64,000 bases of DNA from Alphaproteobacteria bacterium. Lineage in GTDB: Bacteria > Pseudomonadota > Alphaproteobacteria > Caulobacterales > Hyphomonadaceae. The translations under genes and the position numbers were made by a program. Where the stretch lies: positions 1 to 64,000 of the forward strand of contig JAHJYW010000048.1 of the NCBI GenBank assembly GCA_018827375.1, in the 5' to 3' direction. Below, piece after piece: positions 1-64,000 of this stretch (the stretch's first letter is position 1; each line of letters opens with the position of its first letter). The notes below the pieces were generated by a model that had not been told where the DNA came from, ran no database searches, and saw only the letters and a program-made list of their open reading frames with translations.

Positions 1-257
1 ATAAAGTCGGTCGGCGTGTAGCGCGCCAGGGCCGACTTTGCGAAATGCGGGTTCTGCGAAATGAACCGGTCAGACGCGGTATGAATATTGGTGAAATTGC
101 AGCGCCCACCGCCTGAGATACGGACCTTTTCGGCAGGTTTCGCCGCGTGATCAACCACGATGGTTTTAAGCCCGGCCTGTCCCATGCGTCCGGCACAGAA
201 GAGACCGGCCGCACCGGCGCCCAGAATGATCACGTCGAAGGAGGATGTACCGGCCAT
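1..257 (-). CDS. HI0933/BaiN-type FAD-dependent oxidoreductase, N-terminal part
   Basis: The window edge cuts this gene, and only about the first 85 residues are visible. After a short leader comes a dinucleotide-binding Rossmann motif, GAGAAGLFCAGRMG. It is followed around residue 50 by KVRISGGGRCNFTN, the signature of the HI0933/YhiN (BaiN) flavoprotein family. These proteins bind FAD and act on poorly defined substrates; some relatives reduce bile-acid-type enoyl groups. The start is the ATG read leftwards from 257. The upstream neighbour on the same strand is a PfpI-like gene that ends in its own terminator, so this gene probably has its own promoter. The family is fairly secure, but the substrate is unknown. 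Confidence 0.8.
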   Translation of the reverse strand, partial: MAGTSSFDVIILGAGAAGLFCAGRMGQAGLKTIVVDHAAKPAEKVRISGGGRCNFTNIHTASDRFISQNPHFAKSALARYTPTDF

Positions 258-280
258 CGCTGGCCTATGCCGTAGCGGGC

Positions 281-316
281 CGCAAAAGAAAAGCGCACCC
301 CCAAAAGGGGCGCGCT
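281..316 (-). terminator. Rho-independent terminator after the PfpI-like gene
   Basis: A 10-bp stem (292-301 with 307-316, one mismatch) closes a short CAAAA loop. On the minus strand it is followed by a T-rich run (TTTTCTTTT, 281-291 read leftwards). It lies just past the stop of the PfpI-like gene and before the flavoprotein start. Confidence 0.7.
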
Positions 317-361
317 AGTCGAACTCTAGATTTCACTCCCTCTGGAGTGATGCCGTTCGTC

Positions 362-937
362 TTATGCGGTGACGGACTGGCGTTGTTCGGCATGTTTGCC
401 TTCGCAGATCTCCTCAACGATCTTCGCGTTGAAGTCACCGAGGTCGTCTGGGGAGCGGGAGGTCACGAGACCGGCGTCCACCACGACCGACTGGTCGAGT
501 ACGCGCGCACCTGCGTTCTTGAGGTCCTGCTGGATCGCCGCGTAACCGGTCATCTCGCGACCGTTCACAAGATTGGCCGAGATCAGCAGTTGCGGACCGT
601 GGCAGATTGCGAAAACGGGCTTCATCTGCCTGAAGAAGGCCGAGGTGAAATCCTTGGCTTTCTGATTGGTGCGCAACGTGTCCGGGCTGAACAGGCCGCC
701 GGGAATGAGCAGGGCGTCGAAGTCTTCAGCCTTTGCATCATCCAATGTCAGGTCGACTTTGAACGTGTCGCCGTGTTCGCGGTGCTTGTTCGCCTGGATC
801 GTGCCGTGCTTGAGCGAGACGATCGTTGTTTCGCCTCCGGCGTTTTCGATAGCTTCTTTCGGTGAAGTCAGCTCGATCTGTTCAAATCCGTCTGTGGCGA
901 GGATGGCGAGTTTTCGTCCTTGAGCGCGTTGAGTCAT
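362..937 (-). CDS. DJ-1/PfpI family protein (type 1 glutamine amidotransferase-like)
   Basis: This 191-residue protein has the full PfpI/DJ-1 fold pattern. KLAILATDGFEQIEL lies at the N-terminus with the conserved Glu of the family near residue 19. ALLIPGG is near residue 75. The nucleophile elbow AICHGPQ places Cys112 and His113. The C-terminal segment SRSPDDLGDF is also typical. Members are cytoplasmic and act as chaperones, deglycases or stress-induced peptidase-like proteins; YhbO/PfpI-type members protect against oxidative and thermal stress. The gene stands alone with a clear terminator downstream. The 165-bp region upstream (938-1102) shows no other gene. The family is certain, but the exact activity is not. 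Confidence 0.9.
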   Translation of the reverse strand: MTQRAQGRKLAILATDGFEQIELTSPKEAIENAGGETTIVSLKHGTIQANKHREHGDTFKVDLTLDDAKAEDFDALLIPGGLFSPDTLRTNQKAKDFTSAFFRQMKPVFAICHGPQLLISANLVNGREMTGYAAIQQDLKNAGARVLDQSVVVDAGLVTSRSPDDLGDFNAKIVEEICEGKHAEQRQSVTA

Positions 938-1102
938 AAGTATGTCTCCTTGCTTCTAGTGTTTTGGTGCGTCGGCAGGCCACGCGAGAGGTCTGCGCCG
1001 CTTCAGGAATATCCCTGTGCCTAATAAATGCATGGGTTCTGTAATGGTTGCAGGCCAAAACGTTACACTTGGGCAATGCGCACATGGTGCGTAGGCGGAT
1101 AA

Positions 1103-1876
1103 CTACTTCGTCTGGCCGCCATCGACCGGCAGCACCGCGCCTGTCACAAAGCTCGCGAGCGGGCTGAGCAGGTAGGCGGCGGCCGAGCCGATCTCGTCGG
1201 GCTTGCCGAAACGGCGCAGCGGCACTTCGCGCCGGATCCATTTTTTCCAGGAGTCGCCACGCTCACCCTCCGAGCGCTCTTCCCAGTCGCCGCCTGGGAA
1301 GATGATATTGCCCGGGGCAATCGCGTTGACGCGAACGCCGGAGGGGCCGGCGACGCGGGCCAGTTCCTTGGCTAGGTGGTTCATCGCGGCCTTTGACGTG
1401 CCGTAGGTGACTGGCGTGCCGAGGGCGCCAAGGCCGGCAATGGATGTGATCATCAGGACCGAGCCTTCCTCGCGCGGTGTCATGCGGCGCAGGGCAGACC
1501 GCGCCAGCTTGAACGCGGAATCGAGATTCTGGCTGATGCCCCCATCCCAGGTTTCGTCGTCCACTTCAAAGCCGGGAGGGCAGGGGTGAAGGCCGACATT
1601 GGCGACAGCGCCCCAGAGCGGACCGAACTCTGTCTCGATTGCGTCGATCATGGAGTCGATGGTCTTGGAGTCGCGCAGGTCGCCGGCGCGGGCCCAAAGC
1701 TTGTCTTTGCCATATTGCTTTGCCAGCCGTGCGCGCTGTTCTTCAAGGGCTTCAGCGCCACGTGCGGCGATGGCGACTTTTGCCCCTTCGGCGAGGCACG
1801 CCTCGACAATGCCGAGACCAATGCCCCGGCTGGCGCCTGCAACGAAGATGACTTTATCCTTGAGACCGAGATCCAT
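1103..1876 (-). CDS. SDR family NAD(P)-dependent oxidoreductase
   Basis: This is a classical short-chain dehydrogenase/reductase of 257 residues. The cofactor loop is GASRGIG (residues 14-20). VANVG at residues 91-95 takes the place of the usual NNAG. The catalytic residues are Ser145, Tyr158 and Lys162 (YGTSK), and the C-terminus ends in VDGGQTK. It is cytosolic and probably oxidises or reduces a small alcohol or ketone. The gene starts 12 bp after the stop of the DUF454 membrane protein gene on the same strand, so the two probably share a transcript. The substrate cannot be told from the sequence. Confidence 0.9.
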   Translation of the reverse strand: MDLGLKDKVIFVAGASRGIGLGIVEACLAEGAKVAIAARGAEALEEQRARLAKQYGKDKLWARAGDLRDSKTIDSMIDAIETEFGPLWGAVANVGLHPCPPGFEVDDETWDGGISQNLDSAFKLARSALRRMTPREEGSVLMITSIAGLGALGTPVTYGTSKAAMNHLAKELARVAGPSGVRVNAIAPGNIIFPGGDWEERSEGERGDSWKKWIRREVPLRRFGKPDEIGSAAAYLLSPLASFVTGAVLPVDGGQTK

Positions 1877-1888
1877 GCTTTATTCTCC

Positions 1889-2299
1889 CTATTTTTCTGT
1901 TTGTATGTCTTGAAGCTGTTCCGCCCCGGCGGCGAGCGGCGCCTTGCGGCTGATGACGAAGGCGGAGCCGATGGCGAGGAAGCCAAGGCTGCCGGCCATG
2001 GGCCAGGGATGGTTCCAGAAGAGGAAGACCGTGCCCGCGGCGGCAAGCGCCATGCCTGCCAGCGCGGCTGCCTTGCTGCGCATGCCTATACGGCCTGTCT
2101 CAACGAATGTCTGGATATGAATGCCGATGCCGGGACGGGCGTAAATCCATTCTGCCCAGCGTGGATCCGACCTGACAAAAGCGTACGCGGCGACGATCCA
2201 GAAGATGGTGGTGGGCATTACAGGCAGCACGACGCCAATCGCCCCCAACGCGAAAGCGAACATACCAAGGATGCGCCAGGCCCACATGCTGGCATACAT
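1889..2299 (-). CDS. YbaN-like DUF454 inner membrane protein
   Basis: This is a small membrane protein of about 136 residues. The motif GAIGVVLPVMPTTIFWIVAAY is the hallmark of the YbaN/DUF454 family, followed by a conserved polar stretch (SDPRWAEWI) and two further hydrophobic segments. The reading frame continues upstream to 2416, but the chosen Met at 2299 begins the part that resembles the family; a second Met lies 12 bp further in. No strong Shine-Dalgarno sequence is seen. It probably forms an operon with the following SDR gene. The function of the family is unknown. Confidence 0.8.
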   Translation of the reverse strand: MYASMWAWRILGMFAFALGAIGVVLPVMPTTIFWIVAAYAFVRSDPRWAEWIYARPGIGIHIQTFVETGRIGMRSKAAALAGMALAAAGTVFLFWNHPWPMAGSLGFLAIGSAFVISRKAPLAAGAEQLQDIQTEK

Positions 2300-2457
2300 C
2301 GGGCGCAAAGTGGCAGCTGACAAGATGGATAAAGGCTGTCGCGTCGCGTCGGCTACCTGACAATAACGCAATATTCCTTTGAATTGACCCAATCGCGCCC
2401 TGTTGGCGCCCCGCACAAGCGGTGTATGGATATCAACAGAAAATGCAGGAGAGGTTC

Positions 2458-5400
2458 ATGGCGCAGTTCGGAACGAGCACTCAAGGTCGATACAAGGCCG
2501 TTATCGCGGCTTTACTCTTCGGTCTGGTTGCGGCGTGCGGGGGCGGCAAGGACAAGCCGGCCGATGATGCCAGTGTGGCTGGCGAAGTCGTCCAGCGTTC
2601 TCCCAAGGACCAGGTTGCTGCGCGGCAGCGGGAACAGCGCCGCCAGAAGGCGCTCGCCGCACAGGAGCAGGAATTTTCCTATTTCCGCTACCGCATCGAC
2701 ACCAGTGGTGAGCAGCCGCTCGCGTGTCTCGTTTTCTCCGCTGCGCTTGATCCCAAGGCCGACTATTCGCCTTATGTCGAATTCCGCCCGGCCTTCCGGC
2801 CTGCGCTCAGTGTCGAGGGACGTGAGCTTTGCGTAGGCGGCCTGACATTCGGCACCAGCCGCACTGCGACCATCCTCTCCGGCCTGCCAGCCGCTGACGG
2901 CCGCACGCTCAAGCGTGAAGAGACTGTGCCGATCGATTTCGCTGACCGGCCTCCCTATGTCGGCTTCAAGGGCGCGGGCGTGATCCTGCCGCGCGAAGAT
3001 GCCGACGGCCTGCCGATCGAAACGGTCAACGTGGACAAGGTCACGATCAAGGTCTCGCGCATCAATGACCGCGCACTGGCCTTCAAGAGCATTACACAAG
3101 GCGAAACCACGGCGCAGGGCCGCTATTCCTATGCCTGGGGTGAAGACAGCCCGAGCGAAGTCGAGACCGAGCTTTGGTCCGGTACGATGGAGATTGCGGC
3201 AGAGCAGAATGCGCCGGTGATTTCGGTCTTCCCGCTGCAGGACGTGATCGGCACAATGGAGCCCGGCGCCTATTATGTGCGCATCGAGGACGCCGCCAAG
3301 CTCGACCCACAGGAAGGCCCGCCGGCTTCGTCCAGCCGCTGGATCATGCTGACCGATCTCGCGATCACGGCCTATCAGGGCGAGAACGGCCTCGATGTCA
3401 CCTTGCGCTCGCTGCAGGACGGCAAGGTCGTGCCGGACACGACGGTCCAGCTTGTCGCCATGAACAATGAGATCCTCGGCGAGACCCGTTCCAACGAGCA
3501 GGGCCGCGCTGCCTTTGACGGGCCTTTGACCAATGGCGCGGGGAATCTCGCACCGAAGATGATCCTGGCCTACAGCGCCAAGGGCGAACTGGCGGCGTTG
3601 GACCTTACCCGCGCACCTGTTGACCTTTCCGAACATGTTGTCGGTGGTCGCCGCACGCCGGGCATCGTGGACGCCTATGTCTACACCGAGCGCGGCATCT
3701 ATCGCCCGGGCGAAACGGTCGAGATATCCGCCCTTCTGCGCGATCGTGCAGGTCGTCAGGTTGATGAGCGTGCGGGCAATCTTGTGATCTATCGCCCGAA
3801 CGGGCTGGTCGCGGAAAAGGTTCGCTTCGAGGCGCCCGACTCTGGCGCTGTGCTCGACAGTTTCGAACTGCCCAAGGGCGCCTCGCGTGGCCAGTGGCGC
3901 GCGGCTATCGAGATTGACGGCCTGCCGGAAACCTCCGGCGCTGCAACCTTCGCGGTGGAAGACTTCGTGCCGCAGCGTATCGCAGTCGATCTGAAAGCTG
4001 ACGACAAGACGGCGATGAAGCTCGGCGGAACACGGGAAATCAGCGTTGCTTCCCGCTTCCTCTATGGCGCGCCCGGCGCTGGCCTGACGGTCAAGGCCGA
4101 AGCCCGGCTTGAGCCACAGCCGAACCCGTTCTCAGCCTTTGATGGTTTTGCCTTCGGTCGTTACGACGCGACCTTCGAAGAGCGCATCATCGAACTGCCT
4201 GACCAGACAACCGATGGGGCAGGGGCTGCCATGGTGCGCCTCGCGCCGGGCAATGCCGGCAGCAATGCGGGCCGCCCACTGCGGATCAACACGGTCGTCA
4301 GCGTGCTTGAGCCCGGTGGCCGCGCGGTGACGGATAGCGTTCGCATCCCGTATCGCCCGGAAAGCCTTTATATCGGTCTGAAGCCTGGCTTCGATGAATC
4401 CGTCGAGGAAGGCGGAGACACCGTCTATCAGGTTGTCGCCGTCAATTCCGACGGCGCAGCCGTTGCCCAGCGCCTCGCCTGGAAGATGCTGGCCATCGAC
4501 TATCATTACGACTGGTATCGTGATGGCGACGAGTGGCGCTGGCGCCGGTCGCGGACCGTGACCAAGGTCAATGAAGGCGTTGTGTCCACCTCGTCTGGCG
4601 GAACTGCCGAGATCAAGGTCAGCGGCCTCGAATGGGGTAGCCATGAACTCGTGGTCGAAGCGGAAGGCGTCAATGTCGGCGCCGCCGCCAGCGACGACTT
4701 CTATGTCGGCTGGGGTGGCCGCGTATCTGAAGATGGTATCGAAGCGCCCGACCGTGTGCGTGTCATGGGCCCTGAGCGCTCGCCGACACCGGGTCAGACC
4801 GCCGAGATCACCATCATCCCGCCTTATGACGGCCAGGCCCAGATCGTGGTTGCGACAGATCGCGTTCTTTCGGTCCAGAACCTCAACGTGACGGCTGGCG
4901 GCACACGCGTGTCCCTGCCTGTGACCGAGGAATGGGGTGAGGGTGCCTATGTCATGGTCAACGTCTATACCGAGCGTGACCCCGTGCTGCAGGCCAAGCC
5001 GCGCCGTGCTGTCGGCGTGGCGCATGTGCCCGTCAACATGGACGCGCGCACCTTCAAACTGTCGATCAGTGCGCCCAAGGTTGCGCGCCCGCGCGGCGAA
5101 CAGGTCATCGAAGTCGATTTCGGTGGTGGCCCGCGTGAGCCAGTCTACCTGACGCTCGCGGCAGTCGATGAAGGCATCCTGCAACTGACCAAGTTCAAGA
5201 GCCCGGACCCGGTTGCCTATTATTACGGCCAGAAGGCGCTCGGCGTGGAACAGTATGACGACTATGGCCGCCTGCTGGATCCCAACATGGGCCTGCCAGC
5301 CGAAGTGCGCACCGGTGGTGACCAGCTCGGCGGCGAGGGCCTCACTGTTGTCCCGACCAAATCCGTTGCGCTGTTCTCGGGCCTCGTTGAGGTCGGCCGC

Positions 5401-7428
5401 TCCGGCAAGGCGAAGGTTCGCTTTGACGTGCCGGACTTTAATGGCGAGCTGCGCATCATGGCCGTGGCCTGGTCGAAAACCGGGCTTGGTCAGGGCGACT
5501 CCAAGATGACTGTCCGCGACGAGGCCCCTTCAGATCTGATCCTGCCACGCTTCATGGCGCCGGGTGACGAAGCTTATCTCACCGCCAGCATCGACAATGT
5601 CGAATTGCCAGCCGGTGAGTTTACGGCCGATATCTCCAGTACCGGGCCTGTCGAAGTGGCTGAAAGCCGCCTCACTCGCACCCTGCAGACGGGCAAGCGC
5701 TCGGACGCACCCGTCCGTGTGGAAGCGACTTCAGAGGGTATCTCGAAGGTGCGCATCGTTGTGACGGGACCGGACAAGTATTCTGTCCAGCACACTTATG
5801 ACATCCAGACCCGCTCGCCCTACCTGCCGGAGACGCGCTCAACGAGCGCCCTCATGCAGCCAGGCCAGCAATATTCCATCGATCCGAAACTGCTTGCCGG
5901 TTACGTTCCGGGGTCAACGGATGTCACGGTTGGCTTCTCCAGCATCCCGGTCGATCCGGCGACGCTCTATGCCTCGCTCGACCGCTATCCCTATGGTTGT
6001 ACCGAACAGACTGTCAGCCGTGCGATGCCGTTGCTCTATTCCGAGCAGCTGGTCGCGATGGGTGCCAAGGGCTCGCGCGACAATGCGCGTGACCGGGTGC
6101 AGACTGCCGTCAACACGATCCTGAACCGTCAGGGAGCAGAAGGTGCCTTCGGCCTCTGGCGTGAAGGCGACGGCTATGCTTCGCCATGGCTCGGAGCCTA
6201 TTCGACGGACTTTATCTACCGCGCGAAAGCGGCTGGTTACAATGTGCCGGATGAGGCGCTTGACCGTGCCTATGGTGCCTTGCGCGCCATTTCCACCGGC
6301 GACCAGTGGCGCATCTACGGCTACGATACGGACGTCTACGAGAGCCGTTATTCCAACGACACGAACGAGCAGATGATGTTCCGTTCGGCGGCCTTTGCGC
6401 TCTATGTCCTCGCCAAGGCCGGTGAGGCCGACATCTCCCGCCTGCGCTACCTGCACGATCGGGAATTGCCGAATATCGACAGCCCGCTCGCTCGGGCCCA
6501 GATCGGCGCCGGCCTTGCCTTCATGGGTGACCGGTCCCGCGCAACCTCGGCCTTTGAATCGGCCGAGAAAGCGCTCGGCTACCAGAACACTGGCGACTAT
6601 TACCAGACGCCGCTGCGCGATCTTGCAGGTGTAATGGCCCTCGCCAGTGAGTCGGACATGACAGAGCTGGTGGCCCGCCTTGCCGAACGTCTCGGCAAGG
6701 ATGTGCCGGAAGCCGACGCCATGACCACGCAGGAAAAGGCCTTCACGCTGCTGGCGGTCAACGACTTCAACAAGGGTGAGAATGCGTTCCGCCTGATGGT
6801 CGAGGGCCTCGGCCGCGGCAAGGATGACAAGCGCCAGTATCTTGTCTCGGAAGCGGAAGTCGCTTCCGGCGTCCAGTTCAAGCTGGAAGGCAAGGCGCCG
6901 ATGTTCCGTACTGTGCTGGTCACTGGCGCTCCTGAAAAAGCTCCCCCTGCGGCTTCATCCAAGTTGAAGACGGACAAGACCTTCTACACCATGACGGGTG
7001 GCAAGGTTGATCTGTCCCGCGTGAACCAGGGCGACCAGCTGGTCGTACGCATCTCGGTCACGCCTCAGGAAAACCGGCTCAACCCGGTGATCGTGGCAGA
7101 CCTGCTGCCTGCCGGTTTCGAGATCGAAACCGTGCTGCGTCCGGCTGATGGCCGGCGCGAGGGCGAGACGTCCGGCGCGTTTAGCTTCCTTGGCGATATT
7201 GCCTACGCCCAGACACAGCAGGCGCAGGATGACCGCTATGTTGCCGCGCTCGACGTCTATGGCGAGCCGTTGACTGTGGCTTATGTCGTGCGGGCCGTTA
7301 CGCCGGGTGACTTCGCAATGCCGGGCGTTGTGGTCGAGGACATGTACCGGCCCACGGTCTATGCACGCTCGGCCCCGGGCCGCGTGACCATCACGGGTGC
7401 GCCCGGAACGACGGCAGGAGGCAAGTAG
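2458..7428 (+). CDS. yfhM: Alpha-2-macroglobulin family lipoprotein (YfhM type)
   Basis: This is a very large (1656 residues) periplasm-facing lipoprotein of the bacterial alpha-2-macroglobulin family, which traps attacking proteases and is thought to guard the cell wall. A lipobox LVAAC places the acylated Cys at residue 27. MG-type beta domains follow. The thioester motif GCTEQ (Cys1181, Gln1184) is intact, so this is a protease-trapping, thioester-containing form. An alpha/alpha toroid-like region and a C-terminal receptor-like domain come after it. The start at 2458 is preferred over upstream codons because AGGAGAGG sits 5-12 bases before it. Penicillin-binding protein 1C follows after 4 bp, the same pairing as yfhM-pbpC in E. 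coli. Confidence 0.95.
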   Translation: MAQFGTSTQGRYKAVIAALLFGLVAACGGGKDKPADDASVAGEVVQRSPKDQVAARQREQRRQKALAAQEQEFSYFRYRIDTSGEQPLACLVFSAALDPKADYSPYVEFRPAFRPALSVEGRELCVGGLTFGTSRTATILSGLPAADGRTLKREETVPIDFADRPPYVGFKGAGVILPREDADGLPIETVNVDKVTIKVSRINDRALAFKSITQGETTAQGRYSYAWGEDSPSEVETELWSGTMEIAAEQNAPVISVFPLQDVIGTMEPGAYYVRIEDAAKLDPQEGPPASSSRWIMLTDLAITAYQGENGLDVTLRSLQDGKVVPDTTVQLVAMNNEILGETRSNEQGRAAFDGPLTNGAGNLAPKMILAYSAKGELAALDLTRAPVDLSEHVVGGRRTPGIVDAYVYTERGIYRPGETVEISALLRDRAGRQVDERAGNLVIYRPNGLVAEKVRFEAPDSGAVLDSFELPKGASRGQWRAAIEIDGLPETSGAATFAVEDFVPQRIAVDLKADDKTAMKLGGTREISVASRFLYGAPGAGLTVKAEARLEPQPNPFSAFDGFAFGRYDATFEERIIELPDQTTDGAGAAMVRLAPGNAGSNAGRPLRINTVVSVLEPGGRAVTDSVRIPYRPESLYIGLKPGFDESVEEGGDTVYQVVAVNSDGAAVAQRLAWKMLAIDYHYDWYRDGDEWRWRRSRTVTKVNEGVVSTSSGGTAEIKVSGLEWGSHELVVEAEGVNVGAAASDDFYVGWGGRVSEDGIEAPDRVRVMGPERSPTPGQTAEITIIPPYDGQAQIVVATDRVLSVQNLNVTAGGTRVSLPVTEEWGEGAYVMVNVYTERDPVLQAKPRRAVGVAHVPVNMDARTFKLSISAPKVARPRGEQVIEVDFGGGPREPVYLTLAAVDEGILQLTKFKSPDPVAYYYGQKALGVEQYDDYGRLLDPNMGLPAEVRTGGDQLGGEGLTVVPTKSVALFSGLVEVGRSGKAKVRFDVPDFNGELRIMAVAWSKTGLGQGDSKMTVRDEAPSDLILPRFMAPGDEAYLTASIDNVELPAGEFTADISSTGPVEVAESRLTRTLQTGKRSDAPVRVEATSEGISKVRIVVTGPDKYSVQHTYDIQTRSPYLPETRSTSALMQPGQQYSIDPKLLAGYVPGSTDVTVGFSSIPVDPATLYASLDRYPYGCTEQTVSRAMPLLYSEQLVAMGAKGSRDNARDRVQTAVNTILNRQGAEGAFGLWREGDGYASPWLGAYSTDFIYRAKAAGYNVPDEALDRAYGALRAISTGDQWRIYGYDTDVYESRYSNDTNEQMMFRSAAFALYVLAKAGEADISRLRYLHDRELPNIDSPLARAQIGAGLAFMGDRSRATSAFESAEKALGYQNTGDYYQTPLRDLAGVMALASESDMTELVARLAERLGKDVPEADAMTTQEKAFTLLAVNDFNKGENAFRLMVEGLGRGKDDKRQYLVSEAEVASGVQFKLEGKAPMFRTVLVTGAPEKAPPAASSKLKTDKTFYTMTGGKVDLSRVNQGDQLVVRISVTPQENRLNPVIVADLLPAGFEIETVLRPADGRREGETSGAFSFLGDIAYAQTQQAQDDRYVAALDVYGEPLTVAYVVRAVTPGDFAMPGVVVEDMYRPTVYARSAPGRVTITGAPGTTAGGK

Positions 7429-7432
7429 GCTG

Positions 7433-9490
7433 ATGGGGCCTGCCAGGCGCCTTCTTGCCGCGTTTGCCCTGCTTGCAGGCGCGGCCTTCGCGCTGGACGC
7501 CCTGTTGCCGCCGCCGCTGGAGCGGGCAGGGGAGATCTCGGCCCTGGTCACTGACCGGGCCGGGAAACCCCTGCGCGCCTTTCCGACCAATGACGGTCGC
7601 TGGCGCTTCCACGGCGATCTCGACAAGATCGACCCGGAATTCGTCGAGGCGCTGATCCGTGTCGAGGACAAGCGTTTCCGCCAGCACCACGGCACTGACT
7701 GGACAGGCATGCTGCGTGCTGCGGTGGATTCTGCCCTTTCGGGCCGGATCGTCTCCGGCGGGTCTACGATCACGATGCAGACGGCACGCATGCTGGAGCC
7801 GCGTCGGCGCAATATTGGTTCTAAGCTGATCGAGATTGTCCGCGCACACCAGATCGAGCGGCGCCTGTCCAAAGACGAGATCCTCGCGCTTTACCTCACG
7901 CTGACGCCTTATGGCGGCAACCTGGAAGGTGTGCGCGCGGCAAGCTGGAGCTATTTCGGACACGAGGCCGATCGCCTCACCGATGACGAGATTGCCCTGC
8001 TCATCGCGCTGCCGCAGTCGCCCGAGGCGCGCCGGCCTGATCGCCGCCCGGAACAGGCGGCCAAGGCGCGCGACTGGGTGGCGGAGAAACTGGCCATGTA
8101 TGGCGTCTTCTCGGCTGAGGATGTGGCGGATGTGGCTGCTTCCGGCGTGCCCGGTCGCCGTCGCGATTTTCCGGACCGGGCGTGGCATGGCACGGCCAAG
8201 GCATTGGCCAGCGGACCGCGCGGCGATGTTCGTTCAACGCTTGATGCCGGCTTGCAGGCGGAGGTCGAGCGGATCGCGCTGACGCAAGCTGAGGCGGCTG
8301 GGGCGGACGTTCAGGTCGCCGCACTGGTCGTGCATATTCCGACGAGGGCCGTGCGCGCGATTGCCGGCTCTGCTTCGCGTGAGCGTCCGGGCGGCTGGCT
8401 CGACCTGACAGCGCAGGCCCGCTCGCCGGGCTCGACGCTGAAGCCCTTTATCTATGCGATGGCGTTCGATGACGGGACCGCTGCGCCCGACACACTAATC
8501 TCCGATTTGCCCCGCCGCTTTGCCGCCTACCAGCCGGAAAACTTTGACCGCATGTTTCGCGGCGATGTGCGCGTATCGGATGCGTTGCAGCATTCGCTGA
8601 ACGTGCCGGCTGTCATGATGCTCGACAAGGTCGGGCCGGAACGCTTTGTCTCGCAACTGACGACGGCGGGAGCGAGCCCGCGCATTGCCGGGTCTGCCAG
8701 CCATCAGGCGGGTCTTGCGATCGCACTTGGTGGGGCGGGGCTGACGGCGCGTGAGCTGGCCATTCTTTATTCTGCCCTGGGCGATAAGGGCGTTGCCAAG
8801 CCGCTGGTCTGGCGAGCAGATGAGGAAGCGGCGGCGCACGACGCGCCCGGTAATCGCCTGATCGGTGAAGCGAGTGCGGACGAGATTATCCGCATCCTGC
8901 AAAACGGGCCGACACCGGCGGGCCGGGTTCCCGGCCGCCTCACGGAGAACGCGCCGCAGATCGCCTTCAAGACCGGCACGTCCTATGGCTTCCGTGATGC
9001 CTGGGCGGCGGGTGTGGCGGGCGATCTCGCGATCATCGTCTGGATGGGCCGGGCCGATGGCGCGCCCCGTCCGGGCGTGACAGGCGGCGATGCCGCGCTG
9101 CCCATCCTGTTCGAAATTGCCGACCGTGCTGCCCACCACCTGCGCGATACGGGAGAGGCGCGTGGGCGCCTGACCAGCGAGAAGCGACTGAAATCCAAGG
9201 GTGCCATGCGTGACTTTGCCGTCGCTGCCCCGCCGCAAATCCTGTTTCCGCCGAGCGAAGCGGAGCTGTGGGCAGGCACGGTTGATGGCAAAAAGGCGCG
9301 CGGGTTCGTGCTCGCCGGGCGAGGCGAGGGGCGGCTGTCCTGGTACGTTGATGGGGCGCCCTGCGACATTGACGACGCCGGTGCCCCGGTTTGGTCACCC
9401 ACGCGTGAGGGTTTTTACACGGTAACTGCAGTGGATGCTGCAGGTCGCGCCAGCCGCGTGCGGGTCAGGGTGTTGACAGGGCCTGCCTAA
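7433..9490 (+). CDS. pbpC: Penicillin-binding protein 1C (bifunctional peptidoglycan synthase)
   Basis: This 685-residue protein builds peptidoglycan at the inner membrane. An N-terminal membrane anchor (about residues 5-25) is followed by a GT51 transglycosylase domain with VEDKRFRQHHG (catalytic Glu78) and GGSTITMQTARM. The transpeptidase domain carries STLK (Ser334, Lys337), SLN and KTGT (Lys513). A C-terminal BiPBP_C domain of about 90 residues is diagnostic of PBP1C. The start at 7433 has AGGAGG about 10 bases upstream, inside the end of the macroglobulin gene. The two genes are therefore almost certainly co-transcribed: the macroglobulin guards, and PBP1C repairs, the wall. Confidence 0.95.
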   Translation: MGPARRLLAAFALLAGAAFALDALLPPPLERAGEISALVTDRAGKPLRAFPTNDGRWRFHGDLDKIDPEFVEALIRVEDKRFRQHHGTDWTGMLRAAVDSALSGRIVSGGSTITMQTARMLEPRRRNIGSKLIEIVRAHQIERRLSKDEILALYLTLTPYGGNLEGVRAASWSYFGHEADRLTDDEIALLIALPQSPEARRPDRRPEQAAKARDWVAEKLAMYGVFSAEDVADVAASGVPGRRRDFPDRAWHGTAKALASGPRGDVRSTLDAGLQAEVERIALTQAEAAGADVQVAALVVHIPTRAVRAIAGSASRERPGGWLDLTAQARSPGSTLKPFIYAMAFDDGTAAPDTLISDLPRRFAAYQPENFDRMFRGDVRVSDALQHSLNVPAVMMLDKVGPERFVSQLTTAGASPRIAGSASHQAGLAIALGGAGLTARELAILYSALGDKGVAKPLVWRADEEAAAHDAPGNRLIGEASADEIIRILQNGPTPAGRVPGRLTENAPQIAFKTGTSYGFRDAWAAGVAGDLAIIVWMGRADGAPRPGVTGGDAALPILFEIADRAAHHLRDTGEARGRLTSEKRLKSKGAMRDFAVAAPPQILFPPSEAELWAGTVDGKKARGFVLAGRGEGRLSWYVDGAPCDIDDAGAPVWSPTREGFYTVTAVDAAGRASRVRVRVLTGPA

Positions 9491-9648
9491 AAACACGGCA
9501 TTGCCCCATTTTTGACACGCCGCGACAACACGGGGGCAACACAAATCCGTTAGGTCTGCGATTGCTGGCTTTTCCACAGCCGGGCTCAACCCATATATCG
9601 CTGCAGACGGAGCATTTGTCCGCCGTCCGTAGAATTCACGAGTTTACC

Positions 9649-10299
9649 ATGCGTATCAGATCAGCCCCTTTCGTCGCCATCGTTGCCGGCATCGCCGCCA
9701 CGAGCCTTGCCTTTTTTTCGAGTGCAGGGGCCGAAGACAAACCTGCGGCCGAAGCGGCCAAGCACATGTCGTCGGCTGTATTTGCCGGCGGGTGTTTCTG
9801 GTGTGTCGAATCTGATTTCGACAAGGTTGAAGGCGTGATCGAAACCGTTTCGGGCTATACTGGCGGACATGTTGCCAACCCGACCTACAAGCAGGTCAGT
9901 CACGAAAACACCGGCCATTATGAATCGGTGAAGGTTACCTACGACCCTGACGTGGTCAGCTATAACCAGCTCGTCACCTATTTCCTTCATTCCGTTGATC
10001 CGACGGATGCTGACGGCCAGTTCTGCGACAAGGGCGAAAGCTATCGCACGGCGATCTTTGTCTCGAACCCTGATGAGCGTGCAACCGCCGAAGCCGACAT
10101 TGCAAGTGTCGAAGCCTCAGGCGTGCTGCCAGCGCCAATCGTGACGAAGGTAATCAATGCCGACACGTTCTGGCCTGCTGAAGATTATCACCAGGACTAT
10201 TACACCAAGAACCCGCTCAAATATCGCTACTATCGCGCTGCCTGCGGCCGTGATGGACGCGTGAAGGAATTGTGGGGCGACCAGGCCACCACTCACTGA
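9649..10299 (+). CDS. msrA: Peptide-methionine (S)-S-oxide reductase, exported
   Basis: This is an MsrA enzyme that reduces methionine-S-sulfoxide in proteins. The catalytic motif GGCFWC is at residues 47-52 (nucleophile Cys49). Conserved GYTGG, NPTYKQV, GHYESV and YHQDYY follow. Additional cysteines in QFCDKG and AACGRDG may serve as resolving residues. An N-terminal hydrophobic segment ending in SSAGA (about residues 5-28) looks like a signal peptide, so the protein probably repairs periplasmic proteins. No MsrB is nearby. The reading frame is open upstream to 9562, but the chosen ATG begins the signal peptide. Its 3' end overlaps the convergent glycosyltransferase gene by 7 bp. Confidence 0.93.
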   Translation: MRIRSAPFVAIVAGIAATSLAFFSSAGAEDKPAAEAAKHMSSAVFAGGCFWCVESDFDKVEGVIETVSGYTGGHVANPTYKQVSHENTGHYESVKVTYDPDVVSYNQLVTYFLHSVDPTDADGQFCDKGESYRTAIFVSNPDERATAEADIASVEASGVLPAPIVTKVINADTFWPAEDYHQDYYTKNPLKYRYYRAACGRDGRVKELWGDQATTH

Positions 10300-11873
10300 G
10301 CCTTCGGTGCCGGGCAGGGCGGGGCCTTGAACTCCGCCAGCCCGTCATGGCGCGCTTCCCACGCGTCATCATGGAGTTCGGGTGCAAAGCCTGAGCCAAT
10401 ATAGACATGGAAACGCCGCGCGAGCGGGCAGCCATTCCGTCGCTCGCCGAGCGGAATGGTGATCTCACCTATGTCCTCGAATGTTTTGAAGTCACTTCGC
10501 ATCATCGGCCGCATCTCGGCATGCAGTGACACAACCAGCACTTTCTCATCGATGGGCGGCGCCATGGGCACCGCTTCTGAAAAGCTTTTCGGCACGCCAT
10601 AGCGGCGCCACGAGATCAGTGGCAGCCTTCGGTCGCGGGCGTAATAGTCCAGCCCGTGCCAGACTTCGCGCTCATCGACGAGCACGGATGTCGCGCCGAT
10701 CTCCGCGGCCTTTGCAAACACCGCGTTGGCGGCCGTGTCCCATCCGCGTGTGCGCTTCAGCTCATTGTCAAAACCGGCCTGTGAAGCTGCTGCGGCCGGC
10801 ACCAGCGGCACCGTCACGAAAAGCACGCCAAGCGCCACATGCAGGGCGAGGCTGGCCCAGAGCCAACGCACGCCAGCAGGGGCCATCCGGATCAACCAGG
10901 CTGCCACCAGTACGCTGGCAGCAGGCCAGGCTGTTGCCGCCCAGTTGGCGTTCGCCCGTGACAGCACCGCCTGCACCAGAATGATCACCAGAACAGGTAT
11001 GACAAAGCAGAGCAGCCAGCGGTCACGCGCTTTCAGCGCATCACCTGCCTTGCGCATCGCAAACAGGCCGAACACAAAGGCAATCAGGCTGATCGGCCCG
11101 AACACGCCCATCTGGTCGGCCAGGAACGTAAGGGCATGGTCCGGATGGAACAGATCGCCGCCCAGGTTCGCGTTGTCCACCGTATGACTGACCGTCTTGA
11201 AGTCATTCGCCGCGTTCCAGGCCAAGTGCGGCGCAAAGATCGTGCAGGCGACAATCAGGGCCACCAGCCCGCGCCAGGACAGAAGGGCGCGCCGCGTGTC
11301 GCGATCAAAGGCCAAGGTCAGCCCTATCCCTATTAAAAAGTAGAGCATGGCGTATTTGGCCAGGAATCCCGCGCCGACAGCTGCGCCAAGCCCCACGGCG
11401 CTCGCCCAGCGACCCTCACCGCTGCGCAGTCGCCACAGGGCATAGAGCGCCCCACACCAGAACGGCATCAGCACGCCATCGGTCGATATGACAGCTGAAG
11501 ACAGGATCACCGCCGGCATCAGCGCATAGAGGAATGCGGCATACATGCCCGTGCGGGCATCATAAATGGCGCGGCCTAGGAAGAAGAGAATAAAGGCGCC
11601 CGCCGTGTGCAGGAAGGGCGCGGCCAGCCGCACGGCCCATTCGGCATTACCCAGCAGCGTGGTCACACCATGGATCACCCAGGCAATCATCGGCGGCTTG
11701 GAATAATAGCCCCAGGCCAGCGTTTCGCCCCAGCGCCAGTACTGCGCTTCATCGGCATAGAGGTTCAGAGGCGAGACGAGCAGGAAGCCGACACGCAGCA
11801 CAAGGAGCAATCCGAGCCCGAAAGCCGTCGCGCGCCAATAGGTTGATTCCGATTCGCGACTCAGCCCGGCCAT
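10293..11873 (-). CDS. GT39/PMT-like polytopic membrane glycosyltransferase
   Basis: This 526-residue integral membrane protein resembles the ArnT/PMT glycosyltransferases, which move sugars from polyprenyl-phosphate donors to targets on the outer side of the inner membrane. The first extracytoplasmic loop contains LYADEAQYWRWG, where the DEAQYW motif is the hallmark of the PMT_2 group. About ten hydrophobic segments follow, with a soluble C-terminal domain from roughly residue 380. It stands alone, convergent with msrA. The acceptor may be a lipid or a cell-envelope polysaccharide; the sequence does not say which. Confidence 0.85.
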   Translation of the reverse strand: MAGLSRESESTYWRATAFGLGLLLVLRVGFLLVSPLNLYADEAQYWRWGETLAWGYYSKPPMIAWVIHGVTTLLGNAEWAVRLAAPFLHTAGAFILFFLGRAIYDARTGMYAAFLYALMPAVILSSAVISTDGVLMPFWCGALYALWRLRSGEGRWASAVGLGAAVGAGFLAKYAMLYFLIGIGLTLAFDRDTRRALLSWRGLVALIVACTIFAPHLAWNAANDFKTVSHTVDNANLGGDLFHPDHALTFLADQMGVFGPISLIAFVFGLFAMRKAGDALKARDRWLLCFVIPVLVIILVQAVLSRANANWAATAWPAASVLVAAWLIRMAPAGVRWLWASLALHVALGVLFVTVPLVPAAAASQAGFDNELKRTRGWDTAANAVFAKAAEIGATSVLVDEREVWHGLDYYARDRRLPLISWRRYGVPKSFSEAVPMAPPIDEKVLVVSLHAEMRPMMRSDFKTFEDIGEITIPLGERRNGCPLARRFHVYIGSGFAPELHDDAWEARHDGLAEFKAPPCPAPKAQ

Positions 11874-12039
11874 GTGGTCTCACCTTGATACATTCTCTGC
11901 TTATGCAGCGCGTGGTCCGCCTGATATAGCCCCAAATTCAGGTAAGCCATGCCCTTTGCCAGTCCAAAGCGTGGCTTTTTTGCATCGCACAAAAACCAAT
12001 AGCTGGATTCTCTGTAACCTACGTTGAACCTTTAAAAAC

Positions 12040-12057
12040 TTGTCACTAATCCGTCAC
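12040..12057 (+). promoter_or_regulatory. PHO-box-like direct repeat upstream of the TonB receptor
   Basis: Two 7-base repeats, TTGTCAC and CCGTCAC, are separated by exactly four bases (TAAT), giving the 11-bp period of a PhoB binding site. Compared with the E. coli PHO-box consensus, about 14 of 18 positions agree. It lies 81 bp before the receptor start, a plausible distance for activation. The rest of 11874-12137 shows no gene and no obvious sigma-70 promoter. Confidence 0.45.
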
Positions 12058-12137
12058 TCAGGGAGCGTAAGCGACCGCCAACCGGCCTTGTTGTGAGAGA
12101 GAAGGCGGGACTTCATACCGATCAGGGGAAAATGATC

Positions 12138-15100
12138 ATGAATTGGAACACTTTCGGTCGCGGCATGGCGGTATCCGCTATTGCGCTCAGCGTCGCAGGC
12201 ATTGCTTCTGCACAGGTTACAACTTCCAGCATTCGCGGTTCGGTTACCGACAGCAACGGTTCGCCCGTTTCTGGCGCCACCGTCACCATCCTGCACGTGC
12301 CGACTGGCACGGTTTCGGTTACATCAACCACAGCGACAGGCGCTTTTTCTGCCCAGAACCTGCGTGTTGGCGGCCCTTACAGCGTTACGGTCACAGGCTC
12401 GGACTTCGTCCCTAGCCGCGCAGACGACATTTACGCAAACCTTGGCGACGCGACATCTGTCATCCTGACGGTTGAAGCTGTTACCAGCGGCGACGACACG
12501 GCCCGCATGGAAACGGTTGTCATCACGGGTTCTGCTGTTTCGGCTGCCCAGGTTGCAACCGGTCCATCGACGACCTTCAACCTCTCGACCCTTGAAAACA
12601 CGCCGTCCATGAACCGCGACATCAAGGACATCGTGCGTCTTGATCCACGCGTTTATGTCGATGAATCATTCAGCGACTCGATCAACTGCGCCGGCGCCAA
12701 CCCGCGCTACAACTCGCTGACCGTCGACGGCGTCCGCCTGAACGACAATTTCGGCCTCAGCTCCAACGGTTATCCAACCGAGCGCATTCCGTTCTCATAT
12801 GACGCTATCGAGCAGGTCTCTGTCGAACTGGCGCCTTTCGACGTCAACTACGGTTCTTTCACGGCCTGTAACATCAACGCTGTCACCAAATCGGGCACAA
12901 ACGAGTTCCACGGTGGCGTGTTCTTCGACTACACTGACGACTCCCTGACGGGCAGCGAAACTGACGGCATCAAGCGCGATCTCGGCACGTTCGAAGAGAA
13001 GCGCTACGGCATCAACATCAGCGGCCCGATCATCAAGGATCGTCTGTTCTTCTCAGCCGCCTATGAAAAATTCGAAGGTGCCAACATCTTCGGCGCAACG
13101 CCAGGCGACGTCGGCCTGTCCGACGGACTCTACCAGAGCGTCATCGACACAGCGGTCAACCAGTATGGTTATATCGCCGGTGGCCTGCCGACTTCGATCC
13201 CGGTCGAAGACGAAAAATTCTTCGCCAAGCTGGACTGGAACATCACCAACGACCAGCGTGCTGAATTCACCTACACGTACAATGACGGCTCGAACTTCTC
13301 GCCATCTGACTCCGGCTCGACCCAGATCCCTGATGGTAACCACTATTACGAGCGTGGCGCCAAGCTTGAGAACTACACGGGCGGCCTGTTCTCCGACTGG
13401 ACAGAGACCTTCAACACCGAGCTGCGCGTTTCCTACCTGAAACTTGACCAGAGCTCGATCCCGGTCGCCGGTCTTGATAATTTCGGTGAAGTCCAGATCC
13501 GCGTTCCCCAGGACCTCGGTTCGGGCACGACAACGATCTATCTCGGCGCCGATGACAGCCGTCACGCCAACCAGCTCAACTACGAGCTCTGGAACTACAA
13601 GGCCGCTGCGAACTACCAGATGGGCAACCACCTGTTCACAGCCGGCGTTGAGCGCGAGGAATTCTCGGTGTTCAACCTCTTCATCCAGGAAGTCCTCGGC
13701 GAATGGCGCTTTTCGAGCCCCGAAGACTTCGCCAATGGCGACTTCAACTACTTCGAATATTCGAACGCTGTCGGCTCCAATGACCAGAATGATGGTGCGG
13801 CCAGCTTTGGCTACGAGATCACGACGGCCTACTTGCAGGACGAATGGGCGATCACTGATCGCCTTGATGTCACCGCAGGCCTTCGCTACGACTATTACAC
13901 GACCAGCGACAAGCCAGCTTACAACGCGGCTTTCGAAACCAAGTATGGCTTCCGCAACGACCAAACCCTCGACGGTGTTGATCTGCTCCAGCCACGCGTC
14001 GGCTTCAACTATGAAGCCAGCGACACCATCCAGATCCATGGTGGTTTTGGCCTGTTCTCGGGTGGCAACCCGAACGTCTGGCTCTCGAACAACTACTCGA
14101 ACGACGGCGTAACACTGGCTGACTATATCGTGCGGTCTTCCAACACGTTCCAGCCGAACATCGCTGACTACACCTATTCCGATACCGGCCAGCCATTCAT
14201 CGATGTGCCACAAGAAGGCATCGACTTCATCGCGAATGCTTCGGGTGTCGGTTCGGTCAACGCCCTCGACCCGGACTTCAAAATTCCGTCGGAATGGAAG
14301 TTCTCGATTGGCACGGTGTTCGAAGTGGACACACGCACAGCCGCGCTCGGCTCCGACCTTCGCGTCATGGCAGACCTTCTCCTGTCCAAGACAAACGAAG
14401 CCGCGCAGGTCGTTCCGATCAGCTATATCCAGACCGGTACGGCACCTGACGGTCGTCCGATCTACGGCGGCAGCACCAACGACTTCGTGCTGACGAATGC
14501 CAAGAAAAAAGGCGAGGCCTTTGTCGCCTCCATTGCTGTCTCGCAGCAGTACGACAATGGCATCGACTGGTCGCTTGGCTACGCCTACACCGACGCAAAG
14601 GATCTCAATCCAATGACTTCGTCGGTCGCGTTCTCGAACTTCGCGAACTATGTGACCGATGATCCGCTCAACCCGAACCTCGGCACGTCGGACTATGAGA
14701 TTCCGCACCGCATCACGATGACGTTCAACTACGAAACCGAATTCGTGAAAGACTACGCAACGCGCTTCTCGCTCTTCGGAACCGCCAACGAAGGCTCGCC
14801 TTACAGCTACACATTCGGCCGTAACGGTCTCATCGAAACGCGCTTCACTTCGAGCCGTCAGCTCGCTTACATCCCGACGGGTGCAGGTGATCCACTTATC
14901 TCGCCGCAGTCTGATCCTGAAGCACTTGCAGGTCTGTACCAGTACATCGGCCAGAATTCAGACCTCCAGAAGTATCGCGGCGGCAGCGCACCACGCAACG
15001 TTGCCAACGATGACTGGTGGACGAAGTTCGACCTGAAAATCACTCAGGAATTCCCGGGCTTCCGCGAACAGGATCGGTCTGAAGCATTCATGACGATCGA

Positions 15101-15305
15101 GAATGTCGGCAACCTTCTGAACGACCGTTGGGGCGTCCTGCGCCAGCACGGCTTCCCAGGTTCTGCTGAACTCTATGATATCAGCGGCTTTGACGCACAG
15201 GGACGCTACATTGTCTCGGGCTTCAATGCTGATGCCGACAATGACTCCATCGAGGTCAGCCCATCGCTGTGGCAGGTCCACTTCGGCGTGAAATACAAGT
15301 TCTAG
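12138..15305 (+). CDS. Oar-like TonB-dependent outer membrane receptor with carboxypeptidase-regulatory-like domain
   Basis: This outer membrane protein of 1055 residues begins with a signal peptide ending IASA. A carboxypeptidase-regulatory-like beta domain (about residues 25-95, RGSVTDSNGSPVSGATV) follows. A TonB-box-like METVVITGS comes next, then a plug domain with the conserved YNSLTVDGVRLND, and a long barrel. The barrel ends in VHFGVKYKF with the terminal Phe needed for outer membrane assembly. This layout matches the Oar group of TonB-dependent transporters. The start at 12138 is chosen over the ATG at 12132 because AGGGG (12124-12128) sits 9 bases away. A PHO-box-like repeat upstream hints at induction by phosphate shortage. 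The ligand is unknown. Confidence 0.9.
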   Translation: MNWNTFGRGMAVSAIALSVAGIASAQVTTSSIRGSVTDSNGSPVSGATVTILHVPTGTVSVTSTTATGAFSAQNLRVGGPYSVTVTGSDFVPSRADDIYANLGDATSVILTVEAVTSGDDTARMETVVITGSAVSAAQVATGPSTTFNLSTLENTPSMNRDIKDIVRLDPRVYVDESFSDSINCAGANPRYNSLTVDGVRLNDNFGLSSNGYPTERIPFSYDAIEQVSVELAPFDVNYGSFTACNINAVTKSGTNEFHGGVFFDYTDDSLTGSETDGIKRDLGTFEEKRYGINISGPIIKDRLFFSAAYEKFEGANIFGATPGDVGLSDGLYQSVIDTAVNQYGYIAGGLPTSIPVEDEKFFAKLDWNITNDQRAEFTYTYNDGSNFSPSDSGSTQIPDGNHYYERGAKLENYTGGLFSDWTETFNTELRVSYLKLDQSSIPVAGLDNFGEVQIRVPQDLGSGTTTIYLGADDSRHANQLNYELWNYKAAANYQMGNHLFTAGVEREEFSVFNLFIQEVLGEWRFSSPEDFANGDFNYFEYSNAVGSNDQNDGAASFGYEITTAYLQDEWAITDRLDVTAGLRYDYYTTSDKPAYNAAFETKYGFRNDQTLDGVDLLQPRVGFNYEASDTIQIHGGFGLFSGGNPNVWLSNNYSNDGVTLADYIVRSSNTFQPNIADYTYSDTGQPFIDVPQEGIDFIANASGVGSVNALDPDFKIPSEWKFSIGTVFEVDTRTAALGSDLRVMADLLLSKTNEAAQVVPISYIQTGTAPDGRPIYGGSTNDFVLTNAKKKGEAFVASIAVSQQYDNGIDWSLGYAYTDAKDLNPMTSSVAFSNFANYVTDDPLNPNLGTSDYEIPHRITMTFNYETEFVKDYATRFSLFGTANEGSPYSYTFGRNGLIETRFTSSRQLAYIPTGAGDPLISPQSDPEALAGLYQYIGQNSDLQKYRGGSAPRNVANDDWWTKFDLKITQEFPGFREQDRSEAFMTIENVGNLLNDRWGVLRQHGFPGSAELYDISGFDAQGRYIVSGFNADADNDSIEVSPSLWQVHFGVKYKF

Positions 15306-15336
15306 GTCGCGCTGCGATCTGAGAATGTAGATTGGG

Positions 15337-15367
15337 AAGGGCGGCCTGCTGTGCGGGCCGCCCTTTT
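15337..15367 (+). terminator. Rho-independent terminator after the TonB receptor
   Basis: A perfect 10-bp stem, AAGGGCGGCC (15337-15346) with GGCCGCCCTT (15356-15365), closes a 9-base loop and runs into TTTT. It sits 32 bp past the receptor stop codon. Confidence 0.85.
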
Positions 15368-15388
15368 CCTTGTTTCAAAGGTGTGGCA

Positions 15389-16384
15389 ATGCCAGCGACC
15401 ATGACCGAAGCCGCTTTCTCCCTCCCGCCCGAATGGGCCCCGCAATCCGCGCTCTGGTGCGGCTGGCCCCGCCTCGCCGAGGAATGGGGCGGTAATTATG
15501 ATGGCGCACGCGCTGAAATCGCCGCGCTGATCCGCGCTGCGTCTGCCTTCGTCACCGTCAAGGTAGCGGCTGGCTCGGAAGAGGCCGCCCGCTCAGCCCA
15601 GGCAGCCGTAGGCGATGTGGCGCAGATCATCGAAGTGCCAACCGGCGACATCTGGCTGCGCGATACCGGCCCGATCATTACGCGTGGCGCCAGTGGCTTT
15701 CAGGCCGAGACATTCCGCTTCAATGGCTGGGGCGGCAAATACCTTATGCCGGGCGACACAGACACGGCGCCCGCCATTGCAGATATTGAAGACGTGAAGG
15801 TGCGCGCGCATGATATCGTCCTCGAAGGCGGCGCGATCGATGTTGACGGGGAAGGGCGGCTGCTCACGACCCGCCAGTGCCTGCTCAATCCGAACCGCAA
15901 CGGGGCCTGGACCGAAGCCGACGCAGAAGCTGCGTTGGGTGCCGCCTTCGGCGTCAATGAAGTCATCTGGCTTGGTGACGGCCTGCTCAACGATCATACC
16001 GATGGCCATGTCGACAATATCGCTCGCTTCATCGCGCCCGGCCATGTTCTCTGTCAGCATCCCACCGGCCAGCAGGATCCCAATGCCGATGTGCTGCTCG
16101 CCATCGAAGACCGCCTGCGCACCGCCGGCCTGATGGTGTCGACCATATCCTCACCGGGTCCGGTCGATTTCGGCGACGGCCAGCCTGTGCCTGCCAGCCA
16201 CATGAATTTCACCATCACCAATGGCGCGGTTTTTGTGCCGACTTATGACGAGCGTTTCGGCCTCGTTGCCCTTGCCGAACTGCGTCCGCTCTTTCCGGGC
16301 CGCAAGGTGATTGGCCTTCCGGCATTGAACATTCTGCGCGGTGGCGGCAGTTTCCACTGCATGACCCGCGAGATTCCTGCCTGA
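15389..16384 (+). CDS. aguA: Agmatine deiminase
   Basis: Agmatine deiminase converts agmatine to N-carbamoylputrescine and ammonia. The 331-residue protein has the family features in order: ALWCGWP near residue 20, GDIWLRDTGP, LEGGAIDVDGEG, the DHTDGHVDN box, and the catalytic Cys324 in GGGSFHCMTREIP at the C-terminus. The frame is open upstream through the terminator, so the start is set at 15389, after it. N-carbamoylputrescine amidase follows 62 bp downstream on the same strand, which completes the route from agmatine to putrescine. Confidence 0.95.
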   Translation: MPATMTEAAFSLPPEWAPQSALWCGWPRLAEEWGGNYDGARAEIAALIRAASAFVTVKVAAGSEEAARSAQAAVGDVAQIIEVPTGDIWLRDTGPIITRGASGFQAETFRFNGWGGKYLMPGDTDTAPAIADIEDVKVRAHDIVLEGGAIDVDGEGRLLTTRQCLLNPNRNGAWTEADAEAALGAAFGVNEVIWLGDGLLNDHTDGHVDNIARFIAPGHVLCQHPTGQQDPNADVLLAIEDRLRTAGLMVSTISSPGPVDFGDGQPVPASHMNFTITNGAVFVPTYDERFGLVALAELRPLFPGRKVIGLPALNILRGGGSFHCMTREIPA

Positions 16385-16446
16385 ACGCTCTCGAAAGCTC
16401 AGGACCGCACACCTAAATACCCCTCCGAACCCACCGGACACCACTC

Positions 16447-17289
16447 ATGACCCGCTCCATCACGCTCGCCGCTATCCAGTTCGCACCGTCCGACGATGTG
16501 CAGGACAATATCGATCGCGTTGCTGGTTTCATTAAAGAGGCTGCAGGTCGCGGCGCTGATGTCGTGCTGCCGCCGGAACTCTTCTGCGGGTCCTATTTCT
16601 GCAAGACGCAGGAAGAGGAACATTTCGCCCGCGCCCTGCCATGGCAAAGCCACCCGGCTGTGGTGCAACTTGCTGAAGTCGCGCGCAAATGCGGTGTCGT
16701 CGTGCCTGTCTCGATCTATGAGAAGGATGGCCCGGCCTATTACAATTCGCTCGTCATGCTTGATGCAGACGGCAGCGCCATGGGCGTCTACCGCAAGAGC
16801 CATATTCCGGATGGCCCCGGCTATCAGGAGAAATTCTATTTCCGCCCAGGCGATACGGGCTTCCGTGTCTGGGACACAAAGAAGGGCCGCATCGGCGTTG
16901 GCATCTGCTGGGATCAATGGTTTCCCGAAGCAGCACGCGCCATGGCCCTCATGGGCGCGGACGTGCTGCTATACCCGACTGCCATTGGCGCTGAGCCACA
17001 GGATTCCACGCTGGACACGGCCGGACGCTGGCGCCGGGCGATGCTCGGACATGCGGTATCGAACGTCATTCCGGTCTGCGCGGCCAATCGTATGGGCGAC
17101 GAGGGCGGGCAGGTCTTCTACGGCACGAGTTTCATCGCCGATCAGACGGGCGAAGTCATCACGGATATGGGCCGGACCGAGGAGGGCGTGATCCTCGCGA
17201 CATTTGATCTTGATGAGATTGACCGGGAGCGCGCAGCCTGGGGCTTTTTCCGGGATCGCCGGCCAGACCTCTATGGAAAGCTGGTATAG
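16447..17289 (+). CDS. aguB: N-carbamoylputrescine amidase
   Basis: This nitrilase-superfamily enzyme of 280 residues hydrolyses N-carbamoylputrescine to putrescine, CO2 and ammonia. The Glu-Lys-Cys catalytic triad is visible: Glu44 in LPPELFCG, Lys117 in YRKSHIPDGPGY and Cys154 in GICWDQWFPE. The conserved FCGSYFCKTQ and YPTAIG motifs are typical of AguB rather than of other nitrilases. It follows aguA in the same direction and is probably co-transcribed with it. The product joins that of the nearby ornithine decarboxylase in the putrescine pool. Confidence 0.95.
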   Translation: MTRSITLAAIQFAPSDDVQDNIDRVAGFIKEAAGRGADVVLPPELFCGSYFCKTQEEEHFARALPWQSHPAVVQLAEVARKCGVVVPVSIYEKDGPAYYNSLVMLDADGSAMGVYRKSHIPDGPGYQEKFYFRPGDTGFRVWDTKKGRIGVGICWDQWFPEAARAMALMGADVLLYPTAIGAEPQDSTLDTAGRWRRAMLGHAVSNVIPVCAANRMGDEGGQVFYGTSFIADQTGEVITDMGRTEEGVILATFDLDEIDRERAAWGFFRDRRPDLYGKLV

Positions 17290-17313
17290 GCGCGCTTTAG
17301 CGGCGCGCTTTAT
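17290..17313. terminator. Possible weak terminator between aguB and the convergent small gene
   Basis: GCGCGC (17290-17295) can pair with GCGCGC (17303-17308) across a 7-base loop, followed on the plus strand by TTTAT. The stem is short and its T run is poor. The stop codon of the convergent small gene lies in the loop. Confidence 0.3.
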
Positions 17314-17587
17314 CGAACCAGTCTGTCATCACGCCGCCTGGAACGCGGGACAAGTCCCTGTACCAATCCGGCAGTTTGTTGATGGCATCAGCCGTATCAC
17401 CCCAGCGACGCAGGTTTGAATCCGCTGCCTTGTGAAAGGCTTCGCGCATTTTGATCTCGTCCATCGGCTGGAAATCAGGCACGGCCCGCGCGCCGGCGAT
17501 GCTTTTCTGAGCCGTCAGCATCATCTCGAGGGTCGAGGCTGTAAGGGAAAGAGAGGCGCGCCACGGCGCGAGCCAGAGGTCCATCAT
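17297..17587 (-). CDS. Hypothetical small protein, phasin-like composition
   Basis: This is a predicted protein of 96 residues that I do not recognise with confidence. It begins MMDLWLAPWRASLSL. An amphipathic helical stretch (SLTASTLEMMLTAQKSIAGA) follows, then a charged segment (KMREAFHKAADSNLRRWGD). The length and composition recall phasins or other short helical granule or membrane-surface proteins. The start at 17587 is supported by AAGGAAA about 9-10 bases upstream. It is divergent from glutamate racemase and convergent with aguB. Confidence 0.55.
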   Translation of the reverse strand: MMDLWLAPWRASLSLTASTLEMMLTAQKSIAGARAVPDFQPMDEIKMREAFHKAADSNLRRWGDTADAINKLPDWYRDLSRVPGGVMTDWFDKARR

Positions 17588-17712
17588 CGGGAATTTCCTT
17601 GTTTCCAAACAGGATAGTAGACACGTTATGGTGCACTGCACAACAAATCTCGTGCCAAAACTCCTTTCCTTGCCCCGTTTTCGCCGCGAGCGAATGCACC
17701 TATTGTCCCATC

Positions 17713-18582
17713 ATGCCCGACTTCCTCTCCAGTCATTTCACGCCTTCGCCCGCACGCGGTCGGGTTCTTGTATTCGATTCCGGGGTAGGCGGCCTGACCG
17801 TCGCTGAGGAGTTACGTGCGCTCGCGCCTGCCTTGGGCGTGCACTACGCGGCCGATAGCGGGTTTTTTCCCTATGGCGACAAAAGCGACGAAGAGCTGAT
17901 CGAGCGTATCCCGCGTGTTGCCAGGATGCTGTGCGATCATGTCAGGCCAGATGTGTTCGTTATCGCCTGCAACACGGCCAGCACGCTGGCGCTGCAGGAA
18001 GTGCGCGCAGTGCTGGACATTCCTGTTGTTGGCACCGTACCGGCCATCAAGCCGGCGGCGGCGTTCAGCCAGACCGGCACGATTGGGCTGCTGGCCACGC
18101 CGGGCACCATCAGGCGGGCTTATACGGCGCGCCTGATCAATGAATTCGCAGGCGGGCACAAGGTCATCATGCACGGAAGTATCGAGCTGGTCCGGCTCGC
18201 CGAGGCGCATGCGCGCGGAGAAGATGTGCCGATTGAGGCCATCGCCGCAGCCCAGGCGCCGCTCTTTGACGCGCCCGGCGGTGACCAGATCGACACGATC
18301 GTCCTGGCCTGCACGCATTTCCCGCTCGTGCGCGGGCAACTCATTGCCAGCGCGCCGCGGGGTATCAGCTATGTGGATTCCGGCGCTGCGATTGCCCGCC
18401 AGACCATCCGCGTGCTTCCGCTTGAAACGGAAGCACGCGGCATTGGCGGCTCAGCTTACCTGACAAGCCCGCCGGAAGACGCGCCGGACCTGGCGCTCGT
18501 GCTCCGGCGTTACGGTTTCCCGGACGCTCACTTCGTGGCTTTGGACCCGATCGCGATGACTTCTGCGCCGACCGCATTGTAG
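17713..18582 (+). CDS. murI: Glutamate racemase
   Basis: MurI converts L-glutamate to D-glutamate for the peptidoglycan stem peptide. The 289-residue protein has VFDSGVGGLTV at the N-terminus with the active-site Asp and Ser. FFPYGDKSDEEL follows, and the two catalytic cysteines sit in ACNTAST and LACTHFPL, about 110 residues apart. The frame is open further upstream, but the Met at 17713 fits the family length and avoids the divergent promoter region. The last 55 bp of the gene overlap the end of the convergent ornithine decarboxylase gene. Confidence 0.95.
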   Translation: MPDFLSSHFTPSPARGRVLVFDSGVGGLTVAEELRALAPALGVHYAADSGFFPYGDKSDEELIERIPRVARMLCDHVRPDVFVIACNTASTLALQEVRAVLDIPVVGTVPAIKPAAAFSQTGTIGLLATPGTIRRAYTARLINEFAGGHKVIMHGSIELVRLAEAHARGEDVPIEAIAAAQAPLFDAPGGDQIDTIVLACTHFPLVRGQLIASAPRGISYVDSGAAIARQTIRVLPLETEARGIGGSAYLTSPPEDAPDLALVLRRYGFPDAHFVALDPIAMTSAPTAL

Positions 18583-19721
18583 AGGCTCGGCCAGGGGGCA
18601 TCGTGGACAATCGCCACTTCGGTTTCGCCGAAACCGTTGAAGCGGCTGGACATGGCACGTCCGTAAGCGCCGATGTTCCCGAACTCGAGATAGTCGCCCT
18701 CGGTCAGGCCGGCAGGCAGCCAGACCTTGTCAGGGAACTTGTCAGTCGAATCGCAAGTCGGGCCGTAAACCGTATACTCGGCCATGCCGCGCAGCTTGCG
18801 GCCATTGCCCGTGATCGCGCGGACAGGGAACTGCCAGCGCTCGTGCACGGCATCATAGAGCGACCCGTAGGAGCCGTCATTGATGTAGAGCGAGCCGGGC
18901 TTTGCCAGTTCGACGCGCACGAGCAGGCTTTCGGCTTCGGCGACGAGCGCGCGGCCGGGTTCACACCAAAGCTCGGCGTTTTCCAGAACGAACATGTTCT
19001 CGAACGAGGCTTCGACCATGGACGCATACGCTTCCAGCGAAGGCGGGGGCGTATCAGCATAGATCGACGGGAAGCCGCCGCCGACATCAACGATGTCCAC
19101 GGTGACACCAGCCGAGATGATGATGCGCGAAACGTCTGCCATCGCGGTTGCCCAGGCAGAGGGTTTCATCGCCTGGCTGCCGACATGGAACGACACGCCG
19201 AGTTCATCAGCATAACGGCGGGCTTCGCGCAGGATCGCTGCGGCGTCGTCTTCGGTTGCACCGAACTTGCCCGTCAGGGGCAGCGTTGCGCCGTCATTCG
19301 ACACACCGATGCGCACGATGATCGTGAGATCTTTCGCATAGTTGGTTTCTTCGAGGATCTTCTGCAGCTCTGCCTGCGTGTCGGTCACGAAGATGCGAAC
19401 GCCATACTGGTGGTATGCGCGGGAGACAGCGCGGCGGTTCTTCACGGGGTGAAGGAAAGCCATGCGGGCGCCAGGGAACCGGTTATAGATCAGTTCGATC
19501 TCGTTCTCGGAGGCGACATCAAAGCTGTTAATGCCGGCAGCCCAAAGGGCGTCGAGGACGTGAACGCCAGGGTTGGCCTTCACAGCGTAGAATGGCTGGG
19601 CCGGGAAGCTTTCCCGGAACCATTTCGCAGCCGCTGTCACCCGCTCAGGGCGGAAGCAGTAAACAGGAACATCGGGCTCTTGCGAACGCACGATATTATA
19701 GGGGGTAGCATAGGAGTGCAT
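18528..19721 (-). CDS. odc: Ornithine decarboxylase (fold type III, PLP-dependent)
   Basis: This alanine-racemase-fold decarboxylase makes putrescine from ornithine; close relatives also accept lysine. The 397-residue protein shows the PLP lysine Lys48 in FYAVKANP, the phosphate-binding glycine-rich VDVGGGFPS, CEPGRALVAEAESLLVRV, and the catalytic Cys in GPTCDSTD followed by GDYLEFGNIGAYG. The start at 19721 is set by TGGAGG 9-10 bases upstream; the longer open frame to 19898 has no family-like sequence. With aguA and aguB nearby, the region holds two independent routes to putrescine. Confidence 0.93.
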   Translation of the reverse strand: MHSYATPYNIVRSQEPDVPVYCFRPERVTAAAKWFRESFPAQPFYAVKANPGVHVLDALWAAGINSFDVASENEIELIYNRFPGARMAFLHPVKNRRAVSRAYHQYGVRIFVTDTQAELQKILEETNYAKDLTIIVRIGVSNDGATLPLTGKFGATEDDAAAILREARRYADELGVSFHVGSQAMKPSAWATAMADVSRIIISAGVTVDIVDVGGGFPSIYADTPPPSLEAYASMVEASFENMFVLENAELWCEPGRALVAEAESLLVRVELAKPGSLYINDGSYGSLYDAVHERWQFPVRAITGNGRKLRGMAEYTVYGPTCDSTDKFPDKVWLPAGLTEGDYLEFGNIGAYGRAMSSRFNGFGETEVAIVHDAPWPSLYNAVGAEVIAIGSKATK

Positions 19722-19893
19722 GACACCTAACCTCCAAAGGGCTTTTAACCAGCTTCGGGCGTTAGTGCAGGGGGCCCCCAGTTTAAGGGTTGGCCCAGAT
19801 GTCCGCCACATCCGTATTCGGGCTGTGAGATATGCGATGATAATCGGGAGTGCAAGTGAAAACTTCGCAAGTTTGCAGTGATGTCGCAAAAAC

Positions 19894-19923
19894 GTCATGT
19901 AACTTCGACATGATTGTCATGTC
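19894..19923. promoter_or_regulatory. Repeated operator-like half-sites upstream of pstS
   Basis: A perfect 7-bp inverted repeat, GACATGA (19907-19913) and TCATGTC (19917-19923), is separated by TTG. A third related half-site, GTCATGT (19894-19900), lies just upstream. The outer GTCAT elements are 22 bp apart, twice the PHO-box period, but the middle repeat fits poorly. It sits 61 bp before pstS in the 262-bp divergent region with ornithine decarboxylase. It could be a regulator operator or a degenerate PHO box. Confidence 0.4.
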
Positions 19924-19983
19924 TGCGGCGTATTCCGGCGATCGAAAGCCCGATCTGGGACACGATTTTTCAGGAGACCTGCA

Positions 19984-21078
19984 ATGAAATCTGGCATGAC
20001 TTTTGGCGCTATCAGCTTGATGGCGTTGGCGCTCGTCGCCTGTGGCAAGACAGACCTCTCGACGCTCGACGCGTCCGAGGCCGCACCCGACCGGCCTGAA
20101 CTGTCCGGCTCGAGTGAGAAAATCAAGGTTGTCGGCTCTTCCACTGTCTCGCCTTTCGCCACCACCGTTGCTGAGCGTTTTGGCGCGACATCCGGCTTCC
20201 CGACCCCGATTGTGGAAACAACCGGCACAGGCGGCGGCTTCAAGGCCTTCTGTCAGGGCGTTGGGCCCGACCAGCCGTCGATTGCCGATGCCTCTCGCCC
20301 AATCAAGGACAGCGAAGCTGAACTCTGCGCCAGCAATGGCGTCACCGAGATCACGCCCGTAGAAATCGGCTATGACGGCATCGTCATTGCCAATTCCAAG
20401 GAAGGCCCGGATTTCGACGTCACCAAGACGCAGCTTTACCTCGCACTTGCGCAGGACGTGCCGAATGAAGCAGGCGAGTTCCAGCCGAACCCGTATAAGT
20501 CCTGGATTGATGTTGACCCGAGTCTGCCGGACGAGCCAATCATGGTGTTCGGCCCACCGCCAACTTCGGGCACGCGCGACGCGTTTGTCGAACTTGGCAT
20601 GGAGCATGGCGCCGAGACCGTGCCGGCAATGGCTGCGCTCAAGGCCAGCGATCCGAAAGCCTTCTCCGAGCGTGCGCATACGATCCGCACCGATGGGGCC
20701 TGGATCGATTTTGGCGAGAATGACACGGCGATCATCCAGTCGCTTGTGAAGACACCGACCGCCATGGGCGTACTTGGCTTCTCCTATCTCGAACAGAATG
20801 CAGACCGTGTGAAAGGCGCCCATCTGTCAGGCGTGCCTGCGACATTCGATATGATCAACTCCGGTGAATATGGCCTGTCGCGTGTGATGCTCTTCTACGT
20901 GAAGGACCAGAACCTCGCGCTTGTGCCCGGCTTGATCGACTTCGTCGAAGCCTTCACGTCGGAAAGCGCCTTCGGACCTGACGGCTATCTGCTTGAGAAA
21001 GGCCTGATCCCCCTCAATGACGAAGACCGCGCAGCGCAGCGTGCGCTCGTCGAAGAACTCAAGACAGGCGCAAACTAA
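19984..21078 (+). CDS. pstS: Phosphate ABC transporter substrate-binding lipoprotein (PstS-like)
   Basis: This 364-residue periplasmic phosphate-binding protein is anchored as a lipoprotein (ALVACG, Cys20). KVVGSSTVSPF near residue 48 and PPPTSGTRDAF near residue 195 are the phosphate-contacting loops of the PstS/SphX family. TTGTGGGFKAFC and ADASRPI are also typical. AGGAGA lies 7-8 bases before the ATG. No pstC, pstA or pstB gene follows; a small DUF3008 gene comes in from the other strand. It is therefore an orphan or regulatory copy. It must rely on transport proteins encoded elsewhere, or act as a scavenger or sensor. Confidence 0.9.
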   Translation: MKSGMTFGAISLMALALVACGKTDLSTLDASEAAPDRPELSGSSEKIKVVGSSTVSPFATTVAERFGATSGFPTPIVETTGTGGGFKAFCQGVGPDQPSIADASRPIKDSEAELCASNGVTEITPVEIGYDGIVIANSKEGPDFDVTKTQLYLALAQDVPNEAGEFQPNPYKSWIDVDPSLPDEPIMVFGPPPTSGTRDAFVELGMEHGAETVPAMAALKASDPKAFSERAHTIRTDGAWIDFGENDTAIIQSLVKTPTAMGVLGFSYLEQNADRVKGAHLSGVPATFDMINSGEYGLSRVMLFYVKDQNLALVPGLIDFVEAFTSESAFGPDGYLLEKGLIPLNDEDRAAQRALVEELKTGAN

Positions 21079-21096
21079 GCCGGCTGGCGCTTGGCG

Positions 21097-21285
21097 CTAA
21101 GACTTGTTGACTTTTTGCGGGAGGGACTTGCGTTTCGTTGACGCAAGTTCCTCCAGCTCGTCTTCGTCCATAGACTCGTACATGTCTTTCGATGCGCCGA
21201 TGAGATCGGATTTTTCCTGCTCTCCGCGCTTGGCGGCAAGCGCCGCGCCTGCGGCTTTTTGCTGGGCTTTTGATTGGGCGGGCAT
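21097..21285 (-). CDS. DUF3008 family small basic protein
   Basis: This 62-residue protein is rich in Lys, Ala and Glu. It begins MPAQSKAQQKAAGAALAAKR, then has GASKDMYESM and LEELASTKRKSLP near the end, a pattern I recognise from the DUF3008 family of alphaproteobacteria. A strong AGGAGG lies 9 bases before the start at 21285, which decides between this Met and one 27 bp further out. The function is unknown; the composition suggests a nucleic-acid-associated or stress protein. Confidence 0.8.
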   Translation of the reverse strand: MPAQSKAQQKAAGAALAAKRGEQEKSDLIGASKDMYESMDEDELEELASTKRKSLPQKVNKS

Positions 21286-21348
21286 GGGGAAAGTCCTCCT
21301 TTGGTCTGTCACACGATCAACGCCGTGTGAGGAGGAAGGTTTCTTCGC

Positions 21349-22455
21349 CTACAGGCCTTCTATCGGCGGCTTCTTGCGTCGACGCAGACGGATCTTTTGC
21401 CAGAAGCGACGACGGGCCGGCGCGGGAAGGGGCTGGAGGTTCTCGATGAAGGCTTCGGCGCAGGCCTTCCAGCTATAGGTCTCGGCAAAGCTGCGGCAGG
21501 TCTTGCGGTCGAGTTCCAGGCAGTCGAGTGCGCCCTGGCGCAGATCCCCGCCCACCGGTGTGATCGTGCCGGCACCAGAGCCGGGAATGACATCGCGCGG
21601 GCCTGTCGCATCAAACGCGGCAACGGGAATGCCGGACGCCATGGCCTCAAGTACAACAAGGCCAAATGTATCTGTCAGGCTCGGGAAAACGAACACGTCG
21701 GCGCTGGCATAGACCGTCGCCAGATCTTCCCCGAACCGGCCGCCCAGGAAGGTGACATTTGGATAGTTGCGCTTGAGTTCGTCAAGCTGGGGCCCGGCGC
21801 CAACGATGACTTTTGAACCCGGCAGGTCGAGTTCGGCGAAGGATTCGATGTTCTTTTCGACGGCCACCCGACCTACATTCAGGAAGATGGGGCGGGCCAG
21901 TCCCTTGAACGGGTCATTTTCTGCGCCTTCCGGGACACGGCGGGCCGGATTGAACAATTCGGTATCGACGCCGCGTGTCCAAGCGACCAGATTGATGAAC
22001 TTACGGGCCTTCAGCTCCTCCACCATCGAGGGCGTCGGGACCATCACCTTGCCGGAATACTTGTGGAACCAATGAACGAACGAATAGCCCCACGCGGTCG
22101 GAATCGGCAGGCGGGCCGAGACATATTCCGGAAATCGCGTGTGGTAAGCGGTCGAGAAGGGGTGTTTCACGCGCAGGCACATTGTGCGACCGGCCATGCC
22201 AAGTGTTCCTTCGGTCGCGATATGGATCGCATCGGGCTCGAACTCGTGAAAGCGTTCCTCAATTTTGCGGCGCGCAAACAAAGCCAGCTTGATTTCGGGA
22301 TAGGTGGGCAGGGGCACCGTATGAAATCCGTCGCCGGGGTGCACGATTTCCCAGATATGCCCCATAGCCTCGGATTCAGCGATAACCCGCTTCATTGTGC
22401 GCACGACGCCATTGACCTGGGGGTCCCAGGCGTCGGTGATCAACATGATGCGCAT
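21349..22455 (-). CDS. GT4 family glycosyltransferase (MgtA-like)
   Basis: This retaining GT-B glycosyltransferase has 368 residues. The N-terminus MRIMLITDAWDPQVNGVV is the signature of the MgtA/DAG-glycosyltransferase-like group. The donor-binding half carries NVGRVAVEKNI and the EX7E-type region FPSLTDTFGLVVLEAMASG. The C-terminus is very basic (RRRFWQKIRLRRRKK), suggesting attachment to the inner membrane surface. Relatives make glycolipids, including those that replace phospholipids under phosphate limitation; that role here is only inferred, from pstS next door. It is divergent from putA. Confidence 0.85.
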   Translation of the reverse strand: MRIMLITDAWDPQVNGVVRTMKRVIAESEAMGHIWEIVHPGDGFHTVPLPTYPEIKLALFARRKIEERFHEFEPDAIHIATEGTLGMAGRTMCLRVKHPFSTAYHTRFPEYVSARLPIPTAWGYSFVHWFHKYSGKVMVPTPSMVEELKARKFINLVAWTRGVDTELFNPARRVPEGAENDPFKGLARPIFLNVGRVAVEKNIESFAELDLPGSKVIVGAGPQLDELKRNYPNVTFLGGRFGEDLATVYASADVFVFPSLTDTFGLVVLEAMASGIPVAAFDATGPRDVIPGSGAGTITPVGGDLRQGALDCLELDRKTCRSFAETYSWKACAEAFIENLQPLPAPARRRFWQKIRLRRRKKPPIEGL

Positions 22456-22654
22456 CGGGTCTCCTTGAGGCCGTTAGACGGTCGGCGGCAATGTGGCGGG
22501 GTTGGTTTCGTACGTAAAGAGGGGGAACCACAGCGCTATGGCTCGCGTTCGCTTGTATGTGACGATATAGCTGTGCCCGTAAACCCGAATTCTGCGCAGG
22601 CTTTTGCCGCGCCGTACAGCACTCTCTTGAACCCCCTGATGTATGGAAACCTAT

Positions 22655-25600
22655 ATGCCTGATTCTCTGCCCCTCGCCTCCCTTGATTGGGACATCCTCG
22701 ATCAACACAAGTTTGACGACGAAGAGGGCCTTCTCGAGGGACTGGTTAAACCCGCCTCGCTTGACGATGGCGCACGCCATGCCGCTGTGCGCCGTGGCCG
22801 CGAACTGGTCGAGATTGCCCGCAGCCGTGGCCGCAAGAAGGGCATGATGGAAAGCTTTCTTGAGGAGTTCGGTCTTTCGAACTCCGAAGGCTTGGCACTG
22901 ATGTGCCTGGCCGAAGCGCTGCTTCGCGTGCCGGATGCTGAAACGCGCGATGACCTGATCGCCGAGAAAATTCGTTCCGGGGACTGGGCCTCCCATGTTG
23001 GCCAGTCGGAAAGCTGGCTCGTCAACGCCTCAACATGGGGCCTGATGCTTACCGGTTCCGTGATCGGCGTTCCCAAGGCTCTCCAGAAGGGCCCCGGCGC
23101 GTTCGTGCAGGGCCTGATCCGTGAGAGCGGCGAACCCGTAATTCGCGCGGCGATGATGCAGGCCATGCGTATCATGGGCGAACAGTTCGTCCTTGGCCGG
23201 AGCGTCAAGGAAGCGCTCAAGCGCGGCAAGCGCATGGTGAAAGCAGGCGAAGCGGCGCATTTCAGCTTTGACATGCTGGGCGAAGGCGCCCGTACGGCTG
23301 AAGATGCTGCGCGCTATCTCAAGGCTTACCAACAGGCCGTTGATGCTGTCGCCGCCGAGAAAGACAAGTCGGTCTTGCCGGAAAAGGCGAGCGGTGTGTC
23401 GGTCAAGCTCTCGGCACTCCATCCCCGCTTTGAGGCCGTCAATGAAGCCCGCGTGATGGAAGAGATGTATCCGTCGCTGCTGGCGCTTTGCGAAAAGGCC
23501 GCGGCCGCCAATATCCATCTCTGTCTCGATGCCGAGGAAGCTGACCGGCTAGTGCTCAGCCTGAAACTGTTCGAGCGGCTGGCGCGTGAGCCGTCCCTGA
23601 AAGACTGGACCGGCCTCGGCCTTGCCGTTCAGGCCTATCAGAAGCGTGCGCTTCTGGTGATCGACAAGCTGGCACGCTTGGCAGAGCAGACAGACCAGCG
23701 CTTCATGGTTCGCCTCGTGAAAGGTGCCTATTGGGACAGCGAGATCAAGCACGCCCAGATCGAGGGCTACTCCAACTTCCCCGTCTTCACCACCAAGCCG
23801 GGCACGGATGTACATTACCTCGCTTGTGCCAAGGCCATGCTTGAAGCCGCGCCTGCGATCTATCCGCAATTTGCGACGCACAATGCGCACTCTCTTGCCG
23901 CCATCGACCTGCTGGCCGAAACAGCTGGCGTCACCCATTACGAATTCCAGCGCCTGCACGGCATGGGCGAGGCGCTTTATGATGCCGCAGATGCCGGCAA
24001 GCGTGTGCGCGTCTATGCGCCCGTCGGCGCTCACAAGGACCTCCTGCCTTATCTTGTCCGCCGTCTGCTCGAGAACGGCGCCAATGCCAGTTTCGTCCAC
24101 TCCTTTCTCGACCCGGATGTGCCGGTCGAGGATGTCGTTGATGATCCGATCACACGGGTCGAGATCGGCCCGCGCCGCCACCCGGGTATTCCGACGCCGC
24201 CGCGCCTTTACGGGCCGGACCGCCGCAATTCGACGGGTCTCGATCTCAGCCAGAAGTCCGTGCGCGACTCCATGGAGGGCGCGCTCAAATCCTTCCGCGA
24301 CAGCCCGGCCATTTCGGCCGGCGCGATCGTTTCCGGCAAGGCTGACACGGGCGGCGGAGACATGGTCCGTGTGCCCTTCGACACAGAGCATATTCTTGGC
24401 GCTTGCAAGGAAGCGAGCCCGGAAGCCATCGACAAGGCGCTGAAGGCGGCCGTGAAGTTCCAGCCTTCCTGGGACGCCCTCGGCGGATCCAAGCGTGCCG
24501 AACACTTGCGCGCCATGGCGGATACGCTTGAAGACAATGCCTCGCGTCTGATCGCCTTGATGTCACGCGAAGGCGGCAAGACACTGGCTGATGGTGTGGC
24601 TGAAGTGCGCGAGGCGGTTGATTTCTGTCGCTATTACGCCGCCCAAGCCGATCATGAATTTGAAGGCGCGGTGCGCCTGCCAGGGCCAACGGGCGAGACC
24701 AATCATATTTCCCTGCACGGACGCGGTGTGTTCTGCTGTATCAGTCCTTGGAACTTCCCGTTGGCCATCTTTACCGGCCAGATCGTGGCGGCGCTCGCGG
24801 CCGGCAACACTGTCGTTGCCAAGCCAGCCGAACAGACGCCGCTGATCGCATTCGAGGCCGTGCGCCTCTTCCAGAAGGCCGGCCTGCCGGTCGATGCGCT
24901 TCACCTCCTGCCCGGCAAGGGCGAAAGTGTGGGTGCAGCCCTGACGAGCGATCTGCGCGTGTCGGGGGTCTGCTTTACGGGTGGCACCTCGACCGCTCGC
25001 ATGATCAATCGTGCGATTGCCGATCGCGATGGCCCGATCATTCCGCTGATCGCCGAGACGGGTGGGCTCAACGGCCTGTTCGTGGATACGACGGCGCTAA
25101 GGGAGCAGGTCATCGATGATATTATCGTGTCGGCCTTTGGCTCAGCCGGTCAGCGCTGTTCAGCGCTGCGGGTTGCTTTCCTGCCCAAGTCGACCGCCAA
25201 GGGTTTGATCGAGGGCATTATCGGCGCGATGAATGAACTCAAGCTCGGCGATCCGGCCGAAGCTGACACGGATGTCGGCCCGGTGATCGACGCTGAAGCC
25301 CGCGAGATACTCGAAAAGCATCTTGAGGTGATGAGCAAGGAGGCGAAAGTCCTTCATCAGGTCGATGCGGGCAAAATCGGCGAGCGCGGTTTTGGGTTCG
25401 GCCCGGCCCTGGTCGAACTCACCTCGCTTGACCAGATCACGGAAGAGAAGTTCGGGCCCATCCTGCATATCATCCGCTATGACCCCGATGATATCGACAA
25501 GGTCGGTGCGAAGCTAAAAGCAAAGGGCTATGGCCTGACGCTCGGCATCCACTCGCGGCTTGAAAGCTTCCACAATGAAGTCAAGACCGCCTGCCCGGTG

Positions 25601-25789
25601 GGGAATACCTATGTGAACCGTTCGATGACCGGGGCAGTAGTCGGTGTGCAGCCATTTGGTGGCGAGGGCCTCTCCGGCACGGGCCCCAAGGCGGGCGGAC
25701 CACATTATCTCCATCGTTTCGCCAACGAGCGCGTGGTAACAGTGAATATCACGGCACAGGGCGGCGATGCGGAGCTGCTCAGCCTTTAA
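22655..25789 (+). CDS. putA: Bifunctional proline dehydrogenase / L-glutamate-gamma-semialdehyde dehydrogenase
   Basis: PutA oxidises proline to glutamate in two steps. The 1044-residue protein has a FAD-containing proline dehydrogenase barrel (RLVKGAYWDSEIKHAQ, YEFQRLHGMGEALY, RRLLENGANASFVHSF). An aldehyde dehydrogenase domain follows (CCISPWNFPLAIFTG, AETGGLNG, catalytic Cys835 in SAGQRCSALR). It lacks the ribbon-helix-helix repressor domain of E. coli PutA and the C-terminal extra domain of the longest forms, so it is an enzyme only. Two in-frame Met codons (22643 and 22655) compete; the second has GGAAA at a better distance. A lipoprotein gene follows after 14 bp. Confidence 0.95.
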   Translation: MPDSLPLASLDWDILDQHKFDDEEGLLEGLVKPASLDDGARHAAVRRGRELVEIARSRGRKKGMMESFLEEFGLSNSEGLALMCLAEALLRVPDAETRDDLIAEKIRSGDWASHVGQSESWLVNASTWGLMLTGSVIGVPKALQKGPGAFVQGLIRESGEPVIRAAMMQAMRIMGEQFVLGRSVKEALKRGKRMVKAGEAAHFSFDMLGEGARTAEDAARYLKAYQQAVDAVAAEKDKSVLPEKASGVSVKLSALHPRFEAVNEARVMEEMYPSLLALCEKAAAANIHLCLDAEEADRLVLSLKLFERLAREPSLKDWTGLGLAVQAYQKRALLVIDKLARLAEQTDQRFMVRLVKGAYWDSEIKHAQIEGYSNFPVFTTKPGTDVHYLACAKAMLEAAPAIYPQFATHNAHSLAAIDLLAETAGVTHYEFQRLHGMGEALYDAADAGKRVRVYAPVGAHKDLLPYLVRRLLENGANASFVHSFLDPDVPVEDVVDDPITRVEIGPRRHPGIPTPPRLYGPDRRNSTGLDLSQKSVRDSMEGALKSFRDSPAISAGAIVSGKADTGGGDMVRVPFDTEHILGACKEASPEAIDKALKAAVKFQPSWDALGGSKRAEHLRAMADTLEDNASRLIALMSREGGKTLADGVAEVREAVDFCRYYAAQADHEFEGAVRLPGPTGETNHISLHGRGVFCCISPWNFPLAIFTGQIVAALAAGNTVVAKPAEQTPLIAFEAVRLFQKAGLPVDALHLLPGKGESVGAALTSDLRVSGVCFTGGTSTARMINRAIADRDGPIIPLIAETGGLNGLFVDTTALREQVIDDIIVSAFGSAGQRCSALRVAFLPKSTAKGLIEGIIGAMNELKLGDPAEADTDVGPVIDAEAREILEKHLEVMSKEAKVLHQVDAGKIGERGFGFGPALVELTSLDQITEEKFGPILHIIRYDPDDIDKVGAKLKAKGYGLTLGIHSRLESFHNEVKTACPVGNTYVNRSMTGAVVGVQPFGGEGLSGTGPKAGGPHYLHRFANERVVTVNITAQGGDAELLSL

Positions 25790-25803
25790 GAGGAACCGGA
25801 CCG

Positions 25804-26655
25804 ATGCTGAAACTTGCCTTCTCTGCCGCGCTGAGCGTTTTGATCCTGACGGGATGCGGCGAGAAGGCCGAAGCGCCGGATGTCTCTCCTACGCCTGCGA
25901 CAGGCATTTCGGGGGAGGCCCAGCCGGCCAGCGAATCCGCGACCGAGCCTGGCTCTGTCGCGGATGTGCCTCACAAGGCCGAAGTTTCCAATGAGGCCTT
26001 TGTCGGCTCCGTCACGGTTGGCGACAGCCTTTTCGCGGTTGCGCCTGCATTGGCGGCCGAACTGATGAAGGATGGCAATGGCCGGATGGCGGCCATGCAG
26101 TCCGACGCGGAGACCTATAAGGAAACCGACCCGGAATATTTCAACACCTACAGCCTGTCGATCGAATGGACGCTTGCGGCCAAGGCCGGTGACCTGATCA
26201 GTATTGAGGGCTTCACCTCGGCCTATACGGGTGGGGCGCACGGCAATTACGGCACCGATGCCCGGATCTATGACCTGGCGAGCGGCAAGGAAGTGTTTCT
26301 GCGTGACCTTGTGGCAGACCCTGAAGCGGCCATGCAGGATGCGCTGTCGGTCGTGCTGAGCGAGATTGCACGCCTGCGGTCAGAAAAGGCGGGCGGTGGC
26401 GGCTCGGAAGAGACGTTTCGGGGTGAGGCGGCGGATGCCGTTTCTGCTGACAGTCTGATGGGAGGCGAGATTGGTCTTGTGGCCTCAACCGAGGACAATG
26501 CTTTTGGCGGCTTTGTCGTGCATTTCGCGCCCTATGAAATCGCCTCTTACGCGGAAGGCGCCTACAAGGTCGTCGTGCCGCAGGCCGTTTTCCACACATT
26601 CCTGAAGCCGCAATATGAAGGCCTCTTTGCGGGCGAGCCCGTTACCGAGGAATAG
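25804..26655 (+). CDS. Lipoprotein with DUF4163/DUF3298 (RsiV-like) domains
   Basis: This 283-residue lipoprotein (LILTGC, Cys18) has a Ser/Pro/Glu-rich linker to about residue 50. A PdaC/DUF4163-like domain and a DUF3298 domain follow, recognised by TSAYTGGAHGNYGT and IYDLASGKEVFLRDL. The same pair occurs in the anti-sigma factor RsiV, which binds lysozyme, and in lipoproteins of unknown role. RGA AGAGGAACC-type purine-rich sequence lies just before the ATG. The gene follows putA closely, so the two may be co-transcribed. Its end overlaps a convergent DUF6265 gene by 14 bp. Confidence 0.8.
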   Translation: MLKLAFSAALSVLILTGCGEKAEAPDVSPTPATGISGEAQPASESATEPGSVADVPHKAEVSNEAFVGSVTVGDSLFAVAPALAAELMKDGNGRMAAMQSDAETYKETDPEYFNTYSLSIEWTLAAKAGDLISIEGFTSAYTGGAHGNYGTDARIYDLASGKEVFLRDLVADPEAAMQDALSVVLSEIARLRSEKAGGGGSEETFRGEAADAVSADSLMGGEIGLVASTEDNAFGGFVVHFAPYEIASYAEGAYKVVVPQAVFHTFLKPQYEGLFAGEPVTEE

Positions 26656-27085
26656 GGCAGGGCGCGAAGTCAAAGTCTTGCGCGCTTGAGCCATCCTGCA
26701 GTGAAATCCGCGCGGAAAGTCCGGCCTCTGTCTTCCGGTAGACGATAAGCTGCGGATAGTCGTGCGCAGGCTCGGCGAAACTAATCGAAGTGTCCGTGCG
26801 CGCGCTTTCGGGGAAGGGCGAGGGGCCCTTTCCAGCCGGATAGGCATTCATGACGGCGGGTCGGCCGGGATCGATACGGGTCTGCTCAAAGAAACTAACG
26901 GCGCTATCCTTCAGGCTCACGGCATAGCCAAAATAATAGCCGTGTTCGGATGGTGACCAGACCTCGCGATAGCTGCCATCCGCATTCTCCCAGCAGCCGG
27001 TGAGCCAGTCGAGCGACGCTTCGCGCGCTGATGAAGGGCCGGACGCGCAACCGGCGACGAGGAGCAGGGCAGCAAGCCGCTTCAC
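26642..27085 (-). CDS. DUF6265 family lipoprotein
   Basis: This short exported protein (147 residues) has a lipobox-like LLVAGC (Cys13). DWLTGCWENADGSYREVWS follows, then GYYFGYAVSL and SISFAEPAHDYPQLIVYR. This arrangement matches the DUF6265 group, a lipocalin-like beta fold of unknown function. Its start codon overlaps the stop of the 104-residue gene upstream by 4 bp (ATGA type), so the two are translationally coupled. The 3' end overlaps the RsiV-like lipoprotein gene. Confidence 0.75.
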   Translation of the reverse strand: MKRLAALLLVAGCASGPSSAREASLDWLTGCWENADGSYREVWSPSEHGYYFGYAVSLKDSAVSFFEQTRIDPGRPAVMNAYPAGKGPSPFPESARTDTSISFAEPAHDYPQLIVYRKTEAGLSARISLQDGSSAQDFDFAPCPIPR

Positions 27086-27396
27086 GGCTTAACCAGCGTG
27101 CAGCCGAGGCCGGGCGAGTAGCTTGCCTCTGATTTTACGACCCCGCCGAGGACACTGGCCGTTGTGACCGCCCCGTCATCGGTGACCGTTACGGCGCTGA
27201 TGTCGACGGTAAAATCATCCATGCAGCTTGCCATTGGACGTTCGCCCACATGCAGGCAGGAACAGACCTGTTTGGCGCCATAGGCAGTGGCGACTTTCGC
27301 AAAGGCCACTTGCTCCTTCAGCCAGAACTGCCAGCCAAGCCCGGCAATGACAAGCAGAACAGCGAGCGTGATCAGAAGGACTTTGACGAGTTTCAT
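27082..27396 (-). CDS. Hypothetical membrane-anchored protein with paired cysteines
   Basis: This 104-residue protein has one N-terminal membrane segment (about residues 4-24) and a small extracytoplasmic domain. The domain contains four cysteines (KQVCSCLHVG, MASCMDD, GLGCTLV), possibly forming disulfide bonds. I do not recognise a family. It is translationally coupled to the DUF6265 lipoprotein gene that follows, so the two may work together in the envelope. It is divergent from the serine hydrolase gene, with only 45 bp between their starts. Confidence 0.6.
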   Translation of the reverse strand: MKLVKVLLITLAVLLVIAGLGWQFWLKEQVAFAKVATAYGAKQVCSCLHVGERPMASCMDDFTVDISAVTVTDDGAVTTASVLGGVVKSEASYSPGLGCTLVKP

Positions 27397-27441
27397 GTGA
27401 TGCCCCTAAGCTGGCGCAAAGGTTAGGGGAGAAATGCCGCC

Positions 27442-28602
27442 ATGGGCAACCGTTTCGTGAAAGGGCTTCTGGGCCTGATGTATCTGGCAGGATTTACGGC
27501 CTCCGCGCAGGAACTGGTCCCGTTGCCACCCCAGCCGGAAGGGTTGGCCTGGCCGACGCAAGGCTGGGAGACGGCGGACATGGCGCCGGACGTTGCGGTG
27601 ATCGTTCAGCCGATGATCGACACGGCGATTGCCGGCGAGAAGGCCGGGCCGATGGGCGAGACGCGGGCGGTTGTGATCATTCATCACGGTAAGCTGGTCG
27701 CCGAGGCTTATCGCGACGGGTTCGGGCCGGTGACGAAACAGGTCTCGTGGAGCATGGCCAAATCAGTGACTTCGGCGCTAGCGGGGCGGGCGGCGGAGCT
27801 TGGGCTGATCAAGGATATCGATGCGCCGATGCCAACACCATTCGATGCGGGTGATCCACGGGCAGAGATCACCTGGCGCCAGTGGCTGACGATGACGGAC
27901 GGGCTCGACTATACCGAGATCGGCGCGACGGGGATGGCGGACAATGACGTCATCCAGATGATGTACGGGCCGGGGCGTTTCGATGTGCTGAAATATATCA
28001 AGGATGAGTTGCCGCCTTTGCATGAACCGGGGACGGTCTGGAATTATTCGACGGCGGCGTTTCATCTGATCGGCAATGCGCTTCAGGGACTTGCGACAGA
28101 TGAGCCGACCGCGGCGTCCTTCTCAAGCTGGTTTAGCCGGGAGCTTAGCAAACCTATCGGTATGAATGCGCTCATCGAATTTGATGCCTCGGAAAATTAT
28201 CTTGGTGGCTCGCTCGTCTGGGCATCGGCGCGGGATTTTGCGAAGTTTGGGTATTTGTATTTGCGGGATGGCGTGTGGGACGGCGAGCGCCTGTTGCCGG
28301 AAGGCTGGGTGGATTTCTCGCGGTCGCACCCGGATGGGCCAAAGGAAAACGTCTATGGCGCGGGCTTCTGGCTGACGACGGGCGGGGCCGATCCGGTGCC
28401 GTCTTACCAGCGACGCGATGCGCCGCCCTGGGACAGTTTCGCGGCAGAGGGCCATGAGGGGCAAACGATCTTCATCGTGCCGTCGCGGGACCTCGTGATC
28501 GTGCGTCTCGGGATCATGTCGAACGAGGGCGAGAACTGGCCTGACCTGTTCCGCTGGAACCAGACAATTGCGGGCGCATTTCCGGACGTGGGAGTGGACT
28601 AG
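27442..28602 (+). CDS. Serine hydrolase, class C beta-lactamase-like family
   Basis: This exported 386-residue protein (signal peptide ending TASA, about residues 8-22) has the penicilloyl-serine hydrolase fold. The nucleophile motif SMAK is at residues 104-107. WNYSTAAFHLIG supplies the Tyr of the YxN motif, and a late EGHEGQTIF takes the KTG/HxG place. Such enzymes are esterases, D-aminopeptidases or DD-peptidases more often than true beta-lactamases. The closest resemblance within the window is the serine hydrolase at 52313. It stands alone, convergent with a thioesterase pair. Confidence 0.85.
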   Translation: MGNRFVKGLLGLMYLAGFTASAQELVPLPPQPEGLAWPTQGWETADMAPDVAVIVQPMIDTAIAGEKAGPMGETRAVVIIHHGKLVAEAYRDGFGPVTKQVSWSMAKSVTSALAGRAAELGLIKDIDAPMPTPFDAGDPRAEITWRQWLTMTDGLDYTEIGATGMADNDVIQMMYGPGRFDVLKYIKDELPPLHEPGTVWNYSTAAFHLIGNALQGLATDEPTAASFSSWFSRELSKPIGMNALIEFDASENYLGGSLVWASARDFAKFGYLYLRDGVWDGERLLPEGWVDFSRSHPDGPKENVYGAGFWLTTGGADPVPSYQRRDAPPWDSFAAEGHEGQTIFIVPSRDLVIVRLGIMSNEGENWPDLFRWNQTIAGAFPDVGVD

Positions 28603-28618
28603 GCTGCGCGTGCGGCGC

Positions 28619-29047
28619 CTAGTCCCCACCTACCATGAAATGGGCCATCAGCGCGGTGACGGGCTTGGACTTTTCTTCCTGCCATGCCTCGGCGCGGACC
28701 GACGCCATGCGGCGGCCCATCTTGGTGATATAGGCGCGGGCATAGAGATCCTTGGCGTGGCCCTGTCGCAGGTAGTCGATCGTCAGGTTGATCGTCTTGG
28801 GTGGGCGGGCGAGGTCGGTCACGAGGAAGACCTGCGCCATGGCCGTCAGTTCAAGGAAAGATGAAATCGCCCCGCCATGCAGGGCTTTGATGGTGAAATT
28901 GCCGATCAGCTTCTTGGAGAAGGGCAGAATGGCGGTCATCTCGTCGCCGCGTATGTCGCAGCGCATGCCGAGTTTCTGGGCGAAGGGGGTGCGGGCGAGG
29001 AAAGCTTCGACCTCGGCGGCGCGCGGATTGGCTTCAAAGGGGGTCAT
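28619..29047 (-). CDS. PaaI family hotdog thioesterase
   Basis: This 142-residue protein has the PaaI/acyl-CoA thioesterase hotdog fold. The active-site helix region ALHGGAISSFLELTAMA follows LIGNFTIK, and INLTIDYLRQG is the central strand. It probably hydrolyses an aromatic or medium-chain acyl-CoA in the cytosol. Its start overlaps the stop of a second PaaI-like gene by 4 bp, so the pair is translated together and may form a mixed oligomer. Confidence 0.85.
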   Translation of the reverse strand: MTPFEANPRAAEVEAFLARTPFAQKLGMRCDIRGDEMTAILPFSKKLIGNFTIKALHGGAISSFLELTAMAQVFLVTDLARPPKTINLTIDYLRQGHAKDLYARAYITKMGRRMASVRAEAWQEEKSKPVTALMAHFMVGGD

Positions 29048-29526
29048 GCGAGCGACTCCAGCTTGTCTGCCGGGCGCGGCTGGTTGATGGCAAAGGCGCC
29101 AGCGGCGGTGGCAATCACCTTGTCGCGGGTCTCATGATAGGCCCATGCGCGCGTGAAGCAGACCGTGCGGGTGACATGGTAACATTCGGCCTCGCCAATA
29201 ATGGCGCGGCCCTTGTCTGCCGGGCGCATGTAGTCGATGCGCAGGTCGAGCGTGGCCACGAAGCGGAAATCCGAGAGAATGGCGCTGCAGGACATGCCGC
29301 AAAGGTTGTCGAGCAGCGTGGTGATCACCCCGCCATGGATGACGCCTGTGTCCGGGTCACCTACCAGCGAATCATCCCAGGGCTGGCTGCCCCATACTCG
29401 GCCTTTCTCGATACGCGTGACTTCGAATCCGAGGTCGCGCGCCCATGGCACGGCCTTGGTCATCATTTTCATGTTTTCCCGCATGAGAGCCAGGCGTTGT
29501 TCGAGATCTGAGGGGTCGGCAGACAT
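29044..29526 (-). CDS. PaaI family hotdog thioesterase, upstream paralogue
   Basis: This 160-residue hotdog thioesterase is the first of a coupled pair. VIHGGVITTLLDNLCGMS is the catalytic helix and TLDLRIDYMRPAD the central strand. The N-terminal 35 residues form an extra helical region. The two copies differ clearly in sequence, so the duplication is old or they have different substrates. Immediately upstream on the same strand lies a short open frame whose out-of-frame continuation contains a similar RDNLCG string. Confidence 0.85.
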   Translation of the reverse strand: MSADPSDLEQRLALMRENMKMMTKAVPWARDLGFEVTRIEKGRVWGSQPWDDSLVGDPDTGVIHGGVITTLLDNLCGMSCSAILSDFRFVATLDLRIDYMRPADKGRAIIGEAECYHVTRTVCFTRAWAYHETRDKVIATAAGAFAINQPRPADKLESLA

Positions 29527-29595
29527 TGTTGAACCATGCTTTCGGGGTTGGCGCGGGCACGGTCCATGGCCGAGCCGGCCGCCGTGCCGCAGAGA

Positions 29596-29709
29596 TTATC
29601 GCGGAAGGTGGTCCCACGGGATAACGCCGGGGCCGATGTCGAGGTTTTCCTGCATTAGACGGAGCGGCAATGGGCTCCTTTGGGAAACTGACGTCGCGTC
29701 ATCGCTCAT
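29596..29709 (-). CDS. Possible small or frameshifted ORF upstream of the thioesterase pair
   Basis: This is a 37-codon frame on the minus strand. AGAGG lies 7 bases before its ATG (29709), and the peptide ends in IGPGVIPWDHLPR. After its TAA, the next frame continues with coding-like, GC-rich third positions to about 29527 (DNLCGTAAGSAMDRARANPE). That suggests either a frameshifted remnant of a gene of about 60 codons or two chance frames. It is the only content seen in the 274-bp stretch 29527-29800. No family is recognised. Confidence 0.3.
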   Translation of the reverse strand: MSDDATSVSQRSPLPLRLMQENLDIGPGVIPWDHLPR

Positions 29710-29800
29710 GTGCAGGCCTCTTCATTTGACGTTCCAGTCGCCCCGGATAACATTTGGGCCATGACGTGGAAACAGTTCACGCAGCGGGAGGAGATGGCCT

Positions 29801-31132
29801 ATGGCATTTGACGGCAGCAGCAAACCGAAAACGTGCATTATCGGCGCCGGGTGCTCCGGCTTCACGATGGCCAAGCGCCTGAAGGACAAGGGCTTGCCCT
29901 ATGATTGTTTCGAGATGTCGGACAATATTGGTGGCAACTGGTATTACAAGAATCCGAACGGCACCTCGTCCTGTTACCAGAGCCTGCATATCGATACGTC
30001 CAAATGGCGCCTCGCCTTTGAGGACTATCCCGTGCCAGACGACTGGCCGGACTTCCCCCACCATGCGCAATTACTGCAGTATTTCCATGATTATGTGGAC
30101 CATTTCGGCCTGCGCGAGACGATAACGTTCAACACGGCAGTGACGGATGTGGAAACGCTGCCGGGCGGACGCTGGAAGGTGACGCTCTCGACGGGTGAGA
30201 GCCGTGAGTATGACGCGGTCGTGGTCTCCAATGGTCATCACTGGGATGCGCGGATGCCCACTTATCCTGGGCATTTCGATGGTTACCAGGTCCACTCGCA
30301 CCATTATCGCGACCCGTTCGAGCCTTACGACTTTCGCGGCAAGAATGTGATGATCGTCGGCGCCGGAAACTCGGCGATGGATATCTCCTCGGAACTGGCA
30401 CAGCGCCCGATTGCGAAGAACCTGTTTATCTCGATGCGCCGCGGCGTCTGGGTGCTGCCGAAATACATGGATGGCTCACCGGCCGACAAGGCGGCGCTGC
30501 CGCCATGGTTGCCGTCGAAACTCGGCCGCAAACTGGCGCGGGCAAAGATCAAGAAGACCATCGGCATGATGGAGGATTATGGCCTGCCCAAGCCCGACCA
30601 TGAGCCGCTGGATGGACACCCGTCAGTGTCTGGCGAGTTCCTGACGCGCGTCGGCTGCGGCGACATCAAGCCGAAACCAGGCATCCAGAGCCTTGATGGC
30701 GACAGCGTTGTCTTCACGGATGGCACGCGCGAGCAGGTCGACGCGATTGTCTGGGCGACAGGCTATAATGTGACCTTTCCGTTCCTGAAGCAGAAGGCAT
30801 TAACGCCGCAGGAAAACACGTTCCCGCTATACAAGCGCATGGTGAAGCCGGGCTATGAGACCCTGTTCTTCCTCGGGCTGGCCCAGCCGCTGCCGACGCT
30901 GGTCAATTTCGCCGAACAACAGTCGAAACTAGTCGCTGCCGCGTTGACGGGAGAGTACGCATTTCCGGATGCGGCGGAGATGGACCGGGTGACCGCGGAA
31001 GACGAGCAGCTGCACCTTGGCCACTTCTATGACAGCCCGCGCCACCGGATGCAGGTGGATTTCGGCGTCTATGTCGCGGATTTGTTGAAGGAAATCAAAC
31101 GCGGGGAGAAACGCGCACGCGCGGTTGCCTGA
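29801..31132 (+). CDS. Flavin-containing monooxygenase (FMO/BVMO-like)
   Basis: This 443-residue FAD- and NADPH-dependent monooxygenase has a first Rossmann motif GAGCSG near the N-terminus. IGGNWYYKN comes next, the FMO fingerprint FDGYQVHSHHY is around residue 165, and the second Rossmann motif GAGNSAMDISSE is around residue 188. A late ATGYNVTFPF follows. Such enzymes oxygenate N, S or ketone groups of soft substrates. GGGAGGAG lies close before the start. The M23 peptidase gene follows 31 bp downstream in the same direction, but no functional link is evident. Confidence 0.9.
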   Translation: MAFDGSSKPKTCIIGAGCSGFTMAKRLKDKGLPYDCFEMSDNIGGNWYYKNPNGTSSCYQSLHIDTSKWRLAFEDYPVPDDWPDFPHHAQLLQYFHDYVDHFGLRETITFNTAVTDVETLPGGRWKVTLSTGESREYDAVVVSNGHHWDARMPTYPGHFDGYQVHSHHYRDPFEPYDFRGKNVMIVGAGNSAMDISSELAQRPIAKNLFISMRRGVWVLPKYMDGSPADKAALPPWLPSKLGRKLARAKIKKTIGMMEDYGLPKPDHEPLDGHPSVSGEFLTRVGCGDIKPKPGIQSLDGDSVVFTDGTREQVDAIVWATGYNVTFPFLKQKALTPQENTFPLYKRMVKPGYETLFFLGLAQPLPTLVNFAEQQSKLVAAALTGEYAFPDAAEMDRVTAEDEQLHLGHFYDSPRHRMQVDFGVYVADLLKEIKRGEKRARAVA

Positions 31133-31163
31133 TATTAACGTGGGGCAGGGCATAGTGGGGCAC

Positions 31164-31850
31164 ATGAAGCGCCTGATCCCCGCCCTCCTTATGCTGCTTA
31201 TGGCGGCTGCCTGTGCCTCCTCGCCTGCGCCGATGCGAACGGGCGCTTATAACCCGCGGTTCGAGGAGCCACCGCCGCAGCCGCCCATGCCCGTTCCGGG
31301 TACGCTGCAACCGAATGCCTATCTGCAGGTTTGCGGTGGCATGACCGTCTCTAATTCGCCTGTGGCCTATCCCGGCGGATGGGTGGCGGAGTTCAAACCG
31401 ATCATCGTCGTGAATGACGTGGTGCTGGTCACGGTGCCTACGAATGATGCCTGCCTGTCATCCGGCTTCGGCATTCGCGGCGGTACGTTCCATGAGGGCA
31501 TCGACCTGACACATCGCCCGGCGGGGCCCGTCTATGCCGCCGCGCCGGGGCGGATCATCGAGGCGCGCATGTCGCGTGGCTACGGGCTGCAGGTGCTGAT
31601 TGACCATGGCAGCGGCGTCTATACCCGCTATGCGCACCTTGCGTATCTGGACCCCGGTGTCGTCGTGGGCGGACAGATCAATTATGGGCGCCCGGTCGGC
31701 ATGATGGGTCAGTCCGGCAATGCGCAGGCGATCCACCTCCACTACGAAATACTGACGGGCAATTATCACAACCCCAAGGGGTCAAAGGGCCTGCAAGTGC
31801 GTGACCCGTTCAGTTTTCCTGCCTATGATTATCTCTTCGCGGGGTCTTGA
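31164..31850 (+). CDS. M23 (LytM-type) peptidase lipoprotein
   Basis: This 228-residue lipoprotein (MAAACASS, Cys17) has a Pro-rich linker and a C-terminal M23 zinc peptidase domain. The metal and catalytic residues are present: His110 and Asp114 in FHEGID, and His191 and His193 in IHLHYE. It is therefore probably an active endopeptidase that cuts peptidoglycan cross-bridges in the periplasm. It is not a degenerate EnvC/NlpD-type activator. The reading frame is open to 31125, inside the monooxygenase end, but the lipoprotein signal starts at 31164. Confidence 0.88.
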   Translation: MKRLIPALLMLLMAAACASSPAPMRTGAYNPRFEEPPPQPPMPVPGTLQPNAYLQVCGGMTVSNSPVAYPGGWVAEFKPIIVVNDVVLVTVPTNDACLSSGFGIRGGTFHEGIDLTHRPAGPVYAAAPGRIIEARMSRGYGLQVLIDHGSGVYTRYAHLAYLDPGVVVGGQINYGRPVGMMGQSGNAQAIHLHYEILTGNYHNPKGSKGLQVRDPFSFPAYDYLFAGS

Positions 31851-31872
31851 GCGACATTAAGGGGGGACGGGC

Positions 31873-32589
31873 ATGCGTGAAGCTGGCAGCGCCGGATTGG
31901 GCGCGCGATTTCTTGATCCGTCCCTGTTTGTGCGCACGTATCGCGATCCACTGGCCTGGCTGAGCCTCGCAACGGACCTGTTGCCGATCGCGGCCATTCT
32001 TGTCTTCAGCTGGGGACCGACGCCGCTGGTGGCGCTCTACTGGCTGGAGAACCTGATCATCGGCGCCTACACGATCCTGCGGCTGGGCGGGGCGGCGGTG
32101 GTGAGTTTCATCAACCTTGCAACGGCGATCTTCATGATCCCGTTTTTCACGTTTCACTACGGCATGTTCTGCTACGGCCATGGCCTGTTCATCCGCAGCT
32201 TTGCTGGCGGGCAGGGGAACGGGGGCGGTGCCGCGCCTATGGATCTCGTGACCTGGGCGCTGGGGAGCGGCGAGGGCATGGTTCTGTTTGTCGGGCTGAT
32301 CATCGCCACCAATGCGGTGTTCTTCCTTGTCGACTATATTGGCCGCGGCGAGTTCCGGCGCGCCGATCCGCCGGCCGAAATGTTCGCGCCGTATGGCCGG
32401 ATCGTGACGCTGCATGTCGCCATTATCTTGGGAGCCTTCATTGCGATTGCCACGAACCAGCCGCTTCTGGGCGTACTGATCCTGATCGTGATCCGCGTTG
32501 TGTTCGGGATTGTGCTGTCGCTGCTGCGCCGCCTGAAACTTGATGGCGGACTGGGCAAACTGACTGACAAATTCGCGCAGCCCGTGTAG
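31873..32589 (+). CDS. DUF6498-like polytopic membrane protein
   Basis: This 238-residue protein has about six hydrophobic segments. Polar conserved spots lie within or next to membrane spans: GPTPLVALYWLENLIIGAY, FFTFHYGMFCYGHG and RIVTLHVAIILGAF. These His- and Trp-containing patches match the DUF6498 family of unknown function. It starts 22 bp after the M23 peptidase gene in the same direction and may share its transcript. A purine-rich AAGGGGGGA precedes the start. Confidence 0.7.
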   Translation: MREAGSAGLGARFLDPSLFVRTYRDPLAWLSLATDLLPIAAILVFSWGPTPLVALYWLENLIIGAYTILRLGGAAVVSFINLATAIFMIPFFTFHYGMFCYGHGLFIRSFAGGQGNGGGAAPMDLVTWALGSGEGMVLFVGLIIATNAVFFLVDYIGRGEFRRADPPAEMFAPYGRIVTLHVAIILGAFIAIATNQPLLGVLILIVIRVVFGIVLSLLRRLKLDGGLGKLTDKFAQPV

Positions 32590-32663
32590 AAAGTTGACGC
32601 ATGGTGACGGATAGGCGCATGATTGCGCCTTCAACCGTCTTTATGGCGTTAAGAGGAAAGTGC

Positions 32664-33293
32664 ATGTCCAATACAGCGGATACAATCGCGGCATCCGGCA
32701 AGCGCGCCCGTTCCAAGGCCGCCAATCGCCGGGCCATCCTGAGCGCCGGGCGCCGGGTGTTTGCTCGCGTTGGCTTCGATGCGACCACTGTGCGCGACAT
32801 TATCCGCGAGACCGACCTCGCCGCGGGAACTTTCTACAATTATTTCAAGTCGAAAGAGGAAGTGTTCGAGGCGATCGCCGAGGATTCGACCTATCGCTTC
32901 CGCACGCGCCTCAGCGATGTGCGGGCGCGGGCGACCACGTTCGAGGACTATATCCATCAGGCCTATCACGCCTATTTCAGCTTTGTGGCCGCCGAGAATG
33001 AAGACGCGATCCGCATGGGCGCCCCGCATCTGGCGCTGATTGGGGTGCGCGTGGATACGCCGGAAATGCTGGCCATTGCCGACGAGATCCGTTCCGATCT
33101 CGACCATATCCTCTCTGCAGCGGGGGCGCCGGTGACCGATATCGACTTTCTTACGGCAGCCGCCATCGGCATTGCGCGGGAGATGGGTGATCACATGTTG
33201 CAGCGCCGCCCGGTGGATGCAGTCGCCGCGACGAAGTTCGCCACGGCCCTGCTTCTTGGCGGTGTGCGCGAGGTCTCCGGCAAGCCGCTTTGA
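32664..33293 (+). CDS. TetR/AcrR family transcriptional regulator
   Basis: This 209-residue regulator has a typical TetR DNA-binding domain: ILSAGRRVFARVGFDATTV, then the recognition helix region AAGTFYNYFKSKEE. The ligand-binding half is unremarkable. The start at 32664 has AAGAGGAAAG just upstream, better than the earlier in-frame codons. The esterase and quinone oxidoreductase genes follow in the same direction after 69 bp and are the likely targets. This fits a regulator of lipid or xenobiotic metabolism, but the effector is unknown. Confidence 0.88.
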   Translation: MSNTADTIAASGKRARSKAANRRAILSAGRRVFARVGFDATTVRDIIRETDLAAGTFYNYFKSKEEVFEAIAEDSTYRFRTRLSDVRARATTFEDYIHQAYHAYFSFVAAENEDAIRMGAPHLALIGVRVDTPEMLAIADEIRSDLDHILSAAGAPVTDIDFLTAAAIGIAREMGDHMLQRRPVDAVAATKFATALLLGGVREVSGKPL

Positions 33294-33362
33294 GGAACCG
33301 CTTGGCGGACCTTGGGTAAGGGCGGTAAGCTGGTGTGAAAACAGCAGGTGGGAGCCCGGCCG

Positions 33363-34397
33363 ATGAGCCTTCAGCAGACAATTGCGAAAATGATTTTCAA
33401 ACTGCCAAGCAGCATGCTCGTGCGCATGGCAGGCGGCAAACCGGTCGTGATCAATGGCCGTACACTTGAACCACAGCTGCAGATGGTCGCCTGGAACGGG
33501 CGCAATGCGCCGCCGCTCTCCACCTTGCCGGCGGAAGTAGTGCAGGCCGCAACGCGTGAACAGCTGAACATGCTGGCCGCCAAGCCGGAGCCAGGCGTTG
33601 CCATCGAGGACTTTACCATTCCGGGCCCTGACAAGAACGCCATCCCGGTGCGGCTCTATCGGCCTGATGATCAGGAGCCGGCGCATCCGCTGATGGTGTA
33701 TTATCATATGGGCGGCGGCGTCATCGGTGATCTCGACACATGCAACGCCTTCTGTTCGATCATTGCCTCGGTTGCGAAATGCCCTGTCCTGTCGGTCGAC
33801 TATCGTCTTGCCCCGCCACACAAGTTCCCGGCGGGCATTGATGATGCGCTGGCTGCCTATGAATGGGCGCTGCGCAATGCCGGCAAGTATGGGGCGCCCG
33901 AAGGCGTCGCGGCGGTTGGCGGCGACAGTATGGGCGGCAATTTCTCGGCCATCGTCGCGCAGGAAATGAAGCGGCAAGAGAAGCCGATTCCCGCCATGCA
34001 ATTGCTGATCTATCCGGCGGTGGATCTGGTTGATGAATTTCCGTCACGCAAGGATTTTGCTGGCACGTTCTCATTGTCGACCGACACGATGAACTGGTTC
34101 ATGGAACAGTACCTGCCGGAAGGCTTCGACATGAGCGACAGGCTCCTGTCGCCGGGCCAGACCGGTGACCTGACCGACCTGCCGCCTGCCATTGTCATCA
34201 CGGCGGGGCACGACCCGCTGTGTGATGAAGGCGACGATTATGCGCTGCGTCTCGGTCGCGCAGGCGTGTATGTCAAACACAAACGCTATGACACCCTCGC
34301 ACACGCCTTCACGGCGTTTACGGATTTTTCTCCGGGATCGCGCAAGGCGTGTCTCGAAATTGCGGGCATGGTCAACGACATGTATGCACGTCTGTGA
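33363..34397 (+). CDS. Alpha/beta hydrolase, HSL (GDXG) esterase family
   Basis: This 344-residue lipase/esterase belongs to the hormone-sensitive lipase group. The oxyanion motif appears as YYHMGGGV in place of HGGG. The nucleophile Ser189 is in GGDSMGGN, the acid is in AGHDPLCDEG, and the catalytic His is in TLAHAFTAF. A helical cap lies at the N-terminus. It is cytosolic, with no signal peptide. Its TGA stop is overlapped by the GTG start of the following oxidoreductase, so the two are translationally coupled. Confidence 0.9.
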   Translation: MSLQQTIAKMIFKLPSSMLVRMAGGKPVVINGRTLEPQLQMVAWNGRNAPPLSTLPAEVVQAATREQLNMLAAKPEPGVAIEDFTIPGPDKNAIPVRLYRPDDQEPAHPLMVYYHMGGGVIGDLDTCNAFCSIIASVAKCPVLSVDYRLAPPHKFPAGIDDALAAYEWALRNAGKYGAPEGVAAVGGDSMGGNFSAIVAQEMKRQEKPIPAMQLLIYPAVDLVDEFPSRKDFAGTFSLSTDTMNWFMEQYLPEGFDMSDRLLSPGQTGDLTDLPPAIVITAGHDPLCDEGDDYALRLGRAGVYVKHKRYDTLAHAFTAFTDFSPGSRKACLEIAGMVNDMYARL

Positions 34398-35371
34398 GAG
34401 CGCTCGTCTGCCATAAGATCACGGATGATTTTTCCGGAACCGAGGTGCGCGATGTGCCGATGCCTGAACCGGGTCCCGGTGAAGTGCGCGTGCGCGTCAA
34501 GGCGGCCAGCGTCAATTTCCCGGACCTGTTGCTGACGCAGGGCAAGTACCAGCTAAAGCTGGAACCGCCCTTCACGCCCGGCATGGATTTTTCCGGTATT
34601 ATCGACAAGCTCGGTCCCGGCGTGAGCGGCCCCTTACGTGAAGGCACGGATGTCGCTGGTGGCACGCGGTCAGGGGCCTTTGCGGAATTCATCACGGTAC
34701 CTGTCGAGGGACTGCAGAAGAAACCGCCCGCAATGAGCTTTGCGTCGGCTGCGTCGTATTCGGCAGCCTACCTTACCGCCTATGTCGCGCTTGTGCGCCG
34801 CGCGAACCTGCAGCCGGGCGAGACGCTACTGGTGCACGGGGCAAGCGGCGGCGTGGGCCTTGCAGCTGTGGATGTCGGCAAGCTGCTGGGCGCGACGGTG
34901 ATTGCGACAGGCGGATCTGATGAAAAGCTCGACATGGTTGTCGCGCATGGTGCGGACTATGCGATCAACGTGAACCAGGGCTTTCGCGACAAGGTGAAGA
35001 CACTGACCAAGGGGCGCGGAGCGGACGTTATCTTCGATCCGGTTGGCGGAGACGTGTTTGATGAAAGCGTGCGTTGCATTGCGTTCGACGGGCGCCTCCT
35101 GGTGATCGGCTTCACGTCAGGCCGCATTGCGACCGTGTCGACCAATATGCCGCTGATCAAGGGCTTCTCGGTGGTCGGGGTACGGGCAGGGGAATATGGC
35201 CGCCAGTTCCCTGAAAAAGGCCGCGAGAATGTCGAGACAATCTGGAAGTGGGCCCGCGACGGGAAGGTGAACCCGCGCGTTCACGCCGAACTGCCGCTGG
35301 AAGAGGCCATGGATGCGTTTGCCATGCTGTGGAACCGCAAGGTCGTCGGCAAGGTGGTGGTCACGCCCTAG
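34394..35371 (+). CDS. NADPH:quinone oxidoreductase family protein (zinc-free MDR)
   Basis: This 325-residue medium-chain reductase begins VRALVCHKITDDF from a GTG that overlaps the esterase stop (GTGA). The substrate-domain motif is PPFTPGMDFSGII. The nucleotide-binding motif is HGASGGVGLAAVDVGKLLGA, and DVIFDPVGGDVFDES is also present. Zinc-binding cysteines are absent, as expected for quinone reductase-like enzymes. It reduces quinones or unsaturated carbonyls with NADPH in the cytosol. Regulation by the TetR gene upstream is likely but unproven. Confidence 0.9.
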   Translation: MRALVCHKITDDFSGTEVRDVPMPEPGPGEVRVRVKAASVNFPDLLLTQGKYQLKLEPPFTPGMDFSGIIDKLGPGVSGPLREGTDVAGGTRSGAFAEFITVPVEGLQKKPPAMSFASAASYSAAYLTAYVALVRRANLQPGETLLVHGASGGVGLAAVDVGKLLGATVIATGGSDEKLDMVVAHGADYAINVNQGFRDKVKTLTKGRGADVIFDPVGGDVFDESVRCIAFDGRLLVIGFTSGRIATVSTNMPLIKGFSVVGVRAGEYGRQFPEKGRENVETIWKWARDGKVNPRVHAELPLEEAMDAFAMLWNRKVVGKVVVTP

Positions 35372-36264
35372 GCGGACCAGAGCACCAGGCCGACAATACC
35401 GGCAGTCACGAGTAGCACGCCGATGATTTCGCGCGCCGTTATGCGTTCCCTGAACACGAAAATTGACGCGCCGATCATGAAGACGATCTCGACTTGCCCG
35501 AGCGCCCGCACAAGCGCGGCGTTCTGCAAGGTAAAGGCGGTGAACCAGGCAAGCGACCCCAGCATGCCGACAAGGCCGACCCAGGCTGCACTGCGCCAGC
35601 TGACCAGCAGGCGGCGGGCTTCACCCGGCTCACGCAGGTGCAGGTAGCCGAGGATGGCCACGGCCTGAAAGCTGGTCACGAAGGCGAGCGTGACGGTTGC
35701 GCGGAGAAATACGCTGCCATCTTCCAGCGATAGCGAGGCGCCGCGATAGGCCACGGCCGAGAGGCCGAACAGGCCGCCTGCTGCAATGCCGATCAGCGCC
35801 TTGCGATCAAGGAAATTGCGCCGGCCTTCTGCGTCTGCAGGAATCGAGATCAGGATTACGCCGACAAGGCTGATGAGAATGGCGAGGGCGACCGCCAGGG
35901 AGAGATGATCGCCGAGGAGGACAATGCCGAACAGCGCTGTCTGGATCGGCTCGGTCTTGGTGAAGGCCGTCGCGACGGTAAAATTCTTGTGCGAGAAGAG
36001 ATGAATCAGCATGCCTGTCGCAAGGATCTGCGCGAGGCCGCCGACCATGCCGCTGGCGATAAAAGTCAGGTTAAGCGACGGCGCCTTCGCACCGGTTGTT
36101 GCCAGAAGACCAACCAGCAGCGCCAGCGCCAATGGGGCGGCATACACAAACCGGGCCGCCGTTGCCCCCCATGTCGAGAGCGTCGCGCGTAACTTCTTCT
36201 GCAGCGCTGAGCGCAGGTTCTGCAGGAACGCCGCTGCAATGGTTATGGGGATCCAGATTTCCAT
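35368..36264 (-). CDS. EamA/DMT family transporter
   Basis: This 298-residue protein has ten hydrophobic segments arranged as two EamA repeats. The first repeat ends with FTKTEPIQTALFGIVLLGDHLSLAVA and the second with ALVRALGQVEIVFMIGASIF, each followed by a typical helix. Such proteins export or import small metabolites across the inner membrane; the substrate is unknown. Its ATG lies in the arm of a perfect 9-bp inverted repeat, so translation may be controlled. The 3' end overlaps the quinone reductase gene by 4 bp. Confidence 0.85.
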   Translation of the reverse strand: MEIWIPITIAAAFLQNLRSALQKKLRATLSTWGATAARFVYAAPLALALLVGLLATTGAKAPSLNLTFIASGMVGGLAQILATGMLIHLFSHKNFTVATAFTKTEPIQTALFGIVLLGDHLSLAVALAILISLVGVILISIPADAEGRRNFLDRKALIGIAAGGLFGLSAVAYRGASLSLEDGSVFLRATVTLAFVTSFQAVAILGYLHLREPGEARRLLVSWRSAAWVGLVGMLGSLAWFTAFTLQNAALVRALGQVEIVFMIGASIFVFRERITAREIIGVLLVTAGIVGLVLWSA

Positions 36265-36290
36265 CCGGCGCTTGGACAGCAGCCGGATGG
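36261..36290 (-). promoter_or_regulatory. Hairpin covering the start codon of the EamA transporter gene
   Basis: A perfect 9-bp inverted repeat, CCATCCGGC (36261-36269) and GCCGGATGG (36282-36290), has a 12-base loop. On the transporter mRNA the start codon (36262-36264) is part of the stem. No T run follows, so it is unlikely to be a terminator for the MliC-like gene upstream. Confidence 0.45.
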
Positions 36291-36317
36291 ATTTGTCAAA
36301 GCAGGGTTAGGCCGTGC

Positions 36318-36695
36318 CTAGCGGATGCGCGTGCATTGCGGGAATGTGGTCGTGCCCTGTTGCAGGACGGCATAACGGCCTTGGTCCCAGAAGACGACGC
36401 GCGACGGGCCGATGCCGGACTGGTAGCGCATACCCTTTTCAGCTTCGACCTGTTGCAGCTGGTGCACTTCGCCATTGAACATGACTGTCGCTGTCGTACC
36501 CACGACGCTCGCCTCAAGCTGAAGTGCGCCACATTCGTAATATGGGGAGATAACGTCCGAGCCATACGGCGTTGCATAGGCCGGGTCATTCTGCATCCGC
36601 ATGTCGCCTTGCTGGGAGGCGGACGGGGGTGTCACGGCGCAGGCGGCCGCAGTGGCGGCAAGCATGAGAGCGGCGAGCGTGCTGGCGCGGTTCAT
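36318..36695 (-). CDS. MliC-like C-type lysozyme inhibitor lipoprotein
   Basis: This 125-residue lipoprotein (ATAAACAV, Cys19) carries a C-terminal MliC/PliC-type domain. YYECGALQLEASV opens it, TVMFNGEVHQL and KGMRYQSG follow, and FWDQGRYAVLQQ closes it. MliC proteins block animal c-type lysozymes at the cell surface. In most members the loop reads SGxxY; here Lys replaces Ser, so inhibitory strength is uncertain. The start at 36695 begins the signal peptide; the frame is open further upstream. It lies next to a YbaY-META lipoprotein gene on the same strand. Confidence 0.8.
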   Translation of the reverse strand: MNRASTLAALMLAATAAACAVTPPSASQQGDMRMQNDPAYATPYGSDVISPYYECGALQLEASVVGTTATVMFNGEVHQLQQVEAEKGMRYQSGIGPSRVVFWDQGRYAVLQQGTTTFPQCTRIR

Positions 36696-36774
36696 AGCGT
36701 ATCTCCGGTTCTTTTGTTCTTCCGGGTATGAGCGAACGGGCGGCGGATTGGTTCCGCCGCCCGCGCAGCCCTGC

Positions 36775-37602
36775 CTAGCGGCGGGCTGTGATCGTGTCGC
36801 CGTTGGGAGCGTAGATGACCAGCGCGCCATCCTGCGTGATCGTGTACTGCCGCGCGCTTCCCAAGATGTCGGTAAAGGCGCGTTCCTGATTCATCAGGGC
36901 CGGTGGGCAGGCCTTTCGTGTCATCACCATTTCCGTCAGGCGCAGGTCCTGTTGGGTGGCGTTATAGCCAGCGCTGAACGTGTTGCACGACGCATTACCG
37001 GTAACGCGGCCATTGGTGTCAAAATTGATCGAGGCGCGTGAGAAGTCGATCACGCCCTGGCGGGAAATGTCTTCCACAACCCATTCAGGACCGCTCAGCA
37101 TCGCGCCATAGCCAGGCGTCGAAGGGTAGGGGCTCGCGTCAGGATAAGGCGCAGGGTAGGCCGTGCCGGGCGTGCCGCTGACGAGGTAGAGCGTGCCCAT
37201 GTCTGTGTAGGGGCCATAAAGATCGACTGGGTAGACTGTGTCCGTTGTCCAAAACAGCTCTCCAGCAGGGCTGCGGATCGTTGCGCGCAGCGTGTAGATG
37301 CCGTTCGGGTCAAGATCGCGGTCATCAACGGTGATGTTGAACGCAACCGGCACTTGAGACGTGCCGAGGTTCATCATGGCTTCCGCGACGATCGTGGCGG
37401 GCACATCCATACGGGACGTGTCGCTGATCGTGACGGTAGCCGTGCTGCCGGCGGGCAGGGCAATGCGCTCGCGATAGGTCAGCTGGCCGGTAACGACGTG
37501 TTCGGTAATCTGGTTTTGGGCCGGGTATTGGGTCGGCGTGGCGGCGCAGGCGACGGCCATAGTGCCGAGGGCGACTGAGGCGAGGAGGGTCGAGAGTTTC
37601 AT
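36775..37602 (-). CDS. YbaY-like plus META/HslJ-like domain lipoprotein
   Basis: This 275-residue lipoprotein (TMAVACAA, Cys19) joins two small beta domains. The first (about residues 35-130, VTGQLTYRERIALPAGSTA) is YbaY-like, and the second (about 170-275, SINFDTNGRVTGNASCNTF and MTRKACP) is a META/HslJ domain. A Pro/Tyr-rich linker (PAPYPDASPYPSTPG) separates them. HslJ-type proteins are linked to heat resistance and drug sensitivity; the role of YbaY is unknown. The start at 37602 is chosen for the signal peptide. The MliC-like gene follows 79 bp downstream. Confidence 0.85.
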   Translation of the reverse strand: MKLSTLLASVALGTMAVACAATPTQYPAQNQITEHVVTGQLTYRERIALPAGSTATVTISDTSRMDVPATIVAEAMMNLGTSQVPVAFNITVDDRDLDPNGIYTLRATIRSPAGELFWTTDTVYPVDLYGPYTDMGTLYLVSGTPGTAYPAPYPDASPYPSTPGYGAMLSGPEWVVEDISRQGVIDFSRASINFDTNGRVTGNASCNTFSAGYNATQQDLRLTEMVMTRKACPPALMNQERAFTDILGSARQYTITQDGALVIYAPNGDTITARR

Positions 37603-37711
37603 GGCGGCATTTCCCTTTGATGGACTTGCGGGATGCCGCGTTCTTGCTATGCCAGCGCGCGATTCCCGTTCGCAGGTGCCAACGGCCCTGCGAACGGAAG
37701 GTTCCGCATGC

Positions 37712-38614
37712 CTAGACCGTACGCTTGGCCTTGTCGGCGTCGTTCGTGGCGGTGATGGCATCCTTGGCGGCCTGCCATTCGGTGTCGCCCCAGGCTGTCA
37801 GCTGCGAGAAGTTGCCGCCGGACGCATTGTACATCGCGCCGTCAATGGCGATGGTCTGGCCGTTGATGTATTCGGCGCCGGGGCCCATCAGCAGCACGGC
37901 GAGGTTGACCAGTTCGTGCATCTCGCCAACGCGGCCCATCGGATTGGCCGCACCTGAGTCCATGCGCTTGGCGCCTTCGGCATCGGGCGAGAGGCGTTTC
38001 GACATGCCTTCAGTCGGGAAGGGGCCGGGGGCAATGGCGTTGAAGCGCAGGCCGTAGCGGCCCCACTCGACTGCAAGGCTTTGCGTCATCGTGTTAACGG
38101 CGGCCTTGGACATTGCGGAAGGCACAACGAACGGACCGCCATTCCACACCCAGGTCGTCAGGATGGAGATGACGTTGCCGCGATTGCCGCCCTTGATCCA
38201 GCGCTTGCCGATATCCTGCGTCATGTAGAACGTGCCGCGGAACACGATGTTCGAAATGGCATCGAAGCCGCGCACAGAGAGATCTTCGGTACGGCTGATG
38301 AAGTTGCCGGCGGCATTGTTCACGAGGCCGGTGAGCGGCCCGTGCTGGGACCAGATGGCATCATTCATGTCGGTGATGGCTTCGGCGACGCGAATATCGC
38401 ACGCATGCGGCACGACCTTGCCGCCATGCTTCTCCATCAGTTCCTTGGCGGTCTCTTCGCAAACGCCGCCGCGACGGCCGCAAATATGTACTTCCGCACC
38501 GAGCTTGAGGAAGCCTTCCGCCATTTCCTTGCCGAGGCCCGTGCCGCCGCCCGTGACGAGGATGCGTTCACCCTTCATCAGGCCATCACGGAACATCAAT
38601 TGTGACGTATCCAT
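37712..38614 (-). CDS. SDR resembling 2,4-dienoyl-CoA reductase
   Basis: This 300-residue short-chain reductase has the cofactor loop GGGTGLG and NNAAGNF near residue 99. At the active site the normal YxxxK is replaced: SAMSK gives Ser166 with Lys170, while Lys is kept. This substitution is characteristic of SDR-type 2,4-dienoyl-CoA reductases, which shorten unsaturated fatty acids by reducing dienoyl-CoA with NADPH. Sequence around WVWNGGPFVVPSAMSKAAV agrees. GGGAGA lies about 7 bases before the start. It is divergent from the DUF2147 gene. Substrate assignment rests on this motif. Confidence 0.8.
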   Translation of the reverse strand: MDTSQLMFRDGLMKGERILVTGGGTGLGKEMAEGFLKLGAEVHICGRRGGVCEETAKELMEKHGGKVVPHACDIRVAEAITDMNDAIWSQHGPLTGLVNNAAGNFISRTEDLSVRGFDAISNIVFRGTFYMTQDIGKRWIKGGNRGNVISILTTWVWNGGPFVVPSAMSKAAVNTMTQSLAVEWGRYGLRFNAIAPGPFPTEGMSKRLSPDAEGAKRMDSGAANPMGRVGEMHELVNLAVLLMGPGAEYINGQTIAIDGAMYNASGGNFSQLTAWGDTEWQAAKDAITATNDADKAKRTV

Positions 38615-38675
38615 CAGTGTTCTCCCTGGTTGAATTCTGTTATTGTTCCAGTTCGTCCGGAGCTGGAGTTAGCCC

Positions 38676-39092
38676 ATGAAACCCGTCATTTTTGCATTTG
38701 TCTCCCTTGCCCTCGCGGCAGGATATGCCGCTGCCGACCCTCTCGATGTGTACGGCACCTTCGCCACCGAGGAAGAGAACTCACATATCCAGATCGCTGA
38801 CTGCGGCGACGGCACGCCGTGCGGCACGATTATATGGATCGACCCGGCCAGCGTGTCGGACGGCAAGACGCCTGAAACGGCGACAGATGCCGATGGCAAG
38901 AAGATACTCGGCCTGACCATGCTGGAAGGCTTCAAGAAGACAGCCAAGGGCTGGAGCGACGGCACCATTTACAACCCGAAGGAAGGCAAGACCTACAGCT
39001 CCAAGATGAAGCTGCTGGATGACGGCATACTGGAAGTGAAGGGTTGTGTCGGCTTTCTCTGCAAGACTCAGAACTGGAAGCCAGTGGGCTGA
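38676..39092 (+). CDS. DUF2147 family exported protein
   Basis: This 138-residue protein has a signal peptide (to about residue 20, AAGYAAA). The domain reads DVYGTFATEEENSHIQIADC, CGTIIWID, GLTMLEGFKKTAKGWSDGTI and ends LEVKGCVGFLCKTQNWKPV. This is the DUF2147 pattern, a lipocalin-like beta barrel in the periplasm. Four cysteines may form two disulfides. The function of the family is unknown. It is flanked by divergent and convergent genes and so stands alone. Confidence 0.85.
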   Translation: MKPVIFAFVSLALAAGYAAADPLDVYGTFATEEENSHIQIADCGDGTPCGTIIWIDPASVSDGKTPETATDADGKKILGLTMLEGFKKTAKGWSDGTIYNPKEGKTYSSKMKLLDDGILEVKGCVGFLCKTQNWKPVG

Positions 39093-39098
39093 GGCGCG

Positions 39099-39464
39099 CT
39101 ATTTCCGGAAGGGCAGGCTGACCAGGCGCCAGAGGATCCAGACAGGCAACACGATGCCTGCGCCGGCAAGGGCGGGCTTCCAGAAATTCTGCAAGGCCCA
39201 GCCGGCGGCGGCGAGCGTCTGGCGTACGATGGCGCCAATGGCGGCCGGAATATCCACATCCGGCGAGGATGGGTCGAAATTCGAGGCGAGTACGATAAAG
39301 CCGACAAGGATGCAGAGCGCGATCAGCTTGATCCAGCCCCAGACGCCAATGCCGAACAGGCGCGTCAGGACGGGGCGGGGCGGTTCCTTGGCAGGCTTGG
39401 GAGGCACCGCCGGTCCGGGTGGCGGTGGTAGCGGCTCTACGACGGGCGGTTCGCTCTCATTCAT
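39099..39464 (-). CDS. DUF6460-like membrane protein
   Basis: This protein of about 121 residues begins with a Pro-rich cytoplasmic tail (PPPPGPAVPPKPAKEPPRP). Two membrane segments follow: GWIKLIALCILVGFIVLAS and LAGAGIVLPVWILWRLV. Between them lies an amphipathic stretch (DIPAAIGAIVRQTLAAAGWA). This matches the DUF6460 group, I think. The ATG at 39464 overlaps the end of the upstream MscS channel gene by 8 bp, so it is coupled to it and may assist or modulate it. Confidence 0.65.
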   Translation of the reverse strand: MNESEPPVVEPLPPPPGPAVPPKPAKEPPRPVLTRLFGIGVWGWIKLIALCILVGFIVLASNFDPSSPDVDIPAAIGAIVRQTLAAAGWALQNFWKPALAGAGIVLPVWILWRLVSLPFRK

Positions 39465-40554
39465 CTTCCGCATTGTCTAGCACAGGATTGCCCCTGTAGG
39501 CGACATTGACCTGGTGCGGGTACGGGATGGTGATTCCTTCGCGGTCGAAGGCCTCCTTGACGGCCTTGGTGAGGTCTGCGCGCACTTCGACGAATTCGGG
39601 CGTCGCCACCCAGGCGCGCAGGCGCAACTTCACGCTCCAATCGGCCAGCGCATGTACCCCGACCCATGTGTCCGGCTTGGAAAGCACGCGCGGATGCTCA
39701 TTCGCCGTGTCGAGCAGGATCTTGAGTGCATGGTCCATGTTGTCGTCATAGGAAATGTCGAAATAAAGATCGAACCGGCGCCGCGTCTGGCGCGTGTGGT
39801 TGATCAGGGGATCTGCCCAGATCATGTTGTTGGTCACGATGACGACCTTGTTGTCGACCTGTTTCAGCGACGTGGTGAAGGGCGAAATATCGGTCACTTC
39901 GCCTTCCAGATTGGCAAGGCTGACATAGTCGCCGATCCGGAACGGGCGCAGGATGGCCAGCATCACGCCCGCTGCAACGGACTTCATCGTGTCCTGCAGG
40001 CCGAGTCCGATGGCGAGACCCATGGCGCCGAGCACGGCAGCGAGGGACGTGGTCGGGAAGCCAAGCTGCGTCAAGGCCGTGACGATGGCGATGGCAAAAA
40101 TCAGATACTTCACCATCGAGCCAGCAAAGGCGAACAGTGTGTCGTCTGCGCCCGTGCGCCGGTGGGCCTTGCCGCCGAAATTGCGCAGCGAACGCGCGAT
40201 CCAGTTGGCAAAGAGGATGGCGATCACAAGGATGGCGACGGCCGCAATGGCGCCGGCACCACGATCTTCGATCATGCTGCGCCAGTCATATCCGGCGAGC
40301 CCAAGCGGCAGCGGCGACATCAGGATCAGGGCGAACATGCGGGCGACAGAAGCGCCAAGGTCCCAACTGGACCCTTCGAAATCATGATCCTTCGGCGTCA
40401 CGATCTTGCCGATCAGCGAGACCAGCCACTTCACGCCAATCGCAACAATCCAGATTGCCACTACGGCGGCCAGCACAAGCGCCCATTTCAGGACCTGTGG
40501 TTCAGCGGCCTGCGCCCAGGCGGGCCAGCCGGTCATGTCGATCTCGGGCATCAT
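39457..40554 (-). CDS. MscS family mechanosensitive channel
   Basis: This 365-residue channel has four N-terminal hydrophobic segments. The pore helix and beta domain of MscS follow: LAAVLGAMGLAIGLGLQDTM, GVMLAILRPFRIGDYVSL and VVIVTNNMIWADPLINHT. The C-terminal cytoplasmic part ends with TIPYPHQVNVAYRG. It opens when membrane tension rises, releasing solutes during hypo-osmotic shock. Its paralogue at 41728-42558 shares the same terminal motif. It is divergent from arsM and coupled to a small DUF6460-like gene downstream. Confidence 0.92.
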   Translation of the reverse strand: MMPEIDMTGWPAWAQAAEPQVLKWALVLAAVVAIWIVAIGVKWLVSLIGKIVTPKDHDFEGSSWDLGASVARMFALILMSPLPLGLAGYDWRSMIEDRGAGAIAAVAILVIAILFANWIARSLRNFGGKAHRRTGADDTLFAFAGSMVKYLIFAIAIVTALTQLGFPTTSLAAVLGAMGLAIGLGLQDTMKSVAAGVMLAILRPFRIGDYVSLANLEGEVTDISPFTTSLKQVDNKVVIVTNNMIWADPLINHTRQTRRRFDLYFDISYDDNMDHALKILLDTANEHPRVLSKPDTWVGVHALADWSVKLRLRAWVATPEFVEVRADLTKAVKEAFDREGITIPYPHQVNVAYRGNPVLDNAEDE

Positions 40555-40668
40555 GGCGCAGTCATGTCACGCGCCGTGGTCTCCTTCAACTGAACTTTCA
40601 CGCATTGGTGACTGGTGAAACAGACGGGCTTGCGGCAGGTGGGGGCAACAGCGCGCAGGAGACATCGC

Positions 40669-41724
40669 ATGAACAAACAGGTCGTCCAGGAATATTACGG
40701 AGACATTCTCAAATCCTCTTCGGACCTGCGTACGGACGCCTGCACAACAGTCGCCGCGCCACCTGCGCATGTGCGCAAGGCGCTCGGCCGCGTTCACGAT
40801 GCTGTCTCCGCGCGCTATTATGGCTGCGGACTTGCCATTCCGGCGCAGCTGGAAGGCCTGCGTGTGCTCGACCTTGGCTGCGGGGCAGGGCGTGATGTCT
40901 ATGCGCTGGCCAGCCTTGTCGGCCCGAACGGCCATGTCACGGGTGTCGACATGACGCTCGAGCAGCTTGCCGTCGCGCGCGAACACGAAGCCTGGCATGC
41001 GGAAGCATTCGGCTATGCGCAGCCGAACACGACCTTCATCGAGGGCGAGCTTGAGCGTCTTGATGACCTCGATCTCGCGCCGGGCAGCTTCGACCTCATC
41101 ATCTCCAATTGCGTGATCAACCTCTGCTCCGACAAGCCGGCCGTGTTCCGCGCCGCCCACCGCCTGCTGAAACCGGGCGGCGAGCTTTATTTCTCGGACG
41201 TCTATGCAGATCGGCGCATTCCTGCAGTCCTGGTAAAAGACCCTGTCCTGTACGGCGAGTGCCTTTCCGGCGCGCTCTACTGGGGCGACTACCAGGCTGT
41301 GGCCAAAGCCGCCGGCTTTGGCGACCCGCGCGTGGTGGAGCATCGTCCGCTGGCGATCATCGACCCTTCGCTCAAGGCCAAGGTCGGGCAGATCCGCTTT
41401 GCCTCTGTTACCGCGCGCCTGTTCAAGCTGGAGGGGCTTGAGCCTGCCTGCGAAGATTACGGACAGGCCGTCGTCTATCGTGGCGGCGTGGAAGGCATGG
41501 AGGAGGTCTTCATCCTCGATGCCGAACACCATATCGAGCAGGGCCGTGTGTTCCCGGTTTGCGGCAACACACTGGCCATGCTGATGGATACGCGTTTTGC
41601 GAACTACTTCGACGTGATTGGCGCCGGCGACAGGCACTTTGGCCTGTTCCCCGGATGCGCGGCACCCGACGTGTTTGCGGCAGGCGAAACGCCCGCTGCC
41701 GCGCCCGTCGGCGGGTGCTGCTGA
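40669..41724 (+). CDS. arsM: Arsenite S-adenosylmethionine methyltransferase
   Basis: ArsM methylates arsenite to volatile or less toxic species. The 351-residue protein has the SAM motif VLDLGCGAGRDVY. It also has all four cysteines of the well-studied algal and bacterial enzymes with the right spacing: Cys25, Cys53, Cys148 (SNCVINLC) and Cys198 (GECLSGALYWGDY). The C-terminus ends GGCC, a further pair seen in several family members. AGGAGA lies close before the start. No arsR, arsB or arsC is in the window. It stands between two MscS channel genes that point the other way. Confidence 0.93.
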   Translation: MNKQVVQEYYGDILKSSSDLRTDACTTVAAPPAHVRKALGRVHDAVSARYYGCGLAIPAQLEGLRVLDLGCGAGRDVYALASLVGPNGHVTGVDMTLEQLAVAREHEAWHAEAFGYAQPNTTFIEGELERLDDLDLAPGSFDLIISNCVINLCSDKPAVFRAAHRLLKPGGELYFSDVYADRRIPAVLVKDPVLYGECLSGALYWGDYQAVAKAAGFGDPRVVEHRPLAIIDPSLKAKVGQIRFASVTARLFKLEGLEPACEDYGQAVVYRGGVEGMEEVFILDAEHHIEQGRVFPVCGNTLAMLMDTRFANYFDVIGAGDRHFGLFPGCAAPDVFAAGETPAAAPVGGCC

Positions 41725-41727
41725 GCG

Positions 41728-42558
41728 CTATTCCTTGTTGACGTTGACCTGGTGCGGATACGGGATCGAAATGCCGGCTTCGTCCAAGGCATTCTTCACG
41801 GCTTGGGTCAGCGCCCAGCGTGTCTCCCAGTAGTCGGGCGTCTTCACCCAGGGGCGTGCGATAATGTCGACCGAGCTTGAGTTGAGCTCGCTGACGCGCA
41901 CGACGGGGGCAGGGTCTGCCAGCACGCGCTTGTCGGCCTTGATGACGCTTTCGATCACGTTCATCGCGTTCTCCATGCCGTCGCCATAGTCGATGCCGAA
42001 GACGAGATCGATGCGGCGCGTCGGATAGCCGGCATAGTTCTTGATGATGCCATCTATGGCCTGGCTGTTGGGCACGATGACCTGCACATTGTCGGGCGTT
42101 GCGAGGATGGTCTGGAAGAGATTGATCTCCTTCACCGTGCCGCCTTCGCCGGCGACCTCGATATATTGGCCGACGCCATAGGGCCGAAACAGCATGATCA
42201 TAATGCCGGAAGCGATATTGCCAAGCGCGCCCTGCAATGACAGGCCGATGGCCAGGGTCATGGCACCGAGGATGGCGACGAAGCTGGTCGCCTGCACACC
42301 GAAGAGTTGCAGCGCGGCGATCAGCGTGGCGGCCGTCATGAACCAGCGCACGAGCGAGGCGAAGAAGCTCCCCAGCGTCTCGTCTATATTCGGGCGCTTG
42401 ATGGCCTGCTTGCGCACGAAGCTCGCCATGGCGCCGGAAATGCGCAGGCCGATGATCAGGACGAGGAAGGCGCCGAGCGCTTTCAGGCCATAACTGGCAA
42501 GGGTCGGCCAATGGTCTTCGAGCTGGGCCTGCCAGTCGATATTGTTCAGAAAGTCCAT
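41728..42558 (-). CDS. mscS: MscS family mechanosensitive channel, short form
   Basis: This 276-residue protein has the size and layout of E. coli MscS. Three membrane segments are followed by the pore region SFVAILGAMTLAIGLSLQGA, with the glycine/alanine packing. The beta domain (IEVAGEGGTVKEINLF, VQVIVPNSQAI) and the C-terminal ISIPYPHQVNV come next. It protects against osmotic downshift. It is convergent with arsM, and the TspO-related gene lies 14 bp upstream on the same strand, suggesting a joint transcript. Confidence 0.92.
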   Translation of the reverse strand: MDFLNNIDWQAQLEDHWPTLASYGLKALGAFLVLIIGLRISGAMASFVRKQAIKRPNIDETLGSFFASLVRWFMTAATLIAALQLFGVQATSFVAILGAMTLAIGLSLQGALGNIASGIMIMLFRPYGVGQYIEVAGEGGTVKEINLFQTILATPDNVQVIVPNSQAIDGIIKNYAGYPTRRIDLVFGIDYGDGMENAMNVIESVIKADKRVLADPAPVVRVSELNSSSVDIIARPWVKTPDYWETRWALTQAVKNALDEAGISIPYPHQVNVNKE

Positions 42559-42572
42559 GAATTACTCCAGTG

Positions 42573-43331
42573 TCAGGCGGCCTGCACAGCGCCATGGGCG
42601 CCGCGCGTCAGCCGCAGGGAAAGGACGATGACAGCGACCACGCCGGTCATGATGGCGAGCCAGTGCATGTCCGTGATCGTCCAGTTGTTGAGAATGATGC
42701 CAAGCAGGCCCCAACCGAGGGACACGAAGAACCAGGGGCTGCGACTGATGAAACGGGTGAATGCCCATGTCGCCAGCGAGGCGGTCACGAGCGTGGCCCA
42801 GAGCATGAGCCAGGGCAGGTCGGTCGGGCCAAGGCTCGAGAAATGACGGATCGTGAGCGGAATGGAGATGGCAATTGCAACCGTGATCCACCCGGAGAGA
42901 AGGCCGGTGGCGGCATCCGCTGTCAGCTTGGCAAGACTGCCACCCATGCCGCGCAAACGGTCGAACTGCCAGGCCGAGGCCCATGCCGCGGCGCCGATTG
43001 GAAACAGTAGCGCGAAATCGAGCGGCTGGGACGCGATCAGTTGCGCGCTCAGCATCCAGACAACGTTCATCAGCCCGGCAAGGGTGAGCGGCATGGCGAT
43101 GCGATCCATCCAAGGCTCACGGCGCAGCAGCATGAACAGCGCGAAGCCCAGATAGGCTGCGAAGATAACGCTCCAGATTGAAAAGAAGACCGGCAGCGGC
43201 TGTTCTGGCGCGCCAAGATCGCGCGTTGCATTTCCGATTGGCGTGCCAATTCCCGCAAGCGGCGCGAGTGCGCCCGAAAGCGGCTGCAGCAGTGCAAGGA
43301 GAATCAGGATGAAGGGCCGTTGTTTCTGCAT
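42573..43331 (-). CDS. TspO/MBR-related tryptophan-rich membrane protein
   Basis: This 252-residue integral membrane protein has about seven hydrophobic segments. FFSIWSVIFAAYLGFALFML resembles a core TspO/MBR motif, and MNVVWMLSAQ and LNNWTITDMHWLA supply the tryptophans. TspO proteins bind porphyrins or other hydrophobic ligands, but this protein is longer than classical TspO (about 160 residues), so it belongs to the extended branch. The ATG at 43331 is preferred to an upstream TTG. It lies just before the MscS gene on the same strand. Confidence 0.7.
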   Translation of the reverse strand: MQKQRPFILILLALLQPLSGALAPLAGIGTPIGNATRDLGAPEQPLPVFFSIWSVIFAAYLGFALFMLLRREPWMDRIAMPLTLAGLMNVVWMLSAQLIASQPLDFALLFPIGAAAWASAWQFDRLRGMGGSLAKLTADAATGLLSGWITVAIAISIPLTIRHFSSLGPTDLPWLMLWATLVTASLATWAFTRFISRSPWFFVSLGWGLLGIILNNWTITDMHWLAIMTGVVAVIVLSLRLTRGAHGAVQAA

Positions 43332-43387
43332 GAAGGCAGATATGTACCTCAAAACGCGTGTGGCAACGCGGCCCAACTGAAAAAAGT

Positions 43388-43417
43388 TTGATGCAGGGAT
43401 GCAAATTGGCGTTATAC
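43388..43417 (+). promoter_or_regulatory. Candidate sigma-70-type promoter of the HU gene
   Basis: TTGATG (43388-43393) and TTATAC (43412-43417) are 18 bp apart and lie 40 bp before the HU start. The -35 element matches well and the -10 moderately. An AAAGGA ribosome site follows at 43441-43449. Confidence 0.4.
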
Positions 43418-43456
43418 GCCGACGCCTCTGCGGAGATTCAACAAAGGAATTTGCTC

Positions 43457-43930
43457 ATGGCAATCAAACCTGCGGCCAAGAAGGCCGCTGCGAAACCTGC
43501 AGCCACCAAGACGGCTGCCGCGAAAAAACCTGCGGCGACGAAAGCGGCTGCAAAGCCTGCTGCGAAAGCCAAGCCTGCTGCCGCCGCAAAACCGGCTGCA
43601 AAAGCAGCCGCTAAACCAGCTGCTGCGCCGGCCAAGGCTGCAACGAAAACAGCAACAACCGTCACACTGCGTCAGATGTCTGTCGACATGGCTGAGACCC
43701 ACGGTCTCACCAAGAAGCAGTCGCAGGAAATCTTTGACGACATGGCGACACAGATCACGAAACGCCTGAAAAAAGGCGAACGTATCCGTATCAACGGTCT
43801 CGGCACGCTGGAAGTGCGCAAGCGCCCGGCACGCATGGGCCGCAACCCGGCAACGGGCGAAGCCATCAAGATCAAGGCCTCGAAAAAGGTCGCCTTCCGC
43901 GTTGCGAAGGAACTGAAAGAGACCGTCTGA
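43457..43930 (+). CDS. HU-family DNA-binding protein with Ala/Lys/Pro-rich N-terminal tail
   Basis: This 157-residue protein has two parts. Residues 1 to about 65 form a tail made almost only of Ala, Lys, Pro and Thr, like a histone H1 tail. The rest is an HU/IHF fold with GLTKKQSQEIFDDM, RLKKGERIRINGLGTLEVR and the DNA-binding signature GRNPATGEAIKIKASKKVAF. It should bind and bend DNA in the nucleoid, with the tail adding charge-based compaction. Such tailed HU proteins occur in several alphaproteobacteria. It has a promoter-like site and a strong terminator of its own. Confidence 0.92.
   Translation: MAIKPAAKKAAAKPAATKTAAAKKPAATKAAAKPAAKAKPAAAAKPAAKAAAKPAAAPAKAATKTATTVTLRQMSVDMAETHGLTKKQSQEIFDDMATQITKRLKKGERIRINGLGTLEVRKRPARMGRNPATGEAIKIKASKKVAFRVAKELKETV
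43469..43640 (+). repeat. Low-complexity coding repeat (AKP-rich tail of HU)
   Basis: Short near-repeats built from AAACCTGCGGC-like units encode the K-P-A-A pattern. The unit varies in sequence, so it is a coding low-complexity tract, not a perfect tandem array. It may vary in length between strains. Confidence 0.6.
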
Positions 43931-43959
43931 AGGCGGATTTCTTTTTGAACTGATTCGAG

Positions 43960-43990
43960 AGGGCCGGCCCGTAGGGGCTGGCCCTTTTTT
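43960..43990 (+). terminator. Rho-independent terminator after the HU gene
   Basis: An 11-bp stem (43960-43970 with 43975-43985, one G-T pair) has a 4-base loop and runs into six T's. The stop codon of the convergent ligase gene starts at the end of this T run. Confidence 0.88.
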
Positions 43991-45620
43991 ATTGACCCTG
44001 TTCGGCCAGCAGCGCCTCAAGCGTTTCGATCCGGTCGGCTTCGGCTGTCGGCTTGTCCCACCGGATACGGTTGATGCGCGGGAAGCGCATGGCCAGGCCT
44101 GACTTGTGTCGCGGCGAGCGCTGCAGGCCCTCGAACGCTACTTCCAGAACCACGCCTGTCTCCTTGTTTGCCGTGACAGAGCGCACCGGCCCGAACCGGT
44201 CGATCGTGTTGGCGCGCACGAAGGCATCAAGCTGTTTCAGTTCCTCATCGGTAAAGCCGAAATAGGCCTTGCCCACCGGGGTCAATTCGTCTGCGCCGTC
44301 ATTCTCGCGCCAGACGCCGAAGGTGAAATCAGAATAGAAGCTGGACCGCTTGCCATGGCCGCGCTGGGCGTACATCAGCACGGCGTCTACGAGATACGGA
44401 TCACGTTTCCACTTGTACCAGAGGCCCTTGGGGCGCCCCGCGAGATAGGCACTGTCCCAGCGTTTCAGCATCACGCCTTCGATTTCCGGGGCAGGGGGAT
44501 CAAGTCGCGCATCGTCCAGCTTTGCCAGCGTCGTGATCGGCACGAGCGGCGACAGGTCGAACCGGTCGCTCTCGATTGTCAGGATGAAATCCTCAAGTCG
44601 CGCGCGGCGTTCGCGGAATGTCAGTCCGCGTACGTCGCGCGATCCGTCGACAAGAAGATCATAGGCGCGGATGAACGCAGGATGCGTCTCCATTTGTTTC
44701 TTTGACACGGTCTTGCGGTTGAGGCGCTGCTGCAGCGCGTTAAAGGGCGCGACCGTGCCATCGGGATTGCGCACCAGCAGTTCGCCGTCGAGCGTGCCTT
44801 CATAGTCCATCGCGGCAACCACATCGGGGAAGGCGTGCGAAATGTCATCGCCGGTACGTGTGTAGATGCGTCGCGCGTCACGCTCAGCTGAGGCCTGCAC
44901 GCGGATACCGTCATATTTCCATTCGGCGGCGAAGGCCTCGGCGGTGATGACGGACGGGTCGATTGCATCCGGATTGTCGCGGTCGGCCTTGGGCACCAGC
45001 GGGTGGGCGAGCATGACCGGCCGGAAGGGTGCGGCAATATCTGGCGTTGGTTTCTCTGCGCGGTCTTCGAGCCATGCGAAGAGCGATTCGTAGGGCGGTG
45101 CGAGGCCGTGCCAGATTTCCTCGATCTCGGTCACGTCCTTGTTGCCGAACTCCGCCAGCGCCAGTTTCGCGAGCCGCGCGGAGACGCCGATGCGCAGGCC
45201 GCCCGTCAGCAGCTTGAGGAAGGCCCAGCGGCCCGTCGCGTCGAGGCCGTCGAGCCATCCGGCCACAAGGCGCGGTGTCTCGGCGCGCGTTGCCTCGCTG
45301 AGTGTTTCGACAATATCCGATAGCGGCGGTGTGCGGTTGGCCCCGCGCGTATCCGGCCAGACGAGGCTGACAGTTTCTGCCAGGTCGCCGACATAGTCAT
45401 AGGAGAGCGCGAAGAGTTCGGCATCCATGCGCCCGTCCATGAGCGAGCGGATCATGGCGGGCTTGGCGTTCGGAATGTCGAGATCGCCGGTGATGGCGCC
45501 GAGGGCATAGCCGCGGTCAGGGTCCGGCGCGGCGCCGAAATAGGCGGCCATCAGGCGCAGCTTGCCGTTGCGGGAAGGCGTCAGGACCAGTCGGTCTAGG
45601 AGATCGGCAAAGGCTTGCAT
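43989..45620 (-). CDS. ATP-dependent DNA ligase of the damage-response module (LIG)
   Basis: This 543-residue ligase seals DNA nicks using ATP. An N-terminal DNA-binding domain (about residues 1-200) precedes the nucleotidyl transferase domain. Motif I is EWKYDGIR with the AMP-accepting Lys235. YTRTGDDIS and LDGELLV follow, then GVMLKRWDSAYLAGRPKG and WYKWKRD (motifs IV-V), and an OB-fold end with FEGLQRSPRHKSGLAMRFPR. This is the bacterial type named cisplatin damage response ligase. It normally travels with an MBL exonuclease, an Lhr helicase and a phosphoesterase; all three are in this window. Confidence 0.93.
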   Translation of the reverse strand: MQAFADLLDRLVLTPSRNGKLRLMAAYFGAAPDPDRGYALGAITGDLDIPNAKPAMIRSLMDGRMDAELFALSYDYVGDLAETVSLVWPDTRGANRTPPLSDIVETLSEATRAETPRLVAGWLDGLDATGRWAFLKLLTGGLRIGVSARLAKLALAEFGNKDVTEIEEIWHGLAPPYESLFAWLEDRAEKPTPDIAAPFRPVMLAHPLVPKADRDNPDAIDPSVITAEAFAAEWKYDGIRVQASAERDARRIYTRTGDDISHAFPDVVAAMDYEGTLDGELLVRNPDGTVAPFNALQQRLNRKTVSKKQMETHPAFIRAYDLLVDGSRDVRGLTFRERRARLEDFILTIESDRFDLSPLVPITTLAKLDDARLDPPAPEIEGVMLKRWDSAYLAGRPKGLWYKWKRDPYLVDAVLMYAQRGHGKRSSFYSDFTFGVWRENDGADELTPVGKAYFGFTDEELKQLDAFVRANTIDRFGPVRSVTANKETGVVLEVAFEGLQRSPRHKSGLAMRFPRINRIRWDKPTAEADRIETLEALLAEQGQ

Positions 45621-45714
45621 GCAGACTTACATAAGGCCAAACAGGGTTGATGACAGCGTCGGAAACAGGCGCGCAGCCGATAATGGCCCATACGTCTCAA
45701 AGGGAATTTCGTTC

Positions 45715-46329
45715 ATGACGCTCACGCTCCACCATCTCAACGCCTCCCGCTCGCAGCGCATTGTCTGGCTGCTGGCCGAACTCGGCGTGCCGCACGAGAT
45801 TGTCCACTACAAGCGCAATGCCGTGACAAACCTGGCACCGCCGGAGCTGCTCAAGATCCACCCGATGGGCAAGTCGCCGCTGCTGGAAGACGGCGATGTC
45901 GTGATCGCCGAGACGGGCGCCATCGCAGAATACCTGATGGGCAAGTATGACACCGACTTCCACCTTCACCCGCGCCCAAGCTCGCCGGAATTCCCGCGCT
46001 ATCTGGAATGGCTACACGCGGCCGAGGGCGCCATCTTCCTGCCGGGCCTGCTGCAGGTCTATTTTGCCCGCGTCGACATGACGGGCAATCCCGCCAAGGA
46101 GATGATGGCGGCAGAGCGCGAGAAGGCGGCCAGCACGATCGAGGCACACTTGGCCAAGCATTCATACTTCGCAGGTGAGCGCTTCACGGCCGCTGACTGC
46201 CTGATGGGCTTCCAGATCCTGATGTCCGATGCGCAAGGCGGCCTCGAAAACCGGCCCGCAACGAAGGCTTGGTTCGAGAAGATGAAAGCACGCCCTGCCT
46301 ATCAGAAGATGCTGGAAGTGGGCATCTAG
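45715..46329 (+). CDS. Glutathione S-transferase family protein
   Basis: This 204-residue GST has a thioredoxin-like N-terminal domain beginning MTLTLHHLNASRSQRIVWLL, where Ser12 or Arg13 would sit at the glutathione sulfur. MGKSPLLEDGDVVIAETGAI holds the cis-Pro and the gamma-glutamyl-binding motif. The C-terminal helical domain includes FAGERFTAADCLMGF. It probably conjugates glutathione to electrophiles in the cytosol. AAGGGAA precedes the start at 45715; the longer frame reaches back into the ligase promoter region. It is divergent from LIG. Confidence 0.9.
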   Translation: MTLTLHHLNASRSQRIVWLLAELGVPHEIVHYKRNAVTNLAPPELLKIHPMGKSPLLEDGDVVIAETGAIAEYLMGKYDTDFHLHPRPSSPEFPRYLEWLHAAEGAIFLPGLLQVYFARVDMTGNPAKEMMAAEREKAASTIEAHLAKHSYFAGERFTAADCLMGFQILMSDAQGGLENRPATKAWFEKMKARPAYQKMLEVGI

Positions 46330-46336
46330 GCTCGGC

Positions 46337-47545
46337 CTATTTGCACACGTCCGGGTTTGCATCGCAGAGTGCCATCACCGAGCTGATCCAGCGCGTATAG
46401 CCCTGCAGGTTGGTGTAGCGGCCATTATAGTCGCCTGCGCAGAACTCACCGGTGGTGCGGTTCTGCTCGACGACGGACAGCACGCCGACAACCGTCTTGG
46501 TGCCGTCTGCTTCCGTGATGTAAAGCGGGCCGCCGCTGTCCCCGACACATGGGCCTGCGCCACCTGCTGTGGCGACATTGATCAGTGACGGTCCGTCAGC
46601 GGTGATCTTGAGCTGGGTCGACATCAGGTCGTTCGACAGGTTGCCGCCATAATGAGTGAGGCCCCAGCCGGCCATGTCGGCCATCGGATAATTGGCAGGG
46701 GCCAGCGGCTTCTGTGTGTCACCATAGCGGGCAACGGGCACATCGGCGATGGGCGCGATCTGCGCGTCGTTAAGACGGATCAGGGCGAGGTCATTGGCGT
46801 AGCCGTTGGCCGTGCCGAGATAGCCCGCATGGCAGACGGCGACCGTCGCGCTGGTGACCTTGGCAAGCGGGCTGCGCAGATTGGCCGCGTCACCGATCAG
46901 GCGCAGTTCCTGGTAATCATCGTCCACGCAATGGGCTGCCGTGACGAACCAGTTCTGGGCGATGCGCGTGGCGCTGCAATGGCCACTGGTGATTGTGCCG
47001 TCGGGCTGGGGCGCGCGGGGTTCGAGCTTCACGATGCCGGGGAAGCTGGCCAGCGTGGCGGCGAGGCCGTTGACGGCTTCGGTCCCGGCGAGGCTCTCGT
47101 CCTGGACCTTGGCGCCGGAAACTGTAGCAACTGTTGGTGTTGGCGGGCTGCCAGCTGGGCGGCCACAGCTGGCGGCATTGAGCGAGGCGAGCGAGAGCTC
47201 TGGCATCTGCACGGCGAGCGCCATGCCGCCGACGGATTCCGGCTGCAGGGCGGTTTCTTCAGTTGTTTCCGGGGTGATTTCGAGGACTTCTGTGTCCGTT
47301 CCGGGTCCGTTCGGTGCGACTTCCGTGTCCGTTGTGGGGGTGCTCGCAGGTGTTTCGGGCACCACTTCGACGGAACTCGTCACCGTGTCGTCGAAGAGGT
47401 TGCCAGGCAGCTGGTCCAGCGTGCCGGACGTGTCGTCCGATTTCTCGGCGGCGGTCTCTGGCGGGTCACCCGGCAGGCGGATGGCGTCGCAGGCGGCGAG
47501 CGCGAACAGGGCGGCCGTGGCCGCGATGAGGGCTGGGTGTTTCAT
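46337..47545 (-). CDS. Trypsin-like serine protease lipoprotein
   Basis: This 402-residue lipoprotein (LAACDAI, Cys19) has a long Thr/Glu/Pro/Val-rich linker (about residues 25-105) and a chymotrypsin-fold protease domain. The catalytic triad is intact: His205 in VTAAHC, Asp252 in ANDLALI and Ser337 in GDSGGP. Several cysteines are placed as in eukaryotic-like S1A proteases. It is presumably anchored in the envelope with the protease domain held away from the membrane. It sits between LIG and EXO on the same strand, with EXO 57 bp upstream. The longer frame to 47590 is not needed. Confidence 0.9.
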   Translation of the reverse strand: MKHPALIAATAALFALAACDAIRLPGDPPETAAEKSDDTSGTLDQLPGNLFDDTVTSSVEVVPETPASTPTTDTEVAPNGPGTDTEVLEITPETTEETALQPESVGGMALAVQMPELSLASLNAASCGRPAGSPPTPTVATVSGAKVQDESLAGTEAVNGLAATLASFPGIVKLEPRAPQPDGTITSGHCSATRIAQNWFVTAAHCVDDDYQELRLIGDAANLRSPLAKVTSATVAVCHAGYLGTANGYANDLALIRLNDAQIAPIADVPVARYGDTQKPLAPANYPMADMAGWGLTHYGGNLSNDLMSTQLKITADGPSLINVATAGGAGPCVGDSGGPLYITEADGTKTVVGVLSVVEQNRTTGEFCAGDYNGRYTNLQGYTRWISSVMALCDANPDVCK

Positions 47546-47602
47546 ATCGTCCCCTTTGAAAGCACCGATGGCCCTTACTAAAGGGGCCAAGGCGCGGCGG
47601 GG

Positions 47603-48631
47603 TCAACCTGCCTCGTCGTCATAGGCGACCATGCGCAGGGGGCGGGCACGGCGGCCTTCCAGCTCTGCCCAGCGCACGAGGGCGTCTTCGCGGCCATAGG
47701 TGACCCAGAGTTCTTCGGGGTTCACTTCGCGTACGGTCTCGGTCAGTTCGTCCCAGTCGGCATGGTCGGAGATCACCAGTGGCAGTTCGACGCCGCGCTG
47801 TTTTGCCCGCTGTTTTATGCTCATCCAGCCGGAGGCGAAGCCGAGGATCGGGTCGGGGAAGCGCTGGGCCCATTTGCCTTCGAAGGCGCCGGGTGGGGCG
47901 ACGATGATCTTGCCGCGAAACGCCTCGCGGGCGGCCCTGGATGTGTCGTCACTTGTGGCGAGAACCAGAGTGCCGAGATCGATGCCAACTGACTGGTAGT
48001 GCGCGCAGAGCTTTTCGAGACTGCCATGGATGAAGATGGGCTCGTCATAGCCCGCGAGCCGCAGGTGGCGGATCACGCGCTGGGCCTTGCCGAGCGAATA
48101 GGCGCCGATGCAATGGGCGCGTTCGGGAAAGTCGGTCACGCTTTGCAGCAGGCGATTGATCTCGTGGCCCGTATCTGGATGGCGGAAGACAGGCAGGGCG
48201 AAGGTCGCCTCGGAGATGAACACATGTGTGTTCTCGACCGGCTCGAAACTAGCGCAGGTCGGGTCGAAACGGCGTTTGTAGTCGCCGGTAAAGGTCATGC
48301 GCAGGCCCTTGTGCTCGACCACGACCTGGGCCGAGCCGAGGATGTGTCCGGCGGGCGCGAGCCAGACGGTGACGCCGTTGATCTCGATGGTTTCGCCATA
48401 TTCGAGGGCCTGCGTGGACTTGGCGAAATTGGTGCCATAGCGGCAGGCCATGATGGCGAGCGTGTCGGGGTGGGCGAGCACTTTGCCATGACCGCCGCGC
48501 GCATGATCTGAATGGCCGTGGCTGATGACGGCCCGTTCGACCGCGCCGCGCACCGGATCGAGATAGAAATCCCCTGGGGGGCAATAGAGGCCCTTGGGTG
48601 TCGGCTGCAGCAGGAGATCAGGGCGAAGCAT
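47603..48631 (-). CDS. Ligase-associated metallo-beta-lactamase exonuclease (EXO)
   Basis: This 342-residue MBL/beta-CASP-like nuclease carries the metal motif SHGHSDHARGG (His38, His40, Asp42, His43). LAPAGHILGSAQVV supplies the next His, and FTGDYKRRFDPT the bridging Asp. ISEATFALPVFRHP and SLGKAQRVI are hallmarks of the ligase-associated exonuclease family, which digests DNA from 3' ends. The Met at 48631 starts the family-like sequence (MLRPDLLLQPTPKGLYCPPG). LIG lies 2 kb downstream on the same strand. The Hsp70-like gene diverges from it. Confidence 0.92.
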   Translation of the reverse strand: MLRPDLLLQPTPKGLYCPPGDFYLDPVRGAVERAVISHGHSDHARGGHGKVLAHPDTLAIMACRYGTNFAKSTQALEYGETIEINGVTVWLAPAGHILGSAQVVVEHKGLRMTFTGDYKRRFDPTCASFEPVENTHVFISEATFALPVFRHPDTGHEINRLLQSVTDFPERAHCIGAYSLGKAQRVIRHLRLAGYDEPIFIHGSLEKLCAHYQSVGIDLGTLVLATSDDTSRAAREAFRGKIIVAPPGAFEGKWAQRFPDPILGFASGWMSIKQRAKQRGVELPLVISDHADWDELTETVREVNPEELWVTYGREDALVRWAELEGRRARPLRMVAYDDEAG

Positions 48632-48747
48632 GTTCAGAATGTAGGCGATTGCACAAAGCGGGGAAGGGGCTGGCTGCGGCGCCTTTCGCTTTTGGTTCAA
48701 GTGGGCTAGGCGACTTAGCCGCATTCCCCGCACCGAGGGCACCTCCC

Positions 48748-49983
48748 ATGCAAGTCGGCATCGATTTCGGCACGTCCAACACGTCCATCGCGTTTCGCAG
48801 CGCCAAGGGCACACAGCTGATCGCGCTGGAGCCGGACGCAACGTCGATCCCGACGGCGGTCTTTTATGGCTCGACGTCGGGCGAATATGCCATCGGCGCG
48901 GAGGCGGTGAGTGCCTACGAGTCCGGCGAGGAAGGCCGTTTGATGCGGTCGATCAAGTCTGTGCTTGGTTCGTCTTTGATTGACGAGACGACGGAAGTGG
49001 GCCGGCGGCGCCTGCCGTTTCGCGATGTGATCGCGCATTTCCTGACGCGGGTGATTGCCCGCGCCGAGGCGGAGACGGGCGAGCGGGTCGACTCGGTGAT
49101 CCAGGGACGGCCGGTCTCGTTCAATGACCGCCATCCGGAACTTGATGCACGGGCGCAGACCATCCTTGAGGCCTGTCTCAATGTGGCGGGCGTGAATGAG
49201 GTCGAGTTCCTTGACGAACCGGTGGCGGCGGCGCGCTCTGTCAGCTTCGAGGCGGGCCGTGAAAAGCTGGTCTTCGTGGTCGATATCGGCGGCGGTACAT
49301 CGGACTTTTCGGTCGTGCGTATTTCAGCCGACAATACAGGCTTCGATGTGCTGGGCAGCGCCGGGCTCTATGTCGGGGGTAATGATTTCGACCACATGCT
49401 CAGCTTTCACGAACTGTCGAAACTGTTCGGGCATATGGAGACGCTGTCGCTGAACGGATTGCCGGTGCCGTCAGCGCCCTATTCGATCCTGTCGGACTGG
49501 AAGAGCTTGAACAAGCTCTACACGCGCGATGTGCAGAAGCAGATCACCTGGATGAAGATGAACAGTCCGCAGAGCGAAGGGATCCTCGCCTTCGACTATC
49601 TGGTGCGCCACCACGAGGCCCACGGCTATGCCAAGCGCACCGAGCAGATCAAGATCGGCCTCAGCGGCGCCGACCAGCAGGTATTCGCCTATGATACGCC
49701 GGATGCGCACCTCGAAAAAATCGTCGCGCGGGCCGCATTCGAGGGGCTGATCGACGAGGCGATTTCCAAGATGGACGCGGTGGCGGTCGAGTGCCTTGCG
49801 CGGGCAGGGGCGAGGCCGGAGCAGATCACCGATATCGTCATGGTGGGCGGCTCGACCTTCATTCCGCTGGTGCAGGACAGGCTGGCAGCCCGGTTCGGCA
49901 ATGCGACCCTGTCAGCGAACGATCGCTTCGGCGCGGTGGCCAAGGGCCTCGCTGTGCATGGGGCGGCGATGGCGAAGGCCTAG
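48748..49983 (+). CDS. Hsp70-family protein, nucleotide-binding domain only (YegD-like)
   Basis: This 411-residue actin/Hsp70-fold ATPase begins QVGIDFGTSNTSIAFR (phosphate 1). FLDEPVAAARSVSF and VVDIGGGTSDFSVVR (phosphate 2), YVGGNDFDHML and IVMVGGSTFIPLV (adenosine) complete the nucleotide site. It stops there; no peptide-binding domain follows. This fits YegD-like proteins, whose clients are unknown. The start at 48748 begins the conserved domain. It is divergent from EXO with 116 bp between them. This shared promoter region raises the possibility of joint control with the DNA repair gene, though YegD-like genes occur in many contexts. Confidence 0.88.
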   Translation: MQVGIDFGTSNTSIAFRSAKGTQLIALEPDATSIPTAVFYGSTSGEYAIGAEAVSAYESGEEGRLMRSIKSVLGSSLIDETTEVGRRRLPFRDVIAHFLTRVIARAEAETGERVDSVIQGRPVSFNDRHPELDARAQTILEACLNVAGVNEVEFLDEPVAAARSVSFEAGREKLVFVVDIGGGTSDFSVVRISADNTGFDVLGSAGLYVGGNDFDHMLSFHELSKLFGHMETLSLNGLPVPSAPYSILSDWKSLNKLYTRDVQKQITWMKMNSPQSEGILAFDYLVRHHEAHGYAKRTEQIKIGLSGADQQVFAYDTPDAHLEKIVARAAFEGLIDEAISKMDAVAVECLARAGARPEQITDIVMVGGSTFIPLVQDRLAARFGNATLSANDRFGAVAKGLAVHGAAMAKA

Positions 49984-50469
49984 TCAGGCTTTCTTGCGGA
50001 ACAGGGCTTCGGCGGATGCCCGAAAGGCATTGGCGTCTTCGGCGCTGTGGAAGGGGCTGGAGGCGAACGTCCTGCCGTCCGGCGCGGTGAGCATGACTCT
50101 CCACATGTCCTGCGTTTCCACCCAGTCGAGCTGTTTCAGCGCGAACCGCACCTGATCGCGCGGTGTGAAGGCATGCATCTCAGCCGGGCGGAACGGGCGG
50201 TGGACCGTGATGCTGAGATGGCCTGGCGATATCATCCACCGGGATGAGGCGACGATCATGGCCGCGCCGAGAAAGAATGTCCCGATGAGCCAAGTGGCGA
50301 GCACGATGAGGACAATCACGGGCGAGACAGAACCGGGCGGCCACAGGCCGTGCCGCAGGAGCCAGGCCGGGATCAGCAGCGTGGCCAAACCTGCCAGCAC
50401 CAGCATGAGACGGACCACAAGCGTGGTGGGAATGTCATGGTCGATCCGGGTGGTGCGTGGTGGTGCCAT
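49984..50469 (-). CDS. Hypothetical membrane protein, PH-like C-terminal part
   Basis: This 161-residue protein has two membrane segments (about residues 20-40 and 48-72). A cytoplasmic tail has a strand pattern like a small PH domain (GHLSITVHRPFRPAEMHAF, DQVRFALKQLDWVETQDMW, TFASSPFHSAEDANAFRAS). I do not recognise a named family. The Met at 50469 lies 4 bp after the upstream lipoprotein gene's stop, so the two are probably co-transcribed. It is convergent with the Hsp70-like gene, with stop codons abutting. Confidence 0.6.
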   Translation of the reverse strand: MAPPRTTRIDHDIPTTLVVRLMLVLAGLATLLIPAWLLRHGLWPPGSVSPVIVLIVLATWLIGTFFLGAAMIVASSRWMISPGHLSITVHRPFRPAEMHAFTPRDQVRFALKQLDWVETQDMWRVMLTAPDGRTFASSPFHSAEDANAFRASAEALFRKKA

Positions 50470-50473
50470 TACC

Positions 50474-51277
50474 TTAGCCAGCCGACATGCCGCGCACATG
50501 CGCAGCGCGGATGGGCAGCGGGAGTTTCACAAGCGCCTCGTAGATCGTGATCATGGCCTTGCAAGCGGCCATGGCCTGTTCATCCGTCGGGTCCGGCGTG
50601 CCGATATAAGTCGCGCCGCTGGCGGCCTCTGGCGTATCCTGCAAAACCTCGACCATCCATTGCTGAACCTCATCAGGCGGCGTGATGGTGACGGCACCTG
50701 GGGCAGGCATATTCATGATGTCGAGCGTGATGGCGCTTTCGGTATTGCGCAATTGAGACCAACGGTCGGAGTCGATCCGGGGCGCTAGTCCCATCAGCAC
50801 GCGCGCGCAAGCCTGCGCGTCTGTCTGCTCATATTCGTAGTATGACTGGAGTGTCACTTCGGCAGCATCTGATGCCTGCTGATCCGTGGCGCGGAGCATT
50901 GCCTTGCTGGATTCTTCAAGCAGTATTGGCCTGATAGCCTCGGCTCCGGCCTCTGTTGCCTCAAGATAGGTTGCGCCTGCGCCGCGGGCCTTCGTACCTG
51001 CGTCAAGGAAGAGGGGCTCAGTGTCCGTACGCAGGCGGAAGAGCGCAAGTATCAGGGCCACCTCCATTCGTCCCAGGGCAGCGGCCTTGTGGAACTCGGG
51101 CAAGACCTGCGCCCTGAATTCGGCACGGCGAAGGGCGAACGTGTCCGCGTCGGTGAGGTCCAGTTCCGCCTGACCGTCCCGCGGCGCGGCCGGCATCAGC
51201 GCTTTTGAGACACAGGCTGCCAGAAGCAGGCCTGCGCTGATCAGGGCCGCCAGGAGCAATACTTGAGTCTGCGTCAT
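50474..51277 (-). CDS. Unknown lipoprotein, copy 1 of a tandem pair
   Basis: This 267-residue lipoprotein (LLLAACVS, Cys22) is unrecognised. Its body is mostly helical, with Sel1-like features near VLPEFHKAAALGRMEVALIL. It shares two long blocks with the next gene upstream: EESxKAMLRATDQQASDxAEVTL near residue 125, and YIGTPDPTDEQAMA then MITIYE and RGMSAG at the C-terminus. A possible lipid-anchored periplasmic role is all that can be said. It overlaps no gene and is followed by a small membrane protein gene. Confidence 0.75.
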   Translation of the reverse strand: MTQTQVLLLAALISAGLLLAACVSKALMPAAPRDGQAELDLTDADTFALRRAEFRAQVLPEFHKAAALGRMEVALILALFRLRTDTEPLFLDAGTKARGAGATYLEATEAGAEAIRPILLEESSKAMLRATDQQASDAAEVTLQSYYEYEQTDAQACARVLMGLAPRIDSDRWSQLRNTESAITLDIMNMPAPGAVTITPPDEVQQWMVEVLQDTPEAASGATYIGTPDPTDEQAMAACKAMITIYEALVKLPLPIRAAHVRGMSAG

Positions 51278-51352
51278 TGACTGAATGCCTCTCCATATTT
51301 GGTCTCCGGCACTACAGGCGTCGAAAGAGGGGCAACGGGGTCAACGCGAGCT

Positions 51353-52150
51353 TCAGCCTGCCGACATGCCGCGCATATAGGCGGCGCGGCGGGCCAGCGG
51401 CAGTTTGCCAAGCTCCTCGTAGATCGTGATCATTGTGTTGCATATGGCCATGGCCTGTTCATCGGTCGGATCGGGCGTGCCGATATAGGTGGCGCCGGTG
51501 CCCGCTGCCGGTTTGTCCCTGAAGACGTCGCCCATCCATGTCTGGACATCCTCTATTGGCGTCACGCGGAAACCGCCCTGGTCAGGCGCATTCAGGATGT
51601 CGACGGTGATGGCGCTTTCGGCATTTCGCAGTTCAGCCAGCCGGTCGGAGGTGAGCAGGGGCGAGAGGCCGATGGCAGTGCGGGCGCAATCCTGCACGGC
51701 GGTTGTCTCGAATTCGCGGAACTCCTTGAGCGTCACTTCGGCAAAATCTGACGCCTGCTGGTCGGTGGCGCGCAGCATGGCCTTGTTTGATTCTTCGATC
51801 AGTACTGGCCGGATGGCGTCGCCGCCGGCGCGCCCAGCTTCTGTATAGGTGGCGCCCTCGCGGCGGGCCTGGGCCGCGGTCTCAAGAAACACGGTTTCCG
51901 TTTCCGGACGCAGGCGGAAAAGGGCGAGGAACAGCGCTGCATCCATCTGGCCATTGGCCGCAGCGGTCTCGAATTCCGGGATGATCTTCGCCTGCAGTTC
52001 GGCCTCGTCAGTGGTGAATGCGCCGGTGTCGCCACTGTCCAGCTGTGCTTCGCCGTCCGGCGCCGGTAGCGGCTCTTGCTTGCCGCAGGCGACCAGCAGC
52101 AGGCCTGCACTGAGCAGGACGATATGCATGAAATTCCGAGTGTGCGTCAT
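51353..52150 (-). CDS. Unknown lipoprotein, copy 2 of a tandem pair
   Basis: This 265-residue lipoprotein (LLLVACGK, Cys22) is a paralogue of the downstream gene. They are similar throughout and identical in the last stretch RGMSAG. Shared features are the acidic N-terminal region after the lipobox, EFETAAANGQMDAALFLALF, the ATDQQASDFAEVTL block and YIGTPDPTDEQAM. Two cysteines (DCARTAIG and ICNTMI) recur in the same places and may form a disulfide. The start at 52150 begins the signal peptide. A serine hydrolase gene diverges from it, 162 bp away. Confidence 0.75.
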   Translation of the reverse strand: MTHTRNFMHIVLLSAGLLLVACGKQEPLPAPDGEAQLDSGDTGAFTTDEAELQAKIIPEFETAAANGQMDAALFLALFRLRPETETVFLETAAQARREGATYTEAGRAGGDAIRPVLIEESNKAMLRATDQQASDFAEVTLKEFREFETTAVQDCARTAIGLSPLLTSDRLAELRNAESAITVDILNAPDQGGFRVTPIEDVQTWMGDVFRDKPAAGTGATYIGTPDPTDEQAMAICNTMITIYEELGKLPLARRAAYMRGMSAG

Positions 52151-52312
52151 TGGCGAAAGGCCTCCCCGTTCTGTCTTCAGGATTAGAGGCGTCATAAGGG
52201 GCGCAAACGGGTCAGGGCGCTCATGGGGTTGTGCAAATCTTAACTGCCCCGCCATACTTGCGACATGAAGCGATGTGCATAGAGTTGCGCACTCAACAGG
52301 AGAGATTTGCCC

Positions 52313-53842
52313 ATGCGTCCCGTCAGAGCCGTGTTCGTATCCCTTGCTGCGCTTGCAGTGTCTGCCATGCCTGCGATTGCGCAGGAGGGTGGCAATACAG
52401 ACGAGATGGATGCCGCGCTGGCAGCAGGCTGGAAAGCCAGCTTCACTTGCTCTGACCTGTTCAATGCCGGCCAGTCCATGGCGGAGATCGCGCAGAACGA
52501 TCTCTCGGGCATCTATCCCGATTACCAGCGTGCCTATGACAAGCTGCCCGGCGCGCAGGTGAACACGATGCAGAAGACCGTGTCGGTGACCTATTCAGCC
52601 ACGATGCCGCCGCGTATTTCCGCCTGGCGCCCGGGCTTTGGCTGTACGCAGCTGCCGATCGGGGCTGATACGAGCCAGATTGCTTTCCTGCCGCATTTCG
52701 CCAGCTGGCCCGCTGCGCCCGCCGCTGACCGGGGCAGTGCTATTGGCTCGAACGTGAAGATCCAGCTGCGCACCGAAGAGGCCGAACGGCTGGAATTGCC
52801 GGTCTCGTCGGCCTTTGATGAGCGCACTTATGGCAATGGCACGCGCACAAGCGCCGTGCTGGTCGTGCGTGACGGTCAGGTCGTGGCCGAGCGCTATGCC
52901 CTTGGCGTCGACCATGAGACGCCGCAGCGGACATGGTCTGTCGGCAAGTCCATCGCAGCCACCGTGCTGGGCGCCGCGCGCCGCAACGGGCTGATCGATA
53001 TCGATTATCCGGCCGTGATCGACGACTGGAACAATGGCGCCGATCCGCGCCGCAACATCACGATCCGCAACCTGATGCACATGGCGAGCGGCCTCGACAG
53101 CGGCGAGAGCGGCTCGCGCACCGACCGCATCTATTTTGGCGGTGGCCGCGTGATTGACCAGTCAGCCAGCAAGGTGCTGGAGGCGGCGCCGGGAACGCGC
53201 TTCAAGTATTCAAACAATGACACGCTGATCGCGATGCGCAGCTTGCGTGAGGCGATGAAGGATGATGATGCCTTCCACCGATTCCCGTATGAGAAAGTGC
53301 TGAACAAGATCGGCGCAGCCCATACGACGATGGAAATCGACTGGAACGGTGATTTCATCGCGTCGAGCCAGGTCTGGTCAACGGCGCGCGACCTTGCCCG
53401 CGTGGGCCAGCTTTACCTGCAGGACGGCATGTGGGGCAATGAGCGCCTGCTGCCGGAAGGCTGGGCGAAATTCGTGCGCACACCGGCGCCAGCCCAACCG
53501 GCGACAGGCCCTGGCTATGGCGCGCAATTCTGGCTGATGACCGATGCGCCGGGTGTGCCGTCGGACGTCTATTACATGGCCGGCAATCGCGGACAGTATG
53601 TCGTCATCGCGCCGAGCATGAATGCCGTGATCGTGCGGCGTGGCTATGACGCCAATGGCGGTGCGGGTTTCCAGATCAATGATTTCACGCGCGACGTGCT
53701 TCTGGCCCTGCAGGCGGCTGACAATGAGCGCGCGGCACAGCGGTCGCAGGCCGAGCTTGATGCCCAGATGGAAAACATGACGCCGAAGGAACGCGCGAAA
53801 TTCCTCGCCGACCAGCAGGCCACGCAAGCCCAGCCGAACTAG
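52313..53842 (+). CDS. Serine hydrolase, class C beta-lactamase-like, with N-terminal extension
   Basis: This exported 509-residue protein has a signal peptide ending AIAQ and an extra N-terminal region with two cysteines (FTCSDLF, GFGCTQLP). A penicillin-recognising hydrolase domain follows, with Ser209xxLys212 in WSVGKS, KYSNNDTL (Tyr-x-Asn) and YMAGNRGQYVVI. A charged helical tail (residues about 460-509) ends it. The start is the ATG at 52313, after AGGAGAG. It may be an esterase or a peptidase acting on the wall. It is divergent from the tandem lipoproteins. Confidence 0.88.
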   Translation: MRPVRAVFVSLAALAVSAMPAIAQEGGNTDEMDAALAAGWKASFTCSDLFNAGQSMAEIAQNDLSGIYPDYQRAYDKLPGAQVNTMQKTVSVTYSATMPPRISAWRPGFGCTQLPIGADTSQIAFLPHFASWPAAPAADRGSAIGSNVKIQLRTEEAERLELPVSSAFDERTYGNGTRTSAVLVVRDGQVVAERYALGVDHETPQRTWSVGKSIAATVLGAARRNGLIDIDYPAVIDDWNNGADPRRNITIRNLMHMASGLDSGESGSRTDRIYFGGGRVIDQSASKVLEAAPGTRFKYSNNDTLIAMRSLREAMKDDDAFHRFPYEKVLNKIGAAHTTMEIDWNGDFIASSQVWSTARDLARVGQLYLQDGMWGNERLLPEGWAKFVRTPAPAQPATGPGYGAQFWLMTDAPGVPSDVYYMAGNRGQYVVIAPSMNAVIVRRGYDANGGAGFQINDFTRDVLLALQAADNERAAQRSQAELDAQMENMTPKERAKFLADQQATQAQPN

Positions 53843-53854
53843 GCCCGAAGGAGC

Positions 53855-54538
53855 CTATTTCGTGCCCATGCCGGATTCCGGCAGGGGCTTGAGATTGGTG
53901 ATCGTCTGGCGTTCGGACTCGCTGAAATCCTTCATCATGGCCGACCCGTTGATGTCGACATTTATGCGGGCGATGTGTGTGCGCCCGTCGGGCGCGCGGG
54001 AGCAGTCGAAATTCAGTTTGAACGTCTTGATCTTTGCCACGGGTAGGGGGCGGAACGGCTTTTCCGACACCATCTCGACTGACAGGATGGCGGGATCGTC
54101 CTTTGCCACGACGACCTTCCCGGTCAGGTATTTGTAGACATCGTCGAGATCGTCGGGCTTGGCGCCCTTTTGCGGCTTGAATGTGTAGGTCGCGGTCGTG
54201 GGCGTCTCGGAGACGAGCGCCGCGTCATCGGGAATGTTTTCGCCGAAGCCCTGGCACCAGATGTCGCCATCCGTGTCAGCGTCCATCTTGTCGACCAGCT
54301 TGCGGAAATCATCGGTCCAGTCCTTTTCAGGTGGTGAAATAACGGTGAGGCGCTCGCCTTCAGGCCGGGACGGGTCGATGCGGAGCATGGCATCGGTGTC
54401 GCTGTTCTGGATGATCACGTCGAACATGTAGAGCGGGCCGTCCGCCCTGGCAGCGAGGGCGTCTTGCAGCGGGGTGCCCGCGGCGGCGTGGAAGGGCAGC
54501 AGCGCGAGCAGTGCGAGCGGGAGGTAAGCGTGGCGCAT
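53855..54538 (-). CDS. Hypothetical exported protein
   Basis: This 227-residue protein has a signal peptide (LLALLPFHAAA, to about residue 20) and a mostly beta, acidic periplasmic domain. Visible features are PLYMFDVIIQNSDTDAMLRI, DKMDADTDGDIWCQGFGE and LNFDCSRAPDGRTHIARINV, with two cysteines that could pair. I recognise no family. It is divergent from the Lhr-type helicase (107 bp between starts) and convergent with the serine hydrolase gene. Confidence 0.65.
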   Translation of the reverse strand: MRHAYLPLALLALLPFHAAAGTPLQDALAARADGPLYMFDVIIQNSDTDAMLRIDPSRPEGERLTVISPPEKDWTDDFRKLVDKMDADTDGDIWCQGFGENIPDDAALVSETPTTATYTFKPQKGAKPDDLDDVYKYLTGKVVVAKDDPAILSVEMVSEKPFRPLPVAKIKTFKLNFDCSRAPDGRTHIARINVDINGSAMMKDFSESERQTITNLKPLPESGMGTK

Positions 54539-54645
54539 GATCTGTCCTTCGATTCGGCGTGAGGTTGTGTGAGAGCAGCCTTCACCTGAACCGGGCCTGA
54601 AAATAAAGAGGCAACGTCTCCGTCTTGCGTTAGTTTAATCCGGAC

Positions 54646-57135
54646 ATGCCCGATAGCGCCGCCCTGACATTCACCCTGCCGGAGCCCTTTGCGGGCTGGT
54701 TCGCTGCGCGTGGCTGGCAGGCGCGGCCGCACCAGCTGGCGCTGACGGAAGCGGCGCTGGCGGGCGAGAGCGCTCTGCTGATTGCGCCGACGGGCGGGGG
54801 CAAGACGCTGGCGGGTTTCCTCGCGAGCCTGATCGAGCTGAAGGACAAGGGGCGGCAGTCGAACAGCGGCATCCCGGCGCTGCACACGCTTTATATCTCG
54901 CCACTCAAGGCGCTGGCGGTGGATGTGCAGCGCAACCTGATGGCGCCGGTGGGGGAGATGGACCTGCCGATCCGCATCGAGACGCGCACGGGCGACACGC
55001 CAGCGCATGTGCGCCAGCGGCAGCGGCGCAACCCGCCGGACGTCCTGCTGACGACGCCGGAACAGCTCGCGCTGTTCATTGCCTCGGACCACGCCAAGGA
55101 CTTCTTCGCTGACCTGAAATGCGTGATCATTGACGAGGTGCACGCGATGGCCGCGTCGAAGCGGGGGGACTTGCTGTCGCTTGGCTTGGCGACGCTGGCG
55201 GAATGGGCCCCGGCCTGCCGGTTCATCGGCCTTTCGGCCACGGTGAAGGAGCCGGAGGAGCTGGCGCGCTGGCTGTCGCCGGAGGCGCGCATCATCAGGG
55301 CGCAGGGGGGTGTGTCGGCCGAAGTCGATATCCTTGTCTCCCGTGAGCGGATTCCATGGTCGGGGCATTCGGGGCGATTTGCCGTGCCGGAAGTGTATGA
55401 GGCGATCAAAAGCGCGAAGATGGCGCTGGTGTTTGTGAACACGCGCAGCCAGGCCGAGTTCATGTTCCAGGAGCTGTGGCGGGCGAATGAGGACGGGCTG
55501 CCGATTGCGTTGCATCATGGCTCGCTGGCCAAGGAACAGCGCGTGCGTGTCGAGGCGGCGATGGCGGCGGGACAGCTCAAAGCGGTAGTGTGTACCTCGA
55601 CGCTCGATCTTGGCATCGATTGGGGCGAGGTGGACCTCGTGATCCAGATGGGCGCGCCGAAGGGCGCGGCGCGATTGATCCAGCGGATCGGGCGGGCGAA
55701 CCACCGGATGGACGAGGCGAGCCGGGCTGTGCTGGTGCCCACGAACCGGTTCGAGGTGCTGGAATGCCGCGCGGCGGAGGCAGCAGTCGAGGCGGGCGAG
55801 ATTGATGGCGAAGGATTGCGCCAAGGATCGCTCGACGTGCTGGCGCAGCATGTGATGGGGCGGGCCTGCGGCGACGGGTTTGAACTCGCGCCACTCTACG
55901 ATGAGATCATCCGCGCGGCACCTTATGCGTGGCTCGATTGGGAGACGTTCGAGCGGATTGTCGATTTCGTGGCCAGTGGCGGCTATGCGCTGAAGACGTA
56001 TGACCGTTTCCACCGGATCGTGCGGCGGCCGGACGGGCGCTGGGTGGCGCGCACGCGGCAGGATGCACAGCAGCACCGGATGAATGTCGGCGCGATTGTC
56101 GAGGCGGTGCAATTGTCGGTGCGGCTGGCAAGCTTTGTAGGGAAGGGGCAGGCGGGCGATTCCAAGCGGACGATGCGGGCCGGCCACAAGCTGGGCGAGG
56201 TGGAGGAATATTTCATCTCCACGCTGGTGCCGGGCGACACGTTCCTGTTTGGCGGCGAAGTGCTACGCCTGATTGGCGTTGAGGGCCTCGACGCGCTGGT
56301 GGTTCGGGCGGTGGGCGAGAAGCCCGCCATACCGAGTTACAATGGCGGGAAATTTCCGCTGACCACATTCCTTGCCGAGCGTGTGCGCCAGATGATCCAT
56401 GACCCGGCGCAGTGGGACGGGCTGCCGGCGCCGGTGCGCGAATGGTTCGAGGTTCAGGTGCGCCGCTCCAGCATTCCGCCGCCCGACCATTTGCTGGTGG
56501 AGACCTTTCCGCGGGGCGAGCGGCATTACATGGTGTGCTATCCGTTCGAGGGGCGCCTCGCGCACCAGACGCTTGGCATGCTGCTGACGCGGCGGCTGGA
56601 GCGGATGGGGGCTAAGCCGCTCGGCTTCGTGGCGAGCGAATATGCCATGTCGGTCTGGGCGATGGAGGACATGTCAGGGCTCGACATGGGCGACCTGTTC
56701 CACCCGGACATGCTGGGCGACGACCTTGAGGAATGGCTGGACGAGAGCGCGTTGATGAAGCGGACCTTCGCGCATTGTGCACAGATCTCCGGCCTGATTG
56801 CACGCAACCTTCCGGGCAAGGAGAAGAACTCGCGGCAGGTGAGCTTTTCCAGTGACCTGATCTATGACGTGCTGCGCAGCCACGAGCCGGACCATATCTT
56901 GCTGCAGGCAGCGCGGCAGGACGCGTCGACGGGCCTGCTCGATGTGCGGCGCCTGTCTGACATGCTGGTGCGGATACGCGGCAAGATCGACCACAACGTG
57001 CTGGACCATATCAGCCCGTTTGCCGTGCCGGTGATGCTGGAAATGGGGCGAGAGCCTGTGTTCGGTGCCTCTGTTCAGGACGCCGTGCTGGGAGAGGCGG
57101 AGGCAGACCTCGTGCGCGATGCGATGCGGGATTAG
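54646..57135 (+). CDS. Ligase-associated DEXH-box helicase, Lhr-Core type (LHR)
   Basis: This 829-residue superfamily 2 helicase moves on single-stranded DNA and unwinds duplexes or RNA:DNA hybrids. Walker A is APTGGGKTLAGF (Lys53) and the DEVH box is at residues 163-166. The SAT motif GLSATVKEPEEL and motif VI QRIGRANHRMDEAS complete the two RecA domains. A winged helix and the Lhr-specific domain follow (ETFPRGERHYMVCYPFEGR, SEYAMSVWAMED). The length matches Lhr-Core without the long C-terminal extension of full Lhr. MPE is 2.3 kb downstream, with two genes of the opposite strand between them. Confidence 0.94.
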   Translation: MPDSAALTFTLPEPFAGWFAARGWQARPHQLALTEAALAGESALLIAPTGGGKTLAGFLASLIELKDKGRQSNSGIPALHTLYISPLKALAVDVQRNLMAPVGEMDLPIRIETRTGDTPAHVRQRQRRNPPDVLLTTPEQLALFIASDHAKDFFADLKCVIIDEVHAMAASKRGDLLSLGLATLAEWAPACRFIGLSATVKEPEELARWLSPEARIIRAQGGVSAEVDILVSRERIPWSGHSGRFAVPEVYEAIKSAKMALVFVNTRSQAEFMFQELWRANEDGLPIALHHGSLAKEQRVRVEAAMAAGQLKAVVCTSTLDLGIDWGEVDLVIQMGAPKGAARLIQRIGRANHRMDEASRAVLVPTNRFEVLECRAAEAAVEAGEIDGEGLRQGSLDVLAQHVMGRACGDGFELAPLYDEIIRAAPYAWLDWETFERIVDFVASGGYALKTYDRFHRIVRRPDGRWVARTRQDAQQHRMNVGAIVEAVQLSVRLASFVGKGQAGDSKRTMRAGHKLGEVEEYFISTLVPGDTFLFGGEVLRLIGVEGLDALVVRAVGEKPAIPSYNGGKFPLTTFLAERVRQMIHDPAQWDGLPAPVREWFEVQVRRSSIPPPDHLLVETFPRGERHYMVCYPFEGRLAHQTLGMLLTRRLERMGAKPLGFVASEYAMSVWAMEDMSGLDMGDLFHPDMLGDDLEEWLDESALMKRTFAHCAQISGLIARNLPGKEKNSRQVSFSSDLIYDVLRSHEPDHILLQAARQDASTGLLDVRRLSDMLVRIRGKIDHNVLDHISPFAVPVMLEMGREPVFGASVQDAVLGEAEADLVRDAMRD

Positions 57136-57148
57136 GGCTGGGCCCGTC

Positions 57149-58291
57149 TCAGGATGAGCGCTTGGGCACGGCAGGTGACGGTGTCAGCGCCGCGAGCCGT
57201 TCAAACACGCCATGCACCAGACGTTTCCAGAAGCCGAGGCGGCGCTCCGACACTTCTGCCAGCAGGAAGCAGGCAATGAGCGTGCCGGCGGCCATCAGCG
57301 CGGCGTGCAGCGGGTTGGCGCTGTCATAGGCGGGCAGACCGTGGAGGAAGGTCAGGATCGGATAGTGGAAGAGGTAGAGCGAGAAGGTCGCCCCGGCGCA
57401 CCAGCGGATGGCGGCCTCTGCGCGGGCGCCCAGCCAGTCGGCATTGCGGGCGAGGCGGTAGACGCCGAGGAAGTGCAGCGCCATCAGCGCGGCGATCCCG
57501 AAGTTCCAGATGAACTCGTCCGAAAAGCCGAAGAGCGCGTTGGGCGTGACCTGCTCGCCGAGCAGCTTGTAGGTATACCAGGTCAGGCGCTGGGGCATGT
57601 GCAGGGCGAGGGCGACGGCATAGATGGCCCAGGGCGCGATGGCGAGCAGCCAGCCCTTTGTGCGTGACAGAGAAGCGCCGTAGCCGCGCGCGACCAGCTG
57701 TTGCAGGCCGACACCCAGCAGCCAGCAGGGCCCAAGCAACAGCACGCGTGGGCCGACGACCAGCGCCATCAGCGCGAGGAGCAGGATACGCGTGCGGCCT
57801 TTGCAGAAGACGGCAACGCCGAAGCCGGCATAATACCAGGCCTCATAGGCGACCGACCAGAACGGGCCATTGGAGCCGACGCGTGTGTTGTCGGTCCACA
57901 TCTGCGTGGTGAAGGTGAGTCCCTGAAGGAGCTGGGCAATGCGGTCTTCGCCATTGTACCACCAGCCCTGATAAGCGCCCGGAACAGCTAGCGTACCGAG
58001 CGTGTCGAGCGCGAAGGTGAAGATCAGCGCCGGGATGATGACGGAATAGAGCCGGGCGATACGGGCCTCGGCATAGGCTGCCGGGCCGCGATCGCGTGCG
58101 AACGTGGTGAAGGCGATGACGAAGCCGGAGAGAACGAAGAAGACGACGACAGCGTCGCTGCCGAGGTTCATCTCGCGGATCCAGGCCATGTTGCCGTTGG
58201 TGAACCGGTCATAGCCCATATGCGAGGCAAACACGATCAGGGCGGCAAGGAAGCGAAGCGCATCGAGATAGATGGAGAAGCCGCGGGTCAT
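57149..58291 (-). CDS. Acyltransferase 3 family membrane protein
   Basis: This 380-residue protein has about ten hydrophobic segments. Acyltransferase-3 motifs are DALRFLAALIVFASHMGY near the N-terminus (active His in ASHMG), VFFVLSGFVIAF, RIARLYSVIIPALI and GPFWSVAYEAWYY, the last holding the conserved Glu. Such proteins acetylate sugars of the envelope or lipids from the inner membrane. Its start overlaps the stop of the sterol desaturase-like gene upstream by 4 bp, so the two are coupled and may act on the same lipid. Confidence 0.88.
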   Translation of the reverse strand: MTRGFSIYLDALRFLAALIVFASHMGYDRFTNGNMAWIREMNLGSDAVVVFFVLSGFVIAFTTFARDRGPAAYAEARIARLYSVIIPALIFTFALDTLGTLAVPGAYQGWWYNGEDRIAQLLQGLTFTTQMWTDNTRVGSNGPFWSVAYEAWYYAGFGVAVFCKGRTRILLLALMALVVGPRVLLLGPCWLLGVGLQQLVARGYGASLSRTKGWLLAIAPWAIYAVALALHMPQRLTWYTYKLLGEQVTPNALFGFSDEFIWNFGIAALMALHFLGVYRLARNADWLGARAEAAIRWCAGATFSLYLFHYPILTFLHGLPAYDSANPLHAALMAAGTLIACFLLAEVSERRLGFWKRLVHGVFERLAALTPSPAVPKRSS

Positions 58292-59316
58292 TCGGCAGCC
58301 ATCTGCTGCGGCGCGCGCCGCTCGCGCAGCACGCTGGCGGCTTCGGTGAAGGGTACTGCATAGGCGGTGACGAGGGACGTGTGAACCTGCGGCTCCGGCA
58401 CGCCATTGGCATCGGCCACACCGAACTGAAGCGCCTCGCGGCCCTGCGGGATGTAGAGCGTGCCGAAGGCCCAGTCCCAGATCGCGAAGACGAGACCGTA
58501 ATTCTTGTCATGATGGCGCGGGGCCATGGAATGATGGATCTGGTGCTGCGCAGGGCTAATGAAGACGTGGTCGAGCAGTGGTCCAAAATCGAGCCAGATG
58601 TGCGAATGGCGCAGGGCCCCGCCCGCGAAATTGAAGGCGGCGAAGATCACGCTGATGCCGAAGATCGTGGCCACGTCATACATGCCGAACAGGCCGTAAA
58701 TCACGCCGACGACCGGGCCGATGAAGAGCGCGTTCATCATCGCCAGCAGGAGATCGAACAGCGGATGGTTGCGCTTTGCGGTCAGCAAGGTGAGGTGCTC
58801 GGCGCTGTGGTGCAGCTTGTGGAATGGCCAGAGGACCGGGTTCTCGTGGTGCCAGCGGTGGTTCACGTAATAGGCAAAGTCGGCGGCCAGCGCGGCGAGG
58901 AAGGCCGCGAGCATGAGCATTGGAAACGACAGCGTCCCGTCGCCTGCCTCGCCGTGTAGGCCCGTGCCGACCTGACGGGCGACAAAGGCGACGATCAGGA
59001 AACGCAATCCGCGGGAGAGCAGGATCCGGAGGGGATCGAACAGGTGGTTGGCGAGGAAGACTTTCGCGTCAAGCAGGGATGAGCGCGAGAGATAGATGTG
59101 CGAGGGGACCAGGAAATTGACGAGGCTGGTGAAGCCTTCTTCGCGGATGGTCTTGCGGTTGAACACCCAGATCACGCTGCCGATCAGCAGGAAGGCGGCG
59201 AGGCCGGTCCAGTGGGTGCGGTCGCTCGTGCCGAAGGGAAGAAGGCCGAACAGCCAGTGCCCCACGCGCGGCGCGATGCCCATGGCATCGCTCAGGGAGA
59301 CTGCAGATTCGACCAT
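58288..59316 (-). CDS. Sterol desaturase / fatty acid hydroxylase family membrane enzyme
   Basis: This 342-residue di-iron membrane oxygenase has the histidine boxes HRWHH, HKLHHSAEH and QIHHSMAPRHHDKNYG in order, with about five membrane spans. Family members hydroxylate or desaturate sterols, fatty acids or carotenoids. The start at 59316 is preferred because GAGG lies 9 bases before it; a longer frame begins at 59358 without a visible ribosome site. It is translationally coupled to the acyltransferase 3 gene and lies between LHR and MPE, pointing the other way. Confidence 0.88.
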   Translation of the reverse strand: MVESAVSLSDAMGIAPRVGHWLFGLLPFGTSDRTHWTGLAAFLLIGSVIWVFNRKTIREEGFTSLVNFLVPSHIYLSRSSLLDAKVFLANHLFDPLRILLSRGLRFLIVAFVARQVGTGLHGEAGDGTLSFPMLMLAAFLAALAADFAYYVNHRWHHENPVLWPFHKLHHSAEHLTLLTAKRNHPLFDLLLAMMNALFIGPVVGVIYGLFGMYDVATIFGISVIFAAFNFAGGALRHSHIWLDFGPLLDHVFISPAQHQIHHSMAPRHHDKNYGLVFAIWDWAFGTLYIPQGREALQFGVADANGVPEPQVHTSLVTAYAVPFTEAASVLRERRAPQQMAAE

Positions 59317-59471
59317 CACCAACGACCTCGGCACATCATTTTTTGTCTGTTGCCTCATGCGGTTCTAGGGAAACATGTTTAAAGCCGTGTAAAGACAGGC
59401 GATTTTCCGGGCATCGCGCCTTGTGGAACAAGCGTTTGACCCGCCTCGCGATGCGGGCCACTTTCACCTCC

Positions 59472-60191
59472 ATGACTGCTGTTGCTGCGCGACCCTCGGA
59501 TACGATGCTGCACTTGTGCGGCGAGCTTCTTTTGCCGCTGCCGGAAGGCGCGCTGTGGTGGGCTGCCGAGCGCGTGCTGGTGGTGTCGGACCTGCACCTG
59601 GAAAAGGGCAGTGCCTATGCGGCGCGCGGGCAGATGTTGCCGCCTTATGACACGGGCGCGACGCTGAACCTGGTGGAGCGGCTGTGTGCGGCGTTGAAGC
59701 CGCGGACCGTGATTTCACTGGGCGACAGTTTCCATGACCGGGCAGCCGAGCTGCGCCTGCCAGCGCCCTATGCGGCGCGGATACAGGCGCTGACCGGGGC
59801 GCATGACTGGGTCTGGGTGGAGGGCAACCATGACCCCGACCCGCCGGCGCATCTTGGCGGGCGCGCGGCGAAAGTGTTGCGGATCGGATCGCTTGTGTTC
59901 CGGCATGAACCGACGGGCGAGGCGGGCGAGATTGCCGGCCACCTGCACCCGGCAGCGAAGGTGAAGGGGCGCGGGCGCATGGTGCGGCGGCGCTGTTTTG
60001 CCAGCGACGGGGCGCGTCTGGTGATGCCGGCCATGGGCACGTTCACCGGCGGACTGAATGTGCTCGATGCGGCCTTCGCGCCGCTCTTCCCGGAAGGCCT
60101 GATGGCCTTTGCACTGGGCGGCGAGCGCGTGTTTGCGGTGTCAGCGAAAAGCCTCGTGCCGGATGTGGCCGCAGCCCGCTGGCGGCTTTAG
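59472..60191 (+). CDS. pdeM: Ligase-associated metallophosphoesterase (MPE/PdeM)
   Basis: This 239-residue calcineurin-like phosphoesterase is of the ligase-associated type. Metal ligands are in DLHLEKG (Asp40, His42), GDSFHD, GNHDPD and GHLHPAAKV, and the preceding WWAAERVLVVSD is typical of the family. Biochemically studied relatives hydrolyse 2',3'-cyclic phosphodiesters and DNA phosphodiesters. The start at 59472 removes a 43-residue frame that runs through the divergent promoter. The gene's end overlaps the convergent AsmA-like gene by 4 bp. It is the fourth member of the repair set after LIG, EXO and LHR. Confidence 0.92.
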   Translation: MTAVAARPSDTMLHLCGELLLPLPEGALWWAAERVLVVSDLHLEKGSAYAARGQMLPPYDTGATLNLVERLCAALKPRTVISLGDSFHDRAAELRLPAPYAARIQALTGAHDWVWVEGNHDPDPPAHLGGRAAKVLRIGSLVFRHEPTGEAGEIAGHLHPAAKVKGRGRMVRRRCFASDGARLVMPAMGTFTGGLNVLDAAFAPLFPEGLMAFALGGERVFAVSAKSLVPDVAAARWRL

Positions 60192-61993
60192 CCTTCGTTT
60201 TGTGAATTCCGGGCACGGGAGAGGAGGGCGCCGCAGGGGGCGTCTTCGCCGCCGCCGGTTTCGATGAAGGGGAGGGCAGCGAGCGGTCCGGCGACCTGAG
60301 CGAGGACAACGGCGAGGCCAACCTGCAGGACCGCTTTGCCATTCAGCGGATTGACGCTCGGATTGCGCAGCGTGCCGCCGAGCGAGATATTGCCGACCAG
60401 CGTGCCCCATGAGGCGTCCTTGGCGTCAGAGCGGATCTTGATGTCGAGTTCTTCCGTGCCGAGATCGATATTGCCTTTCATGACAATGAGACTGTCTTCC
60501 GTGTCGAGCACGGCCGGGTTGAGTGTGCCCATGCCCTTGTTGATGTCCATCACCACGGCGAGGCAGCGGGCTGGCGTGAAGACCGGGTCGGCCCTGTCTT
60601 CTGCGGCGAGGAGAACGAGTGCTTCGCCAATGTCCAGCCCGAGCGCCTCGCTGCCGAGGGCAAGCACCTGCGTATCCGTCGACCAGAAGGAGAGGCTGCC
60701 ATTGGCCCTGCCGACGGCGTCACGCAGCCGGTTGCCGGACATGTCGGCCTTGAACTGACCGTCGACATTACCGCGCGCGATCTTGTCGAGCGAGAGGCTT
60801 GAGAGGGCGACATTGTCGAGGTTGCCGAGGACATTGGTCTGGGCAGGCTGCTGCGTGCCGTCGATCGTGGCATAGGCGGTGATTGTGCCCTCATCGAAGG
60901 CGAAGCGGGCGAGCTCGGCCTTCACGACGCGGCCTGTGATGTCGAAGTCGAGTTCAGCGCCGGTGAGATCGAGCGTGGAATTGATCACTGTGTCGGCGAC
61001 ATAATGGACCTTGCCGTTAACGGCATCGAGGCGGGCAAAGTCGATCTCGATATTGGGGATGAGGCGGTTGCCGCGCTGGTAGGCCTGTTTGGCGCGGCGC
61101 TGGGCCTTGCCGACTGTCTCGCCATTGCCGGTGCCGAAGGGCAGGGCGAAGATGACACCAAGATCATCGAAGTCGAGTTGGTTGGAGCGGATGTCGGCGG
61201 TGATGTAGGGTGTCTCCTGATCAAGGTCGACAAGGATCGAACCGGAGAGATCGCTGTCGCCGACGGTGCCGGCAATATCGTTGAGGTCATAGGCGCCGGG
61301 CTCGATGGAAAGCTGGGCGGTGAGATTGTAGGGCGGCGTATCCGGCGCAGCGAGGCCCACAAGGCGGGCGAGGTCTGCCATGTTGTCGCCCTTGATGCGG
61401 ACGCGGCCGCCGAGCGTGTCGTTCTTTGAAGCCTTGGCGGTGCCTTCGAAGCGGACTTCGGACTCCGCGCCGGTGGCGTGGAGAGTTACGTTGCCACTCT
61501 GGACCGAGCCCTTTGCAGAAACGAGTTTCAGCGTGCGCTCAGGCTTGTCCAGATTGAAGGCGAGATCGATATTGGCGATGTCGATCTGGTCGACCCATTT
61601 GCGTAGGTCGGGCCGGGCCGAATTCTCGTCGTCGCCTGATCCGACGAGACTGATGCGGCCATCGCGTGCGGAGACTTCCGAGAGCCATGGGACGCCCGGC
61701 AGGAAGCCGAGCAGGTTGGCCGTGAGGGCGCCGTTTTCGACTTCGGCCAAGTCTGGCACGTCGGCGCCTGAGACGGCGAGTGTGCCGAGGGCGGGAAAGC
61801 GCAGGTGCGCCGAGGCGACCTTGGCGCCGTCCGGCCCCCAGGCATTGAGGGCCCGGTTGACCATGGGCGTGGCAAAGCGGGGCTGCGTCATGGCCAGCAG
61901 GAAGGCGAGGACGAGCACGGCCAGCGCGAGGAGCGCGGCGCAGACATAGAACGCGGTCCGCTCGAGCGAACTGAGGCCGGAAGGGGATTTCAT
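60188..61993 (-). CDS. AsmA-family-like envelope protein
   Basis: This 601-residue protein has one N-terminal membrane anchor (about residues 12-35). It then has a long beta-rich periplasmic region of the AsmA/TamB type, with repeated strands such as KGSVQSGNVTLHATG, GTVGDSDLSGSILVDL and KGNIDLGTEELDIKI. Near the end are the motifs NISLGGTLRNPSVNPL and KAVLQVGLAVVLA common in AsmA C-terminal domains. Relatives carry lipids between inner and outer membranes. It is convergent with MPE and divergent from the S24 regulator. Confidence 0.85.
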   Translation of the reverse strand: MKSPSGLSSLERTAFYVCAALLALAVLVLAFLLAMTQPRFATPMVNRALNAWGPDGAKVASAHLRFPALGTLAVSGADVPDLAEVENGALTANLLGFLPGVPWLSEVSARDGRISLVGSGDDENSARPDLRKWVDQIDIANIDLAFNLDKPERTLKLVSAKGSVQSGNVTLHATGAESEVRFEGTAKASKNDTLGGRVRIKGDNMADLARLVGLAAPDTPPYNLTAQLSIEPGAYDLNDIAGTVGDSDLSGSILVDLDQETPYITADIRSNQLDFDDLGVIFALPFGTGNGETVGKAQRRAKQAYQRGNRLIPNIEIDFARLDAVNGKVHYVADTVINSTLDLTGAELDFDITGRVVKAELARFAFDEGTITAYATIDGTQQPAQTNVLGNLDNVALSSLSLDKIARGNVDGQFKADMSGNRLRDAVGRANGSLSFWSTDTQVLALGSEALGLDIGEALVLLAAEDRADPVFTPARCLAVVMDINKGMGTLNPAVLDTEDSLIVMKGNIDLGTEELDIKIRSDAKDASWGTLVGNISLGGTLRNPSVNPLNGKAVLQVGLAVVLAQVAGPLAALPFIETGGGEDAPCGALLSRARNSQNEG

Positions 61994-62043
61994 TTTTCCG
62001 TAACGTGCCGGAACGGCTTTGGTTCATTGCAGGCGCGGCGGGC

Positions 62044-62075
62044 TTGACGATAGGATCATATACCCATTATATAAT
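62044..62075 (+). promoter_or_regulatory. Promoter/operator region of the S24-type regulator
   Basis: A perfect -10 hexamer TATAAT (62070-62075) and TTGACG (62044-62049) are present, but 20 bp apart, longer than usual. Overlapping them is a 5-bp inverted repeat ATATA (62058-62062) and TATAT (62068-62072), a possible operator for the regulator itself. The region is strikingly AT-rich for this genome. Confidence 0.35.
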
Positions 62076-62102
62076 ACGCAGGACAGAACAGGGCAATTTG
62101 CC

Positions 62103-62720
62103 ATGCAGCACCGGGATATCTGGCGGGGAATCGACCAGCTGGCCGCGCATCACGGCCTGTCGGCCTCGGGCCTTGCAAAGCGCGCCGGGCTCGACCCGAC
62201 AGCGTTCAACCCGTCAAAACGCGAGGGTGCCGATGGCCGCCCGCGCTGGCCCTCGACCGAGAGCCTGGCCCGTGTGCTGGACGCTGTCGGCAGCGGGTTA
62301 GATGATTTCGCCGCCATGGTGGAAGGGCGACGCGGGGGCCTCGCGCCGCTGATCGGCTTTGCGCAGGCGGGGCGGGACGGCTTTTTCGATGATGGTGGTT
62401 TTCCGGTCGGCGCGGGCTGGGAAGAGGTGCGGTTCCCGGGGCTGGGTGACGAGGCCGTCTATGCGCTGCAGATCAGCGGCGATTCCATGGAGCCGGCCTA
62501 TCGCGCGGGTGACCGGATCATTGTTGCGCCGGGCGCGGAGGTGAAGCCGGGCGACAGGGTCGTGGCGAAGACAACGGCCGGCGAAGTGATGGCCAAGGTG
62601 CTGGAGCGGCGCAATACGCGCGTCGTGGACCTCGCCTCGCTGAACCCGGATTATCCGGTGCGCAGCTTCAAGCCGAACGAGATCGCCTGGATCGCGCGGA
62701 TATTGTGGGCGAGCCAGTGA
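62103..62720 (+). CDS. HTH regulator with S24 (LexA-like) peptidase domain
   Basis: This 205-residue protein joins an N-terminal helix-turn-helix (about residues 5-70, HHGLSASGLAKRAGLD) to a LexA/CI-type autopeptidase domain. The catalytic dyad is Ser128 in SGDSMEP and Lys165 in EVMAKVLE, 37 residues apart as in LexA. A candidate Ala-Gly cleavage site lies at residues 89-90 (FAQAGRDG). It may therefore repress genes and cleave itself on a signal. The DUF3147 gene follows directly, with a GTGA overlap possible. Its own promoter is AT-rich. Confidence 0.88.
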   Translation: MQHRDIWRGIDQLAAHHGLSASGLAKRAGLDPTAFNPSKREGADGRPRWPSTESLARVLDAVGSGLDDFAAMVEGRRGGLAPLIGFAQAGRDGFFDDGGFPVGAGWEEVRFPGLGDEAVYALQISGDSMEPAYRAGDRIIVAPGAEVKPGDRVVAKTTAGEVMAKVLERRNTRVVDLASLNPDYPVRSFKPNEIAWIARILWASQ

Positions 62721-62728
62721 GCGCGTTC

Positions 62729-63076
62729 ATGTATCTTGTCATCAAGGCGCTCGTGTCGGGCATTATTGTTGCGGCGGTGTCTGAGATTGCCAAGCGCAAT
62801 CCGGGGTTCGGGGCGCTGGTGGCGTCGCTGCCGCTGGTCTCGGTTCTGGGGATGATATGGCTTTGGCGTGACAAGCCGGATGTCGCGAATATGGCTGACC
62901 ATGCCAGCGCCACGTTCTGGTATGTGCTACCCTCGCTGCCGATGTTCCTGCTGATCCCGGCGCTGTTGCGCCACGGATGGGGATTCTGGCCGTCCCTCAT
63001 TGCAGGCTGTATGCTGACGATTGGCCTCTACCTGCTTATGACCTGGATTGGGCCGAAATTCGGGCTGCGGCTCTAG
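62729..63076 (+). CDS. DUF3147 family membrane protein
   Basis: This 115-residue protein has four hydrophobic segments, starting MYLVIKALVSGIIVAAVSEI. ALVASLPLVSVLGMIWLWRD and ATFWYVLPSLPMFLLIPALL are the conserved parts of DUF3147. The function is unknown. The ATG at 62729 matches the usual family start; a GTG at 62717 overlapping the regulator's stop codon is an alternative that would add four residues. It is co-directional with the S24 regulator and probably in one transcript. Confidence 0.8.
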   Translation: MYLVIKALVSGIIVAAVSEIAKRNPGFGALVASLPLVSVLGMIWLWRDKPDVANMADHASATFWYVLPSLPMFLLIPALLRHGWGFWPSLIAGCMLTIGLYLLMTWIGPKFGLRL

Positions 63077-63079
63077 CCT

Positions 63080-63547
63080 CTACCAGTAGGTCTCCATTAT
63101 CTCTGTTGACCAGCCGGGCTCGCGCAGGGCGCCCCTCGGCTGGAAGCCGGACATGACGGGTTTGATATCGAGGACGGGGGTGCCGTCGATGGCGTCAAGG
63201 CCCTTGAGGTGGATAACTGTTCCGTCGACGGAGATAATTTCGCAGATCGTGGCACCGAGGCGGTTGGGGCGGTTCTTACCGCGCTGGGCGAAGATGCCGA
63301 TTTTCGGCCAGTCCGTATTGCCGCGCGGATGGCGCGCGCCGGTGACGATTTTCGCGTCCGGTACCTGATCGAACAGGAAGATCACTTCGGCATGAGAGAA
63401 GGTCTCGAGGCCCATCAGGGCTTCTGCATTGAAGACGGCGGTGTCGAGCTCGATCCGGGCGGGAACGCTGTCCCAATCATCATCGATTGCTTCAGCCCGG
63501 TCACAGCGGACATGACCGACGGGACGCATGAGAAAAGGGTCTGACAT
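63080..63547 (-). CDS. TsaA/TrmO-domain tRNA methyltransferase-like protein
   Basis: This 155-residue protein is nearly all TsaA (TrmO) domain. FSHAEVIFLFDQVP and the signature IGIFAQRGKNRPNRLGATIC are present, as is LKGLDAIDGTPVLDIKPVM. TrmO enzymes use S-adenosylmethionine to N6-methylate t6A37 in tRNAs that read ANN codons such as tRNA-Thr. This protein is shorter than E. coli TrmO (about 235 residues) and lacks its C-terminal domain. The start at 63547 fits the domain; the frame is open to 63655. It is divergent from a LysR gene. Confidence 0.82.
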   Translation of the reverse strand: MSDPFLMRPVGHVRCDRAEAIDDDWDSVPARIELDTAVFNAEALMGLETFSHAEVIFLFDQVPDAKIVTGARHPRGNTDWPKIGIFAQRGKNRPNRLGATICEIISVDGTVIHLKGLDAIDGTPVLDIKPVMSGFQPRGALREPGWSTEIMETYW

Positions 63548-63664
63548 GCCGGGAACTCCTGTCTGAAGCCGTGAAAATACACATTCAGGGGGAAATAGCG
63601 AATTCGCACATGCGGCGCATTCTCTGCTTGCCCTAAAGTCAAACTGGCGCCACAAACCGACCCC

Positions 63665-64000
63665 ATGGATTGGGGTAAGCTCAGATCATTTCACGCGGCG
63701 GCCGAAGCGGGCAGCCTGACATCAGCGGGCGAACGGCTCGGGATATCGCAGTCGGCTGTCTCGCGACAGATCGCGGCCCTGGAAGAAGCGCTGGGCGTCT
63801 CGCTGTTCCAGCGGCATGCGCGCGGGCTGGTAATGACGGATTCAGGCCATACGCTGTATCGCTCGACGATGGAGATGGCGGCGGCTGCGACCTCGGCCAA
63901 TGCGGCGCTGAAGGACCAGCAGGATACGCCACAAGGCGAGCTGATCGTGTCGGCGCCGGTGGCGTTCGGGTCGACCTGGCTGGTGCCAAGGCTGGGCGGG
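63665..64000 (+). CDS. LysR family transcriptional regulator, N-terminal part
   Basis: The window ends inside this gene, and 112 residues are visible. The first 60 form a LysR winged helix: LRSFHAAAEAGSLTSAGERL, then LGISQSAVSRQIAALEEALG and LFQRHARGLVMTDSG. A helical linker and the start of the effector domain (GELIVSAPVAFGSTWLVPRL) follow. The ATG at 63665 matches the family's usual start. The divergent TsaA-like gene begins 117 bp away, so LysR may regulate that gene or itself from the shared region. Confidence 0.9.
   Translation, partial: MDWGKLRSFHAAAEAGSLTSAGERLGISQSAVSRQIAALEEALGVSLFQRHARGLVMTDSGHTLYRSTMEMAAAATSANAALKDQQDTPQGELIVSAPVAFGSTWLVPRLGG

Follow-up and report, generated by a model that had tools for sequence, protein, structure and literature searches.

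A ligase-associated DNA repair set in Hyphomonas, loosened by inserted genes, may work as two separable units

An ATP-dependent DNA ligase (LIG), an MBL-fold exonuclease (EXO), an Lhr-Core helicase (LHR) and a metallophosphoesterase (MPE) are usually treated as one cluster with a joint task. The LIG-EXO-LHR-MPE genes of Pseudomonas putida are contiguous. This nucleic-acid-repair gene cluster was reportedly described by Ejaz and Shuman in 2018 and by Ejaz, Goldgur and Shuman in 2019. We analysed a 64 kb stretch of DNA (the window) from the genome of a Hyphomonas (3.63 Mb, 99.9% complete). The window resembles the P. putida cluster in holding all four protein families above their NCBIfam cut-offs, and differs in being non-contiguous, with ten genes interleaved between LIG and MPE and the four repair genes set out as two divergent pairs (Table 1). 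Likewise, its matches exceed all four cut-offs of the NCBIfam ligase-associated DNA damage response set (TIGR04120, TIGR04121, TIGR04122 and TIGR04123), a set of which half has given way to a foreign pair in some Hyphomonas.

The window holds one complete set, and the genome holds no other. An earlier note on this DNA had reported all four members, their catalytic motifs, and LIG and EXO on the minus strand with LHR and MPE on the plus strand; each point was borne out, with one gene per family at the coordinates claimed. The family signatures KxDG, HGHxDH, DExH and GNHD are all found in the window proteins, in the very forms the note had read (Table 1). Interleaving of unrelated genes also stands, at ten genes rather than the note's estimate of about nine. 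A second intact cluster, which would have refuted the linkage that the note proposed, was absent from the whole genome: LIG, EXO and MPE each occur once, as does LHR above cut-off, and a whole-genome profile search returned a single ligase-domain match, LIG itself. MPE probably starts downstream of its open reading frame start, judging from a family match that runs from residue 57 onward.

Table 1. Repair genes of the window with their interleaved and flanking genes
Feature	Coordinates	Strand	Evidence and remarks
HU/IHF-like protein, Lys/Ala-rich N-terminal tail	43457..43930	+	HU/IHF models match below cut-offs	
LIG, ATP-dependent DNA ligase	43989..45620	-	TIGR04120, 792 bits (cut-off 400); KYDG, Lys235
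Glutathione S-transferase fold protein (GST), LIG-EXO gap	45715..46329	+	Pfam GST_N/GST_C
Trypsin-like lipoprotein (TRY), LIG-EXO gap	46337..47545	-	PF00089
EXO, MBL-fold ligase-associated exonuclease	47603..48631	-	TIGR04122, 443 bits (cut-off 325); HGHSDH; start set at MLRPD
YegD-like Hsp70, divergent from EXO	48748..49983	+	PF00012; NF008673, 188 bits, below cut-off 331
Orphan, sporadic, EXO-LHR gap	49984..50499	-	No Pfam match
Lipoprotein-like protein, sporadic, EXO-LHR gap	50474..51277	-	No Pfam match; paralogue of the next
Lipoprotein-like protein, sporadic, EXO-LHR gap	51353..52255	-	No Pfam match; paralogue of the preceding
Serine hydrolase, beta-lactamase fold (BLA), EXO-LHR gap	52307..53842	+	PF00144
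227-aa orphan, divergent from LHR	53855..54538	-	Signal-like N-terminus
LHR, Lhr-Core DEXH helicase	54646..57135	+	TIGR04121, 1091 bits (cut-off 850); DEVH
Acyltransferase family 3, LHR-MPE gap	57149..58291	-	PF01757
Fatty-acid hydroxylase (OlsE-like), LHR-MPE gap	58288..59358	-	PF04116; NF052566, 68 bits, below cut-off 475
MPE/PdeM metallophosphoesterase	59343..60191	+	TIGR04123, 220 bits (cut-off 150); GNHD

The layout is not peculiar to the source genome. Of the 23 genus genomes with a resident LIG, 16 carry LIG(-) EXO(-) LHR(+) MPE(+) on a single contig, and the divergence of LIG-EXO from LHR-MPE is shared with other alphaproteobacteria: LIG lies upstream of LHR on the opposite strand in 31 of the 33 class-sample genomes that have it within 12 kb of LHR. 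Since opposite strands are usual in the class and the layout is shared within the genus, the locus is best described as two divergent gene pairs in their usual arrangement, into which other genes have been inserted. This layout is common, not universal, because in the 5 genomes of genus g3 that have all four genes on one contig, EXO and LIG share the strand of LHR and lie 35-57 kb downstream of it. In bacteria, 276 genomes out of 319 have MPE in the neighbourhood of blhr (PMC8301817). Hyphomonas likewise keeps LHR and MPE together, even without LIG and EXO; the window differs in that two lipid-enzyme genes stand in the 2.2 kb that separates them, and its LIG and EXO are separated by 2.0 kb.

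LHR without LIG is far commoner than LIG without LHR. A class sample of 289 genomes, searched for LIG and LHR with few candidates scored per genome, gave LIG in 73, LHR in 99, both in 72, LHR alone in 27 and LIG alone in one (G338). Among 101 genomes of the family, 83 hold all four genes, 10 hold LHR and MPE without LIG and EXO, 4 hold none and 4 show other combinations. These counts include LHR in 97 genomes (90 above cut-off, 7 as broken or partial matches below it) and LIG in 86 (85 above cut-off), and treat the partial MPE match in G069 (72 bits) as an absence. LIG occurs without EXO in G055, whose assembly breaks between contigs at the place of EXO, and in G089, assembled in 590 contigs; EXO occurs without LIG in G091 (84% complete), and MPE is missing from G007 (82% complete).

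One Hyphomonas clade has lost its resident LIG and EXO. The absence maps as a single change on an eight-protein tree, to one branch (support 100/100) leading to 15 genomes. All 13 loci long enough to tell, out of 15, retain the frame up267-TRY-BLA-LHR, with -48 to 83 bp in place of their relatives' HU-LIG-GST and 116-445 bp in place of EXO. TRY thus persists between the two former positions; the HU/IHF-like gene, which lies tail-to-tail with LIG in the window, and GST are gone from the frame along with LIG, and Hsp70 is missing beside the former EXO position. LHR and MPE are kept under purifying selection in this clade. Three pairs of genomes lacking any LIG-EXO pair (G036/G064 are sisters, the other two pairs are not) gave dN/dS of 0.09-0.12 for LHR and 0.10-0.12 for MPE, against 0.06-0.09 and 0.07-0.11 in two resident-type pairs; the argument is softened because the paths compared may cross ancestors that held a foreign pair.

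The loss clade also reveals how the interleaved genes relate to the repair genes. The earlier note had proposed either that the cluster was invaded in this lineage or that its neighbours were recruited to it. Invasion fits, as insertions that are genus-wide and variable over the family rather than special to this lineage. Neighbours in close relatives are conserved, not random, yet they track position rather than repair. TRY, BLA and the 227-aa orphan are indeed found next to the repair genes across much of the genus (BLA belongs to the genus-wide frame, and the orphan is present in 33 of the 35 genus loci that extend far enough upstream), as functional partners would be. However, these three outlast LIG and EXO in 13 of 13 loci, TRY and BLA start with signal-like sequences, and Hsp70, the lipoproteins, the acyltransferase and the hydroxylase are patchy in the genus, appearing and vanishing among relatives. 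Recruitment as repair partners is therefore rejected; a functional partnership of TRY, BLA, Hsp70 and the lipoproteins with the repair genes is highly improbable, and for LIG-EXO it is already contradicted.

In nine of the 15 loss-clade genomes, a LIG and an EXO of foreign origin stand side by side at another place in the genome. The gap between the LIG and EXO profile matches is 24-33 bp in all nine, and three pairs scanned, one per site, passed both NCBIfam cut-offs. In quick trees of LIG (79 loci plus the window, hand-chosen from 135, some of them the same gene twice) and EXO (78 loci plus the window, likewise hand-chosen, from 126 with some repeats), the foreign pairs group with family f14, apart from the resident genes. 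Tests on 40 loci rejected a single clade of types A, B and resident (p = 2e-13) and, in a comparison posed after the trees were seen, of A and B (p = 0.003). The foreign pairs thus have two origins, both close to a group that is probably sphingomonad. Loci L262, L263, L169 and L170 were left out of further analysis. A similar EXO-LIG pair, overlapping by one base, is borne by the Phaeobacter inhibens plasmid pP59_a, with no LHR or MPE annotated within 6 kb on either side; its ligase shares about 50% identity with that of type A, and the pair differs in sitting on a plasmid typed as non-mobilizable. A literature search, with most subscription papers beyond reach, returned nothing on Hyphomonas or on LIG-EXO replacement.

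The foreign pairs occupy three sites in the genus. A B pair lies in the single-contig genome G068 (3,705,021 bases), and 19-20 kb can be aligned between the B loci of G066, G068 and G078; the site is empty in the single-contig genome G022, with about 33 bp instead of 2.66 kb, and G095 has no match to a B-site flanking gene. At site A1, G080 and G090 align on the AcrB side but not on the opposite one, so that type A yielded no clean empty site; site A2 is in G090, and A1 and A2 may stem either from one acquisition followed by a move or from two acquisitions. An assembly or binning artefact is unlikely given the single-contig genomes and the long alignment. There is very little chance, too, that a Hyphomonas ancestor held both a resident and a second pair, of which each lineage kept one. 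Indirectly in favour of such ancient paralogues, the GC content of the foreign pairs (0.64-0.68) is close to that of their flanks (0.61-0.66) and gives no sign of recency, though donor GC may be similar. The separate sites, the empty B site and the separation of A from B in the trees all speak against them, as does the lack of any genome with two full LIG genes among the 101 of the family; double matches in G023, G024 and G041 are pieces from opposite ends of the model (overlapping by 54 positions in G023).

We favour, with a probability of roughly 0.7, the reading that Hyphomonas carries the usual alphaproteobacterial repair set, loosened by unrelated genes inserted in every gap, and working as two separable units. 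P. putida LHR and MPE have 3'-to-5' helicase and Mn-dependent single-strand endonuclease activities. LHR-MPE would open damaged DNA, incise it, and be useful without LIG-EXO; LIG-EXO would trim and seal ends, be useful mainly as a pair, and come and go as a cassette of two genes. What the genomes show directly is the presence and layout of the set, the disappearance of resident LIG and EXO along a single branch, their replacement by foreign pairs of two origins and the purifying selection on the retained LHR and MPE; the division of labour, the sequence of steps and the substrate are inferred. From its distribution among genomes, the set appears to behave as a steady LHR-MPE core with an optional, transferable LIG-EXO cassette. 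A stronger version, which we hold tentatively and at somewhat less than even odds, is that LIG-EXO is a self-contained, exchangeable cassette that plugs into the resident core: its members would not be kept singly, once insertions had split the pair, the loss of one would have led to loss of the other, on the two sides of a gene that stayed, and lineages would then have acquired intact cassettes from at least two foreign sources. If so, the 'four-gene system' would consist of a core of two genes with a second pair as its swappable module.

Some observations run counter to separable units: G338 has LIG without an LHR match, and a Sphingomonas plasmid carries LIG with no EXO annotated within 6 kb on either side, in a gene table that is incomplete. 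A neutral history could also produce much of the pattern, through loose linkage, drift that removed LIG and EXO from one clade, and arrival of foreign copies as an operon because neighbours travel together, with no functional pairing. A single loss within the genus is by itself weak evidence of dependence, and with HU and GST gone alongside LIG, and Hsp70 absent by the EXO position, LIG and EXO need not be what mattered. Co-transfer is moreover expected, since most possible donors have the two genes side by side: of the 30 class loci L171-L200, which extend about 1.5 kb past LIG, 26 contain EXO. We nevertheless consider a purely neutral history rather unlikely: both genes are missing on two sides of a retained gene in every informative locus, pairs of two origins entered the same clade, and the class-wide asymmetry between LIG and LHR is strong. 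In losing half of the set, keeping the rest under selection and partly refilling the gap with foreign copies, this clade provides a natural experiment. It suggests which of the genes depend on one another and makes their division of labour directly testable, in one genus that offers strains with a resident pair, either of two kinds of foreign pair, or no pair.

SOS control through exact LexA boxes found no support in the window. The alphaproteobacterial LexA/SOS box is GTTCN7GTTC; exact matches in the 64 kb number 1 against 1.5 expected, not above chance, with none upstream of the repair genes and the sole match at 47298, inside the trypsin-like gene. An S24/LexA-like gene close to MPE is at most a weak candidate for a regulator: it scores 25 bits against the lexA cut-off of 111, and it was not found in the loci of eight resident-type genomes of one subclade (L115, L118, L122, L123, L124, L137, L142 and L148).

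All four members of the ligase-associated repair set named in the earlier note are borne out in the window, with each protein exceeding its curated NCBIfam cut-off (LIG, the ATP-dependent ligase, 792 bits; EXO, the MBL-fold exonuclease, 443; LHR, the Lhr-Core helicase, 1091; MPE, the metallophosphoesterase, 220) and carrying the motifs read there. A second set was looked for across the window's own 3.63 Mb genome, where each gene proved single-copy. The source genome belongs to Hyphomonas: the window LHR is 93% identical to that of H. oceanitis and 92% to that of H. johnsonii, the nearest named relatives among the matches listed. The interleaving of unrelated genes is real, but they number ten, not about nine. 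A glutathione S-transferase-fold gene (GST) and a trypsin-like lipoprotein gene (TRY) separate LIG from EXO. The EXO-LHR gap holds genes for a YegD-like Hsp70, an orphan, a pair of lipoproteins paralogous to each other, a serine hydrolase (BLA) and a second orphan, of 227 aa. In the LHR-MPE gap stand an acyltransferase gene and a fatty-acid hydroxylase gene.

Coordinates of repair genes, neighbouring genes and two features of other genomes
Feature	Sequence	Position	Strand	Remark
HU/IHF-like gene (HU)	window	43457-43930		tail-to-tail with LIG
LIG	window	43989-45620	-
TRY	window	46337-47545	-
EXO	window	47603-48631	-
BLA	window	52307-53842	+
227-aa orphan	window	53855-54538		divergent from LHR
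LHR	window	54646-57135	+
MPE	window	59343-60191	+
S24-peptidase/LexA-like gene	window	62019-62720		downstream of MPE
Split LHR match	G010, contig C1	865959-868360
633-aa lipoprotein-like ORF	G095, locus L144	6673-8574	-

The window layout is not odd. Family and class layout counts establish its base form as two divergent pairs, with each gap filled in Hyphomonas. We searched 101 family genomes for the four gene families, orienting each by LHR. Resident LIG, at its usual Hyphomonas place, is retained in 23 of 38 genus genomes, 16 of which have LIG(-) EXO(-) LHR(+) MPE(+) on a single contig. The other seven have at least one gene on another contig; contigs stop near the repair genes in five (G040, G052, G055, G093, G099). 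In G076 (LHR-MPE; contigs C1/C2) and G058 (LIG; C4/C9), one of the two contigs extends past the expected place, reflecting either rearrangement or misassembly. In genus g5, 9 of 15 genomes carry the four genes on a single contig in the window's order. Of 29 g4 genomes, 14 have LIG(-) EXO(-) LHR(+) inside 6.3 kb, MPE lying elsewhere. Genus g3 departs from this: the 5 of its 7 genomes with all four genes on one contig have EXO and LIG on the LHR strand, 35–57 kb downstream of it. The LIG-EXO distance is 12–198 bp in one g3 and six g4 genomes, but never under 1.8 kb among the 17 resident Hyphomonas pairs that share a contig.

Across the class sample, counting 71 genomes with a LIG match (window and genus mate G005 excluded; a few matches are weak, at 34–44% identity, and may be other ligases), LIG lies within 12 kb of LHR in 33, further away in eight and on a different contig in 29, while one lacks LHR. 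LIG is upstream of LHR on the opposite strand in 31 of the 33 near pairs, many about 1.1 kb away, which is the room EXO needs. MPE matched in the same locus as LHR in 34 of 34 loci of other alphaproteobacteria, and LIG or EXO in four; these loci were chosen by record title (L080 is titled Hyphomonadaceae), and only 17 extend about 10 kb in each direction. PMC8301817 already places MPE near Lhr-Core genes in 276 of 319 genomes.

Fifteen Hyphomonas genomes, the loss clade, lack resident LIG and EXO, and all 15 keep LHR and MPE. HU, GST, TRY, BLA, the 227-aa orphan and the S24-type gene form a frame found across much of the genus. The distribution of Hsp70, the lipoproteins, acyltransferase and hydroxylase is patchy among genus loci. 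In a phylogeny built from eight frame proteins, the absence maps to one change, with branch support of 100/100. It is a loss because in relatives outside the genus the frame includes both LIG and EXO, in some cases on either side of TRY. Thirteen loss-clade loci read up267-TRY-BLA-orphan-LHR-MPE-S24; those of G098 and G100, cut by contig ends, were left out. HU, LIG and GST are absent left of TRY (-48 to 83 bp between matches), as is EXO to its right (116–445 bp), so two deletions are needed if TRY never moved. The earlier alternative that interleaved genes were recruited next to the repair genes is contradicted, as far as LIG-EXO is concerned, by TRY, BLA and the 227-aa orphan, which are independent of LIG-EXO since the loss clade retains them.

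Nine of the 15 loss-clade genomes carry a foreign LIG and EXO at another location: site A1 (G032, G086, G092, G100), A2 (G090) or B (G066, G068, G078, G098). The same family searches found no LIG-EXO pair in the other six, and resident and foreign pairs occur together in none of the 101 family genomes. Foreign profile matches are separated by 24–33 bp and are about 50% identical to the window's LIG and EXO. Trees of LIG and of EXO place resident genes with their own family; A, B and the pair of G010, from another genus, group with family f14, probably Sphingomonadaceae because type A has its best match among named plasmids in Sphingomonas (64.8%). With LIG and EXO in one alignment, a clade of A, B and resident genes was strongly rejected (2e-13). 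A plus B was also rejected as a clade (p-AU 0.003), a test posed after quick trees had been seen. The search for a donor of B turned up nothing close, the best match being 60%, in f14. G022 has an empty B site (about 33 bp in place of 2.66 kb), and that of G046 is nearly empty (about 0.28 kb in place of 2.9 kb). The literature consulted, which covered few subscription papers, contained no description of LIG-EXO being replaced, whether in Hyphomonas or in any other group. In G010, whose LIG-EXO is of the foreign kind, and in locus L167, the LHR match is split over two frames and EXO likewise, through either decay or sequencing errors.

On balance, LHR-MPE is useful without LIG-EXO. Computed on the best matching stretch only, dN/dS was 0.09–0.12 for LHR and 0.10–0.12 for MPE in three comparisons of pairless genomes (G036/G064 are sisters; the paths of the other two may pass through ancestors bearing a foreign pair). 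Values were 0.06–0.09 and 0.07–0.11 in two resident comparisons, 0.05 and 0.09 within A1, and 0.15 and 0.10 within B. Class-wide counts agree with the Hyphomonas pattern: among 289 genomes (E 1e-40 for LIG, from one protein query; 1e-150 for LHR), 73 have LIG, 99 LHR and 72 both, leaving one with LIG alone and 27 with LHR alone. LIG-EXO pairs also occur without nearby LHR; on a Phaeobacter plasmid LIG and EXO overlap, and neither LHR nor MPE is annotated within 6 kb on either side. G031 has two LHR-MPE sets (contigs C68 and C93) versus one LIG and one EXO. An LHR insert of about 45–70 aa near profile position 200 appears in scattered genomes, including G013, G044, G046, G047, G049 and G064.

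In P. putida, LHR is a 3'-to-5' helicase, MPE is a Mn-dependent single-strand endonuclease, LIG seals, and EXO shares the MBL fold with crosslink-repair nucleases. Combined with these activities, the gene pairing found here suggests a division of labour in which LHR-MPE would open and incise DNA and LIG-EXO would trim and seal it. Where the pair is absent, completion of repair may fall to the replicative ligase and other exonucleases.

Several frame genes have features of their own. HU has a Lys/Ala-rich N-terminal tail, and an HU protein 50–55% identical to it is encoded elsewhere in 12 of 13 loss-clade genomes tested. The BLA-orphan gap spans 2.0–2.1 kb in 10 of 13 loss-clade loci; in G095, the one locus where it was read, the lipoprotein-like ORF fills it. 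The 227-aa orphan shares the LHR promoter region. It was present in 33 of the 35 loci from the genus, in 34 of 43 named Hyphomonadaceae-like loci, in 18 of the 30 family loci L002-L031 and in none of 30 loci from other alphaproteobacteria. Three distant alphaproteobacteria (L079, L093, L103) have a gene 56–60% identical to the S24/LexA-like gene at a distance of about 3–8 kb from LHR.
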